Positions 1 to 64,000 of a DNA stretch of 64,000 nucleotides are shown piece after piece. Numbering within the stretch: the first letter of the stretch is position 1; every line of letters starts with the position of its first letter. The stretch is taken from the NCBI GenBank assembly GCA_034620365.1, contig JAQGEQ010000069.1, positions 47,348 to 111,347 on the forward strand, in the 5' to 3' direction. The notes beneath the pieces were generated by a model that had not been told where the DNA came from, made no database searches, and saw nothing but the letters and a program-made list of their open reading frames with translations. The position numbers were made by a program, and so were the translations under genes. The DNA is from Pegea sp. RAD2-039 (Eukaryota > Chordata > Thaliacea > Salpida > Salpidae).

Positions 1-1250
1 GAAATTATTATTTAAATTAGTTTTATATTACTAGGTTATTTTCATTATGATATAAACTTATTTGATAATTAGTTGCAAAAGTGCTTCTTCCAAAGTTATA
101 CATGAATTATTTAAGAAACTAAAATAAGCTTGCTGTTTCATAATCTATACGGTTGTATATTCCCAATTAATTTTAAATTAAATTCAAAATAAAAATAGAT
201 TTATTAAATTTGATTTAAAGCAAGTAGAGTTAAAGCAAGCAAAAATTTAGATGCCTAATACTAAGCAGTTTAATATTTACTTAATATTAGGAAGATTCTA
301 CTAGTTAAAGTTTTAGTGATACAAATATCCTTGAAACATTGAATTACGAACAATTATGAATTTTTATTTTCTAATTTAAACTTACATTTTTTTAGTAAAA
401 AAGTTTTCTTGATTAGCTAAAAAAAAATGAATAAATAAAATCTAAACGAAAATTGCTCTTAAAAAACAGAATTGTAAATTATCAAACAATCTTAAGAAAA
501 GCAAATTCTTGTTATTTCTTCTTTTGAAAAATATATTTTTCATAAACAGATGCAAATATAAAGTAAAAGTAACAAAATAACAAATTTATTCATTCATAAA
601 AATTACTTAAGTTATTTCTTTTAGTGTTACTTTTCGATTTATATTATGATATATTATTTATTAATATAAATTTTTATTCAAAGTAATTACAAGATTAGAA
701 ATAATTATAAGATTTAAATTATATTTGATAATAGGAAATGAAATTTCAGATAAAACTGAATATGAAACAGATATTAGTGATACCATAAATATTTATCTTT
801 GATTAACTAAAGGTAATAAATTTTTTAACATTATGTCACATTATCAGTTATATCTTTACTAAAATGAATCAAAATTGTTTTTATGTGATAAATTCTAAAT
901 AATTCTTTATAAATTATATTATAATGTTATATACTAAATTCTATATAATAGAAACTCAAGTTAATTAACCTCTCTACTAATAGAGTTTTCTTTGAACAAA
1001 ATTTTAACTCTAACTTATGTTTTTAATAACCATTGATATTTCGTTAAAGTTTTTGTAATTTTCCATTATTTATCAATTTGTCGTAATCTAGAGTTTGTTG
1101 GGTCAAGTTTAAACAAATTTATTTTCATAATTTTAATATTAATTTTTTGTTGATAAACAATGTATTTTTGTAAAGGTTTAAATGAAACATTTTATATCAA
1201 ATATATGTTTACTCATTAAAAAACTTAATAGTTAAATCTGTTTAATAAAA
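1..1250 (+). repeat. degraded copy of the hairpin repeat, second subtype
   Basis: No gene is seen. A worn copy of the H1 palindrome lies at 71-88 (arms mismatched). The stretch 735-860 resembles 5,400-5,520 in the same orientation and 52.1-52.3 kb inverted. The conserved TCAAGTTTAAAC element sits at about 1,088-1,115. The order H1, middle module, TCAAGTT element is that of a plus-strand repeat unit, but the CTCF-like box of the reference unit is not found here. Confidence 0.5.
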
Positions 1251-3585
1251 CTCTCTTTTAATTTAAATTTAATTATTTTTTATTTAAAAAAATTAAAATT
1301 TTCTATCTCGTTTACATTTCTAGCATAACAACCAACAGACTTATACATTTTTACATATTCTATTTTTTATTAAATCAAAGCTAATTTACAATTGCAGGAC
1401 AACCAATCCAAATTTTTAAAATATTACACTTGAAACCCTTGTTAGTTTAAACTTACTTCTTGATAAAAATTTGTAATTTTCTTTTAATTGTATACTTCAG
1501 TAAAACAAGTTTTATGAAACTTTATTCTAGAATATAAAAGAAATTGTTGAAAAAATTTTTCTTAATGGATGTTATTCAGCAATCAAATACTATGAAAGCT
1601 TTCTTAAACATTTTATAAATCAATTTTTGTTTACAGACTAACTTATACTTTGACTAATAGCATTAAATTTGAAAGTTGTTTATTTTCGGTAGAGATTTGT
1701 GGAAAAAATATAATGATTTGTTTGAAATTAAGTTAGTTACAATCTTAATTAAATATCAAATTTTAATTTTGTTAATCTCTGATCTAGCAATTTTTGTAAA
1801 CAGATAAAAATTTAATTAAATTTAATTTGGATTTTACTATAGAAACTAATGCAGCTTCATTATTTAGCATTTTATTATGAAATTGAATCTTTTTTTTTGA
1901 ATTTAAAGTTGTAAAGTTTTATTAATAGAAATGTTTTAAAGAAAAATCAATTGAAATTGAATTATATTTTTAAATGTTAATTTTATAAGAAGTAGTGTCA
2001 AGTATCAAAAAGTAATTTTGAATAGTTGTTTTTAAATTTTATATTGTAGTGTTAAATGTTATTACTATTATCTATACTATCATCTCATTTTAAAGTGACA
2101 AATATTTTTTTACGTTAAAATTAGAGAAATAAAACTATTAAGCTATAGTAATATAATATAGAATTAATGTAGTAAATTAGTAAATAAAATTAAGTTCTGG
2201 ATTACTAAAAACTATTTCTTCAATTGTTTTATCTGCAGTTTATTTGCAGATAAATACAGAGAAAATACATATTTAATTAGATAATTTAACAAAATATAAA
2301 CTAAAAGTGGCTGAATCAGGCTTTTCACTATCTAAATAAGACGACTTTCTAAAAATTTTATTTTACTCTAATTAATTTTTTTTTAATTATATAAAATAAA
2401 CATCAAAATACTTTTCAAACAATTAAATTAATACTCTTTTGCATAAGCTTTTTCTATTTTTGTATATATATTAATTTTTTAAAAACATAATTTTTCATAT
2501 TTTTATAATGTGCTTCAAATTTTTTTGATTCAAAATTTGAAAGAAGTTGTATCAAACGAGTTTATAAAGATTTTTTAAAGTAAAATTACTTATTTTACTG
2601 AAAATAGGGTTTTTCTATTAGAAAGCATTCTGTCACATTTTCAGTATCATCTTTGTAATAATGGAATAAGCTTTTAACCTAAATTTTTTTTCTATAATTT
2701 TTTGCAGAGAAAATATTTATTAAATGAAGTTTCGTTGAAAAGTAGTTCAACTCCAAAATTGTATCAAATATCTAATACAGTTATTATATGAGGTCTGGTT
2801 ATGTAAATGTAATTTTCATTTCATATAACTTCATTACAACCTAGAGTTTGTGGGATCAAGTTTAAACGAATTACCCAGCTTTGAGAAATTATTTTTTTCT
2901 TCATATAAAAATAATCTTTTTGTTGACAAAGAATGTTCAAATAATAATTTTGACATTAAAACTGAAACCTAAATTATTAAAATATATAAAGGGAACCAAT
3001 TTGTTATACGAACGAAATCAGTCTAAAACCATGTTAGTTTTTATTCTTAAACTGTTTATAACAATTATAGACTAGATAATCTTTGTTTACATACTCATCA
3101 AAGATATATTTTTAGATTACTAAAAACTAAGAGGTAAACCACTTTTTATGATAATAAATAATTTCAGTTGTTTAATCTATTTTCAAGATAAAGAATATAA
3201 TGTTTCGAAATAATATTAATTTTGAAATATTTTTTTATGTTTGATAGCACACTATAGTGGAAATGAAAACTTCAAATAGAATTAAAATTTTTAACAAAAG
3301 TTTATCAAATTTTTTGAAAATATTTACAGCTGATCTCTAGCAATAATTTTATGTATACTGTAAAGTATATTTACAGTTTTAGAAAATTAGAAGTTAATTA
3401 TATATTTTATTGCATATACAAAAGCTGTTTTCACTTTTTAGTGACATTTTTCAATTCATATTCACAAAATCAAAGCTGTTTCTAAAAAAATATCTTTTTT
3501 ATTATGAATAACTTAGATAGTCAAGAAAAAATCTTTATTATTAAATTCTTAATCAAAAAATAATATTATTTTCTTTTTACTCTGT

Positions 3586-3600
3586 GCGCCACCTAGCGGT
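3586..3600 (-). promoter_or_regulatory. CTCF-like GC-rich box
   Basis: On the minus strand this reads ACCGCTAGGTGGCGC, an almost pure GC island in very A+T-rich surroundings. It matches the published CTCF core consensus CCASYAGRKGGCRS except for G instead of A at the third base. Partner boxes in matching contexts are at 19,911 (plus), 32,973 (minus) and 43,402 (plus). Binding is inference. Confidence 0.5.
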
Positions 3601-4937
3601 TAGTGTATTTTGGTTACACCAACAATATTCAGAAACATAATTAGTATTTTATTGAACCACTTTATTAAATTGTACAATTTGTAGATTGGTGGATGTTTTG
3701 TACAGCAAAGCAAAATAAATTTTTATTTGTTTTTCTTATTGTTAAAAATTAATTCATAAGGCTTTTTTTGTATAAATTTTTTATACAGAGTTAAATCGTT
3801 AAAAATCAAATTTCAAATTAACTAATTAATCCAAATGCAACATAAAACCTTATTTAAAAAATAGTTTCCACAGTGAACAAAATTTCTAATGATAAGCTTG
3901 TCGCTGTTATCAATTAGGGGGTAATGATGTCTTTTAATGTCTTTCTACACTTAAATTATGTATGCTTAAAAAAACTCGACAACTTATTTTAAAAAGTTCA
4001 GTTGTTTTTTTAATTGAAAAAGTAAGAAATCTTATTATCTGTATATTTTAAGTGGAGTTAATTTTAGTAATCTCATAAGCAATTTCGATTAGAATTTTAA
4101 TCATATAAAAAAAGTAAAAGCAAAAAAATTATTTGGTTAAATAACATAATTCTATTTGTAGATTACAACAATGCTTTAGATTTATTCTAATCAATAATCA
4201 CAGAAACAATTTATCTGGCATTTTAAACGTGTAATTATTAATTTATTAATTATAAATATTAAGTATGCCGCTTAGTTTTCTATTTTAACTAAAATTCTGA
4301 GTTGAAATACTTAGTTTGCTCAAAAATAAAGTTTTTATTCATAATTATTAAATAGAATTATATTAAAAGGTGTACAACAATGAAATAAACCTCTAAGCAT
4401 AAATTTGTTGTATGTCAACTTTTGTACAGAATAAAAACTCAAGATATTCAACTTATTAAATAAATGAAGTTTTATTGAAAAGTAGTTTAACTCTAAATTT
4501 TTAAACAGCTAAAAACCTAAATACTGATTGAAATATGTTCTACATTTTGCTTATATGGCAAGCCAACAGATAATTAAGATGATTTTATTGAGTTTTTTGT
4601 TGAATATTTTCCCTTGACTTAGTATCTGTAATTACGCATAAAGTTTTCAGTTTCAATAGAATTGTTAGAATTTTGATGAAAGAATGAAACAACAACTAAA
4701 GCTAATTACATCATTAATTTGATTGAGTAACTGAAATACAAACTTTTTATATTTGTAGAAATCATTTAACTTAATTTTTATTTTTATAAAAAATTGTATT
4801 GAGTTGCTCAAAATGTAAAATGAATAAAGTTTAAAAGAGAATTTCTCCTAGCAAACGGAATTCTATAATATTGAGTAATCTTAAGAAAGATGAAAGTTGT
4901 GTCAACTATTCCGATGAATAAAACATGTTTGATAAAC

Positions 4938-4955
4938 AGACGCAAATATGCATCT
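4938..4955 (+). repeat. H1 palindrome copy
   Basis: AGACGCAAATATGCATCT has near-perfect inverted arms and is followed by TCC, as in other copies. Its inverted partner inside the large inverted repeat is at 42,284-42,301. Confidence 0.6.
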
Positions 4956-5159
4956 TCCAAATACAGGAGATTTCTATTTTGCTTGCTGCTTCACTCTTCA
5001 TTTATACACTTATATAATATCGGCATCAAATCTGATGCTTGTGGTATCGTTAATTGTTGCTCATTTTATAAATACATTTTTAATTTTATTGAAAATATTA
5101 TTGTGATAAGGATAATATTGGTTTGCTTTAGAATCAGATATCAGTAAAATAATTATCTT

Positions 5160-6270
5160 ACTTTTCTTAGCTCATATAAGCTAATTTAAAATTATTCAAA
5201 CTCTAAACTATTTGTAGTAAGCTTGTAAATGGAGATTTTATTAAGCTACAATAAAAAAGTGTAATAAAATAAATTGTTGCAAATAGAGAAATAAAAATTA
5301 AAAAATTAATAAACTTTTGTTGTTGCAATAGAAATTTCAACACTTTGGTAAAACCACAAATTTAAAATAACAATATATAAAATTAAATATTTTTAATTAT
5401 ATGATACAAAATTTCAAATAAAACTACATTTAAAGTAGTTTTTGGTTATGCCGTAAATAATTTTATTTAGTTAATTGGAAGTACTTACATGAAAGTAATA
5501 TTCTGTCATATTATAAGTATCATGTTTAAAAAAACGAAAAAAATGTTTACTTAAAGTATATATGTCATTTCTCGTGAAAAATAGAAACAGTTTATTTAAC
5601 TGATTTAATATTTAAATTTTCGTTAAAAAATTCCAAAATTAAAATTAAAAGTAGTTTAATTAAAATTAAACTAAATAACCAGTAATTATTCGTTAGTTAT
5701 TCATTATTTATTACTTTAATGCAGTAACATTTAAAATTAATATTTGTAAAAATCACTTTGAATATTTTATATATAGTTAAATGTAATTTTTAATTGATAT
5801 ATCTTGAAGTTAAATGTAGATTTATTTATAATAATTAAAAATATAAAAACTAAAAAAGATAGAAAAATATAACCTAATTGTATTTACATTATGTAAACCA
5901 AAGAATTATTTTGACTATTGTTTGGAAAAAGTTGCTTGAAAAGCTAAACGGTTAAAAATGAAAAAGAACATACAACTTGTAATAATTAGATTCTATTTTT
6001 ACTTTTCAAAAAAACTTTTCTGAAACTATTTCTAGAAATATTTTGAAGATCAAACCAACAGAATTTCTAAAACTTATAATACTCACAATTTAAAAACAAA
6101 AAAAGCACATGATTCTTGACTTAGTTTTTTAAAAACCTAAACTTGTTACAATCGCGACAAATAAGTTTCTGTTCAGGCATCAAAGTAACTTTAAATTAAA
6201 TAAAACTTCGTAACAAACTTACTTTTAATCTATTTATAATCTCAACCTACTTTTCTTTACTACAAAAATA
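5160..6270. other. gene-free, decayed repeat modules
   Basis: No coding sequence is seen. The part 5,380-5,650 matches 52.1-52.3 kb on the opposite strand and 735-860 directly. The part near 6,050-6,215 is a worn minus-strand copy of the region around the H5 hairpin. The remainder is A+T-rich sequence with no recognisable structure. Confidence 0.5.
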
Positions 6271-8450
6271 GATTTATAGTCAAATTTTCTTATCAACTTA
6301 AAAATCGATCTTTATATTTCAGCATTATCTGTCAACAAGAAGTTTATTATTGAAACTAGAAAAATTTAATCGTTTGAGCCTGATCCCACAAACACTAGAT
6401 TTTAGAAAAGTTTATAAATAATAAAAAGTACATTAAAAATTGAAACTATAAGCTTGTTAAAACCGTTTCGAAATTTGGAGTTGAATTACTTTTCAGCGAA
6501 ATTAAAATTAAGTTGAATAACTTGAGTTTCTATTCTCTACATAAATAACAAAAAAGTAATTTATTTCAAGGCTTGTAACATGTTTACTGACAACGTGATA
6601 GAATGTTTAGGAATAAAAAACTTTTATTTCAACAAAATTAGTATACTACTTATATTCTAAATAAAAAAACTAAAATTATTTAGCAAAATATATATTTTTT
6701 TGTTTTATTTTATTTAACGGAAATCAATCAGTATCAGTTCGACAAATCTCTTTTTAATAATCATAAAAGTTCAAATCAATCGACAAATATCAAGAAATTT
6801 GAACATTTTTGTTTGTAAGATGAAGAATCATATATTATTTTTTCGTTTACAGAATTGTAAACGTTTTAATTATTTAAGGTTAACAATTTAATTTAAAAAT
6901 AGTAAATTTTGTACTAATATCAACTATCAATTTATTTTGAATTATTAACATTGACATTTATATTATAGTTAATAATTTAATGAAAAATATTTTTATTTCG
7001 AAATAAGAACTTTGAGGAATAACTAAAACTTTAAATTAGATTATCATTTTCAATTGCTTATCTTACAAGAAACCAACTACTAGAGCCCTATAGTCCTTAT
7101 TCTAATGATTTGAAGATTTTAGATAAAAGCATTTAAAGTTTTTGGTAAAAAGTAACCTGAAAAAGTAAACATGAACCATTCTACAAATTATAATAATCTG
7201 TAAAATATTTTAACAGAAGACTATTGAAGGTTTAAATATTTGTTATTGCACGCACCTTACAAAAAAAACGTTATGAACCATTTTTATTTCATCTCTGAAA
7301 AACTAAAAATATTTGAAAATTTAAAATACGCTTCTACAAAGAAGATGTAAACATCAAGCAATCAAAAAATTAAGCAAAAGAAAATTACAATATTTGATAA
7401 TCAGATGCAAAAGTGCATCTTCCAAATAAATAGGTCAACGGAGAATTAGTAACTAAACGTTTTCACTTCCCCGTTAGCTTTACGGTGTTATATTATCTTC
7501 ATTCAATCTTATGCTTGTGGTATCGGTAAATTTTTCGATTGCTGTATTCAATCGATAATGTTATTGATAATATCATTTTTAGCTGAACTTCTATCTAAAC
7601 GGTGTTTTTTATTTCTTTATTCTTCTCAATGAATAATTTTGTTATTTATAATTATGGTTATATAATATTGAATTCTAATTTAAACTGAATGTTGTATAGT
7701 GTAACTAGTATTTAAAAAATTTAAAATAAATAGTACATTGGTAAGTGTGGTTATTTAAAAACTGTATTGTTTTAGAAAATGTAAACAAGTAAGAACTACG
7801 AGATAAATCTACTAAAAACAAATCAACTGTTTCCTTTTCCGCTACTTGGCGCTAGACGGTTTCTTATGAAAAAAATCTTTAAAAATATATTATTTTTTTA
7901 TAATTTAAAAATTTTTTAATATTACTTTCAGTTTACAGAAAATATATTCTAACATATTTAAATATTTTAATTTTTTAGTAATCTAGAAAAGGTTAGTAAT
8001 TCATATATTTTCCAATCATAAAAGTTATTTTTACTCTTTGTAAATTAATATATCGAAAGAAAAAATTCACAACTTTTAAAACTTTAGAAACACAATAATA
8101 TTTTTTGATATTTCATCTCATGATAGAAAAAACAGAATTGCCGAGCTGATATTTAATGAATTCGATTAAATGATAATAAAAAGCAAAATACTAGTTTTGT
8201 TGAAAGAAAAGTTTTCAATTAGTAAAAAATCTGTCATATTACCAATAACATGTTTACAAACATATTTTGCGATGAATAATAACTCAAGTTATCAAACTTA
8301 TTTATTACTTAAAGTTTTGTTGTAAAGTACATTAACTCAAAATTAAAAACTTTGCAATCCTTTACGAAAGATTGAGTTTTATTTTACTTCTCATTTCTTA
8401 TAAACGTTGTTGCAATCTGAAGTGTATGGGATCAAGTTCAAATGAAACTA
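6270..8450 (+). repeat. 2.2 kb block duplicated directly at 30.13-32.40 kb
   Basis: The block aligns end to end with 30,130-32,400 in the same orientation, with scattered differences. The stretch from about 7,153 to 7,325 is identical to about 31,013-31,185, roughly 172 bases without a difference, while the flanks differ. The left half contains a minus-strand GATCCCACAAAC element (6,373-6,397); the right half is the start of a plus-strand hairpin unit. No gene is seen. Confidence 0.75.
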
Positions 8451-8890
8451 ATTTTATAATTTTATTGATAAGCATTTTGTTGACAAATAATTTTCAAATA
8501 GAAAATTCCATTTAAAGTTGATAAGAAAATTTATTTTAAGTTTATAAGTTTACTATTATAAGTTTACTATTATACAAACCAAATTAGTTTAATTTTTCTT
8601 ATGAAGTTTTATTTATTTCAGATTTAAATTTACTTCTAATTAGAAGACTAAAATTAAAAATGATCGATCGTACTGACGATGAAAAATTAAATCAAAAGCT
8701 ATGTGACGTTTTGTTATAAAAAATGAGAGTACTGTAGGACTTAGAAATCATTTTCGTTTGATCTTCAAACTAATTTGCAATTCATACAAACTATTAAAGT
8801 AATTTATCTAGAGATTATAAATGTTCAAGATATTTCTTCTAAGCCAAGATATTCTATTTGCTAGAGAACGCAAACGATAAAAGCAAAAGT
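7390..8890 (+). repeat. hairpin repeat unit, full copy
   Basis: This contains every landmark of the reference unit in the same order: H1 palindrome 7,403-7,420, H2 hairpin 7,535-7,555, GC-rich box 7,839-7,859, H3 near 8,150, the GTGGGATCAAGTT-type element at about 8,416-8,446 (here TATGGGATCAAGTT), H5 hairpin 8,667-8,680 (arms ATCGT/ACGAT) and H6 8,857-8,874 (TTTGCTAGAGAACGCAAA). No reading frame runs through it, and no terminal inverted repeat or target-site duplication is obvious. Confidence 0.7.
7839..7859 (+). promoter_or_regulatory. CTCF-like GC-rich box of the hairpin unit
   Basis: The box reads CCGCTACTTGGCGC followed by TAGACGG. It differs from the 23,372 box at positions 7 and 8 only. 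Near-identical boxes occur at 13,459-13,479 and 31,693-31,712, and inverted at 34,866-34,885. Confidence 0.45.
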
Positions 8891-8899
8891 TAAAATTAA

Positions 8900-9950
8900 T
8901 GTTTTTATCTATTTATCTTTTTATCTAGAAACTTGTTTATATAACAGAGCAGAACAAGATTTCGCCACAAATTATTTAAATTAATTGTTTGTAAATTAAT
9001 ATATACAAGCCATATATAGACATGATCTAGTACATATTTCACCAATTACAGATTCACAATTCTAAAGATTTGTTTATACAACTATTAAACCAAATTGTTT
9101 TCTTTTTACAAAAAAATAAAAACTTGAGATTTTCAAAAAACATTTAGAATATTTTTGAAATCTTTTTAAGCACTCTTTAAAACGTTTTCAATTTTTAAAA
9201 AGTTACTTTATTTTTTTAAAACAACATTTTTCTCTTGTTTGATAATATTTTTACGATTTCAATGTTATGAAATAATTTGCAAATATTAAATAAGTTATTT
9301 TCTTGCTAAGTGATTACGCAAGAATAAGTTTTTAATTTTTATTTATTTTCCCAAGATTGAAGTAAACGCTTACAACTTGTAAAATCTATAAAATAAAAAG
9401 ACCGTTAGTTTCTCTTTCTGTTTTTAACATCAAATATAAAATAAACAGTTGAAAAAGGTTATAATAAATAATTAAATTTCATAAATTATTTTTAATAGAA
9501 GATAAATTTTTTGACTCGAATGTTTTCGAGATAATATAAAAACTTTTGATAACGATCAATCTAAGAAAATACTAAATAACTTTTTTTTAAAAGTTCTCTT
9601 TCTCTGTAAAGATTTAATCTCATTTGAATTTATAGTCGAGCATAATAATAAAAAGCATGTTAAACTTTTAAAATGATTTCAAAGTATCATACAGTTTGCA
9701 ATACTGGTAAGAAGAGAAAATGAAAGAAATTAAAAGAATATTTTTTTGAATAAAGCATTTATACAATAGCATACATACAAGATTTGATGATACCACTAAA
9801 ACAAGATTGCATACAGATAAAACCGCTTTTTGTATGGAAAAGGGCATTAATTTGTTTATCATTTTTTTTCTACAAACTTTATTTTTGAAAATGCAGTTTT
9901 GCCTTTGTTTACTAAACAAGCATTTTTTTTAAGCAATTAGGTTTTGCGCT
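8900..9950 (+). repeat. repeat block, inverted at 39.93-40.77 kb
   Basis: This matches 39,930-40,770 on the opposite strand; for example 9,301-9,330 pairs with 40,371-40,400, and 9,620-9,715 with 40,001-40,080. The first 250 bases also match 15,235-15,470 directly. An 83-codon minus-strand frame at 9,668-9,919 lies inside this repeat. It is not kept as a gene, because its only support is the open frame itself. Confidence 0.6.
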
Positions 9951-11570
9951 TTGTTGATATTGGTTGATGTTTACAAATTCCGTGTACATGTGAGTTTTCC
10001 AACTAAATTTTCTTTTAATTTTCAATCATCATTTTTAACTATTAAGTAGAAATATTTTGCATTCAAGATAGATTTTTTTTTGTGTTGAAATTCATTAGAT
10101 TTACTTTTCAGAAAATTAGTATAATTTTTATAGTTTATGTTTATAGTTTAATTGAATATAATTAAATTAGACATTAGTAATTTCAATACCATAATTTGAA
10201 AAAGGCTTTTTGTATTGGGGAGAGAATAAGTTGTTTAAATTTCTACAATTTTTGATCATGATTAAAAATTTTTTTCATCTAATATAGTTATATTTTGTGA
10301 ACCAAATTTAAAGGTAATATAAACATTCTAAGAATAAATAAAGCTTTGTAAAAACTTTGTTTTAAGATGGTTTTAACCCTGTACTTTATATAAACTTTTA
10401 AGCTAAAACTTTTCTTTGTCATACTTCCTCAATTTTAAAAATCAAATAAAAATAAAAATTTAAATAAAAAATACGGAAAAAAAATTAATCAATTCGTTCA
10501 AACTTGATCCCACAATCTGTAGATTGTAACATAGTTGATATAACCGAAAAGTTCTGGAAGTCTTTCGACCATTGTGCAGATCGAATGTATGACCTAATTT
10601 GAAGTTGAAACACTTTCAACAGAAATCGATTAAGTAAATAACAAGACTACCTTGAGTTTCAATTCTCTGCAAGAAGCAACATAAAAATGATTTATGTTGA
10701 AAATTTATTATTTTAACAGAAATATGTAACTGATAAATTGACAGTATGTTTACAAATAGAACAAAAAGTTTTAGTGAATTTAGTATTTTTAAAATAGAAA
10801 TTTTAAACACATTTTTCAGTCTGAATAATTAAAAAACTTTGTATTTCTAAAGTTCAGCAGAAATGAGTTTTAAAAAATAACTTTACAATACAATAATTCA
10901 AAGCTTTCATTTTCCGCTACTGGTCGCTAGATGAGATCTTTTATTAAACAGTTAAGCAAACAATTAAGAAGTTGTTTCTTTTATTATAATTTTTATATCT
11001 TTCTCTAATAGTTTTAGTTCAAAAAAAATCTTTATTAAATTTAAAGTAGTTTTGTTGACCCGATATTTAATGATTTCGATTGAATGATATTAAAAAGTAA
11101 TAAGGAAATAGAAATGTTGCTGCTTAAATTATTTCATCTGAGATATAAGTAGAAATACTAATTGTGCTAGATAAAAGTTTTGATATTTGAAAACATTCTG
11201 TTATATTATTATTCTCTTATTTGTTAGATGCAATTTTAGAAGATTGTTCTCAAGACTAATTTTGAAAATAGTTTAACGACATAAGTTTATTTTTTGTGAA
11301 TTAAGTTCCATTTCTGGTCTTTTTAAAAAAGGAGATATTTGTATGAAAACGCTTTTTCTAACTGAAGCATATACAATTTAATGAAAACAAGACAAACAGA
11401 TTACTACAAGTAAAATAATTCAAATTTTCAACAAAAGGACATAACTTTAAATCTTCTGAAAACTTGTAGAGAATATCTGATTAACTTTATCAAAAAAAAG
11501 TTGCTAAATATTGTTGACGTCGGAAAAAGTGTTCAACTATTGAGAACCATTAAGAACCTCTTTTGCAAAG
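9950..11570. repeat. repeat mosaic: pieces matching 20.55, 36.4 and other loci
   Basis: No gene is seen. The part 10,200-10,450 matches 20,550-20,760 on the opposite strand. The part 10,470-10,850 matches 36,400-36,750 directly and carries a minus-strand GATCCCACAA element (10,499-10,526). A GC-rich box TTCCGCTACTGGTCGCTAG lies at 10,912-10,930, followed by a worn H3 hairpin near 11,070. A 64-codon minus-strand frame at 10,616-10,810 is repeat sequence. Confidence 0.55.
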
Positions 11571-12340
11571 AGAAACTTTTTGTTTTAAAAATTTAGTGTT
11601 TTTACTTATTTGAAAAATAAATAAAATAAATAAAAAACTTTGAAAAAAAGCAATTAAATTTTAAAACTAACTTTTTATTTTTTATTTCTTTTTGATGAGT
11701 TATTTTTGTATACACAATTTATTTGAAATTTGAAAAAATGAAAATTATTTGTCAGCAAAAGTTTGTTCAATAAAATTATAAGAAAATATTCTCCTAAACT
11801 TGATTCAAAAACTCTAGATTGAAACCAACTGATAAGAAATGAAAAGTAAAAAATATTTCAATCAGCATTTAAGGTTTTTAGCTGATTATAAATTTGGTGT
11901 TAAATTGCTTATCAACAAAACTTCATTTATTAAGTAAATTGAATATCTTGAGTTTTTATTCTTTACAAAAAGTTGACATACAAAATCTGTATTGTTGTAA
12001 ACCTATTAATATAAATGTGTTTGATAATTACGAATAAAAACTTTTTTTTGAGCAAAATACGTATTTCTAATCAGAATTTTAGTTAAAATAGAGAGTTAAG
12101 CAGCAGATTTAAGATTTATAATTAATAAATTACTAATTATAGGCTAATAATACCATATAATTTTTTTCTGTAATTATTAATCTAAATAAAGTGAAAGTAA
12201 TCTTATAATCAACAAATAGAATTATGTTATTTAACCAATAAAGGTTGCTGTAAGTGGTAATTACATATTTGCTCAATGATACTAAACGTTTAATTAAATA
12301 AAGTTTGATTTAGTTTTTACTACTTTTTTCTATATTATTT
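11570..12340 (-). repeat. repeat block, direct copy at 18.14-18.90 kb
   Basis: This is similar over its whole length to 18,135-18,900. Both contain a minus-strand copy of the conserved element (TTGATTCAAAAACTCTAGAT) and a sequence shared with 42.7-43.0 kb. No coding sequence is seen. Confidence 0.65.
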
Positions 12341-12449
12341 TCGTCTAAACTAATTGCTTTGATCTACTTTAAAAAAAATTACTGTAAAAAAATACTGCTT
12401 TATTAAAAGTAAAAAAAGTTAACATGTATTGGTATTACATGCAGTAATT

Positions 12450-13450
12450 TTGTTCAATGATTATTTTGTACTTAGTTAAAATATGTTAAACTTGGTTAGA
12501 TTTCTAGCAAAAAAACAACAGACTTAAACATTTTTAAATATTTCGATTTTAATCTTTTAGTAATATCCTGTTAACAAGTACCATCACAATTTAAATAATT
12601 TAGAAACGATTGACCAATTTCAAAACAAATATAATTAAAAAAAAATACTCATTAAAAATGCCAAACCGTATTTTTAGTTTCTGAATAGCCAAAAAAACTC
12701 AATTAAGAAAATAAGGAATAATGAACCCAAAAATATTTAAAAGAAATTACAAAGAAAACTACTAATAGAAAACAGATTTTAACGGTTTTAAGCAATTTTT
12801 AGAAAACTTTCAATCTTGATATTCTTATGAGAAATAATCTTCGTTTGTGGTAACGATAGATTTTGTTTAGAAAAGCTGTTGTTCTGAAAAAAATGTTGAC
12901 TTAAATGAATAAATTAATGATTAAAAAGTAAAAGAAAAATGTAACTAATCAAAATTTGATAATTAGATGCAAAAGTGCATCTTCCAAAATAAAACAATAA
13001 TATATTACTATTTATACCAATTCCATAAATGAAACTGGCTTTGCCCGTAACATTTCGGTTATATAGTATCTTCATTCAATCTTATATTTGTGGTGTCGGT
13101 AAATTTTTCGATTGCTTTAATCAATCGATAAAGTTAATGATGATATTGTTGTTATGAAGATCTTATTAGTTCAATTTAAATTTAATTATCATTAAACCAA
13201 GCTTCAGTCAAAACATTTATTTTTTTTCTTATTTAACTTAATAATTTATATTCTTGTTTTTACTTATTGTTATATAATAATAAATTTTAATGAGAAATGC
13301 ATTTTAAGCTATTTTATTGAGTAAATAGTTTTTTTATAGATTAAAAATTAATTGTATTTTAGTCAGTGTGACTATTTTAAAAGCTGTATTGTTTTAGATA
13401 ATGTAAATAAATCAGGACTAAAAATAAACCTACAAAAACAAATCAACTGT
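12450..13450 (+). repeat. repeat block, inverted at 37.30-38.15 kb
   Basis: This matches 37,300-38,150 on the opposite strand. Check points: 12,721-12,960 with about 37,720-37,975, the H1 palindromes 12,965-12,982 with 37,700-37,717, and 13,261-13,380 with 37,345-37,480. It overlaps the left part of the reference hairpin unit, so upstream sequence was duplicated together with the unit. Confidence 0.65.
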
Positions 13451-14480
13451 TTCTTTTTCCGCTACTTGGCGCTAGACGGTTTCTTATCAAAAAACACTTT
13501 AAAAATATATCATTTTTTTATAATTTAAAATTGTTTAATATTACTTTCAGTTTACAGAAAATATTATATAACATATTTAAATATTTTAATTTTTTATTAA
13601 TCTAGAAAAGGTTAGTAATTCATATATTTTTCAATCATAAAAGTTATTTTTACTCTTTTTAAATTAATATATCGAAAGAAAAAACTCACAACTTTTAAAA
13701 CTTAAGAAACAAAATAATATTATTTGATAATTCATCTCATGATAGAAAAAACAGAATTGCCGAGCTGATATTTAATGATTTCGATTAAATGATAATAAAA
13801 AGCAAAATACTAGTTTTGTTTAATGAAAAGTTTTCAATAAGTAAAAAAAATGTTATAATACCAACAACATATTTACAAAAATATTTTGTATATATTCATA
13901 ACTCAAGTTATTAAACTTATTTATTACTTAAAATTTCGTTGTAAAGTACTTTAACTCCAAATTTGAAAACTTTGCAATCCTTTACGAAAGATTGAGTTTT
14001 ATTTTACTTTTCACTTCTAATAAACGTTGTTGCAATCTGAAGTGTATGGGATCAAGTTCAAATGAAACTAATTTTATAATTTAATTGATAAGCATTTTAT
14101 TGACAAATATTGTTCAAATAGAAAGTTTTATATTAAAGTTGATACGAAAGTTTTTTAAAAGTTTACTATTATACAAACCAAATTAGTTTAATTTTTCTTA
14201 TGAAGTTTTATTTATTTCAGATTTAAATTCATTTCTACTTAGAAAACTAAAATTAAAAATGATCAATCGTACTGACGATGAAAAAATATATCAAAGCCAC
14301 GTGACTTTTGACTTTTTTTGTGACTTTTTGTTTTAAAAAATGAGAGTACTATAAGACTCAGATATCATTTTCGTTTGATCTTCAAAATAATTTGCAAATT
14401 ATACAAACCATTAAAGTAATTTATCCAGAGACTATTAATGTTCAAGATATTCTATTTGCTAGAGAACGCAAACGATAAAA
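12960..14480 (+). repeat. hairpin repeat unit, reference copy
   Basis: Landmarks: H1 12,965-12,982 (AGATGCAAAAGTGCATCT, 7-bp stem), H2 13,108-13,128 (arms TCGATTG/CAATCGA), GC-rich box 13,459-13,479, H3 13,770-13,790 (arms ATTTAAT/ATTAAAT, 7-base loop), H4 13,938-13,955 (GTTGTAAAGTACTTTAAC), the TATGGGATCAAGTT element 14,036-14,066, H5 14,266-14,279 (arms ATCGT/ACGAT) and H6 14,455-14,472. Spacing between landmarks is roughly 100-350 bases. The sequence right after H1 varies most between copies, while landmarks and some flanks are conserved. No protein is encoded. It could be a non-autonomous mobile element or an array of binding sites. Confidence 0.7.
13459..13479 (+). promoter_or_regulatory. 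CTCF-like GC-rich box of the reference unit
   Basis: CCGCTACTTGGCGC followed by TAGACGG. It is among the best conserved segments between copies of the unit and one of the few GC-rich ones. Confidence 0.45.
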
Positions 14481-15470
14481 GCAAAAGCAAAATTTAAAAT
14501 TAATGTTTTTATGTATTAATGTCATAATTTTATGAAAGAATAAAGAAATTAATTAATTGTGAAAAGTTTTCAAAAATCTTTTAAGAAATTTAAGAAAGAA
14601 TTCGTCTGAAGCTGATACCAACTGAACTCTAGATTGCGACAAAGTAATAAATAATCAAAAACTCACGAATGCCTTATTTAACAATAATCAGTGGCTACTT
14701 AAAATTTAACTTGGAGTCCAAATACTTTTAAACGAAAATTCAATAAGTAAATAAGTTGAATAACTTGAATTTCCATATTTTACAAAAATTATATATATAT
14801 ATCTAGAAATTACATACATAGAAGCATAAATAAATCAGTATATTTCTTTTATTAATTGAATTGTTTAAAAAACTATTACCACTACGTATTTTGCAAGATG
14901 CAGTCTTACATCTATTTGTTTTACAATTACTTATAATAGTAAGAAATATAAAATTTTTACAGTTATTTTAATTATTAGCTTGAGTTTTAAACTTCTGTTT
15001 TTTCAAACATTTTTTTAGTTCATTTTATTTTGTATATGTTTTACAAATAATATAAGAAAAGTCAAAATATTTATAAATAGTTTATTTACATTAGTCTAAA
15101 AAAGTAACTTTTTTTTATTAACGTTTTCATATATTTTAAAATTTTTGAATGGTTTTACAATCTTCAATAAACGATTTGTTTGATACAACCACTAAAATGT
15201 TGAATCTTTTAGTAAAGCACAAATATTTTGAAGAAACTTGTTTATATAACAGAGCAGAAAAAGACTTTGCCACAAAGTATTTAAATTAATTGTTTGTAAA
15301 TTAATATATACAAGCCATATATAAACATGATCTACTAGATATTTCACCAATTACAGATTCACAATTCTAAAGATGTGTTTATACAACTATTAAACCAAAT
15401 TGTTGTTTTTTACAAAAAAATAAAAAACTTGAGATTTTCAAAAAACTTTTTGAATATTTTTGAAATCTTT
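14420..15470 (+). repeat. repeat block, inverted at 40.53-41.60 kb
   Basis: The coordinate sum with the opposite-strand partner is close to 56,000; for example 14,870-14,915 pairs with about 41,095-41,140, and 15,300-15,400 with 40,600-40,700. It includes an H1-type palindrome at 14,896-14,913 (AGATGCAGTCTTACATCT). The part 14,780-15,100 is also similar to 26,700-27,050 directly. No gene is seen. Confidence 0.65.
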
Positions 15471-15489
15471 TTAATGAAATCTTTTGTTA

Positions 15490-15850
15490 TAGTTATACTT
15501 AGAAAAAAAACAAAGAAATAAATTGATCAAAGAGATAAGTTTTCGATATTGGTTAGTTAATTTAATATTTATTAATAAACGTTCTACCAAACGTATAGTT
15601 GAAAAAAAAGTAGTCCTATTTAAAAACTTAAAGTTGGTTTAAAAAAAATTTTTTTAAATACGATTGACTTTTTTTTATGTTTTTAACATTTATTACTTAG
15701 GGCAAACTTTGAAAAATCTTTTCAAAATGCACCACCTTAATAGTAACTAAAAATGACGCCTTTTGAAAGTTGTTTGAAAGAATTTATTTTATCTTAATAT
15801 TTTTATTATAATACCTAACTGGCATTTTTTGTAAATTTCCCCTTTGGCAA
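15490..15850 (+). repeat. repeat block, diverged direct copy at 51.27-51.60 kb
   Basis: Shared runs include AAATTGATCAAAGA near 15,517 and 51,281, a GGTTAGTTAATTTA-like run, and the stretch around 15,700-15,790 against 51,460-51,540. Divergence is high. Nothing recognisable follows from 15,850 to 16,450. Confidence 0.45.
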
Positions 15851-16455
15851 GAATCTTTTAAAGAATAAAAAGAAAGATAAAAGAAAGTTTTTGAACAAAT
15901 TTTTAATACTTAGCTCTAAACTCTCAACATGCAAACTTTATACATGTAATATCGATAATGATTGAATTTTATTTATTAGAATTATATATACTTGACGTTC
16001 TAAACTGCAAACAATTATGGAAAGTAATCACCAAAAATAAAACTATGTTGTTTTTAGAAAATGAGTGTAAAAAATAAAATATTTTATTAACAAATTATAA
16101 AATTTTGCTTTAATATAGTTGGTTTAGTGTATACCGAAATTATTTATTTGTTATCCTAGACAAGATATTTTATATGCTTTGTAGCGTATAAAATAAAAAA
16201 GTTCATAATTGTTATCTTTTTAGATCAACCTTTCAAAAATAAATTTATGGTAAACTGTATTCACAACTCAAGTAATAAAAATCACATTTGCTTAAAACAA
16301 TCAAATTATGCATATTGTAGAAATTTAGCGTGTGCTTTAAACAAAAATATAATTTTGTCTAAATTCGTTCAACTTTCTTCTTCAGCAATAATCTAAATTG
16401 TTTGAATTATTAGTTTAATGCTTTAAAATTATCATTGTTTTGTTCTTATATCTTT

Positions 16456-16476
16456 GAGCGCGCTCTAGCGGAAAAC
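16456..16476 (-). promoter_or_regulatory. CTCF-like box, GAGCGCGC variant
   Basis: On the minus strand this reads TTTTCCGCTAGAGCGCGCTC. It belongs to a second box variant, together with 54,717-54,737 (CCGCTAGAGTGCGC), 3,243-3,263 and 43,741-43,758. The CCGCTAG half is shared with the other boxes. Confidence 0.35.
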
Positions 16477-16619
16477 AAAGCTAAAGAGATGAAAAGAACT
16501 TCATACAAATTCTTATTTCGTGTTTCTGCATATCCTTAGCATTGATTTCTACAAAAGTGAAGAAGTCTTGTAGGAATTGGAGTTAAAACAATATTCCTTT
16601 ATTGATAACAATTGTTTAG

Positions 16620-18130
16620 CCTGTTTAGAATATTATTTTTTAATTTGAATGTAAGAGTAAACTAACAAATGCTTTCGACTTTGTAGTGATATATAAAAAT
16701 AATCTTATCTCATTCACTAACTGTAATTTAATTACAATAATATTTCACATAAAAAATGATGTAGTGAAAATAACAGATATTTTTCTTTTAAAACATTCTA
16801 ATCAAAAGATTATGGAAATAAAAATTCATCATCTTAAATCAACTCTCTAAATTTTTGCAAATTCATTTTCTGCTGGTTATCTCCTTCAAAATAATATCAA
16901 ATTAAAGAGGTATTTAAATTTGAAAAATTATAATTATATAATAATAATTATAGTTTATAATTATAAATCAATTTTTGTTTATAGACTAATTTATAGTTTG
17001 ACTAGAAGCAACAAATTTGATAGTTGCTTATTTTTGGGTAGAGATTTGTGAAACAAATTTAATAATTTATTTAAAATCAAGTTAGTTACAATCTTAATTA
17101 ATTATAAGATTTTAATTTTGATAAAACTTTGATCTAATAATTTTTGTTAATAGATAAAAAAAAATTTAATTAAATTTAATTTGGATTTTACTATAAAAAC
17201 TAATGCAGCTTCATTATTTAGCATTTTATTTTGATATTGAATCTTTATTTTGAATTAAAAGTTGTAAAGTTTTTATTAATAGAAATGTTTTATCGAAAAA
17301 TCAACTGAAATTGAATTATAATTTTAAATGTTAATTTTGTAAGAAGTAGTGTCCAGTACCCAAAAATACTTTTGAATAGTTGTTTTTAAATTTTATATTG
17401 TAGTGTTAAATGTTATTACTATTATCTATACTATCATCTCATTTTAGAGTGACAAATGTTTTTTTTAAGTTAAAATCAGTGAGATAAAAGTAATTAAGCA
17501 ATAGTAATAAAATATGGAAATAATGTAGTAAATTAATAAATAAAATTAAGTTTTATAAATCTAAGAAAAAATTTTAATATTGCTTTTGAAAAGAAAACAC
17601 AACAGTTATTTTATAGATAATCAGATTTAGAATTAAACGAAGAATAACATAAAAACAATAATATTTTCAATAATATCATCAATTGATTGAAGCATGCATA
17701 GTATTTAGTAAAACTGCAAACATAGTTGTTTTTATAGCTAATTTATATATCTTTATATTTCTACAACCGAAAATATGAATTATGGAAAAAGCTAACTTAT
17801 GAAAACACTAATATACCGAAAAGCGCTCTATTCATATTTATAAATAGATTTTTTTTTAAATCCAATATTATTTTTGATAGATTTGTATAAATATTTAATT
17901 ATAGTTAATAAATATTAAATATATCAAGTTTTAGATCAAGTTGTAATGTCGTAAAAAAAGAATAGTATCTGCATGATAAGCCCAAAGTTCCAAAACAAGA
18001 AATTTTTCTTTATAAATATATATAAGTTTCTCAATCGGTTAGTATTCACAACTTAAAAATAAATTATTCAAATGGTTCTTAACTTAATTTCTAAAAGTCT
18101 TCATTTATCAGCGCCACTAATTTTTTTTGA
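16620..18130 (+). repeat. arm of a 1.45 kb inverted repeat (partner 57.21-58.66 kb)
   Basis: The block matches 57,210-58,660 on the opposite strand, with a coordinate sum close to 75,330 throughout. Anchors: CATTTTCTGCTGGTTATCTC near 16,864 against 58,440, AATATACCGAAAAGCGCTCT at 17,811 against about 57,500, and TCAGCGCCACTAATTT at 18,108 against 57,225. The inner part 17,000-17,550 also resembles 1.62-2.20 kb directly and 45.0-45.65 kb inverted. Confidence 0.75.
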
Positions 18131-18134
18131 ACTA

Positions 18135-18900
18135 ACTGAACTTTTTGTTTTAAAAATTTCTTGTTTTTACTTAGATTTCTGACTAAAAAAACAATTAAAT
18201 TTTAAAGCAAATTTTTTATTTTTTATTTCTTTTTTATTAGTTAATTTTGTGTACATAATTTATTTTAAAAAATGAAATTTATTTGTCAACAAAAATTTTT
18301 TCAAAAAAATTATAAGAAAATATTCTCCTAAACTTGATTCAAAAACTCTAGATTGCAACAAACTGATAAGAAATTAAAAGTAAAGAATATTTCAATCAGT
18401 ATTTAAGGTTTTTAGCTGATTATAAATTTAAAGTTAAGTTACCTATAAACAAAACTTCATTTATTAAGTAAATTGAATATCTTGAGTTTTCATTCTACAC
18501 AAAAATTGTCGTACAAAATCTGTATTGTTCTAAACCTATTAATATAATTGCATTTGATAATTACGAATAACTACTTTTCTTTGAGTAAAATAAATATTTC
18601 TAATCAGAATTCTAGTTAAAGTAGAGATATAAGCAGCAAATATAATATTTATAAATAATAAATTACTAATTACACGTATATAATACTATATAATTTGTTT
18701 CTGTAATTATTAAACGAAATAAAGTTGAAGCAATCTTATAACCAACAAATAGAATTATGTTATTTAGCCAATGAAGGTTGCTGTAAATGGTAATTACATA
18801 TTTGCTCAATGATACTAAGCTTTCAAATAAAAAAAGTTTGATTTAATTTTTTACTACTTTTATTGGTTTAGACTTATTGCTTGTGATCTACTGAAAAAAA
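18135..18900 (-). repeat. repeat block, direct copy of 11.57-12.34 kb
   Basis: It starts exactly where the inverted-repeat arm 16.62-18.13 kb ends, a sharp junction between two repeat blocks. A minus-strand conserved element lies at about 18,338-18,358. Nothing is recognised from 18,900 to 19,430. Confidence 0.65.
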
Positions 18901-19429
18901 CTTACTGTAAAAATATAAAAATATGAAGATATTTTTAAAATAACTATGAACACGTTTTTTTCTTAAAATTTGTTTCAACAGTTGTATAACTTATTCAAAT
19001 CATAATGATGTCAATTATGAGGCCTCTCTACTCAAATTAAGATTTTGTGAATTCAAAAAAAGACAATAAAACTTATTTTAAATATATGTGTTGCTGTTTT
19101 TCATTAAAAACAAAGTAAGCTTGATATCTGTTTTTTATGCTGAGTAAATTTTCTTAGTTTCATATACAATTTCAATAATAATTTTAACTCATAAAAAAAT
19201 AAGTAAGAGCCCTAAAATAAAATGTTTAGATAACAAAAATGTTTAAATAATTAGCTTTACAATTTGGTTATTAATAAGCTCCTTGTATATAACTTTTTAA
19301 TTATATTTTCTGAATGAAATAACAATTTGATTAACAACAATTGTTCATCTAATCATCAATTTTCTTTTGAAATTTGTAAACTGCTATTTGCAGTTTCTAA
19401 ATTATAAGTAATATACACGCCCGATTATG

Positions 19430-20500
19430 GATACAGGATATTTCTAAGAGAATAAAATCTGAATATGTAAACATGGTTTAAGTCTGTCATTTGTGGTGCT
19501 AGAAATCTAAACGAGTTTAATATTTTTTAAGAAAGTACAATGTAATCGGTGTACAAAATTACTGCATGTAATACTAAAATATATTAGCTTCTTTTACTTT
19601 AAATAAAGCAAATTCTCAGCTAACATTAGAAATTATTTTTATTATGGAAATTAAATTTTAGATTGATTCTGATGTTATTTGAAATAATAAGCTAATTTGA
19701 AATTTCATTTTTAACGATTTAACTCTGTTTAAAAAAAATTTACAAAAAAAGTTTATTTAATTATTCTTTAACTATAAAAATGAAAAGACTATTAATTTGC
19801 TTTGTTGCAAAAAACATCCACCAATCTACAAACTGTACATTTAGTTAAAGTGGTTCAATAAAATAATTATTAATTTGCAAAGATTTGTTGTTGTAACTAA
19901 AATACGATAACCGCTAGGTGGGGCAAGGAGTAAAAAGATAAAATTATAATTTTTTGATTAGAAAATAGAAAATATACATGTTTTAGTAAATATCTAAACT
20001 ATTCACAATAATAAAGTTACTTATTCACAAGCAACTTCGAATTTGTAGATATGAACTCAAAAATGTCACCAAAAAGTGAAAACAGTTTTGTACATGCAAT
20101 AAAATAAATATTTGTATTAAACAACATACCACATCAAAGTATAAAACAAATTATTTATTTCAGAAAACTTATCAAAGCTGTTGTCTTGGAAACGTGAAAT
20201 GCATTAATATTTAGATATTTAAAATTAGTAACTGGTACCATCGACATTTAGTCGATTCCAAAATATCTTCTTTCAAAAGTTGAAATTTTAATTCATCTAC
20301 TTTTGTAAAATTGTTTAGTAAAATGTAATTTAAGACAATTGTTTTGTAAATTAATTTTTTTATAAATTTTTACAAAATTATGAACATAAAAGGTTTAATA
20401 AACATGTTTAATAACTATCCCTTAAAATATTTGATGTTATAAAACTGTACAAACAATTATGAGCCACATCAAAGGCCAAACTGTATTTTTGTATAATCTG
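19430..20500. repeat. repeat block with CTCF-like box and TCGAC palindrome
   Basis: The part 19,430-19,730 matches 38,130-38,490 directly. The part 19,600-20,500 matches 32,420-33,150 on the opposite strand, with a coordinate sum near 52,910. It contains a CTCF-like box at 19,911-19,924 (CCGCTAGGTGGGGC) and the palindrome TCGACATTTAGTCGA at 20,241-20,255. No gene is seen. Confidence 0.6.
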
Positions 20501-20879
20501 AAAATTAGCAAAACGAAAACTTAATAATATATTAGTAATTTTATATTTTAAATAAAAAATTTAGTTTTATTTATTTGAAAAGTATGACAGAGAAAATTTG
20601 AAGGAAAAAATATATATATTTCATATTGTATATAAAATATGAGGTTAAAAACATGATGAAACAAAGTTCTTACAAGGCTTTATTTATTCTTAGAATGTTT
20701 ATATACTTTCAATTTGGTTTCATTTGAAATCATTATAAAAAAATATTTATTTAACCAAATTTGTTGAGTTAATCAATATGTAAAATTTTACCTTAAATTT
20801 TACTAGTGCATATCTGATTATTATATATAATTAGTATTTTTAATACAAAAATAATTATTAAAAATTGAAGAATAAATTA

Positions 20880-21450
20880 ATGCAGAACAGATCTGAATTA
20901 TTTTTTAATATCCTACAAAGTTATCCAAAAGTTGAGATTTTTATTGTACACTTTTGAGAAAAATGTAGAACATTGCTTAACTGTAAACTATAAAGTCTAA
21001 CTTTACAAAATAAAAGATATTAAAGAAAACTTCAACAAACTGATATAGTTGTGTTTTATTGTAAAACAACGTAAACAACTTAAGTAAAATCATAAGAACA
21101 TAGTGTATGAAGTTCAAAACACAGAAATATTTAGAAGATTGAAAAATCTGTGTGTCAAAATACAGAGGTTTTCTGAATAAACAATTGAGCATTAGATTTT
21201 ATTTTTTAGTCTTTTATTTTTCATAATTTTTGAACCAAAAACTCACATCTCTCCAATATTTAATTTATCAACATCTTTATCCAAAGCCAAAAAATCCTAT
21301 TTCGTGTTTAACATCAAATTAAAAGTAATTTTAAAATTAACGTAATACAAATTTTTATAAACATTTCATATTATCCAGTTACAATCATATAATATTCTTT
21401 TGAATTAAATTAAAAGTAACTTTACAATTTCTTATAACTTTTAAAAATTT
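20880..21450 (+). repeat. repeat block, direct copy at 54.83-55.35 kb
   Basis: The two copies are close, differing by scattered single bases over about 500 bases (for example 20,945-21,060 against 54,897-55,015). A 71-codon minus-strand frame at 20,977-21,192 lies in this block; at 54.9-55.1 kb the matching sequence has indels, so the frame is not maintained and is not called a gene. Confidence 0.65.
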
Positions 21451-24240
21451 ACTTTAAATGTATTTTTATCAACAATAAGTTATAATTAAAGCTAAAATAA
21501 ATTTTTCGTTTTAAACTGATGCCACAAACTGTAGATTACGACAAAGAAATAAATAAGGAAATATGAAAAAAAATTTAGTGTTTGCATAGCTCCATTTGGA
21601 TGAACTATTTTTGAGTTGAAATACTTTTCAACGAAAATAATCGATTAGTAAATAAGTTCAGTAATTTAAGCTTCCGGTTTATGCAAATGATAAGATAAAA
21701 ATAAATTAGGTGAAAAATTTATTCCGATGTTATAAACATATTATAAATATTGTTACAGAATGTTTACAAACTGAAAATTTTTTAACACTTGATAAAAAGT
21801 GAATTATTTGTCAACAAAAGATTTTTACTTAAAATAACAAAAAAATAATGCTTTTAAATTTATCCTACAAACACTAAATTGCATTAAACTTATGAGAAAT
21901 GAAAAGTAGAAAAATCTCGATTATATTTAAAAATTATAAGTTTCCTAGAAATTAAATGTTTTGAATTTCTATTTAGAATTCAGAATAAGAAAACAAAAAA
22001 CATTAACAAATATCCGTATTTTTTATATCATGAAATCATTAAATATCATTTCGACAATTCTATTTTTAATCCTCTGGAAAGCTAAACACAGCTGAATAAT
22101 ATCAAGAAAGTTACAAATATTCTTCCATCAGATAAAAAATCAAAAATATTGTTTCGTTTCTCGATTGTAAAAATTCTAAATTTTTAAAGTTGACTATTCA
22201 ATTAGCAAAAAGTTAAACTTAATGTAATATGAAATATACTAATGAATATACGAAGTAATATGAATTACAAAACTATTTTAAGTAATCAAGACATACTAAT
22301 AAAATTATTTTTAAAAATTTGATTAAAACATTATTTATTCTCAATTAAATGTTTTAAAAATCAATCTGTTAAATAAGTATTTTATTTAAGTTGATTTTAA
22401 CATTAAAACCGAAATATATTTAAACATTATATTTTCAATATATAAACCAGACTTTAAGACTAGAATTCTTTTTGAAGTTCATACAACATTTTGAAGTAGA
22501 TATAGGAGATACATAAAAGTAAAAAAAAAAACTTCTTAAGGAGATTTCAGGTGCAGCAGCAAAAAGAGATCTATTAGATTGTGATTCTCTTATCATTATT
22601 TAAATAGTAACTAGAAAAAAAAGATTTTAAAGTGATCATAATCCCTAACCACTGATATCGAATAATATTTTAAAACAAAAATTTCTTGAAACAAATATAA
22701 GATATAGAAACTAAAATTTATAGAAAATTATTCATTTCAATATACATCTATATCAACAATAAACAATTTTGATTAAGTTTTTTTTCAAATAGTTAATTGC
22801 TGAAAAGATACGATTAAATTTATATAAAAGTTAATATTTCTATTCATATTTTATAATTGAAAAAAAAGAAAACCATGCAGAAAGTTTATTTTCGTTTTTA
22901 AATATTAAGCAATAAATTTTGTATTTTTTTTTATCTTGTAATATCTAAATACAAGCTTAGATAATATTTTATGAGACATTACTATTATACTATTATGCAT
23001 TTGACACAATTGACTAAAATTATAAATATCCATTTTTATACAGAATTTATAAATTATAAAAAAAAGTTAAAATAAAATTACGTAATTAAAATTGCACCAG
23101 TCCTAAAAGTAAGTTTTTTATATTAGATTAACTCTAATTGTTCGCCTTGCGAAATATCTTTTAAATCTACTGCAAACAACTCTTAAGTAAAATATTTACT
23201 CCAATACTTTTTTTAACTTCAGATTATGAAACATTCTGGTGATTAACCCACTTTTTAAAGATTATTTACTAAAAAACAGGTCTATTTTTAATCCTCAAGT
23301 TAGTTTAAGGCAATTGACTAAATAGATTATTTAGGTTTCAGATATTTATTATTTTAGCAAAATTGTTCTATCCGCTAGATGGCGCAAACAGTCAAAACAA
23401 AAAATTACAATTTTAAGATTTTTTTAATGAATCAACAAATAAAAATTCACTTTATTCTAAACTATATACATTATCTATGATTTTTAAATTACTTTTACTT
23501 TTAATTCTAAAAAAATGGTTTATTAGTTAAAATGTAAATCATTAAACATAAGTTAGAAATTTCTTTTTTCTTCAGATAAACTTTAACAACTTCAGAATTT
23601 GATGTAATAAAGCTATTTCATCTTATAACTGTTAATTAATATCTTGTTAATCTAATTAGGTCTTCTTAAATTAATGATAAAAATTCTTTTTTGTTTTAAA
23701 ATAAAGAAATAAAAATAATTATTATGTGAATAGTTAGATATTCAATTAAAGCAAAAATTATAATAATTATAATTTCAATTACAATATCAATTGAATAAAG
23801 CATGAGTAATCTTTGATGAAACTACAAACATAGGAGTTGGTACAGCTCATTTATAACTGTATACTTTTATTATGATTTGTATAAATATTATTACAATATC
23901 TTAGTTATCGTTAGTTTTAATGTGTAAAGTCGTCAAGTGATAATTGTAAATTTAGAAAATTATCCAAATTGTTAAAACCTGTTGATCACTTCATATTAAT
24001 ACAATTTTCTTTTATTTCTGAAAACGCAAAATCTTTATGTTTCTGCAAGAATTGAAAAACAACTTTCGTTTGTGATATTGATGAATTTTGTACAAAAAAA
24101 CTCTTTTTCTAAAAAAGTGTCGTGTTTAATGAATAAAATAAAGATTAAGAAAATTAAATTACACTTGTACAAACATCTTATAAATGTCACGAATTCTCAA
24201 AACATCACTAAACCTTATTTTTTCCATGGAAAAATTTATT
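21450..24240. other. gene-free A+T-rich stretch with isolated modules
   Basis: Minus-strand conserved elements lie near 21,515-21,535 and 21,860-21,885, and an H4 palindrome (GTTGAAATACTTTTCAAC) at 21,614-21,631. A small island at about 22,523-22,602 reads openly on the plus strand (KLLKEISGAAAKRDLLDCDS) but has no splice context I trust. A CTCF-like box is at 23,372. The remainder shows no clear structure. Confidence 0.4.
23372..23385 (+). promoter_or_regulatory. best CTCF-like box in the window
   Basis: CCGCTAGATGGCGC agrees with the CTCF consensus CCASYAGRKGGCRS at 13 of 14 positions. The only change is G for A at the third base, shared by nearly all boxes here. Surrounding sequence is almost pure A+T. 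Confidence 0.55.
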
Positions 24241-26500
24241 TGATATCAGGATGTAAAATTGCATCGTCCAAATTCAGATACTACGCATCAGCTATTTGAT
24301 ACTAAAACACTGTTTTCTTGTAATCTATACGGTTATATATTATCTTCATTCAATCTTATGTTTATGGTGTCGGTAAATTTTTTGATTGATTTAATCAATC
24401 AATAATGTTATTGATGATATTGTTTCTATACTGATATTATTAGTTTAATTTAAAATTAATTATCATTAAACTCAACTTTTATCAAAACATTTATTTTGTT
24501 TCTTTATAACTCTCAATAATTTATTTTCTTGTTTTTACTTATTGTTAAATAATATTAGATTTTTATTAACACTGCATGTTTACAAATATTTATAGTATAA
24601 ATAGTATTTGATAAAATGGAAATTAAGAGTACATTGGTAAGTCTGACTATTTTAAAAACTTTATTATCCTAGATAATGTAAACAAATCAAGACTAAAAGA
24701 TAAATCTACAAAAAACAAAAAACAAATCAACTATTTTCTTTTCCGCTACTTGTGCGCTAGACAGTTACCTATAAAAATGAAACATGTGAAAAATACACAA
24801 TTGTATTATAATCTTAATATTTTTTTGGTAGTACTTTCAGCTTACAAAAAATTTTATCTAACAATTTTAGATATTATTTTTTATTAATTTAAAAAATTCG
24901 CATAATTCCATTCATTAAAGTTATTTTTACTTTTTGTAATTTGATAAACCAACGGCAAAAATTTACAATTTTTAAAATTTTAGAAACAAAATAGTATTCT
25001 TTGATATTTCAGCTCATGATAGAAAATTTGTAAACTTTTTGATATTTGTCAAATGAAATAAACTAACTTCTGGATTAAAAACAGAATTGCCAAGCTGATA
25101 TTTAATGATTTCGATTAAATGATAATAAAAAGCAAAATACTAGTTTTGTTGAAAGAAAAGTTTTCAATTAGTAAAAAATCTGTCATATTACCAATAACAT
25201 GTTTACAAACATATTTTGTGATGAATATTAACTCAAGTTATTAAACTTATTTACTATTTAAAGTTTCGTTGTATAGTAGTTTAGCTCAAAATTTGAAAAC
25301 CTTGCAATACTTTACGAAAGTTTGAGTTTTATTTTACTCCTCATTTCTTATAAACGTTGTGGCAATCTGAAGTGTATAGGATCAAGTTCAACTGAAATTA
25401 ATTTTATAATTTTCTTGATAAACTCTTTCTTGACAAATATTGTTTAAATTGAAAATTTTATTTTAAAGTTGATAAGAACATTTTTATAAATTTACTATTA
25501 TACAAATAAAATTAGTTTAATTTTTTTGATCAAGTTTTATTTAATTCAGATTTAAATTTATTCTACTTCGATGATTAAAATTAAAAATGATCAATCGTAC
25601 TGACGATCAAAAATTAAATCAAAACCATGTGACTTTTTGTTTTTAAAAATGAAACTTTTATAAGCCTCACAGATTATTTTCGTTTGATCTTCAAAATAAG
25701 TTAAAAATCATACAAACATTTAAGTAATTTATCCAGCGACTACTAAAGTATTAGATATTTGTTATTAGCCAAGATATTCTATTTGCTAGAGAATGCAAAC
25801 AATAAAAGCAAAAATTTATATAAAAAGTTAATGGGTTTTTAAATAATCTATTATAATTAATTTAACCTGTTTACGCTATTTATATTATCAAAATTATATT
25901 TGGTTTGAACTTTTGAAAAATATATTTTTTAAGAGTTAAAAATTATTTTATTAAACATTTGCTCGAATATTATATACAATTTATATTTGTTATGTTTGTA
26001 TTTATAGTTGCTTTAATACGATTTATTTAATTACGATTAACTGTTTACAGTGAAAGAGAAACTTTTGTATTCCTCAGAATTAATATACAACTTTAACAAA
26101 CGTCATGATATTTAATATTGAAATTAAATGTAGATTATTTGATTAAAAGATTTCACTAAATTTTATTTTAAAAAAATATAATCTCTGTATTTTTTAATTA
26201 TAAAAAATACTTAGTAGATAAACAGATGCAAAAGTGCATCTTCCAAATATTGCATTTATAAATACTGGATTTGGTATTTCAGTGAAAATGGATTTGTAAA
26301 TGTTATATATAATCTGCATAAGACCTTTTGTTTGTGGCTCCATCGAATATTAGGTATACTTTAATCATTTAAAATCATATTCACAAGATGATTACGATTT
26401 TTACTAACGTAATTTTGTTTAATTTATTAATTTATTATATAAAGCTTTTTTAGTTTTTTTGAAGATTACATTATATATAGAAATTATAAATGGTTGAAAA
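24240..26500 (+). repeat. hairpin unit in a 2.2 kb inverted pair (partner 33.1-35.2 kb)
   Basis: This is a plus-strand unit with worn H1 24,249-24,266, H2 24,382-24,402 (arms changed to TTGATTG/CAATCAA), box 24,743-24,764, H3 near 25,097 and the conserved element 25,366-25,396, running into a second H1 at 26,224-26,241. It pairs with 33,100-35,210 on the opposite strand, with a coordinate sum of 59,430-59,590. The spacer between arms is about 6.6 kb and holds the 30-32 kb block. A 75-codon frame at 24,072-24,299 ends inside H1 sequence and is not accepted. Confidence 0.7.
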
Positions 26501-29500
26501 ATGCAACAACTTTTAAAACTTTTATAAAAATTTTAAAATATATTTTGTAGTGAGTAAAAGAAATAGATTTATTATCTAATGAAAAAAATTTTCAAAATGG
26601 TTTATTACTTTTCTATTTTTATTAAATAGATTATTGTCTTGCTTGGTGACTACGCAAGAAAAAATTAAACTTTGTTTTAACTAAATATAATTACTTAAGT
26701 CCCAAAAGGTTTTTTACGAAAATTATATTTATAGAAGCATATATAAATCAGTATATTTCTCCTATTAATAGAATTGTATAAAAACCTATTATCACTACGT
26801 ACTTTGCAATATGCACTCTTTCATCTATCTATTAAACACTTATTCATAATAGTAAGAAATATAAAATTTTTACAGTTCTTTTAAATTTTAGCTCGAATTT
26901 TAAACTTCTGTTTTTTAAAACAACTTATTTTGGTTCAATTTATTTTGTTTATGTTTTACAAATAATATAAGAAAAGTCAATGTATTTGAAAAACAATTAT
27001 AAACAGTTTATTTACATTAGTCTGAAAAAGTAATTTTTTTACTCATTACACCAATATAATAATATTTAAAATTACTTTTATGTTTCTATATGTAGAGAAC
27101 TGAAACTCAGGTTGCTAATTGAATTTTCGTTGGAAATTATTTTCAACTCTAGAGTTAACCCTTCAATTATTTTCTAACGATTTGTTATTGTCTAGAGCAT
27201 AAAAGATCAAGTTCTAACGAAATATTTTTCGTAGTTTTTATATTGAGCTCTATGTTAACAAAAAATAAATAAAAGATAATATTTATTACTTTTATTGCTT
27301 ATTAGCATATTTACTTTTAACTATCAATGTTGAAATTTTGTTGACTATAAACCTATTGCTTTATAACCATGATTCAGTATAATCAACGTTATAATTTTAT
27401 TAAGTAAATAGACGAAATTTTATAATTTATTTTCAGAACTAAGAAAACCAAAGTAATTATTTTACTGTTACTTGATATACAGTTGAACCGATAATATTAT
27501 TATAACAATAACATTTTCAATAACATTATTAGTCGATTAAGGCGCATGAAAAATTTAACGATACCACACACGTAAGATTGAATATAGTTAATATATAACC
27601 GTATAGATTTCGAATAAACAAGATCCGTACGATTTGGTCCGCACTCATGCTAATACTTTTAGAAGATGCACCTTTGCATCTAATTAAACAAGGTTTATAT
27701 TATAGTAAAAATAACACGTTTCTTCGTTTTGGCGAGATTGCTTGATATTTACAAATTTCTTCTACAAATTCAAAATTAAATTTTCTTTTAAATGTTGATT
27801 AACGTTTTCAGTAATTTAATAAAATAATTTTGGAGCATATTGCAGTTTTTCATAATTATTAATGATTTTTAAGAAACAAAGAGACTCAATACTTTTTGTT
27901 TAATTTGATTGGAAATTCAAAGTATTTTGACTTGTGCTTCTTATAAAGTTCATTTTAGTTAAGAATGCATAATTGTTTATGTTTTAAAATATTTTCAAAA
28001 TGTATAAACTACTTATCTATTATTTTGTCTTTTTTTTATGAAAATTTAAAACATTACTTAAATCCCAACGATTTACTTTTTAATTTCCACACATAAAAAT
28101 TTAAACTAATTAATATTAAATCAAATAAGTCTACAAAGTACTTTATAACTAATGGTTGAATGAAATCAAGATAATAATCGTAGTTTAATAACTTAGTGGT
28201 TCTTTTTCATTTGCTCAAAAAAATAAATTTCCTGGAATAAATACAGAATTGCGAAGTACCAACTAAAAAATACTAAAAGAAGATAGGATAAAATAAGACT
28301 TAAACATTCCAAATGATGACTACTGACATAAATTTTCAACAAAAGATTTGTTATTAAAAATACATAAATTGATTTATTTAAATTTGGTCCCACAAACGCT
28401 AAACTGCAACAAAATTATAAACTATGAAACTTTGAACAACGAAATTCGATTTTGAAAACTGGTTTCATCTGTTGAATTACAAATTTGGAGTTGAATGAAT
28501 TTTCAACAAATTTAATTTTTTAAATAACATGAATTGCTTGAATTTCCATTATCTGCAAATGATGAGATACAAATAAATAGTGAAGTAAAAATAATAAAAT
28601 AAAATTTACTAATAGTTCAAAAGTTCATTTAATTATTGTAAATATGTTCCGGATAATATGACGGTTTGTTTACAAATAAACACTTTTCTTTCAAAAACAT
28701 TTTTACTTTTAACTCAGTTTAAAAGAAACTAAGCAACAAAATTCGTACTTTATAAATTTTTTTGAAATTTTTATCGAAAACATTTAATATTATTTGGATA
28801 AATTTATTTTAGTCTTCTAACTAGTTTAGTGCAGTTAAAAGCCTTTTAGAGATTTAAAAAATATTCTTTTATTAGAAAATAATTTGTTTTAAATTGATTG
28901 AAAATTAGGTAGTTTGGCGGATGATAAATATATGAATATTTTGCTGATGATGAAGAAATTATTAAAAGGCTTTAAACTTCAAATATTTTATTAAGAATTA
29001 ATTGACGATTAATTTTTAAATTTAATTTTAAACTTGAAATGAAGAATAAAATTCTTTTTAAATTCATCAATAATTAGCAACTAATGTTTTAAAAAATAAT
29101 AGAAACTTAAAAAATAAATTTTTTTATTTTGATAAAAACTTTCGGAACTTGATGAAAGTGTGCTTTTGATTGACAAGAAAATTTATCGTTGAATATATAT
29201 TATTAAATTGCAAATTTTTCACACCAAAAATTTTTAATGATAAACTATTGTCTCTTTGAATCTGAATATGACATTCATAATTGCAAATAGTTATAACAAG
29301 TTATCACCAAAAAATTAAATTGTTTGCTTTTTATAACAAAAAAGACTTTCAAACATCTTATCAAAGAAATCCCTAGTATAATCTGGTAAATATAAAGTTT
29401 ATAAATAAAATTATATTTAAGTTTTTACAGATGTAAGATAGATTAATTAAAGAAATATTAAGTTGATATAAATGAAATAACAAAATCAAGCAAAAATATT

Positions 29501-30130
29501 ATTTACAAATTGTAGATTTTATATTATTGAGAAGTTTTGAAAATTTGAGAAAAACTTATTCCATCGTAATAAACATTTAAATTAAACATAAAAATATAAA
29601 TATAAATCGTTGTTTTTATAATTACAATGTAATAGTTTTTTATATTACTTCTTTTTTAATTCCATTGAAAAATTTTGTTTTTTGTTGAAATGAAAAACCA
29701 GAATTTCCAATTAACTTATACTGTGAAGTAAATTGAACCAATAATAACATTAGAAAAATAGTATTTTCAACAACAATAACAATAAAGTAAAGTATAGTTA
29801 ATATTTGAAGAATTTGCTACTTTAGGTGATTTATTGCTTTTTTATAACCATAGATAGTTATGATCTGGAAAATATTTCACCAATTTCTGGTTTATTATAT
29901 GAAAGATCTACTTTTATATCTAATTAATTTCAAGTTTTTTTATATTACAAAAAGACAAAAATTTTCAGATTTCCTAAAAATACTTGGATCTTTGAGATTT
30001 TAAAATATATATTATTAAAATTAATCTTTAAAAATTTATCAACTTCTTATTATTATTATTAATCTTATTATTTTTTTATTTTCTTTGAAATAATTTTGTT
30101 TATTATTTTCTTTTCTTGTTTATGTTTTTA
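26500..30130. other. gene-free repeat mosaic, mostly decayed
   Basis: The part 26,700-27,050 matches 14,780-15,100 directly. A plus-strand H4/conserved-element pair lies at 27,125-27,215. A minus-strand H1 is at 27,664-27,681 with its H2 region near 27,530. A minus-strand conserved element is at 28,384-28,408. From 28.6 to 30.1 kb only worn traces are seen, including a decayed H1-like site near 29,905. A 66-codon minus-strand frame at 28,193-28,393 has no support. Confidence 0.45.
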
Positions 30131-32400
30131 TTTTATAAATTTTCTTATCAACTTAAAAATTGATTTTTTATATTTCAGCATTATCTGTCAACAAGAAGAT
30201 TATTATTGAAACTAGAAAAATTTAATCGTTTGAACTTGATCCCACAAACACTAGATTTCAGAAAATTTATAAATAATAAAAAGTACATTAAAACTTGAAA
30301 CTATAAGCTTGATAAAATTGTTTCGAAATTTGGAGTTGAATTACTTTTCAACGAAATTTTAATTAAGTAAAATAACTTGAGTTTCTATTCTCTACAACAA
30401 AGAACAAAAAAAAATATATTTCAAAGATCTTGTAAACGTGGTCAATGACAACGTGCTAGAATGTTTAGAAATACAAAACTTTTTTTTACAACAAAATTAG
30501 TATTTCTACTTATACTTTAGATTAAAAAATAAAATTATTCAGCAAAATAAATTTTTTTTTATATTATTTAACCAAAATCAATCAGTATCAGTTTGACAAA
30601 TCTCTTTTTAATCTTTTTAAAAAGTTCAAATCAATCGACAAATATCAAGAAGTTTGAACATTTTTGTTCATTAGATGAAATATCATATATTATTTTTTCC
30701 TTTACAAAATTGTAAACGTTTTAATTTGTAAATGTTAACAAACTAATTTAAAAATTGTAAATTTTATACTAATACCAAATATCAATTTTTTTTAAATTAT
30801 TAGTATTGACAGTTATCTTATAGTTCATAATTTAATGAAAAATATTTTTTTTTTCGAAACAAGAACTTTGAGGAAAAACTAAAACTTTGAATTAGATTTT
30901 CATTTTTAATTGCTGATCTTACAAGGAACCATTTAGCGTTCTATAGCCCTTATTCTAATGCTTTGAAGAATTTAGATAAAAGTATTTCAAGTTTTTGGTG
31001 AAAAGCAACCTGAAAAAGTAAACATGAACCATTCTACAAATTATAATAATCTGTAAAATATTTTAACAGAAGACTATTGAAGGTTTAAATATTTGTTATT
31101 GCACGCACCTTACAAAAAAAACGTTATGAACCATTTTTATTTCATCTCTGAAAAACTAAAAATATTTGAAAATTTAAATTACACTTCTACAAGGAAGATG
31201 TAAACATCAAGCAATCAAAAAATTAATTAAAAGAAAATTAAAATATTTGATAATCAGATGCAAGCGTGCACCTTCCAAATAAACAGGTAGATGAAGAACT
31301 AGTGGCTAACCGTTTTCACTTCCCCGTAAGCTTTACGGCTATATATTATCTTCATTCATTCTTTTGTTTGTGATATCGGTAAAGTTTTCGACCACTTTAT
31401 TCAGTCGATAATGTTATTGATATTATCATTTTTAGCTGAACTTCTATCTAAACGGTTTTTTGTTATTTCTTTATTCCTCTCAATGAATAATATTGTTAGT
31501 TGTAATTATCGTTAAATAATATTAAATTTTAATTTAAACTGAATGTGTTATTGTGTAAATAGTTTTTAAAAAATCTAAAATAAGTAGTACATTGGTCAGT
31601 GTGGTTATTTAAAAACTGTATTGTTTTAGAAAATGTAAACAAGTAAGAACTACGAGATAAATCTACAAAAAACAAATCAACTGTTTCTTTTTCCGCTACT
31701 TGGCGCTAGACGGTTTTTTTTGTCAAAATACACTTTAAAAAATTTTTTTAATCATTTTTTTATAATTTTAAAATTTTTGTGGTATTACTTTCAGTTTACA
31801 GAAAATATGTTCTGACAATTTTAAATATTTACGTTTTTTAAGAATCAAGAAAAGGTTGGTAATTGGTAGTTTCCATTCATAAAAATTAATTTCACTTTTT
31901 GTAAATTGATATATCAAGAGCAAAAAATTACAACTTTGTAAACTTGAGAAACAAAATAATATTGTTTGATATTTCTTCTCAAGGTAGAAATAAAAAAAGA
32001 ATTGCCGAGCTGATATTTAATGATTTCGATTAAATGATAATAAAAAGCAAAATACTAGTTTTGTTGAATAAAAAGTTTTCAAATAATAAAACATCTGTCA
32101 TAATACCAACAACATTTTTACAAAAATATTTTGTATTAAATAAAAACAAAAGTTATTAAACTTATTTATTATTAAACGTTTCCTTGTAATGTACTTTAAC
32201 TACAAATTTAAAAACTTTGCAATCCTTTACGAAAATTTGAGTTTTATTTTACTTTTCATTTCTTATAAACGTTGTTGCAATCTGAAGTTTATGGGATCAA
32301 GTTCAAATGAAATTAATTTTAAAGTTTTCTTGATAAGCTCTTTCCTGACAAATATTGTTCAAACTGAAAATTTGATTTTAAATTCTCAATCTTTTTGCAT
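30130..32400 (+). repeat. 2.2 kb direct duplicate of 6.27-8.45 kb
   Basis: This has the same module order as its partner, with H1 31,256-31,273 (one arm changed), H2 31,388-31,408 (arms changed in a paired way), a CTCF-like box 31,693-31,712, H3 near 32,020 and the conserved element from about 32,282. The unit is cut off after 32.4 kb, before H5 and H6. A 71-codon frame at 32,189-32,404 is the repeat read through. Confidence 0.75.
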
Positions 32401-32419
32401 TTAACCAATTTAATTTAAA

Positions 32420-33150
32420 AAAAAACTTCATAACTGACATCATAATTGCTTGTACAGATTCATAACATCAAACATTTTAAAGGAAAGTTTGGTAGTAATT
32501 TTGAAAAGAATGTTGCTATAACTGTTATGTTCGTACTTTTTACGAATTTCAATTTATAGTATTTTAAAAAATAAATTGTTTTAAAATACAATATATTAAA
32601 CAAATTTTTACAAATTAATAAAATAAAATTTTAATAATTGAAAAAAGGTAATTTCGAATCGACTAAATGTCGATGACACCTTTTACTATTTTTTAAATAT
32701 CTAAATATTAATGCATATCACGTCTCCGAGACAACAGATTTGATATGTTTTCTGAAATGAATGATTTGTTTCTTACTTTGATGTGGTATGTTATTTAATA
32801 TAATTATTTATTTTGTTGCATGTACAAAACTGTTTTCAGTTTTTAGTGACATTTTTGAATTCATATCAACAAAATCAAAGTTGCTTCAAAATAAATAAGC
32901 TTAGATAGTTACCTAAAAATCTTTATTATTAATTTCCTAATAAAAAATTATAATTTTTTCTATTTTTTCATTGCGTTACCTAGCGGTTAGCATATTTTGG
33001 TTACAACGACAAATATTTGAAACTAAATTAGTATTTTATTAAACCACTTTAATGAATTGTACAATTTGTAGATTGGTGGATGTTTTTTGCAACAAAGTAA
33101 ATTAATACTTTTTCATTTTTATTGTTAAAAAAGAATTTATTTCACTTTTT
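32420..33150 (-). repeat. inverted copy of 19.60-20.50 kb
   Basis: It contains the TCGACTAAATGTCGA palindrome at 32,659-32,673 and a CTCF-like box at 32,973-32,987 (GCGTTACCTAGCGGT, worn by one C to T). The order is the mirror image of 19.6-20.5 kb. Confidence 0.65.
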
Positions 33151-35210
33151 TTTTGTAAATATTTTTCAACATTTTTAAAAATATTTTTGTAAATATTTTT
33201 TTGAATTTCATTTTAAATGATTAAAGTATACATAATTTTGATGAAACCACAAACATAAGGTTATATGCAGCTTATAAATAACATTTAAAAATTCCTTTTT
33301 CACTGAAATACCAAATCCAGTATTTATAAATGCAATATTTGGAAGATGCACTTTTGCATCTGTTTATCAACTAAGTATTTTTCATAAGTAAGTAATACAG
33401 AGATTGTATTCTATTTAAAATAAAATTTAGTTAAATCTTATCATCAAATAATCTACATTTATTTCGCCATTGAATATCATGAACTTTGTTAAAGTTGTAA
33501 ATTAACTCTGAGGAATACAAACGTTTTTAGTTCAGTGTAAACGATTAATCGTAATTAATTAAATCGTAATACAGCAACTATAAACACAAATTTAACAAAC
33601 ATAAATTGTATATATAATATTCGAGCAAATGTTTACTGATATAAATTTTAACTGTTAAAGAATATATTTTTCTCTAGTTAAAACCAAGTGTAACTTTGAT
33701 AATAAGAATAATGCACGCAGGTTAAATTAATTCTTTAAAATTAGTTAAAAACCCATTAATTATAACTTTTTGCTTCTATCGTTTGCGTTCTCTAGCAAAT
33801 AGAATATCTTAGCTAATAATAAATATCTAACACTTTGATATTCTCTGGATAAATTACTTTAATGATTTGTATGATTTCTAAGTTTGTAATTCATTTTGAA
33901 GATCAAACAAATATAATCTCTTAGTCTTATAGTACTCTCAATTAAAAAAAAAGTCACATGACTTTTGATTTAATTTTTCATCATCAGCACGACTGATGGT
34001 TTTTAATTTTAATTATCAAAGTAGGAATAACTTTAAATCTTAATTAAATACAGCTTGATAAGAAAAATTAAACTAATATGGTTTGTTTAATAGTAAAGTT
34101 ATAATAAATTTTCTTATCAACTTTAAATTAAATTTTTTATTTGAACAATATATGTCAACAAAATGCTTATCAATGAAATTGTATATCAAAAAAATTATAA
34201 AATTATTTTGATTTAATTTTGATCCCATACACTTCAGATTGCCACAACGTTTATAAGAAATGAAAAGTAAAATAAAACTCAATCTTTCGTAAAGGATTGC
34301 AAAGTTTTAAAATTTGTACTTAAAGTACTTTACAATGAAACTTTAAATAAGAAATAAGTTTAATAACTTAAATTATTTTTCATCACAAAATATGCTTGTA
34401 AACATGTTATTGGTAATATGACAAATTTTTTATTAATTGAAAACTTTTCATTTAACAAAACTAGTATTTTGCTTTTTATTATCATTTATTCGAAATCATT
34501 TATATCAGCTCGGCAATTCCTCATTTGTCCAGTTTATTGCATTTGACAAATATCAAAAAGTTTACAAATTTTCTATCATGAGATGAAATATCAAAGAATT
34601 TTATTTTGTTTCTAAAGTTTTAAAAGTTGTAATTTTTTGCCGTTGATATATCAATTTACAAAAATTAAAATTAATTTTTAAGAATGGAAACTATATAACT
34701 TACTAACCTTTTCCAGATTCCTAAAAAACAAAATGTCTAAATGTTATATAATTATATAATATTTTATGTTATATAATATTTTCTTTAAACTGAAAATAAT
34801 ACCCAAAAAATATTATAATTATAATAAATGATGTATTTTTGTAAGTGATTTTTTTGAAAACAAATCGTCTAGCGCCAAGTAACGGAAAAGGAAACGCGCG
34901 ACTTATTTTTTGTAGGTTTAACTTTTTTTCCTGATTTGTTTACATTATCTAAAACAATAAAGATTTTAAATTGTCCTATTAACCAATGTACTATTAATTT
35001 TTAATTTATAAAATACTTAATATTTGAGTTATACCAAGAAATAAAATAACTGTTTTTGATGGAAGCTAAGTTTAATGATACTTAAATTTAATTTGAAAGA
35101 TTGAATGAAGATAATAGATAACCGCAAAGCTTACAGAGAAATGAAATCGTTTTATCTCGTAATTTAACTTTAAAACACTAATTTGGAAGATGCACTTTTG
35201 CATCTGGTTA
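33100..35210 (-). repeat. minus-strand hairpin unit, partner of 24.2-26.5 kb
   Basis: Read on the minus strand, landmarks run from H1 at 35,188-35,205, through the box at 34,866-34,885, H3 near 34,490, the conserved element at 34,208-34,236 and H5 near 33,970, to H6 near 33,780. A further H1 lies at 33,344-33,361. The box here is followed by an unusual GC-rich run (AACGCGCGAC, 34,893). A 69-codon frame at 34,073-34,282 is repeat sequence. Confidence 0.7.
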
Positions 35211-37300
35211 TCAAGTAAGTTATTTCTAAGATAAAATAAGATTTTGTGTTTTTGAGATTGTTTGATGTTTTCAAATTCCTTGTAAAAAAGTATAACTTAG
35301 ATTTTCTTTTAATCTTTTTTTTCTAATGTATTTAAGTCAACATTTTTTAACAAACAACAGTTTTATATGCCCAAAATCTATCGAACAAACTAATATTGTT
35401 TTTCATAAGAATATCAGGATTGAGCGTTTTCTCTAAATTGCTCGAAGGTTTTTTAATTCTGTTTGCTGTTAGTAATTTTCTTTTTAATTTCTTTTAAATA
35501 TTTTAGGATTCATCATATATTAAATTTCTTACTTTCTTCATTGAGTTTTTTATGCTATCTAAACAATTTTGATACATACAGTATGTTTTAAACTCTTCAT
35601 GATCAGTAAGAAACAACTAAAACCTTAATTTGACGTTTTTAAAGACTGTTTCATCATAAATCTTTTCTTTGAATCAAAAATGAAAAATGTAAAATTCGAG
35701 TTATAATTTCAACAACTCTTAAATTTTTGTATAATAATAAATAGATCTAAAATCCGTGAACTACTTCAAAAGTACTGTTTTTCGGTCAAAAAAAATCAAA
35801 ATATTCTTCCATTTATTTCAAAAATATAAAATTATTTCCCTAATGACTTGTAAGTTCCTTAATCCTTTGATCAGAAGATGTATTTATATCAATATATGTG
35901 TTATCTAACGATACCATCTTATAAGTCAAATCTTATTGTAAAGAATGAATACTGAAGATAATTAAACTTTTTGATAAATGAAGCTTGTCGAAGAAATATA
36001 ATGATTTTGATTAAACGATATGAAAAGGAAATAACTTTAAATTTATCAAGTTGTTTGTCAAATTTTTAGAAAATACAAACTAAAGATTTTCTACCGATTC
36101 ACTGAATGAAGTTTCGTTGAAAAGTATTTCAACTCAAAATTATGTAAACGATTTGTTATCAGCAAGAAATATTCGAAAGATATACTTTTCAATAACTATA
36201 AACGTTGTTGCCATCTAGAGTTTGTGGGATCAAGCTAGAGTACGATATTTTTTATAATTTTAATAATAAACTATTTGTTGGCAAGTAATGCTTACACAAA
36301 AAGTTTGACTTAAAGGTGAAAAATAATTTTATTGTAACTTTATTATTGGCACAAACAAAATTAGTATAAAATTGTAACAATACATAATTTACCAAAATTT
36401 ATTAGTTTAAAATTGATCCCACAAACTCTAAATTGTAACCAATTAATAATAAATCAAAAGGTTGTTAAATCCATTGTAGTGTAAGAAACCTGTTATTATT
36501 CGTTTGAATTTGAATTACTTTTAACGAAAATTATTTAATAAATACTAAGACTACTTTGAGTTTCAATTTGCTAGAATTAGCGACATAAAAGTAATTTATG
36601 TTTAACATTTACTTTTTGACGTAAAAGCATGTAACTTATAAAATGACCGAATGTTTACAAATTTTTACGAAACAAAATGTTTTAGCAAAATTAGTAAACT
36701 TAAAACAGACATTTTAAGCACATTTTTCAGTCTGCATAATTATAAAATTTTCTATATTGTAGCAGAAATGAATTTAAAAATAATAGTTATTAAAAATTTT
36801 TATTTTACGCTACTTGGCGCATAAGATGTTTATTTTTAAAAAATATAAAATTTAAAAAATTAGCAATAAAAACTTTTTTAAAATTTTTAATTGTATTTAG
36901 CAACTTTTTTAAATTTTTATTCGAGAGTTTTTTTAGGTTACCATTTGTAGACTGCTAATAATTGCTGATGTCAATAAGCAGTTGATTACCAAATTGATGG
37001 TTAGACTCAAAAATTAGGCTCAATTAGTTTTTTTAGACTCTCTTTGAGTTAAATTCTAACTAATTTCAGTTCTTTAATTTCATTTTAGGATTAGTTCAAA
37101 CAGTTTGATGCTATTAAAACTTTTCTCTAGTTATTAGTAAACTGTTTGTATATTATTTTTAAATAAGATTTAACAAATGAAAATTTTGATTCGATTAGCA
37201 ACAATTGTCCAACAAATCATTCATATATTTAAATAATTTATAATAATAACAATATTTTATAATAATATAATCAAAATAATAATTTTGTTTTTAAATCATT
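35210..37300. repeat. repeat mosaic, no gene
   Basis: The part 35,320-35,520 is a direct relative of 37,755-37,970. A plus-strand H4 palindrome (GTTGAAAAGTATTTCAAC, 36,117-36,134) and conserved element lie at 36.1-36.25 kb. A minus-strand element lies at 36,413-36,436, a box (ACGCTACTTGGCGC) at 36,807-36,820, and 36,850-37,150 matches 56,080-56,420 on the opposite strand. Confidence 0.55.
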
Positions 37301-38490
37301 CAACTGCTACTTGACAGTTAAGATGTTAACAGAATAAAGTTTTTTAAAGAATCACACTGACCAATGTACCATTAATTTCTATTTTATGAAATACTATTTA
37401 CACTATAAAATTGTTTAACTTTCAGTTTTAATTAAAACTTAATATTATATAACAATAAATAAAAACAAAAAAAATAATTTATTGAGAAGAATAAGGAAAT
37501 AAAATAACCGTTAAGATAGAAGTTCAGTTAAAATGACATTTTCAATAACATTGTTGATTGATCAAAGCAATCAAAGAATTTACCGATACCACAAACGTAA
37601 GATTGAATGAAGATAATATATAACCGAAATGTTACGGGGAACGCCAGTTTCATTTATGGAATTGGTATAAATAGTAATATATTATTGTATAATTTTGGAA
37701 GATGCACTTTCGCATCTGATTATCAAATTTTTTTAGTTACATTTTTCTTTTACTTTTTAACCATTGATTTATTTATTTAAGTCAACACTTTTTAAGAACA
37801 TCAGTTTTTCTACACAAAATCTATCGTTACCACAAACGAAGATTATTTTCATAAGAATATCAAGATTGAACGTTTTCTAAAAATTGATTAAAATTGTTAA
37901 AATCTGTTTGCTATTAGTAGTTTTTCTTTGTAATTTCTTTTAAATATTTTTGGGTTCATTTTTCATTATTTTCTTAATTGAGTATTTTTGGCTATTCAGC
38001 AACTAAAAATACGATTTTGCATTTTTAATGAGTATTTTTTTTTTACAAATTATATTTGTTTTGAAATTGGTCATTCGTTTCTAAATTATATAAATTGTGA
38101 CGGTACTTGTTAACAGGATATTACTAAAAATTAAAAACGAAATATGTAAAAATGTTTAAAGTCTGTTGTTTATGGTGCTAGAAATATAAACAAGTTTAAC
38201 ATTTTTAAAGAAAGTACAAAGTAATCGGTCTACAAAATTATTGCATGAAATATCAAAACATGTTAACTTCTTTTACTTTTAATGAAGCAAGTTGTTTTAA
38301 GTTCATTTAAAATCTCAGAAAATGCCAATTGAAAAAGTGTTACAATGATATACATGTTACTTAAATACATAAAATTTGAATCTGACATTAATAATTCAGT
38401 TCATTATGAAAACTATACTTTACTTAAGCTTCAATGTTATTTGAAATAATTGGTTAATTTGAAATTTCATTTTTAACAATTTAACTCTCT
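37300..38490 (-). repeat. inverted copy of 12.45-13.45 kb plus copy of 19.4 kb
   Basis: H1 is at 37,700-37,717 with its loop changed to ACTTTC. H2 is at 37,554-37,574 with arms TTGATTG/CAATCAA. From 38,130 to 38,490 the sequence switches to a direct match of 19,430-19,730. Confidence 0.6.
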
Positions 38491-39930
38491 GTGCTTTAAT
38501 GTACTAATTTATTTTAATTCTGAATTAATTAAAATTCAGTTTTTAATAGCTGAATTAATTTTTGTACAATAATAAATTCTTCTCGTATTCTTTTAAAAAA
38601 TCAAGTATGGTGTAAAGTAAATTAGTAAAATTTAATAAAATTTAATAATTTTTAAGGTTTTTTCTTCCAAATATTAGATGTTAAAAAAATAGGAAAAATT
38701 ATTAACACATAAATTAATATATATATGTAGAGAGAGATTTTGATAAATTAAGTAAAATCTTTACCACACAATAATTAACTTTTATTATGAATAAAGTATA
38801 CAAACACGTACGTCTGTAGTCTAACAACAACATCAACTGATTGATACAATTATTAAAAATATTCCAGTTTTTAATGTTATTCTTAGTCCATTTCTAAATC
38901 TGTTCATCAGTAAAATGACTATTTTCATTTTTTCACTTCAAAACCAAAATTGAACTTTTTGCTGAAATTTATAAAACAAACACTCTCTAAATTTTAAGTT
39001 GTAAATATAAAAAGCGATTTGCTAGTATACAAAAATATAAAACTTTCAAAAATTTAAGTTTAACTGTATAGCATACGAACTGATATTCATATGGTGTAAT
39101 ATAAACTTTAAATAATACAGCAAGTATTTTTTGATTTTTAAACACAAATCAATTTTAAGAATTCGAATACTTTAGACAGTTTACAATAAATTAGCTTTTT
39201 ATTACTAGTCCAAAAACCAATAAAATATATTTGTATGTTTTTTATTTTATACGCCACCTAGCGGATATAATATTTTACTTATAATAAAAAAAATCTAAAA
39301 CTTTAAAAGTCTTCTAATAATTTACTTCAAAGATTTTTATCTTTGTGAAATGGTTTGTGCTATTATTTTTGTTAATTGTTTATTGTTTTCATATGAGATT
39401 CTACCGATTTATCAAAACTTTTCTAAAATTTAAAATCCAAAAATTTTTTAGAATATAAATCATTTCAACTTGTTATTCAAGTTATTAGTTATTAACAATT
39501 GACTAATTTTGCTGAAATAAAAATGTTATTTGTAAACATTCTGGCATTTTATCGGTAGCATGATTACAACAATGTAATGAACTTCTAATGTAAATAATCT
39601 TTATTTCTTTATTTCTACAAAATAAAAACTAAATTCACTCAATTTATTTACTAACTAAACTTCTTGTGAAAAGTGTTTCAAATCAAAATTAAAATAATCT
39701 TTTTTTTAATTACGCTATCAAGAAAATTAGATAATTGTACTTTTCCTTTAATATATCAAATGTAGAGTTTGTGGGATCAAGTTCAAGATAAATATATTTT
39801 TTAAATTTTAATAGAAAACTTCTTGTTGACAAATAATACATAAATCAAATTTGACTTTACAGTTAATACATATATATTATCAATCTTTTTTCTAATTTAA
39901 TTAAGCTTAAGTGGTATCATCAAATCTTGT
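38490..39930. other. gene-free stretch with one strong CTCF-like box
   Basis: A CTCF-like box lies at 39,251-39,264; on the minus strand it reads CCGCTAGGTGGCGT. A plus-strand conserved element (GTTTGTGGGATCAAGTT) lies at about 39,768-39,784. Nothing else is recognised. Confidence 0.45.
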
Positions 39931-42130
39931 ATGTATGCTTTAATAAAAAAAAATTAATTTAATTTTAATTTCTATCATTTTCTCTGTTTACCAGTATTGC
40001 AAACTGTATGATACTTTGAAATCATTTTAAAAGTTTCACATGCTTTTTATTATTATGCTCGACAATAAATTCAAATGAGATTAAATCTTTACAGAGAACG
40101 AGAACTTTTAAAAAAAAGTTATTTAGTATTTTCTTAGATTGATCGTTATCAAAAATTTTTATATTATCTCGAAAACACTGGATTCAAAAAATTTATCTTC
40201 TATTAAAAATAATTTATGAAATTTAATTATTTATTATAACCTTTTTTAACTGTTTATTTTATATTTGATTTTAAAAACAGAAAGAGAAACTAACGGTCTT
40301 TTTATTTTATAGATTTTACAAGTTGTAAGCGTTTACTTCAATCTTGGGAAAATAAATAAAAATTAAAAACTTATTCTTGCGTAATCATTTAGCAAGAAAA
40401 TAACTTATTTAATATTTGCAAATTATTTCATAAAATTGAAATTGTAAAAATATTATCAAACAAGAGAAAAATGTTGTCTTAAAAAAATAAAATAACTTTT
40501 TAAAAATTGAAAACATTTTAAAGAGTGCTTAAAAAGATTTCAAAAATATTCAAAAAGTTTTTTGAAAATCTCAAGTTTTTTATTTTTTTGTAAAAAGAAA
40601 ACAATTTGGTTTAATAGTTGTATAAACACATCTTTAGAATTGTTAATCTGTAATTGGTGAAATATGTACTAGATCATTTCTATATATGGCTTGTATATAT
40701 TAATTTACAAACAATTAATTTAAATACTTTGTGGCAAAATCTTTTTCTGCTCTGTTATATAAACAAGTTTCTTCAAAATATTTGTGCTTTACTACAACAT
40801 TCAACATTTTAGAAGTTTTATCAAACAAGTCGTTTATTGAAGATTTTAAAACCATTTAAAAATTTTAAAATATATGAAAACGTTATTACAAAAAAGTGAC
40901 TTTTTTAGATTAATGTAAATAAACTGTTTATAATAGTTTACAAATATTTTGACTTTTCTTATATTATTTGTAAAAAGTAAACAAAATATAATGAACTGAA
41001 AAAATTGTTTGAAAAAGCAGAAGTTTAAAATTCGTGCTAATAATTAAAATAACTGTAAAAATTTTATATTTCTTAGTATTATAAGTAAATGTTTAATACA
41101 TAGATGTAAGACTGCATCTTGCAAAATACGTAGTGGTAATAGGTTTTTAAACAATTCAATTAAAAGAAGAAATATATTGATTTATTTATGCTTATATATA
41201 TATAATTTCTAGATATATATAGATAATTTTTGTAAAATATGGAAATTCAAGTTATTCAGCTTATTTACTAATTGAATTTTCGTTTAAAAGTATTTGGATT
41301 CCAAGTTAAATTTTAAGTAGCCACTGATTATTGTTAAATAAGGCATTCTTGAGTTTTTCAATATTTATTACTTTGTCGCAATCTAGAGTTCAGTTGGTAT
41401 GAATTTCAGACAAATTCTTTCTAAAATTTGTTACAAGATTTTCAAAAACGTTTCACAATTATTTAATTTCTTTATTTTTTCATAAAATTATGACATTAAT
41501 ACATAAAAACATTAATTTTAACTTTTGCTTTTATCGTTTGCGTTATCTCTAGCAAATAGAATATCTTGAACATTAATAGTCTCTGGATAAATTACTTTAA
41601 TGGTTTGTATGATTTGCAAATAATTTTAAAGATCAAACGAAAATGATATCTGAGTTTTATAGTACTCTCATTTTTAAAACAAATAGTCACATGGCTTTTG
41701 ATTTAATTTTTCATCATCAGCACGACTGATCATTTTTAATTTTAGTCTTCTAAGTAGAAGTATTTTTAAATCTGAAATAAATAAAACTTGATAAGAACAA
41801 TTAAACTAATTTTGTTTGTATAATAATAAACTTATAATAGATTTTCTTATCAACTTTAAATCAAATTTTTTATTACAACAATTTTTGTGAAAAAAATGCT
41901 TATCAATAAAATTATAAAATTAATTTCATTTGAACTTGATCCCATACACTTCAGATTGCAACAACGTTTATAAGAAATGAGAAGTAAAATAAAACTCAGT
42001 CTTTCGTAAAGGATTGCAAAGTCTTTTAATTTGTAGTTAAAGTACTTTACAACAAAACTTTAAATAATAAATATGTTTAATAACTTGAGTTATTATTTAA
42101 TACAAAACTTTTTTGTAAACATGTTGTTTA
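39930..42130 (-). repeat. inverted copies of 8.9-9.95, 14.4-15.5 and a partial hairpin unit
   Basis: The part 39,930-40,770 mirrors 8.9-9.95 kb. The part 40,530-41,600 mirrors 14.42-15.47 kb, including the H1-type palindrome 41,102-41,119. The part 41,530-42,120 is the right half of a minus-strand unit (H6 near 41,535, H5 near 41,710, conserved element 41,936-41,960). It stops at about 42,120, where the arm of the 3.9 kb inverted repeat begins. Confidence 0.65.
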
Positions 42131-45100
42131 TCTTGTTGTAAATATTTTCGATAAAATTAAAAATGTATTTACAAAATGAGCAACATTTAACGACGCCACA
42201 AACATCAGATTTTATGCCGATATTATATAGGTGTATAAATGAAGATTGAAGCAGCAAGAAAATATAAGGCTCCTAATTTTTGAAGATGCATATTTGCGTC
42301 TGTTTATTAAACAAGTTTTATTCATCGGAAGAATTGACACGATTTTCATCTTTCTTAAGATTACTCGATATTTTACAATTCCGTTTGCTAGGAGAAATTC
42401 TATTTTAAACTTTAATCATTTTTTATTTTCGGCAATTCAATACAATTTTTTATACAAATAAAAATTAAGTTAAATTATTTCTACAAATAACAAAAGTTTG
42501 TATTTCAGTTACTCAATCAAATCAATGTTCTAATTAGCTTTAGTTGTTGTTTCATTCATTCATCAAAATTCTAACAATTCTATTGAAACTGAAAATTTTA
42601 TGCGTAATTACAGATACTAAGTCAAGGGAAAATATTCAACAAAAAACTCAAAACAATCATCTTAATTATCTGTTGGCTTGCCATATAAGCAAAAAGTGAA
42701 AACTATTTGAATCAGTATTTTTGGTTTTTAGCTGCTTAAAAATTTAGAGTTAAACTACTTTTCAACAAAACTTCATTTATTAAATAAGTTGAATATCTTG
42801 AGTTTTTTTCTGTACAAAAGTTGACATACAACAAATTTATACTTAGAGGTTTATTTCATTGATGTACACCTTTTAATATAATTGTATTTAATAATTACGA
42901 ATAAAAACTTTTTATTTGAACAAACTAAGTATTTCTACTCAGAATTTTAGTTAAACCAGAAACCTAAGCGGCAAAATTAATAAATTAATAATTACACGTT
43001 TAAAATGCCAGTTATATTGTTTCTGTGACTATTGATTAGAATAAATTTAAAGCAATGTTGTATTCTACAACTAGAATTATGTTATTTAACCAAACATATT
43101 TTTCCACTATTATTAGAAATTCTGTTCATTTTAGAAACTATTTTGTATATAATGTTTTATTTGGCATTTGGAAAATTTAATTAATTTGAAATTTGATTTT
43201 TAACGATTTAATTCTGTATTAAAAATATTTACAAAAAAAGCCTAATAATTATTTTTTAATAATGAGAAAAACAAAGAAAAATCTATTTTGCTTTGTTGTA
43301 CAAAACATCCACCAATCTACAAATTGTACAATTCATTAAAGTGGTTCAATAAAATACTAATTATGTTTCTGAATATTGTTGTTGTAACCTAAATACACTA
43401 ACCGCTGGGTGGCGCACAGAGTAAAAAGAAAATAATGTTATTTTTTTATTAAGAATTTAATAATAAAGATTTTTTGTTGACTATATAAGTTATTCATAAT
43501 AGAAAAGATATTTATTTAGAAGCAACTTTGATTTTGTGAATATGAATTCAAACATGTCACTAAAATGAGAGAACAGTTTTTGTACATGCAATAAAATAAA
43601 TAAATAAACTTCTAATTTTCTAAAACTGTAAATATACTTTACAGTATACATAAAATTATTGCTAGAGATCAGCTGTAAAAATTTTCAAAAAATTTTGATA
43701 AACATTTGTTGAAAACTGTAATTCTATTTGAAGTTTTCATTTCCACTATAGTGCGCTATCAAACATAAAAAATATTTCAATCTTTATATGTCTTCGAAGC
43801 ATTGTAATGTTTATCTTGAAAATAAATTAAACAACTGAAATTAGTTATTATTATAAAAAGTGATTTATTTTATAGTATTCGATAATATAAAGGCAAATCT
43901 TCGATGAGTATATAAACAAAGATTATTTAGTCTATAATTGTTATAAGCAGTTTAAGAACAAAAAACTAACATGGCTTCTGACTTGATTTTCTTTAAATGT
44001 TTACTTGTCAGCACGACAACTAAGTTTCTATTGAAGCATCAATGTAGAAATAGATTTATATTTGACTTAAATAAAACTTCAGAAAGTTAAATTTCTTAAG
44101 TAGTTACAATCTTAGACTAATTTCGTTCGTATAACAAATTGGTTACTTCTATATTTTTTAATAATTTAAGTTTCAGTTTTAATGTCAAAATTATTATTTG
44201 AACATTCCTTGTCAACAAAAAGATTATTTTTATACGAAGAAAAAAATATTTTCTCAAAGCTGGGTAGTTTGTTTAAACTTGATCCCACAAACTTTAGGTT
44301 GTAATGAAGTTATATGAAATGAAAATTACCTTTACATGACCAGACCTCATATAATTTCAATAATAGGAATTTGATACAATATTGGAGTTGAAATACTTTT
44401 CAACAAAAATTCATTTAATAAATAATTTATCTGCAAAAAATTATAGAAAAAAAAATTTAGGTTAAAAGTTTATTCCATTATTAGAAAGATGATACTGAAA
44501 ATGTGACAGAATGTTTTCTAATATAAAACTTTATTTTCAGTAAAATAAGTATTTCTACTATAAAACATCTTTATAAACTTGTTTGATACAACTTCTTTCA
44601 AATTTTGAATCTAAGAAATTTGAATCACATTTTATAATTTTAAAAAATTTTATTATGAAAAATTAAATGTATATACAAATATAGTAATAGCTTATGCAAA
44701 AGAGTATTTAATTTTATTGTTTGTAAATTAATTTGATGTTTAGTTTTTATAATTAAAAAAAAATTAATTGGAATATTAAACAATTTTTAGAAAATCGTCT
44801 TATTTAGATAGTGAAAAGCCTGATTCAGCCACTTTTAATTTATATTTTGTTAAATTATCTAACTAAATATGCTTTTTCTCTGTATTTATTTGCAAATAAA
44901 CTACAGATAAAACAATAGAAGAAACAGTTTTTAGTAATCCAGAACTAAATTTTATTTACTAATTTACTACATTCTTTCTATATTATATTACTATAGCTTA
45001 ATTAGTTTTATTTCACTAATTTTAACGTAAAAAAACATTTGTCACTCTAAAATGAGATGATAGTATAGGTAAAAGTAATTAAGTTTAACACTACAATATA

Positions 45101-46030
45101 AAATCTGAATACAACTATTCAAAAGTATTTTTGGGTACTGGACACTACTTTTTAAAAAAGCAACATTTAAAATTATTATTCAATTTCAATTGACTTTGCT
45201 TTAAAAAGTTTCTGTCAATAAAAACTTTACAACTTTTAATCCAAAATAAAGATTCAATATCAATATAAAATGCTAAATAATGGAGCTGCATTAGTTTTTA
45301 TAGTAAATTCCAAATGAAATTTAAATTTTATCTCTTTACAAAAGTTGTTAGATCAAAGTTTTATCAAAATTAAGATCTGATATTTTATTAAGATTGTAAC
45401 CAACTTAAATTTAAACAAACCATTAATTTTTTTTTCACAAATCTCCACCATAAAAAATACTTTTAAAACTTGTTTTTTTTTGCAATTTGTTCAAACATTA
45501 TGTATACTTTACTGATATTGTTATTGAAAAAATTGTTGTTATGATGTTATTCTAAATCTGAAATAGCAATTTTTATTTTTTTTATTTTAAATGAAAATAT
45601 AATATTTTCATTAGAAGCAAAACACAAAGCAACTAAGCTAATATAAATAAAGAATTCTGTAAACAAAAATTGATTTATAAAATGTTTAAGAAAGCTTTTT
45701 ATAGTATTTGATTGCTGACTAACATTAAGAAAGAATTTTTCAACAATTTCTTTTATAACCTAGAATAAAATTTCTTAAAACTTGTTTTACTGAAGTTTAC
45801 AACTAAAAGAAAATTACAAATTTTTATAAAGAAGTAAGTTTAAACTAACAAAGGTTTCAAGTGTAATATTTTACAAATTTGGATTGATTGTCCTTTAATT
45901 GTAAATTAGTTTTCATTTAAACAAAAACAGAATTAAGCAAAAACGATAAAGTCTGTTGGTTGTTGTCCTAGAAATTTAAACGAGATAGAAAATTTTAAAC
46001 TAATTAAAAGTTAATTTAATTAATTTAAAC
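42130..46030 (-). repeat. right arm of the 3.9 kb inverted repeat
   Basis: This is the mirror of 1,250-5,160. It holds H1 at 42,284-42,301, a CTCF-like box at 43,402-43,415 (CCGCTGGGTGGCGC), a second-variant box at 43,741-43,758, a minus-strand conserved element at 44,277-44,300 and a perfect H4 palindrome at 44,387-44,404. A 71-codon frame at 42,246-42,461 is the mirror of repeat sequence and is not accepted. Confidence 0.75.
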
Positions 46031-47280
46031 TTATTTTAGCTTTTTATTTTCAAAAGTAAGTTATTACAAGCTTTGCATAGAAAAGTAGCAAATTAATATC
46101 CTATAAACTTTTCTAATATTATTGTGCTACTTATTTCCACAAACTAAACTTTAAAATAGAAGTAAAACAGAAGAAAATTACGATCTTATTGATCTTTGTT
46201 GCCTTACTGGTATCTAGCGATACGATTTTTATTTAGTCAGTTACTATTAAATTACAAAACTTGTTTATATTATTCAACTAAACCATATTTTCTAAACGAC
46301 AGTAATAAAGTCAAATTAATTTTGTTCAGCCGAAGTAATATCTATTATTAAATAACAGTTTTGTGTAAATTATTATATTCAATTAAAAAGAAAATAACAA
46401 TTTAATTTTTAAATTTAATTTTAATTCATGCTAATTAAAATCATTATTAATTTAAAATTTTCATAATAATTGAAAGAAAATGATTAATTTTAATATATAC
46501 TAACCTAAATTCCTAATTGTAAAAGTTGTTTCTTAGCTAATTCTTTAAAATTTTATAATAAATTTAACAAATATAACCAATTTTTTGATAGTTCACTGTT
46601 GATAAACTTATTTTAAAACTTAGCATTGCTTAATACTATGATTTCTACCAACTGCTTAAACTCACTGATTTCTATAGAGAGTTTTAAGATCATATATATA
46701 TCTAAAATATTTAAACAACTAAATTTTCTGTATCAGCTTTAACCTTATCAATTTGTTTGATATTTTGTTTCGCTTTTATTTAAGTAAGGATAAAATAATT
46801 TAAACTGACAAGGAAAAACTGTCACTTGAAGAAAAATGTTAATAATTTTGTTTATTTTGATTACTTTCCTGTTTCATTAAAAAACAAATTTGCATTTTTT
46901 TAGATACTTGTAATCGTATTTTTCTTTAAAGAATTTGCCATTGTAAAATTAATTTAATTATTTTTTACACGATTGCTTTGAAAACTTTCATTACTTAAGC
47001 ATGAAATTTTATTTCTAAGATTTTCTTTTTACAATTTTATTTTTATGTTAGATTTATAATTTTAGTTTTACGGCTTAAAATTATTAATTTGAATAATCTT
47101 CAAAATAATTTTAACTTTTTACTGACTAAAATTATATTTTTTTACTCGCTGTGACACTTTATATTTTACAAATTTTACAAATCTTTAGTAAACATAAACA
47201 GTTAATATAGATGAAAAACGTTTTGTAAAATCAATCTAAATCTATTAAAATTCTTATGTAAACTAATTCGATTAAAAAAA
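46030..47280. other. A+T-rich stretch without recognisable features
   Basis: I see no coding sequence and no copy of the hairpin unit. A decayed GC-rich box may lie near 46,190-46,230 (TCGCTAGATACC on the minus strand). Confidence 0.3.
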
Positions 47281-48100
47281 GTTAAAGTCTCGAATGCTTG
47301 AATGAAATACTAAAAATAACTGAGCTATAATTTAAATTGAAATTATTACAGAAAAAATACTAAATTATTTAAAATTCTAAATATGACTAAATTATTTACG
47401 ATTGAAATGTCGACGTTCAAACAAAAACAATTTACTTTATTTTTAACAACACTTTTATAAAAAGCTATTTATATTATAAAAGTTATTATGGCATTGTTAA
47501 GTGAAAACAAATAAGATTACGTACTTCTTTAAAGTAGCATGATGACATCAACACAAAGAAAATAGAAAAAATTTGGAAATATGTAAAACAAGCAGGGGGC
47601 TCTGTTCCGGTTGCAAATGAACACATTTTACTTACAAAGAAAATTCAAAATATACAAACAGGTAAAGGGCCATTGAGTCTTGTAAAATGACACCAATCAT
47701 AAGAGATGCAAAACTAGGAACTCGAAGACATAATGAGATCTGATAGACAATTAAAAATGTTTTAATTAATTTAAACTTTAAGTCTTTAATTTAGACTTTA
47801 ATAAACAACAGTTGGCGCAAAAATAAAAGAAAAAGTTTAAGGTATTCTTTCATATCATTGAATGATGCAGAATTTTTCGTCAAATGCAACTGACAGTGTC
47901 AGTTTTCAAATTTGTCAATTAACAAGGCGATTACCAAAAAGGATAATTTTGATATCGTACAAAATTAAATCTTTTTTATAACAATATTTTTGCCTTATGT
48001 TTGTGAGTTCAACTAAAGCACCTTTTTAATACTTTTTACGCAAATGTTCAACTATAAATAAGTTTAAAACATCTTAGTAGAGGAACGTTTTTTCTTTGAA
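47280..48100 (+). repeat. direct repeat, second copy at 49.02-49.68 kb
   Basis: Offset is about 1,740 bases. Shared runs include ACGTACTTCTTTAAAGTA (47,519 and 49,259) and the TGCAACTGACAGTRTCAGTTTTCAAA stretch near 47,885 and 49,458. The first copy carries about 150 extra bases (47,580-47,760) that look coding. Confidence 0.55.
47562..47690 (+). pseudogene. coding-like fragment, unidentified
   Basis: An open frame of 42 codons with residue use unlike the A+T noise around it, including KQAGGSVPVANEHILL. It ends in TGA, but a good donor (CAG followed by GTAAAG) lies at about 47,659, so it could also be an exon. No ATG and no acceptor pair are clear. It lies in extra sequence present in only one of two direct repeats. 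I do not recognise the protein; a transposon or gene fragment is possible. Confidence 0.3.
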
Positions 48101-48236
48101 ATTCAATAATAAATAATAATGACAAGGATAATGATTAGTAATTACTTTTCTCATTAGTTTTTAAAAAACCAGAATTCTAATTTGTTGCTTAATTCTAAAT
48201 TAATTATATATTCTTAATTATTAATTCTAAATCTTG

Positions 48237-48353
48237 CTATAAAGTGCAGATTTTAGCAGGCAAAATATTCAATTTCAAGCGTTGTGTATGCAGTCGGTTA
48301 GATTCTCTTACAGTCAGATGAGGAGCAATTTGTAAGAAAATTTGTAAGAGAAA
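48237..48353 (-). pseudogene. coding-like fragment, unidentified
   Basis: A minus-strand open stretch of 38 codons, including APHLTVRESNRLHTQRLKLN, then TAG. This part has more G+C and more CpG than its neighbours. Other frames over the same bases are also partly open, so strand and frame are uncertain. No family is recognised. Confidence 0.25.
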
Positions 48354-49679
48354 CTTTTAAATAAATAGAATCCTACTTTTTTAAACAAAAAGTTCTTTAG
48401 TCCTATAAAATAGTACGTAATATTTCAGGATTGAAAAAAAAATTTATTTTAACTTTTTTGCCTTAACTTAGTTTTCAAATTTATCGTCTACAAAATCTTT
48501 AAAAATTGCATGGGGAAACTTGTTAAAGACATTTATGACTTACTTGTCTACATTCAGTTTACTAAATCAAATTTACTGTTTGTAAATAAGTTACTCTACT
48601 CTAGATAGCTTGCTTATACTTTTAAATCATGCAGTTTAAACATAAAAAGAAATTATTTCATTGGAACTAAAAGTATTTAAAAGGATAAAATTTATAAAGA
48701 ACTTTTCAAAACTGTAGTTGGAATTATTCTATTGTTACATACAAAAGCTGATCATGTTCTCATCTAACTGAAACTAATGGTTTTTATATTTCAAAAACTG
48801 TATAAGCTGTTGAAACAGATTAATTTAATTTATTTAAAAAAATAAATTCATTATAAACTGACATCGTATTATGGTTTTCTAAATGAATAAAAATGTTTTT
48901 AAAATAAATTGTATAACCTTTTATGGTGAACAAAAAAAAACTTCTATTTCTACATGAATACACGCTCTTCTTCTTTTAATTTAAAAAGTCAAATAATTTA
49001 CTTTAGTAGCATTAAGATTAAAAACCTGCAGTTGTATAAACTTGGTAAGTTCAAAATGTAAATTATAATTGAAATAGAATTAAATTTGTTACAGAAACAA
49101 TACTGCATTAAAAAAGTCAAAATACAAAAAAATCTTATTATTTGATACGTCGTCTTTTAAACAAAAACGAATGAATTTAATTTCAACAATACTGTTATAA
49201 ACAGATTGTTTATCATAACTGTTATCTTGGTAGGGTTAATTAAAAACAAATAAGAATACGTACTTCTTTAAAGTAAAATGATTACATCAACATAACTAAA
49301 ACAAATAAAATTTGGAAATTTTTAAATGAAACATTCTACATATTTTTTTAAATACGAAAACGTCATTTAAAAGTTTAAAATTGACACAACATATTAAGGA
49401 AATAAACAAGTCCACAGCGTTCTTTATATCGTTAAACAACGGAAATCTTTTTGTTAAATGCAACTGACAGTATCAGTTTTCAAAATTATGAAGATTGGAA
49501 TAATTTAAAAAAAAAATTAAATGATAATTAGATGACAAGTTAAAGGCCTTAAATGACAAGTTACTTTCCTTGTGTTTGTGAGCTCATTTCAAACACTTTT
49601 TTAATGCTTTTCACAGAAAGGTTAGATTATAAACACGATTAAAACATCTTAACAGATGAATATTTCTTCTATGAAAACA

Positions 49680-50640
49680 CATGTTTACATTATACGTTTA
49701 AATAAAAACTTTGAAAACAATAAAAAAATTATTGAAACTTTCTACTTTAACCAAATTGCTTTAGATATATTATTGCTTTAAAATAAGATCCGATATTGGC
49801 AGATTACCTATGAAGGCCAACTACAAATACTCAAAAGAAATGATTTCAAATCTTTTTAATTTTATGCTGAGATAAATTTGTTATTGATTACTATAAGTCT
49901 AATCCATAAAAATGACGTCATCTTATAGATTAACATGTTTTTTTGAATTTTACAAGAAATAGTTTATACCGTGTCAGCTTTCACTGTTTATTGTTCTGTT
50001 ACTAACAGTTTTTTAAAGTTCAGATGTTTATATTTTAAATCTTTAAGCTTAATAAATCTTCATCTACGATCGTTATAGTAATAGTAAATAATTTACACTC
50101 TAAAATGAATTTTGTATAGCAAAAATAAACAATAAATACTATTTTTAAAAATAAAACACCTTTAAATATAATTTGGATGATGTTTTTCATTTTTTTATAT
50201 AGTTTTATATATTTTGTCCAAGATAATAAATTTTGGAAAAAGTTTATATCATAACATTTAAAATAATAATCTTAACCTAAAATAGCCTAATAAAATTTGT
50301 TTTTCTACTGTAGATTAAAAAAGGAGTAAAAATTAAAAAATCCTAATTTTTTTGTGTTAAAATTATTTGCTAATTTAAAATAATATTTTTAAAAAATTTT
50401 TCATTGTTAAAAACTTATAAGAAAATTTTAAGATTATTATTTATGAAATAAAGATTTCCATTTTATATTTATTCTTAGCAAAGTAATTTTGATAAATTTG
50501 AAAATTAAACTTCTAAATTCACTTTGCTCATATTCTTATTCTAGTTTGTTTTATAAAATTTGATTTGATTTAGAATTGATTTTATTCTACTTTTAGAGTA
50601 GTTTTGTTCTTTCTAAAAAAATTCTGAATTTTGATTTTTT
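49680..50640. other. A+T-rich stretch, nothing recognised
   Basis: No coding frame, palindrome of the repeat family or GC-rich box was found. Confidence 0.3.
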
Positions 50641-51250
50641 TCTGTCATTCACAGATACAATTAATTAATGAAATCAAAGACTGTTGTTGTGAATAATAAT
50701 GAAGTTTTGGCTTGATAAAATTACACTTTCAAATAACTAAAGTTAAAGATTATTAATAAATGAAACAGAATCTAGCAAAAGTTAATTTACCATTTACAGA
50801 CTACCATGCTTTTAAATACTTACATATTTGGAAGTTATAATCGACACGTAGCCGACTTCAAATTAAGTTTTGTAGAATCATATAATTAAAAGAAAATTGG
50901 AATTACTGTTGAACAAATTGCTTAATAAAAGGTATATTTATTCTAGTGTTTGTGGGTTAAACACTGATTTATCACCGTAAGGAGAAAAGCACTAAACCAG
51001 GATTCAAATTATTTTTGTTTAGGTTAAAAAAACAAAAAAATAACTTTTTCTCTATGTATTGTTTATATAAAAATTATCCCAAACTAAAAAGTGTTAAATT
51101 TTATATTAGTTTTGTCAAAAACTCGTACAAATCTCCACAGTTTTTAAAAAACAAATAACTCCTATAGAACTAATAAGCTGATAAATATAAAAATAATCAA
51201 AAAGTTTGTTTTTGTAATCTTATAACTAAAAGAAATTCACTGAATTATTG
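50640..51250 (+). repeat. direct repeat, second copy at 53.60-54.19 kb
   Basis: Long near-identical runs occur (for example AATGAAGTTTTGGCTTGATA at 50,698 and 53,648, and GTTAAACACTGATTTATCAC at 50,956 and 53,912). The centre holds TCGACACGTAGCCGA (50,841-50,855), a worn form of the perfect palindrome TCGACATTTAGTCGA in the other copy (53,800-53,814). Confidence 0.7.
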
Positions 51251-51899
51251 AATCTAATTAAAATCAAAAATACTGAGAATAAATTGATCAAAGATACAGT
51301 AGTAGTTAGTTAATTTATTATTTAATAATAGAAGTTCTACTAAAAATATTCTTTCAGAAAAAACAAAATCGGAAATAAAAACTTAAAATTCGTTCAAAAA
51401 CAAAGTTTCTAAAAATAAGATTTATATTTCGATAATTTTATAACAATTATTATTCGGGGTAAACGTTAATAGATCTTTGTTGAAATGTTCCACTTGAGTG
51501 CACACCAAAATTGACTTTTTAGATATATGTTTCAATTTATTCTTTCTATCTTAATATATTTTTTTTTATCTAAGTGACATTTTTTTTCTAAGTAAAATGG
51601 TATTTTTAAAATTTTTTTCAGCGTTAAAAAGTAATTTGAAAATTTTAGGGTTATTATTTATAAAATAAATTTGTAAAAATGATTAAAGTCTGTTGTCTGT
51701 GGTGCTACGAGTCTAACCAGTTAAAAGTTTTTAAACTAATTAAAAAACTAATAAATAAAATTAAATTAAAAATGATTATTAAACAATTATTAAACATTTT
51801 TTAACTTATAAATATTTTAATAAATATACAAATAATTGATATATATAGTTTTATTTCAACCTTGGCAAACAGAGCATTATTTATAAACAAAAATTACCA

Positions 51900-52470
51900 T
51901 TAAAATTTTAATTTGATCCCACAAACTCTAGATTACCACAAAGTTATAAAGATTCAAAAGTAAAGTAAATTTTACCATATCTACAAAATGTCTTTTTTAA
52001 AACTTTTTAGATAATCGAATTTGAATTTTGGAGTTGGAATACTTTTTCAACGAAACTTTTATTTATAAAAAAAGTTGAGGAACTGAGTTAAGTCACTTTG
52101 AGTTACTTTTTATACAAAAAATGAAGTAAGAATAAATTTGATGAGAAATTTGTTTCATTTATTTAAAACTTTACTGATAATGTGATATAGTGTTTGAAAA
52201 ACTTTCTAACTTTCAATAAATTGAATAAAATTATTTACGGCATCACTAAAAAATGGGTTTAAATGCAGTTTCATCTAAAATTTAATTTAACATAAATAAA
52301 AATATACAATCTTTAAAATTATAACTTTTATGAACATTTTAATTAATAATTTTTAACAGAAAATATATAAAAATGTGTGTTAAAGTAGTTATAAGAGAAC
52401 ATAATAGTATTAAATTGTTTAAACTAATATTATATTAATCATAAATTGGAAGATGCACATTTGCATCTGT
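51900..52470 (-). repeat. short minus-strand hairpin unit
   Basis: Read on the minus strand: H1 at 52,451-52,468 (AGATGCACATTTGCATCT on plus), a middle module matching 5.4 kb inverted, and the conserved element at 51,913-51,935. It lacks the CTCF-like box. It is the rightmost unit with an intact H1. Confidence 0.6.
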
Positions 52471-52772
52471 TGATCAAACAAGTATTTTTCCTAGAAAGCA
52501 ATAATAAATTTTTACATTTCTTGAATAAATATCGTAATTTCAAATTTATGAATTTTATCAAAGTATTTTGAAATTTAAATTAAAGTCAGATTAAATAAAC
52601 ATTTATTTTTGGTTACATAGCAACTAATCAGGAACAAATTTATTTGAATTATCTGAACTAACAAAATTTAGAATTCGAGAACTTAGTATTACTTTCACTT
52701 TTTATGATTTTTCGAATTATATTCATTGTACACTAGTCAAACCCTTTTTACTAATCAATTTGTTTTCAACTC

Positions 52773-52778
52773 TTTATT
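52773..52778 (-). terminator. AATAAA signal overlapping a stop codon
   Basis: The TAA stop at 52,774-52,776 is inside the AATAAA hexamer. This supports the exon call, because the same arrangement is seen at 61,392-61,398. Confidence 0.4.
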
Positions 52779-52893
52779 TTTTTTTTGGATTGAACTGACT
52801 GATTGTGGTTCGCTCTTTACATTCATTACAGCTTTTTGTAATCGGGCGGACTTCAGTTACCTTGTAGGCCACTGGTAAGTCGCTTGTGATAAG
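52774..52893 (-). CDS. possible terminal exon, unidentified protein
   Basis: A 39-codon frame reads into TAA, including YKVTEVRPITKSCNECKERT and ending in three lysines. An acceptor-like CACAAG precedes residue SDLP at about 52,882. The segment has several CpGs and clearly more G+C than its surroundings, and it contains a Cys-x2-Cys pair. The stop overlaps AATAAA, exactly as in the kelch gene. Upstream exons on the minus strand were not found with confidence; 53,130-53,200 is open but unconvincing. It may be a gene end, or a retrocopy, since the lysine codons form a run of A. I do not recognise the protein. Confidence 0.4.
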   Translation of the reverse strand, partial: LITSDLPVAYKVTEVRPITKSCNECKERTTISQFNPKKK

Positions 52894-52899
52894 TTACAA

Positions 52900-53600
52900 G
52901 TGACTTTGCTAGTTTCTGAGAAGCAAATAAACTGAATCATCAAAACCAAATGTTTAGAACATTTAATAATAGTAAGAATAGTTCTACTTAAGAATAGTAT
53001 TACTTAAAATATGTTGATTGGGAAAATATATGATAATAATTTTGAAAAAAGGTAGAAAAACTTAATATATTTATTTAAATAAAATTTTATTATTACTCTG
53101 ATTTAATATTTGCTTCTTATGTTTGCACTTAGAAAACAGGAAACTAGTTTAGAACCAAGTTTGATTATGATGAAGTTCATTTGAAGTAACGACGTTTCTC
53201 TCTAATGAAATTTAAAGATTAGGTGATGATGTCAAAAGCGCAAAAATTATAAACAAATTTAAGTAGAAAAATATACCCAAAAAGTTATAAGCTTACTCAG
53301 CATCAACAAAACAAAATACGACTTGAATTTTTACAAAATATTTGAAAAAATGATTAAATGGTTTAACTATAATAAAACAATCTTTCACCAAGACACGTAG
53401 AAAAACTTTCAGTAAAAGTTTAAAAATCTCAAATTTATTTAACATATTTTACAATATTAAACAACTTGCTTAATTTTATTGTTATACAGTTAGAATGCTA
53501 GGAGTTTTTAAAATATAGCTTCACTAATTAAATGTGGATAAAAATAAAGGTTAATATTTTCGGTAATCACAATAATAAGTAAAATATATTAAAGACAATG
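52900..53600. other. no confident feature
   Basis: A minus-strand open stretch around 53,130-53,200 follows an acceptor-like TTCATTAG but gives conflicting frames. No repeat-unit landmarks are present. Confidence 0.25.
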
Positions 53601-54190
53601 TTTTATTCACAGATACATTTAATTGATTAAATCAAATAATTTTGCTGTGGATAATAATGAAGTTTTGGCTTGATAGAATTACACTTTCAAATCACTAAAG
53701 TAAAAGATTATTAAAAAACGAAACAGAATCTAGCAAAAGTTAATTTACGAATTACAGACTACCATGATTAAAAATACTTTAATATTAGTAAAGGTTACAT
53801 CGACATTTAGTCGACTTCAAATTAAATTTTTCGAAAAAATTGTTTGCAAGACAATTAGATTTAGCGCTAAAAATTGCTTAATAAAAAGTATTTTTATTCT
53901 AGTGTTTGTGGGTTAAACACTGATTTATCACCGTAAAGAGAAAAGCACCAAATCAGGATTCAAATTATTTTTGTTTAGGTTAAAAAAACATAAAAAATTC
54001 TTTCTCTATGTTTTGCTTTTATAATGATTATCCCAAACTAAAAAGTGTTAAATCTTATATTAGTTTTGTCAAAAACTCGTACAAATCTCCGAATAATTTA
54101 AAAATCAAATAACAGTTTTAGAACTAAAAAGCCGATAATTATAGAGACAATCAAAAAGTTTTATTTTCTTAATCTTATAACTAAAAGAAC
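53600..54190 (+). repeat. direct copy of 50.64-51.25 kb
   Basis: This copy has the intact palindrome TCGACATTTAGTCGA at 53,800-53,814. The two copies are about 3 kb apart and flank the possible terminal exon at 52.8 kb. Confidence 0.7.
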
Positions 54191-54716
54191 TTCACTGAAC
54201 TATTGATCTATTTAAAATGATAAACAATAAAATTAATGTTTATCATCTTTTGCAAATACAAAAACTTGTATATTAATAGCAAAGTAACTTTCAAATTATG
54301 GATCTAAAATTGCTCAAATGTTTTCCACGCAATAATTAAATTTGATTTCAAATAAACTGTAAAAACTGTATATTTAAGTTATCTATTTCTTCGTTCAATT
54401 TTAAATCTGATTGTCATTAAAAATATAAGAATTTTTATAAGTATACTATTTATCTAACGAGAATATCAAATGAAATTCAACAAAAAAACTATTTTGCATG
54501 CAACAAATTTGTATTAAATATTTGAAATGATGATTAAAAATGAAAATCAATTTAAGTGGGAAGATTTACTTTTACAAGTAGTTTTTAAGCATCAAGCAAT
54601 CTAAAGAAAACTCAAAATCTTATTTCCTCTAATGAAAAATACTTGTTAGGTAAACACTCACAAATAAGTCAAACAGTTTGAAGTTTTGAAATAAACATTG
54701 TTTCATTTTTATATTT

Positions 54717-54737
54717 GATAGCGCACTCTAGCGGAAA
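54717..54737 (-). promoter_or_regulatory. CTCF-like box, GAGTGCGC variant
   Basis: On the minus strand TTTCCGCTAGAGTGCGCTAT. It lies about 100 bases before the repeat block 54.83-55.35 kb. Confidence 0.35.
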
Positions 54738-54829
54738 TAAAAGCTACAAAGATAAAATGAGAATTTAACAAAATTTGATTTAGTGTCTTTAGAGAATCTT
54801 ACTTTTGAAGTTTAACAAGAATTTTTTAA

Positions 54830-55350
54830 ATATGCAGAATAGATATGAATTATTTTATAATATCCTACGAAGTTATTAAAAAGTTAAAACTGTTATTGTA
54901 AATCTTTTAGAAAAATGTAGAACATCGCTTAACTGTAAACTATAAAGTCTAACTTTACAAAATAAAAGATACTAAAGAAAACTTCACAAACTGATATAGT
55001 TGTGTTTTAATGTCAAAAAAAGTAAACAACTTAAGTGAAATCATAAGAACATAGTGTATAAAGTTCAAAACACAGAAATATTTATTAGATTGAAAATTCT
55101 GTATGTCAAAATACTAACAGAGGTTTTCTGAATACACAATTGAGCATTAGATTTTATTTGTTAGTCTTTTATTTTTCATAGTTTTTAATCCAAAAACTCA
55201 CATCGCTCTAATATTTAGTTTATAAACATCTTTATCAAAAGATAAAAAATCAAATTTCCTTTTTAACATCAAATTAAAAGTAATTTTAAAACTGACGTAA
55301 TACAAATTTTAAAACACTTTTCTTATTATCTAGTTACAATCATATAATCT
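54830..55350 (+). repeat. direct copy of 20.88-21.45 kb
   Basis: See the partner block. The copies are alike for about 500 bases and then diverge. Confidence 0.65.
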
Positions 55351-57210
55351 TATTTTGAATGAAAATAAAGGTATTTTTACAATATTTGTAGACTTTTTAA
55401 ATTTTTTAAAATTGATTTTTATTCGTAGTTAGTTATAATTTAAAACTTTTCAAAATAATAATAAAAGTCTAAGCAAATTGGGGAAAACAAAATACAAAAT
55501 ATAATTTCAATAGAATACATTACAAGCTCTCAGCTTTATTTTCAATGTTAAGAAATTGAAAAATTTTTCAATATTATTTTTCTGCTTAATCACTAAGAGA
55601 GACAGTCACCTATTTAATTTTTGTAAATCAACATCTAATGTTAACTTTGTATAAATTTTATTACAAACAAAAAGTATTGTTTATAAGAGAAATAAATCAT
55701 TTTTAAATAGTTAAAAAATTTGAAAATTTGCTATATTAAGGATTTAAAAATATATATTCTAAAAGTTTTCAAAAAATCTTTTATATTTCAATTTTTATAA
55801 TAAAAACGAGCAGTTAAATGACTACTTTGTTTCTTATTTAATTAAAACAAACCTTTACGTTTTTCATTGGATATTTAAAACAAATAGATACTACTAACTT
55901 ATTTAAAAAATAATATCAAACAATTTAATATAATTTGAGATATATAAAACATTCAAACTGATATTTACTTATATAATGTTTAACTATTATTGCATATTAA
56001 TGAAAACTATAAATCTCTGAAAATACTCAATTAGATTTTGTTAAAAACTCATTTTATATTTGTAGTCTTCATTTCCGTTAGAGTAGGCTTTCAAATATAA
56101 AAACAAAACGATGTTCAACTTTTGAAAAGCTTTCAAAGCGTCAAACTGTTTGAACTAATCCCGAAAAGAATTAAAATGACTAAAATAGAAAAAATTAAAA
56201 CTGAACTACTTTGTACTTAAATTCAAAATGAATTTGAAAAAATTGAAAAATATAAAACAGTTAGTTGTTTAGTCAAATAAGATATTGTTAAGCCTAGCCA
56301 TTAATTTGATAATCAAGTGCTTATTGACATCAACAATCATCATCAGTCTACAAATTATATTATAAATTAAACTTGCTAAAAAAATTTAGAAGTTGCTAGA
56401 TACAATTCAAAAAACAAGTTCCGTTTTTTTGGAAGGATATTGATATATTTATTAATCGTAATTAGAATGTGAAAAATGAATATCTAGTTTATAACTTCTA
56501 ATTATGAAAATTATGTATTTACTACAATAACAAATATCAAACCATCTATTATTCCTTCATTAATTTAGTTATAGATTTGTAAAATTTGTAATAATTTAGT
56601 TTATGCTTAATGTTTTAGTTAATTAGTATTACTTGGGAGACTAAAAAATTAAAAGGTTAGAAATTGAAAAGTTTCCAAATAATTTTCTACTGCATTAAAG
56701 TATTTACAGCATTGAAAGTAGGTTTTATGAAATGATTACTAATTAATTCAATTTTAGCGATATCAAAAAGAAATAAAAATAAAGAACATTTTACCTTAAA
56801 TTCATTTTCAGTTGAAGTTTAATTGCAAATACTCTTTTTGCTGAAAGGAAAGTTTTCTATTTGTAAAATTTTTGTCACATTATTAGTAACATGTTTAAAA
56901 ACAAGAAAACAAAATTTTGACATCAATTTTTTTTACCTCAGTTTTTTTACAAAATACAAACTAAATTTACTTTTAAATAAAATTTCATTGAAAAGTTGTT
57001 CAACTCCAAAAATAGCTACCGTGAGAACATTAAAAGATAGGATTTTGTCAAATTTGTCATTATTTATAAATTTTTTTTAATCTAGAATCTGTGGGGTCAA
57101 GTTTAAACGAGATAATTTTTGTACTTTTAGATAAAAAAATTTGTTTGTAAGTAATCTCATTTTTTTCAAGTTTGAATTGAATCTTTGTATATTAATATTT
57201 GATAATTCAA
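55350..57210. other. gene-free, with one inverted copy of 36.8-37.2 kb
   Basis: The part 56,080-56,420 matches 36,850-37,150 on the opposite strand (AACTGTTTGAACTAATCC is a good anchor), and includes a worn box at 56,074-56,095. A plus-strand H4 and conserved element (CTGTGGGGTCAAGTTTAAAC) lies at 56,990-57,110. An 85-codon frame at 56,823-57,080 crosses H4 and is repeat sequence. Confidence 0.45.
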
Positions 57211-58660
57211 AAAAAATTAGTGGCGCTGATAAATGAAGACTTTTAGAAATTAAGTCAAGAACCATTTGAATGCTTTGTTTTTAAATTGTGAATACTAACC
57301 GATTGGGAAGCTTATATATATTTATAAAGAAAAATTTCTTGTTTTGGGACTTTGGGCTTATCATGCAGATACTATTCTTTTTTTACGACATTACAACTTG
57401 ATCTAAGACTTGATATATTTAATATTTATTAACTATATTTATACAGATCTATCAAAAATAAAATGAATTTTAAAAAAATCTATTTAGAAATATGAATAGA
57501 GCGCTTTTCGGTATATTAGTGTTTTCATAAGTTAGCTTTTTCCATAATTCATATTTTCGGTTGTAGAAATATAAGGATATATAAATTAGCTATAAAAACA
57601 GCTATGTTTGCAGTTTTACTAAATACTATGCATGCTTCAATCAATTGATAATATTATTGAAAATATAATTGTTTTTATGTTATTCTTCGATTAATTCTAA
57701 ATCTGATCATCTATAAAATAACTGTTATGTTTTCTTTTCAAAAGCAATATTATAATTTGTTCTTAGATTTATAAAACTAAATTTTATTTATTAATTTACT
57801 ACATTATTTCCATATTATATTACTATTGCTTAATTACTTTTATTTCAGTAAGTTTAACTTAAAAAAAACATTTGTCACTCTAAAATGAGATGATAGTATA
57901 GTTAATAGTAATGAAATTTAACTATACAATATAAAATTTAAAAACAAATATTCAAAAGTATTTTTGGGTACTGGACACTACTTGTTATTAAATCAACATT
58001 TAAAAATATAATTCAATTTCAATTGATTTTTCATAAGAAGATTTCAATCAATAAAAACGTTACAACTTTTAATTTAAAATAAAGATACAATGTCAAAGTA
58101 AAATGCTATATAATAAAGCTGTATTACTTTTTACAGTAAAGTCCAACTCAAATTAAATTAAATTTATTTTTTATCTATTAACAAAAATTGTTTGATCAGA
58201 GTTTTATCAAAATTAAAATCTTATATTTAATTAAGGTTGTAACTAACTTAATTTTAGATAAATTATTAAATTTGTTTCACAAATCTCTACCCAAAAATAA
58301 GCAACTATCAAATTTGTTGCTACTAGTCAAAGTATAAATTTGTCTATAAATAAAAATTGATTTATAATTATAAATTATAATTATATAATTATATTTTTTC
58401 AAATTTAAATACCGCTTTAATTTGATATTATTTTTGAAGGAGATAACTAGCAGAAAATGAATTTGCAAAAATTTAGAGAGTTGATTTAAGATGATGAATT
58501 TTTAGTTCCATAATCTTTTGATTAGAATGTTTTTTAAGAAAAATATCTGTTATTTTCACTATATCAATTTCTATGTGAAATATTATTTTAATTATATCAG
58601 AGTTAGTAAATGAGATAAGAATATGTTTTTATATCACCATAAAGTCGAAAGCATTTAATT
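57210..58660 (-). repeat. right arm of the 1.45 kb inverted repeat (partner 16.66-18.13 kb)
   Basis: This is the mirror image of 16.66-18.13 kb and the last repeat block before the unique right end. Short minus-strand frames at 57,077-57,265 and 58,277-58,468 lie within it and are not genes; the mirrored sequence at 16.9-18.1 kb does not hold them open with the same ends. Confidence 0.75.
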
Positions 58661-58710
58661 TAAATTCATTAGGAAATCTGATTAGGTGTAATTAAAAATT
58701 TTTATAAAAT

Positions 58711-58748
58711 AAATAATAATAATAATAATAAAATAATAATAAAATAGT
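58711..58748 (+). repeat. AAT microsatellite
   Basis: About eleven AAT units, with one extra A interrupting the run. It lies just right of the end of the repeat mosaic. Confidence 0.8.
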
Positions 58749-59609
58749 TGTGAATGGTGATAAAGAAATCATTTTTTTTGAACGTAGCATAAATCGATTA
58801 CAGCCGTATTTACTCATTACAAATCACCTTTGTAGAAAGTCTAAATATTTTTTTACAAAGTGAATAAAAAACTCAAACCAAAAAAGTAATCTGAAAAGTT
58901 ATTTGAAGAGCCTCTTCAATCCTCAGTATGTTCTTTTAGTTAGTTAAAGATACTTAGGATTTGAAAATTTTTTTCTAGTTAAAAAGTTAAAATTTATATA
59001 AAGATGAATTATTATTTGTAAACGTTTTAAGATTTTACATAATCTTTTTAAATTTAGTTAAAAATATAATTGAAATAAATTAGATATAAAGAATTTTTAA
59101 TAAGATACAAAAACTTTGTTATAGATTCAGTAATTTTAAGAGACACAAAATATTTTTTAAAGAAATTTATTACGACTAAATCACAATTAAATGTTAAAAT
59201 CCGCCAACGACATCAACAGAGTCATTTTGTGTATTCCGTAAATTAATTTTGTAAAATTTTTTCTATTGATTCTTCTTAACCAACTCCATAACAACGTAAT
59301 CGGTTTCCTTTAAAATGGATTCACATCTCGCAATGATAAAGATCTAGCTTTTTCACAGGAATGACCCCACATTCATTTGATATCGCTCATTTTTTTACTT
59401 CTTTTTCAGTTATGACGGCAGTTAATTTAACAGATATGGAGTACCATAAAGTCTCTACAGTTCCCTTAGCTAAAAATTAAACAAAAGTTTAGATTAAAAA
59501 TGAAATAATACAACTGATATTTTAACAAAAGCAAAAAACCTTTATCAGATATCAATGAAGCAGCATTTTATTTTTCTATTAATTAATTGTTGTTAGGGTC
59601 ACAAAGATC

Positions 59610-59699
59610 TTATTTTATACTTTCAAGCTCTTTAATTAATTTCTTGAGTTTCATGCAAACTTGGAAATTAGTTTTTGATTCATTGTATTCAGCAGAAGC
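59610..59699 (-). CDS. possible terminal exon, unidentified
   Basis: After a T-rich acceptor (TTTTAATTTTAG) 29 codons read openly to TAA, including ASAEYNESKTNFQVCMKLKK. The lysine/leucine-rich end suggests a helix. It could be the end of a minus-strand gene whose earlier exons are at 60.2-60.6 kb, but the phases I can test do not join directly, so at least one exon is missing or this is a relic. No family is recognised. Confidence 0.3.
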   Translation of the reverse strand, partial: ASAEYNESKTNFQVCMKLKKLIKELESIK

Positions 59700-60224
59700 C
59701 TAAAATTAAAACATAATTTATTAATCAATCTGATTATTTTTTATGAGTAGATATATTTTATAACAATAATATGAAAAGTAATTTGCAACAAAACTAAAGT
59801 TCATTTTTCAAGAATCCAAATTATAATGCTATAAGCAAAGCATTTGATAAAGCAGTTAAACAACACAGTTGCATCTTATAATTTTTCTAACACATTTTTA
59901 TGACATAAATTCTCAAATAGAAAAAAAAAACTTTATTCATTCAAAATTATTAACCCTTTCTTGTATTTTTTACAAAACGTTTTCAGTTTTTTTATATATA
60001 TTCGTAATTAATAATAAAATATTAAAATGATTTAATGAAAAAGTGTTTTCCAAGAAAAAATTTAAAAAGTTAAACATTGTTGTAGTAAAATGGTTGATTT
60101 GGAGAAGCAAATGCAAAATATTTGAAAATAATACAAACAAAGCAACGTGCCAATATCTACTCAACTATGTGATATTATAGAATAAAGTTGAATAAAATTC
60201 ACCACAAGAAAAAAATGCCAAGTT

Positions 60225-60446
60225 TTAAAAGTTCAAAAATAATTTTATAATCTCTGTGAAATATTTTTGACCTTTGTTTTTTTGCAGGTTTTCTGCATTA
60301 ATAATATTTTGAAATTTATCCCCAAAAGTTTTCAATCTAAAAACACACACTAAATCAGGCAATGAAAAATTTGTATAATTAGTAATGGTTACAATTGAGC
60401 TTTGTATAAATATCAATAAATTCGCTTGTAAGTTATTTATCAGTTT
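60225..60446 (-). CDS. possible exon, unidentified
   Basis: A 73-codon frame opens exactly at an acceptor (CTCCTTTAG) and closes at TAA, including LKTFGDKFQNIINAENLQKN. A second acceptor-like GTGTTTTTAG lies within it near 60,340. A donor such as AAAG followed by GTCAAA could end the exon early. It stands out from the noise by residue use only. Confidence 0.3.
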   Translation of the reverse strand, partial: KLINNLQANLLIFIQSSIVTITNYTNFSLPDLVCVFRLKTFGDKFQNIINAENLQKNKGQKYFTEIIKLFLNF

Positions 60447-60575
60447 CTAAAGGAGTCAAGTTTACAAACAGAAGTTTCCAATAAACCATATTTGATGAAT
60501 CAAAAAGACTTACGAGTTAATTATGAAACCATTTGATGTCAGTTCAAAAATTTGATGTTAAAAACAATTGATTAC

Positions 60576-60628
60576 GATTGATTTATTTTCAGCATCTTTA
60601 GTATCTAAACTAAAAGCGTAAAAATGAG
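60576..60628 (-). CDS. possible small exon, unidentified
   Basis: It lies between TTTTCAG and GTAATC and reads HFYAFSLDTKDAENKSI in 17 codons, ending in phase 0. That phase fits the start of the 60,225-60,446 exon. Confidence is low because the exon is so short. Confidence 0.25.
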
Positions 60629-60789
60629 CTGAAAATCACAATAAGATTATACTCGAAATAATAATTAATAATAATTATTAATAAACGATAATTCATATGT
60701 TCTGAACTAAGATATTCAAATATAAATCTACTTAAAGTTTGCTGAATAATGAATAATCAAGATCCGATAAAGTTTAGGTTCAGTTGATA

Positions 60790-60960
60790 TTAAGGGTTAG
60801 ATGAAGATGAGTATCAGGTGAAAATGAGGATTAGGTTAAGATAAGAATTAGGCAATGATGGTAATCAAGTATACTTTAGGATTGGGTGAAGATGAGGATC
60901 AAATGAAATTGGGGATTAGTTGTAGATGAGGATCAAGTGACTATCATTAAAAGGGTTTTG
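60790..60960 (+). repeat. imperfect 17-bp minisatellite
   Basis: Degenerate tandem copies of GGATTAGGTGAAGATGA, with units varying in length and sequence. The plus strand is purine-rich, unlike anything else in the window. It lies about 430 bases beyond the 3' end of the kelch gene. Confidence 0.65.
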
Positions 60961-61391
60961 ATTTACTTTATTCTCTGTTGAACTGTTAAACTAGATACTT
61001 TGGAAATTTGAAGGAATAAACTCGACTAAATTCATTTTTTTAATTATCCACAAATTAGTTGACCTTCAAATTTGATAATTTCTTTTCCATTTGTACTCCT
61101 CTTAAGTTATATCAGCTCAGAAGACAAATTTTACATTTTGATAAGCCCATACCAAACAAAAAAGATCTGATTTGATGATTAAAATGAATCTCGAAATGCT
61201 AAGAAACTTTCTTTACATTTTGAAAAATTACTAAACAATTAAAAAACATGAAAATAATCATATAAGGATATTTTGATTTTATTCGAAATGTTTTTGAAAA
61301 TAAGCACGACCTCAAAAGCAACTTAATACTAAAAATAAGTTTCACAGCAGTCTACTGGTCACATTTAATCATTGAAATACAAGTAAATTAA

Positions 61392-61397
61392 TTTATT
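61392..61397 (-). terminator. AATAAA signal at the kelch stop codon
   Basis: On the minus strand the coding end reads TTTTAATAAATT: TAA is the stop (61,396-61,398) and AATAAA begins inside it. Unless a later signal is used, the 3' untranslated region would be only about 10-30 bases long. Confidence 0.5.
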
Positions 61398-63804
61398 AAA
61401 ATGGGAAGTTGACACATATGTCAGCTTCACCTGGTTGATAGCTGACTATGACTTGATCAATCCATTTATTCGTTCTTGCAACTTCTTTCCAATCATTTGT
61501 TACTTCATTGTAACTTTCGACAACTTTAACATAATCATCCCCAGAAAAACCTCCTGAAACAATCAAAAAGCTCATCACAATTATGCAAATTATTGTAAAC
61601 ATCATAACAATTTTAATTAAAAACTTTTTCAATTGCTAACATAAGAAAAGTTTTACCAAAAACATAAATCTTCTTATTAAAGACAACAGCGCTTGGGAAT
61701 TTTCTTTCATAGTTCATACTTGCTACCAATTTCCAGTTATCATTGAAGACATCGTATCTTTCAACAGTCTGTAAAGTTCCTCCGTCATTCAAACCACCAA
61801 TGGCGTATATATAGTTGCCAAGCGTGACTACAGCTTTAATGATTTCAGAATTAGTTATAATTATAAGATTAGAACGTCATCGTGACGTCATCAGCAAGTA
61901 CCTGGTCCACTTCGAGGTGTCAACATCGATTTTACAGAATTCCATTCGTCCCTCTGTGTATCATATCTATCCACAAGAGCAACTACATCAACGAAATCTT
62001 CACCACCGACAACATACAACATCCGGTTGAAGACAGTACAGTCGAAAAAGTAACGAAATCTATTTATTGAAGATCTTTGCATCCATTCATCAGTGATGGG
62101 ATCGTATCTGGTAATAACATAATAGTTTTTGTCAAACTAAGTTTTGGTTGAAATGTCATTTCATCACTCACTTCATCAATTTTCTGCCATGAAAAGTTTC
62201 AACAAGATACAATTCATTATCTATGACTTCCATTGTCGGAAAACACAATTCATCGTCTAGACTTTTGCACTTCTGCCACTCATTTGAAATTGGGTCGTAT
62301 CTAGAAATGTAATTACGTCATTTAAAATTTACAATAGTTTTGTCATCATTAGTTTCTTGCTTCTAACCTTTCCATATCGCCATTCGTCTTTAAAATATAA
62401 ATGAAACCGTTGAGTACTACTGAATTTGAATGATTTGGAAGACACAGCTTTGGAATTTTAAACCAAACATCCGTTTCAGGTAAACAAAACTTTATACTTT
62501 TCAAAGATTTCACATCAGAACTGTAGGATCCATCAATAATGTAGATCACCTGTGACATCGTATGTCATTCATTAAAGTGAAAAGTATTTAATTAATAAAT
62601 CTTACTTGCGGAATATCAAGTTGTCTTGGCATACTCTCAATAGGAACATAAGCTTTGAGATCTTCCAGGACCTTGCTGAGATATTCATAGCAAGTATCTT
62701 TGATTATTTCACAATTTTCCAATTTCATGGAAATAAATTTTGGTTTTATCAAATGGCAACGTACCTAAAGAAATCACAATTGTATACTCACAAGTCTGCA
62801 ATTTTATATTTTCTAGATACTTACGCTCTTAATTAACTTTTTTAAGCAATGTTGTCTTGAAGCTAAATCATGCTTGACCCACTCTAGAAGAGCTTTGAAT
62901 ACTTGAGATTCACAAATCACATGAAGCTCATCTTTAGAAATGATATTAGAAATTACAGAGTCTGGTTGTAATTTGAAATGTTCAGTTTGTGAAATCTGGT
63001 AAATATCATGAGGTCAATCAAAAATTTGTTCTTATTAAATATGAAGAGAACAAAATCAGTAGAAATAACCAACCAAGTAAATATTTTAAAATTATTTAAG
63101 TTTGATGAAGTAGGAAAAATCTTTCTACTTAAAATATTTTAGTCAAGAAAATAAACATTTCTCTCTTTTCTTACTTCTATAAAGTTTTTCCCAATAAATT
63201 TTTCAAATTTAGTTGACAGCTCTATGTATCCATAATTCTTGGCAATGGTCACAAATTGGAAGCAGTTGGAAATCTCTATTTGACTTTCCAAAAAGCTGAA
63301 ACAGTTAAAATATAGTTACAAAAACTATTAAAATTAACTGACATATAAAACTAGCTTACTTGCTACATAACTGCTCTAAACCATTTATTTGATACATGGA
63401 ATCTGCGTTCATGAGTTTCTTAACATTTTCTTCATTGATTTGTATTTGTTTTGTGTAAATATAATCAAGAAGATCAGAAAATACATTTGGGTCAACTTCA
63501 TTTAATGTAATTTCTCCAGAATGTGTTTCTGTAAATCCACCTTAAAAATTTCAAATAGTTTTTGTGTTCATATATTTAGTTATCTTACAACTGAAGTTGA
63601 ATATTTTAATCTAACTTACGACAAAACATTGCTTCAAAATGAGGTGAAGCAGCTACTAATATACATTTATGACAATTGAAAGTTCTTTCAAATCCATTTA
63701 GTTTCACTTTGATGCAAATATCAGGAGTCTCATTAGCTTCAGAAGAGTTATTTAGCCCAAGATGCCGACGATTGGTACAATTATCAACTTCCGAAATTTC
63801 ATCT
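61396..63804 (-). CDS. kelch-like BTB-BACK-kelch protein, 5' end missing
   Basis: Likely a Cullin-3 adaptor of the KLHL family, in which BTB and BACK bind Cul3 and the kelch propeller binds the substrate. Ten exons, all GT-AG, join in one frame of 555 residues: 63,804-63,620, 63,540-63,360, 63,295-63,175, 62,995-62,825, 62,764-62,606, 62,549-62,368, 62,300-62,172, 62,107-61,902, 61,833-61,657 and 61,553-61,396. Introns are 56-103 bp except the third (179 bp). BTB covers about residues 28-125 (HKCILVAASPHFEAMFCRGF), BACK about 130-235 (FLESQIEISNCFQF, then VRCHLIKP), and kelch blades about 270-540, with typical VERYDVFNDNW and IYAIGG motifs; the first blades are diverged. The first visible exon starts at an acceptor (TTTGTAG) in mid-codon, so an upstream exon with the ATG is needed; none is recognised before the window edge. 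The exact KLHL orthologue is not determined. Confidence 0.9.
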
Positions 63805-64000
63805 CTACAAACATCAAAACTATAATTTACTTTAGTATCAAATTATAATTAAGGAATTAGAAGAAACAATTAAGTTAGATTAAAATACAAAACAGTGATT
63901 AATTAAAATCATAAATACTTATTTCAGTTCTAAAATTGATAAATAATTAAAACAATAAAATTAAAACTCTTCTAATTAAATGAGTAATAGTAAAATCACT
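63805..64000 (-). other. 5' intron or upstream sequence of the kelch gene
   Basis: The frame of the first visible exon stays open for about 14 codons upstream and then meets TAA, with no ATG. No clear donor-bearing exon is seen up to the window edge. Confidence 0.4.

What the first reader, a model, noticed from the sequence alone, without database searches (positions are those of the whole stretch)
3243..56095. CTCF-like boxes carried by the repeats throughout gene-free DNA
About 18 GC-rich boxes stand out in the A+T-rich mosaic. Coordinates: 3,243; 3,586; 7,839; 10,912; 13,459; 16,456; 19,911; 23,372; 24,743; 31,693; 32,973; 34,866; 36,807; 39,251; 43,402; 43,741; 54,717; 56,074. The best read CCGCTAGATGGCGC or CCGCTAGGTGGCGC, 13 of 14 bases of the CTCF core CCASYAGRKGGCRS. 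Spread of CTCF sites by repeats is known in mammals; here one box per repeat block would make a 50-kb field of oriented sites.
Basis: partly seen in the sequence, partly recalled or inferred. Interest (0 to 1): 0.8.

Follow-up and report, generated by a model that had tools for sequence, protein, structure and literature searches.

The report
Repeat-borne CTCF-type boxes, AT-rich DNA
In an unnamed small-genome animal, a very A+T-rich stretch built of old repeats carries many short GC-rich boxes, about a third of which look like binding sites for the genome-organising protein CTCF, and the animal has a CTCF gene in which the last three DNA-binding fingers were not found.

Summary
The boxes are real and above chance: 10 matches within 2 mismatches of the CTCF core against 0.07 expected. 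They are not one thing. Of the 18 listed, 6 are CTCF-type (CCGCTAGRTGGCGC, one of them decayed), 7 are word A (CCGCTACTTGGCGCTA or kin) and 5 word C (CCGCTAGAGTGCGCTA or kin); A and C change fixed letters of the core. They sit in old repeats. Twelve contigs (1.95 Mb of 105.7 Mb), picked by word A, hold 54 of the 88 exact CTCF-type words, 85 times the density elsewhere, and every listed copy of families B and D. The 34 outside copies: 29 read, flanks unrelated, with C/T at -3 and purine at -1, positions not searched for. The genome has a CTCF gene colinear with human ZF1-8, 17 of 20 contact residues of core-reading ZF3-7 identical, ZF9-11 not found. So CTCF binding of the 5-6 CTCF-type boxes is likely. 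Not supported: 18 CTCF sites, or an oriented field. Box conservation inside repeats is modest, depends on the flank compared, and is clearest for the non-CTCF word A. No binding data; organism not identified.

The parts
3586..3599 (-). CTCF-type box, family B: CCGCTAGGTGGCGC (0 mismatches to genome core)
   Evidence: family B copies
19911..19924 (+). CTCF-type box, family B: CCGCTAGGTGGGGC (1 mismatch, position 12)
23372..23385 (+). CTCF-type box, family D: CCGCTAGATGGCGC (0 mismatches); 30 family places in the genome, this one included
32973..32986 (-). Decayed CTCF-type box, family B subfamily: CCGCTAGGTAACGC (2 mismatches, positions 10 and 11)
39251..39264 (-). CTCF-type box, CCGCTAGGTGGCGT (1 mismatch, position 14); repeat shared with L017, L041, L055
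43402..43415 (+). CTCF-type box, family B: CCGCTGGGTGGCGC (1 mismatch, position 6)
7839..7859 (+). Word A box CCGCTACTTGGCGCTAGACGG
10912..10933 (+). Word A-like box, CCGCTACTGGTCGCTAGATG
13459..13479 (+). Word A box CCGCTACTTGGCGCTAGACGG
24743..24764 (+). Word A box with a one-base insert, CCGCTACTTGTGCGCTAGACAG
31693..31713 (+). Word A box CCGCTACTTGGCGCTAGACGG
34866..34886 (-). Word A box, CCGTTACTTGGCGCTAGACGA
36807..36822 (+). Word A-like box, ACGCTACTTGGCGCA
3243..3264 (-). Word C-like box, decayed: CCACTATAGTGTGCTATC
16456..16473 (-). Word C-like box CCGCTAGAGCGCGCTC
43741..43762 (+). Word C-like box CCACTATAGTGCGCTATC (partner of 3,243 in an inverted copy, 89% alike)
54717..54738 (-). 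Word C box CCGCTAGAGTGCGCTATC
56074..56095 (+). Word C-like box, decayed: CCGTTAGAGTAGGCTTTC
1..60000 (.). A+T-rich (20-22% GC) mosaic of old repeats; 69% covered by window self-matches at E<=1e-8
61396..63842 (-). BTB-kelch (KLHL-like) gene, exons on the minus strand; no self-match in the window, so not part of the repeat field

Best explanation
The window is part of a ~2-Mb A+T-rich compartment of this animal genome made of old, multiply copied segments. Several repeat families each carry a GC-rich box at a fixed place. The family B, family D and 39,251 boxes are CTCF-type sites: they carry the core that this genome's CTCF, which keeps the core-reading fingers ZF3-7 but apparently lacks ZF9-11, should read, and the same word stands at dozens of places in the rest of the genome. 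Copying of the segments has multiplied the sites. Word A and word C boxes share the outer halves (CCGCTA....GCGCTA) but change the centre; they are more likely sites for something else, or CTCF-site derivatives no longer read by CTCF. Shown: the words, families, copy numbers of the listed copies, their place on 12 contigs, and the CTCF gene sequence. Inferred: the splicing, that CTCF binds the CTCF-type boxes, and any effect on chromatin.
For: Genome word count 459 within 1 mismatch against 7 for the reversed control. 88 exact copies: 54 on 12 contigs (1.948 Mb) and 34 in the other 103.8 Mb, i.e. 27.7 against 0.33 per Mb; the 12 contigs were picked by another word, A. 29 of the 34 outside copies were read (2 dropped as duplicates, 3 not fetched): highest pairwise flank identity 52.5%, mean 29%; outside the searched 14 bases, -3 is C or T in 25 of 29 (C in 17, P 5e-7), -1 purine in 23 of 29, +14 T in 19 of 29. 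CTCF gene on C127: spliced ZF1-8 aligns colinearly with human CTCF 264-496 at E 1e-105, CTCF chains being the best 7 PDB hits; a control zinc-finger ORF hits ZNF568 in its best 3, then CTCF at E 1e-61. Contact positions identical: ZF3 4/4, ZF4 4/4, ZF5 2/4, ZF6 3/4, ZF7 4/4. Published: ZF3-7 read the core, ZF9-11 the upstream motif, many sites have TGG or CGG next to the core (PMC12885311, passages).
Against: No binding, accessibility or contact data. Words were pattern-ascertained, so core invariance is built in. In flank-found copies the box is not clearly better kept than the left flank in families B (40 copies read) and D (20 of 30 read): G/C changes per column B 1.36 versus left 1.83 and right 4.62, D 0.60 versus 0.74 and 1.87; P against left alone 0.28 and 0.39; over all columns, not G/C only, P against both flanks is 0.17 (B), 0.21 (D) and 0.02 (A). 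Only 14 of 40 family B copies keep the full core, 19 of 30 of family D. 12 of the 18 boxes are not CTCF-type. Exact sites outside are sparse (0.33 per Mb). ZF8 keeps 1 of 4 contact residues. Families B and D read TAA and TAT before the core, short of the full outside preference.
Confidence: 0.68

Rival explanations
1. The boxes are passengers: parts of the ancestral repeat sequence that were once promoter or CTCF sites and are now decaying with the repeats, with no present function in this compartment.
For: Family B and D boxes are not better kept than their left flank, and over all columns the box is not significantly slower than both flanks; decayed members are common (the full word in 14 of 40 copies and 12 variant words in the rest; window 32,973, 3,243, 56,074); strand order random.
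Against: G/C columns of the boxes change less than G/C columns of both flanks together (D P 0.04, B P 0.004, A 0 of 20,000 draws), in DNA whose composition pushes G/C to A/T.
Confidence: 0.4
2. Some or all boxes (words A and C above all) are targets of other C2H2 zinc-finger proteins of the large clusters of this genome, acting on repeats as KRAB-type or FiNZ zinc-finger proteins do.
For: 544 zinc-finger matches to the CTCF query, many in clusters on C254, C255, C60 and some on the repeat contigs C261 and C267; exact words A and C were found only on A+T-rich repeat contigs; word A is the best conserved box. ZNF-repeat coevolution across animals is published (PMC10547256, abstract).
Against: Words A and C share the outer halves with the CTCF core, which suggests descent from it. 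No ZNF recognition code was computed.
Confidence: 0.3
3. Chance GC islands: a mosaic of repeats with a few GC-rich words that resemble the CTCF core.
For: Words A and C need only the GC-rich frame to resemble the core.
Against: 10 against 0.07 expected in the window, 459 against 7 in the genome, unrelated flanks in the outside sites read. The window count is inflated by repeat copies, the outside sites are not.
Confidence: 0.02

Closest known systems
Repeat-driven spread of CTCF sites in mammals (Schmidt et al. 2012, PMC3368268, abstract read)
   Same: CTCF-type cores multiplied by copying of repeats.
   Different: Here old segmental repeats on A+T-rich contigs, not dispersed retroelements as there; no binding shown; a non-vertebrate genome of 105.7 Mb.
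CTCF of other animals with a shortened finger array (Trichinella spiralis, ten fingers, ZF11 missing; PMC2749850, passages read)
   Same: Ortholog with loss at the C-terminal end of the array, core fingers kept.
   Different: Here ZF9, ZF10 and ZF11 are all not found; the ZF region is split into several short exons, whereas in Trichinella it lies on one large exon.
CTCF motifs in the compact annelid genome of Dimorphilus gyrociliatus (PMC7854359, passages read)
   Same: Single CTCF motifs, no clear direction between neighbours, compact invertebrate genome.
   Different: There mostly in promoters; here the densest sites lie in repeats of a gene-poor compartment.
Drosophila CTCF sites (as described in PMC12885311, passages)
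   Same: Core only, no upstream motif reported.
   Different: Drosophila ZF9-11 are described as less conserved than ZF3-7, not as absent.

Membership tests
CTCF binding site | Match to core CCASYAGRKGGCRS | tested here: met
   For the CTCF-type set only: 3,586 and 23,372 miss position 3; 19,911 misses 3 and 12; 39,251 misses 3 and 14; 43,402 misses 3 and 6; the decayed 32,973 misses 3, 10 and 11. Word A (misses 3, 7, 8 or more) and word C (10 with others; three boxes still within 2 mismatches) are not counted as members
CTCF binding site | Motif preference beyond the core (C/T three bases upstream, purine next to the core) | tested here: met
   Met in 29 sites outside the compartment (25 of 29 and 23 of 29); window repeats not scored formally, families B and D read TAA and TAT before the core
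CTCF binding site | CTCF gene with core-reading ZF3-7 in the species | tested here: met
   C127 gene, 17 of 20 contact residues identical
CTCF binding site | Occupancy by CTCF | not testable with these tools
   needs CUT&RUN, ChIP-seq or DAP-seq
CTCF binding site | Core bases kept better than surroundings | tested here: inconclusive
   G/C columns better than both flanks pooled, not better than the left flank; all columns not significant, families B and D
CTCF ortholog (gene on C127) | Colinear ZF array, best match CTCF | tested here: met
   phmmer E 1e-105 to human CTCF 264-496; control ZNF ORF prefers ZNF568. No tree was built
CTCF ortholog (gene on C127) | Eleven fingers including ZF9-11 | tested here: not met
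   After ZF8 the reading goes on as an acidic tail to a stop; three frames read by eye to 1.8 kb past the stop show no further finger, nor does a pattern scan of open segments of 30 aa or more on that strand of the 9.9-kb locus (that scan also missed the ZF5/6 exon, so it is not exhaustive). No RNA evidence; the genome-wide search scored only 150 of 719 candidates
Oriented CTCF array / TAD boundary | Runs of sites on one strand | tested here: not met
   23 of 42 neighbours same strand, 22.3 expected, P 0.47

The most novel reading that the evidence does not exclude
A ~2-Mb compartment (possibly one chromosome or arm) of a bilaterian whose CTCF has only ZF1-8 has been filled with copies of segments that each carry a CTCF-type site or one of two derived words in the same CCGCTA....GCGCTA frame, the derived words being kept by their own zinc-finger proteins: a natural system in which CTCF sites and rival zinc-finger sites diverge side by side in repeats.
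Probability: 0.15. Interest if true: 0.68.

Novelty: new variant of a known kind. Interest (0 to 1): 0.45.

Why it matters
Repeat-driven spread of CTCF sites is documented for mammals; a clean invertebrate case, with a CTCF that seems to have lost the fingers for the upstream motif, would let one ask what ZF9-11 are needed for and whether site-dense, gene-poor DNA forms boundaries at all. The outside sites (core plus a flanking preference) already give a usable motif for any assay.

Tried and rejected
Words A and C as plain CTCF sites: not accepted, on core positions. Oriented field: rejected. Known RNA family or tRNA in the window: no Rfam match at gathering score, no ARAGORN match (bacterial code). 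Arthropod origin: no Chitin_bind_4 match (none of that search's control genomes rang either, so it is suggestive only). Xenoturbella bocki as the organism: its 43% GC (PMC11521371, passages) does not fit the 31% of the CTCF locus or the 34% of 35 held loci (not a random sample). Mitochondrial COX1 for placing the species: none found. Small-subunit rRNA search: no answer twice. Paper searches for a short-array CTCF listed none beyond Trichinella. The Heger 2012 paper on CTCF across animals is not held.
Full report
Setting. The window lies at G000:C104:47348-111347 of an assembly of 105.7 Mb in 387 contigs. It is 20-22% GC except its last 4 kb, 28.5%, where a BTB-kelch gene lies on the minus strand. 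69% of the first 60 kb matches another part of the window. Held loci with more than 28% GC average 34% (35 loci, chosen around boxes and genes, so not a random sample).

Observation. The 18 boxes exist. Ten matches within two mismatches of the CTCF core stand against 0.07 expected from 100 shuffles. By comparison with the core CCGCTAGRTGGCGC the 18 fall into three sets: CTCF-type (3,586; 19,911; 23,372; 39,251; 43,402, and the decayed 32,973), word A and kin (7,839; 10,912; 13,459; 24,743; 31,693; 34,866; 36,807) and word C and kin (3,243; 16,456; 43,741; 54,717; 56,074). The better members share the frame CCGCTA....GCGC(TA); A changes core positions 7 and 8, C position 10. With the box masked, 17 of 18 have repeat relatives in the window, in held loci or in the genome; 16,456 has one match that includes the box. 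None of the relatives found lay in held main-genome loci.

Genome-wide. CCGCTAGRTGGCGC occurs 459 times within one mismatch, against 7 for the reversed pattern. All 47 exact copies of word A lie on twelve contigs (C64, C98, C104, C109, C136, C261, C267, C273, C274, C275, C286, C287; 1.948 Mb), which I took as the definition of the compartment; the 20 word A loci read there are 20.6-23.4% GC. Of 88 exact copies of the CTCF-type word 54 lie on these contigs and 34 elsewhere: 27.7 against 0.33 per Mb. All 21 exact copies of word C, the 40 listed copies of family B (40 of 97 candidates were scored), the 30 of family D and the 40 listed copies of family A (40 of 81 candidates scored) are on the same contigs. 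Among one-mismatch hits some lie outside: for word A five (four read CCGCTAGTTGGCGCTA, i.e. nearer CTCF), for word C six. So the window belongs to a distinct repeat compartment. The tool states that counts of repeats are lower bounds.

Outside the compartment the word is not a copy of one repeat. I read 29 of the 34 exact outside sites (two more, L027 and L030, were dropped as duplicates of L026 and L029; three were not fetched). Flanks of 40 bases on each side are at most 52.5% alike, mean 29%. Positions not used in the search are biased: C or T at -3 in 25 of 29 (C in 17; P 5e-7 against the background of these loci), purine at -1 in 23 of 29, T at +14 in 19 of 29. A 2026 paper notes TGG or CGG next to the core of many vertebrate sites (PMC12885311, passages); the G at -2 is not seen here (3 of 29). 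200 flank columns were looked at, so only the -3 signal survives a strict correction.

CTCF gene. A query with human CTCF fingers (recalled from memory) was swamped by large zinc-finger clusters. A second query with fingers that have unusual linkers gave two adjacent exons on C127. Reading 9.9 kb there shows short exons for eight fingers followed by an acidic tail and a stop. The spliced product (my reading of the splice sites) aligns without large gaps with human CTCF 264-496, E 1e-105, ending just after ZF8; another zinc-finger ORF of this genome has ZNF568 as its best three hits and CTCF fourth. Counting from human ZF1 (numbering recalled), contact positions -1, 2, 3, 6 are identical in 4, 4, 2, 3 and 4 of 4 for ZF3 to ZF7, and 1 of 4 for ZF8. 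ZF9-11 were not found in three frames read by eye to 1.8 kb past the stop. Published work assigns ZF3-7 to the core and ZF9-11 to the upstream motif, and reports no upstream motif at Drosophila sites. Trichinella CTCF lacks ZF11 (PMC2749850, passages).

Conservation inside repeats. Exact-match samples cannot test this, so copies were sought by flanks alone. Family B, found by its left flank (40 copies, all read): 14 keep the full core; changes per G/C column on a tree from the flanks are 1.36 in the box, 1.83 left (the query side, hence biased low), 4.62 right. Word A (11 copies not fetched for that word): 0.57 in the box, 1.27 left, 2.21 right, P 0.007 against left alone; by coordinates 26 of 40 flank-found copies carry word A within one mismatch (21 exact); of the 14 that do not, the three held ones (in L034, L025, L048) have one inserted base. 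For G/C columns against both flanks pooled P is 0.04 (D), 0.004 (B) and 0 of 20,000 draws (A); for all columns 0.21, 0.17 and 0.02. Thus some constraint is possible, but for the CTCF-type families the left flank is about equally well kept, and the best kept box is not CTCF-type.

Orientation. On the compartment contigs 53 exact sites give 42 neighbouring pairs on a contig, 23 on the same strand, 22.3 expected (the single site on C98 has no neighbour). An oriented field is not supported.

Mechanism. Most likely the species' CTCF binds the CTCF-type boxes by ZF3-7 and the copying of segments has multiplied such sites in gene-poor DNA; whether they act as anchors is unknown. Words A and C may be sites of other zinc-finger proteins, of which this genome has large clusters, in keeping with ZNF-repeat coevolution (PMC10547256, abstract), or relics. 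Repeat-driven spread of CTCF sites is known in mammals (PMC3368268, abstract); a compact annelid has CTCF motifs without clear direction (PMC7854359, passages). My searches in the held library for a short-array CTCF or CTCF motifs in invertebrate repeats listed nothing equal to this; that is no proof of absence from print.

Limits. No expression, binding or contact data. 

Noticed in passing
L062 introns; L001, L004, L021 and other loci outside the repeat contigs: The palindrome TGACGTCA is hugely over-represented in held main-genome loci: 83 in 97 kb against about 1 expected from dinucleotides; in the repeat compartment 6 in 134 kb against 0.5. The loci were chosen around boxes and CTCF, not at random.
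   Followed up: partly
[quoted passage not shown] some also on repeat contigs C261 and C267, C274 and C275.
   Followed up: no
window 61396-63842 (-): BTB-kelch gene at the edge of the gene-free field, in higher-GC sequence.
   Followed up: no
window 6361-6436, 10485-10560, 21497-21572, 21840-21915, 28365-28440, 30217-30292, 36394-36469, 44260-44335, 51894-51969: A second conserved short word in the repeats, about TTGATCCCACAAACnCTAGATT, in 9 copies, also among the top words of the compartment.
   Followed up: no
window 4875-5147 and 42212-42415; 32144-32404, 34073-34306, 41856-42059: Repeated short open frames (MNKTCLINRRKYASSK; AILYExLSFILLFISYKRC) that may be decayed coding remnants in the repeats.
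   Followed up: no
L070, L077, L079; window 31693 and 32973: Word A and a family B box (with AA at positions 10-11) recur about 1.3 kb apart in opposite orientation, so they are parts of one larger unit.
   Followed up: partly
L048:1752-2276: Open frame that resembles the C-terminal end of a non-LTR retrotransposon protein by eye; no Pfam match.
   Followed up: no
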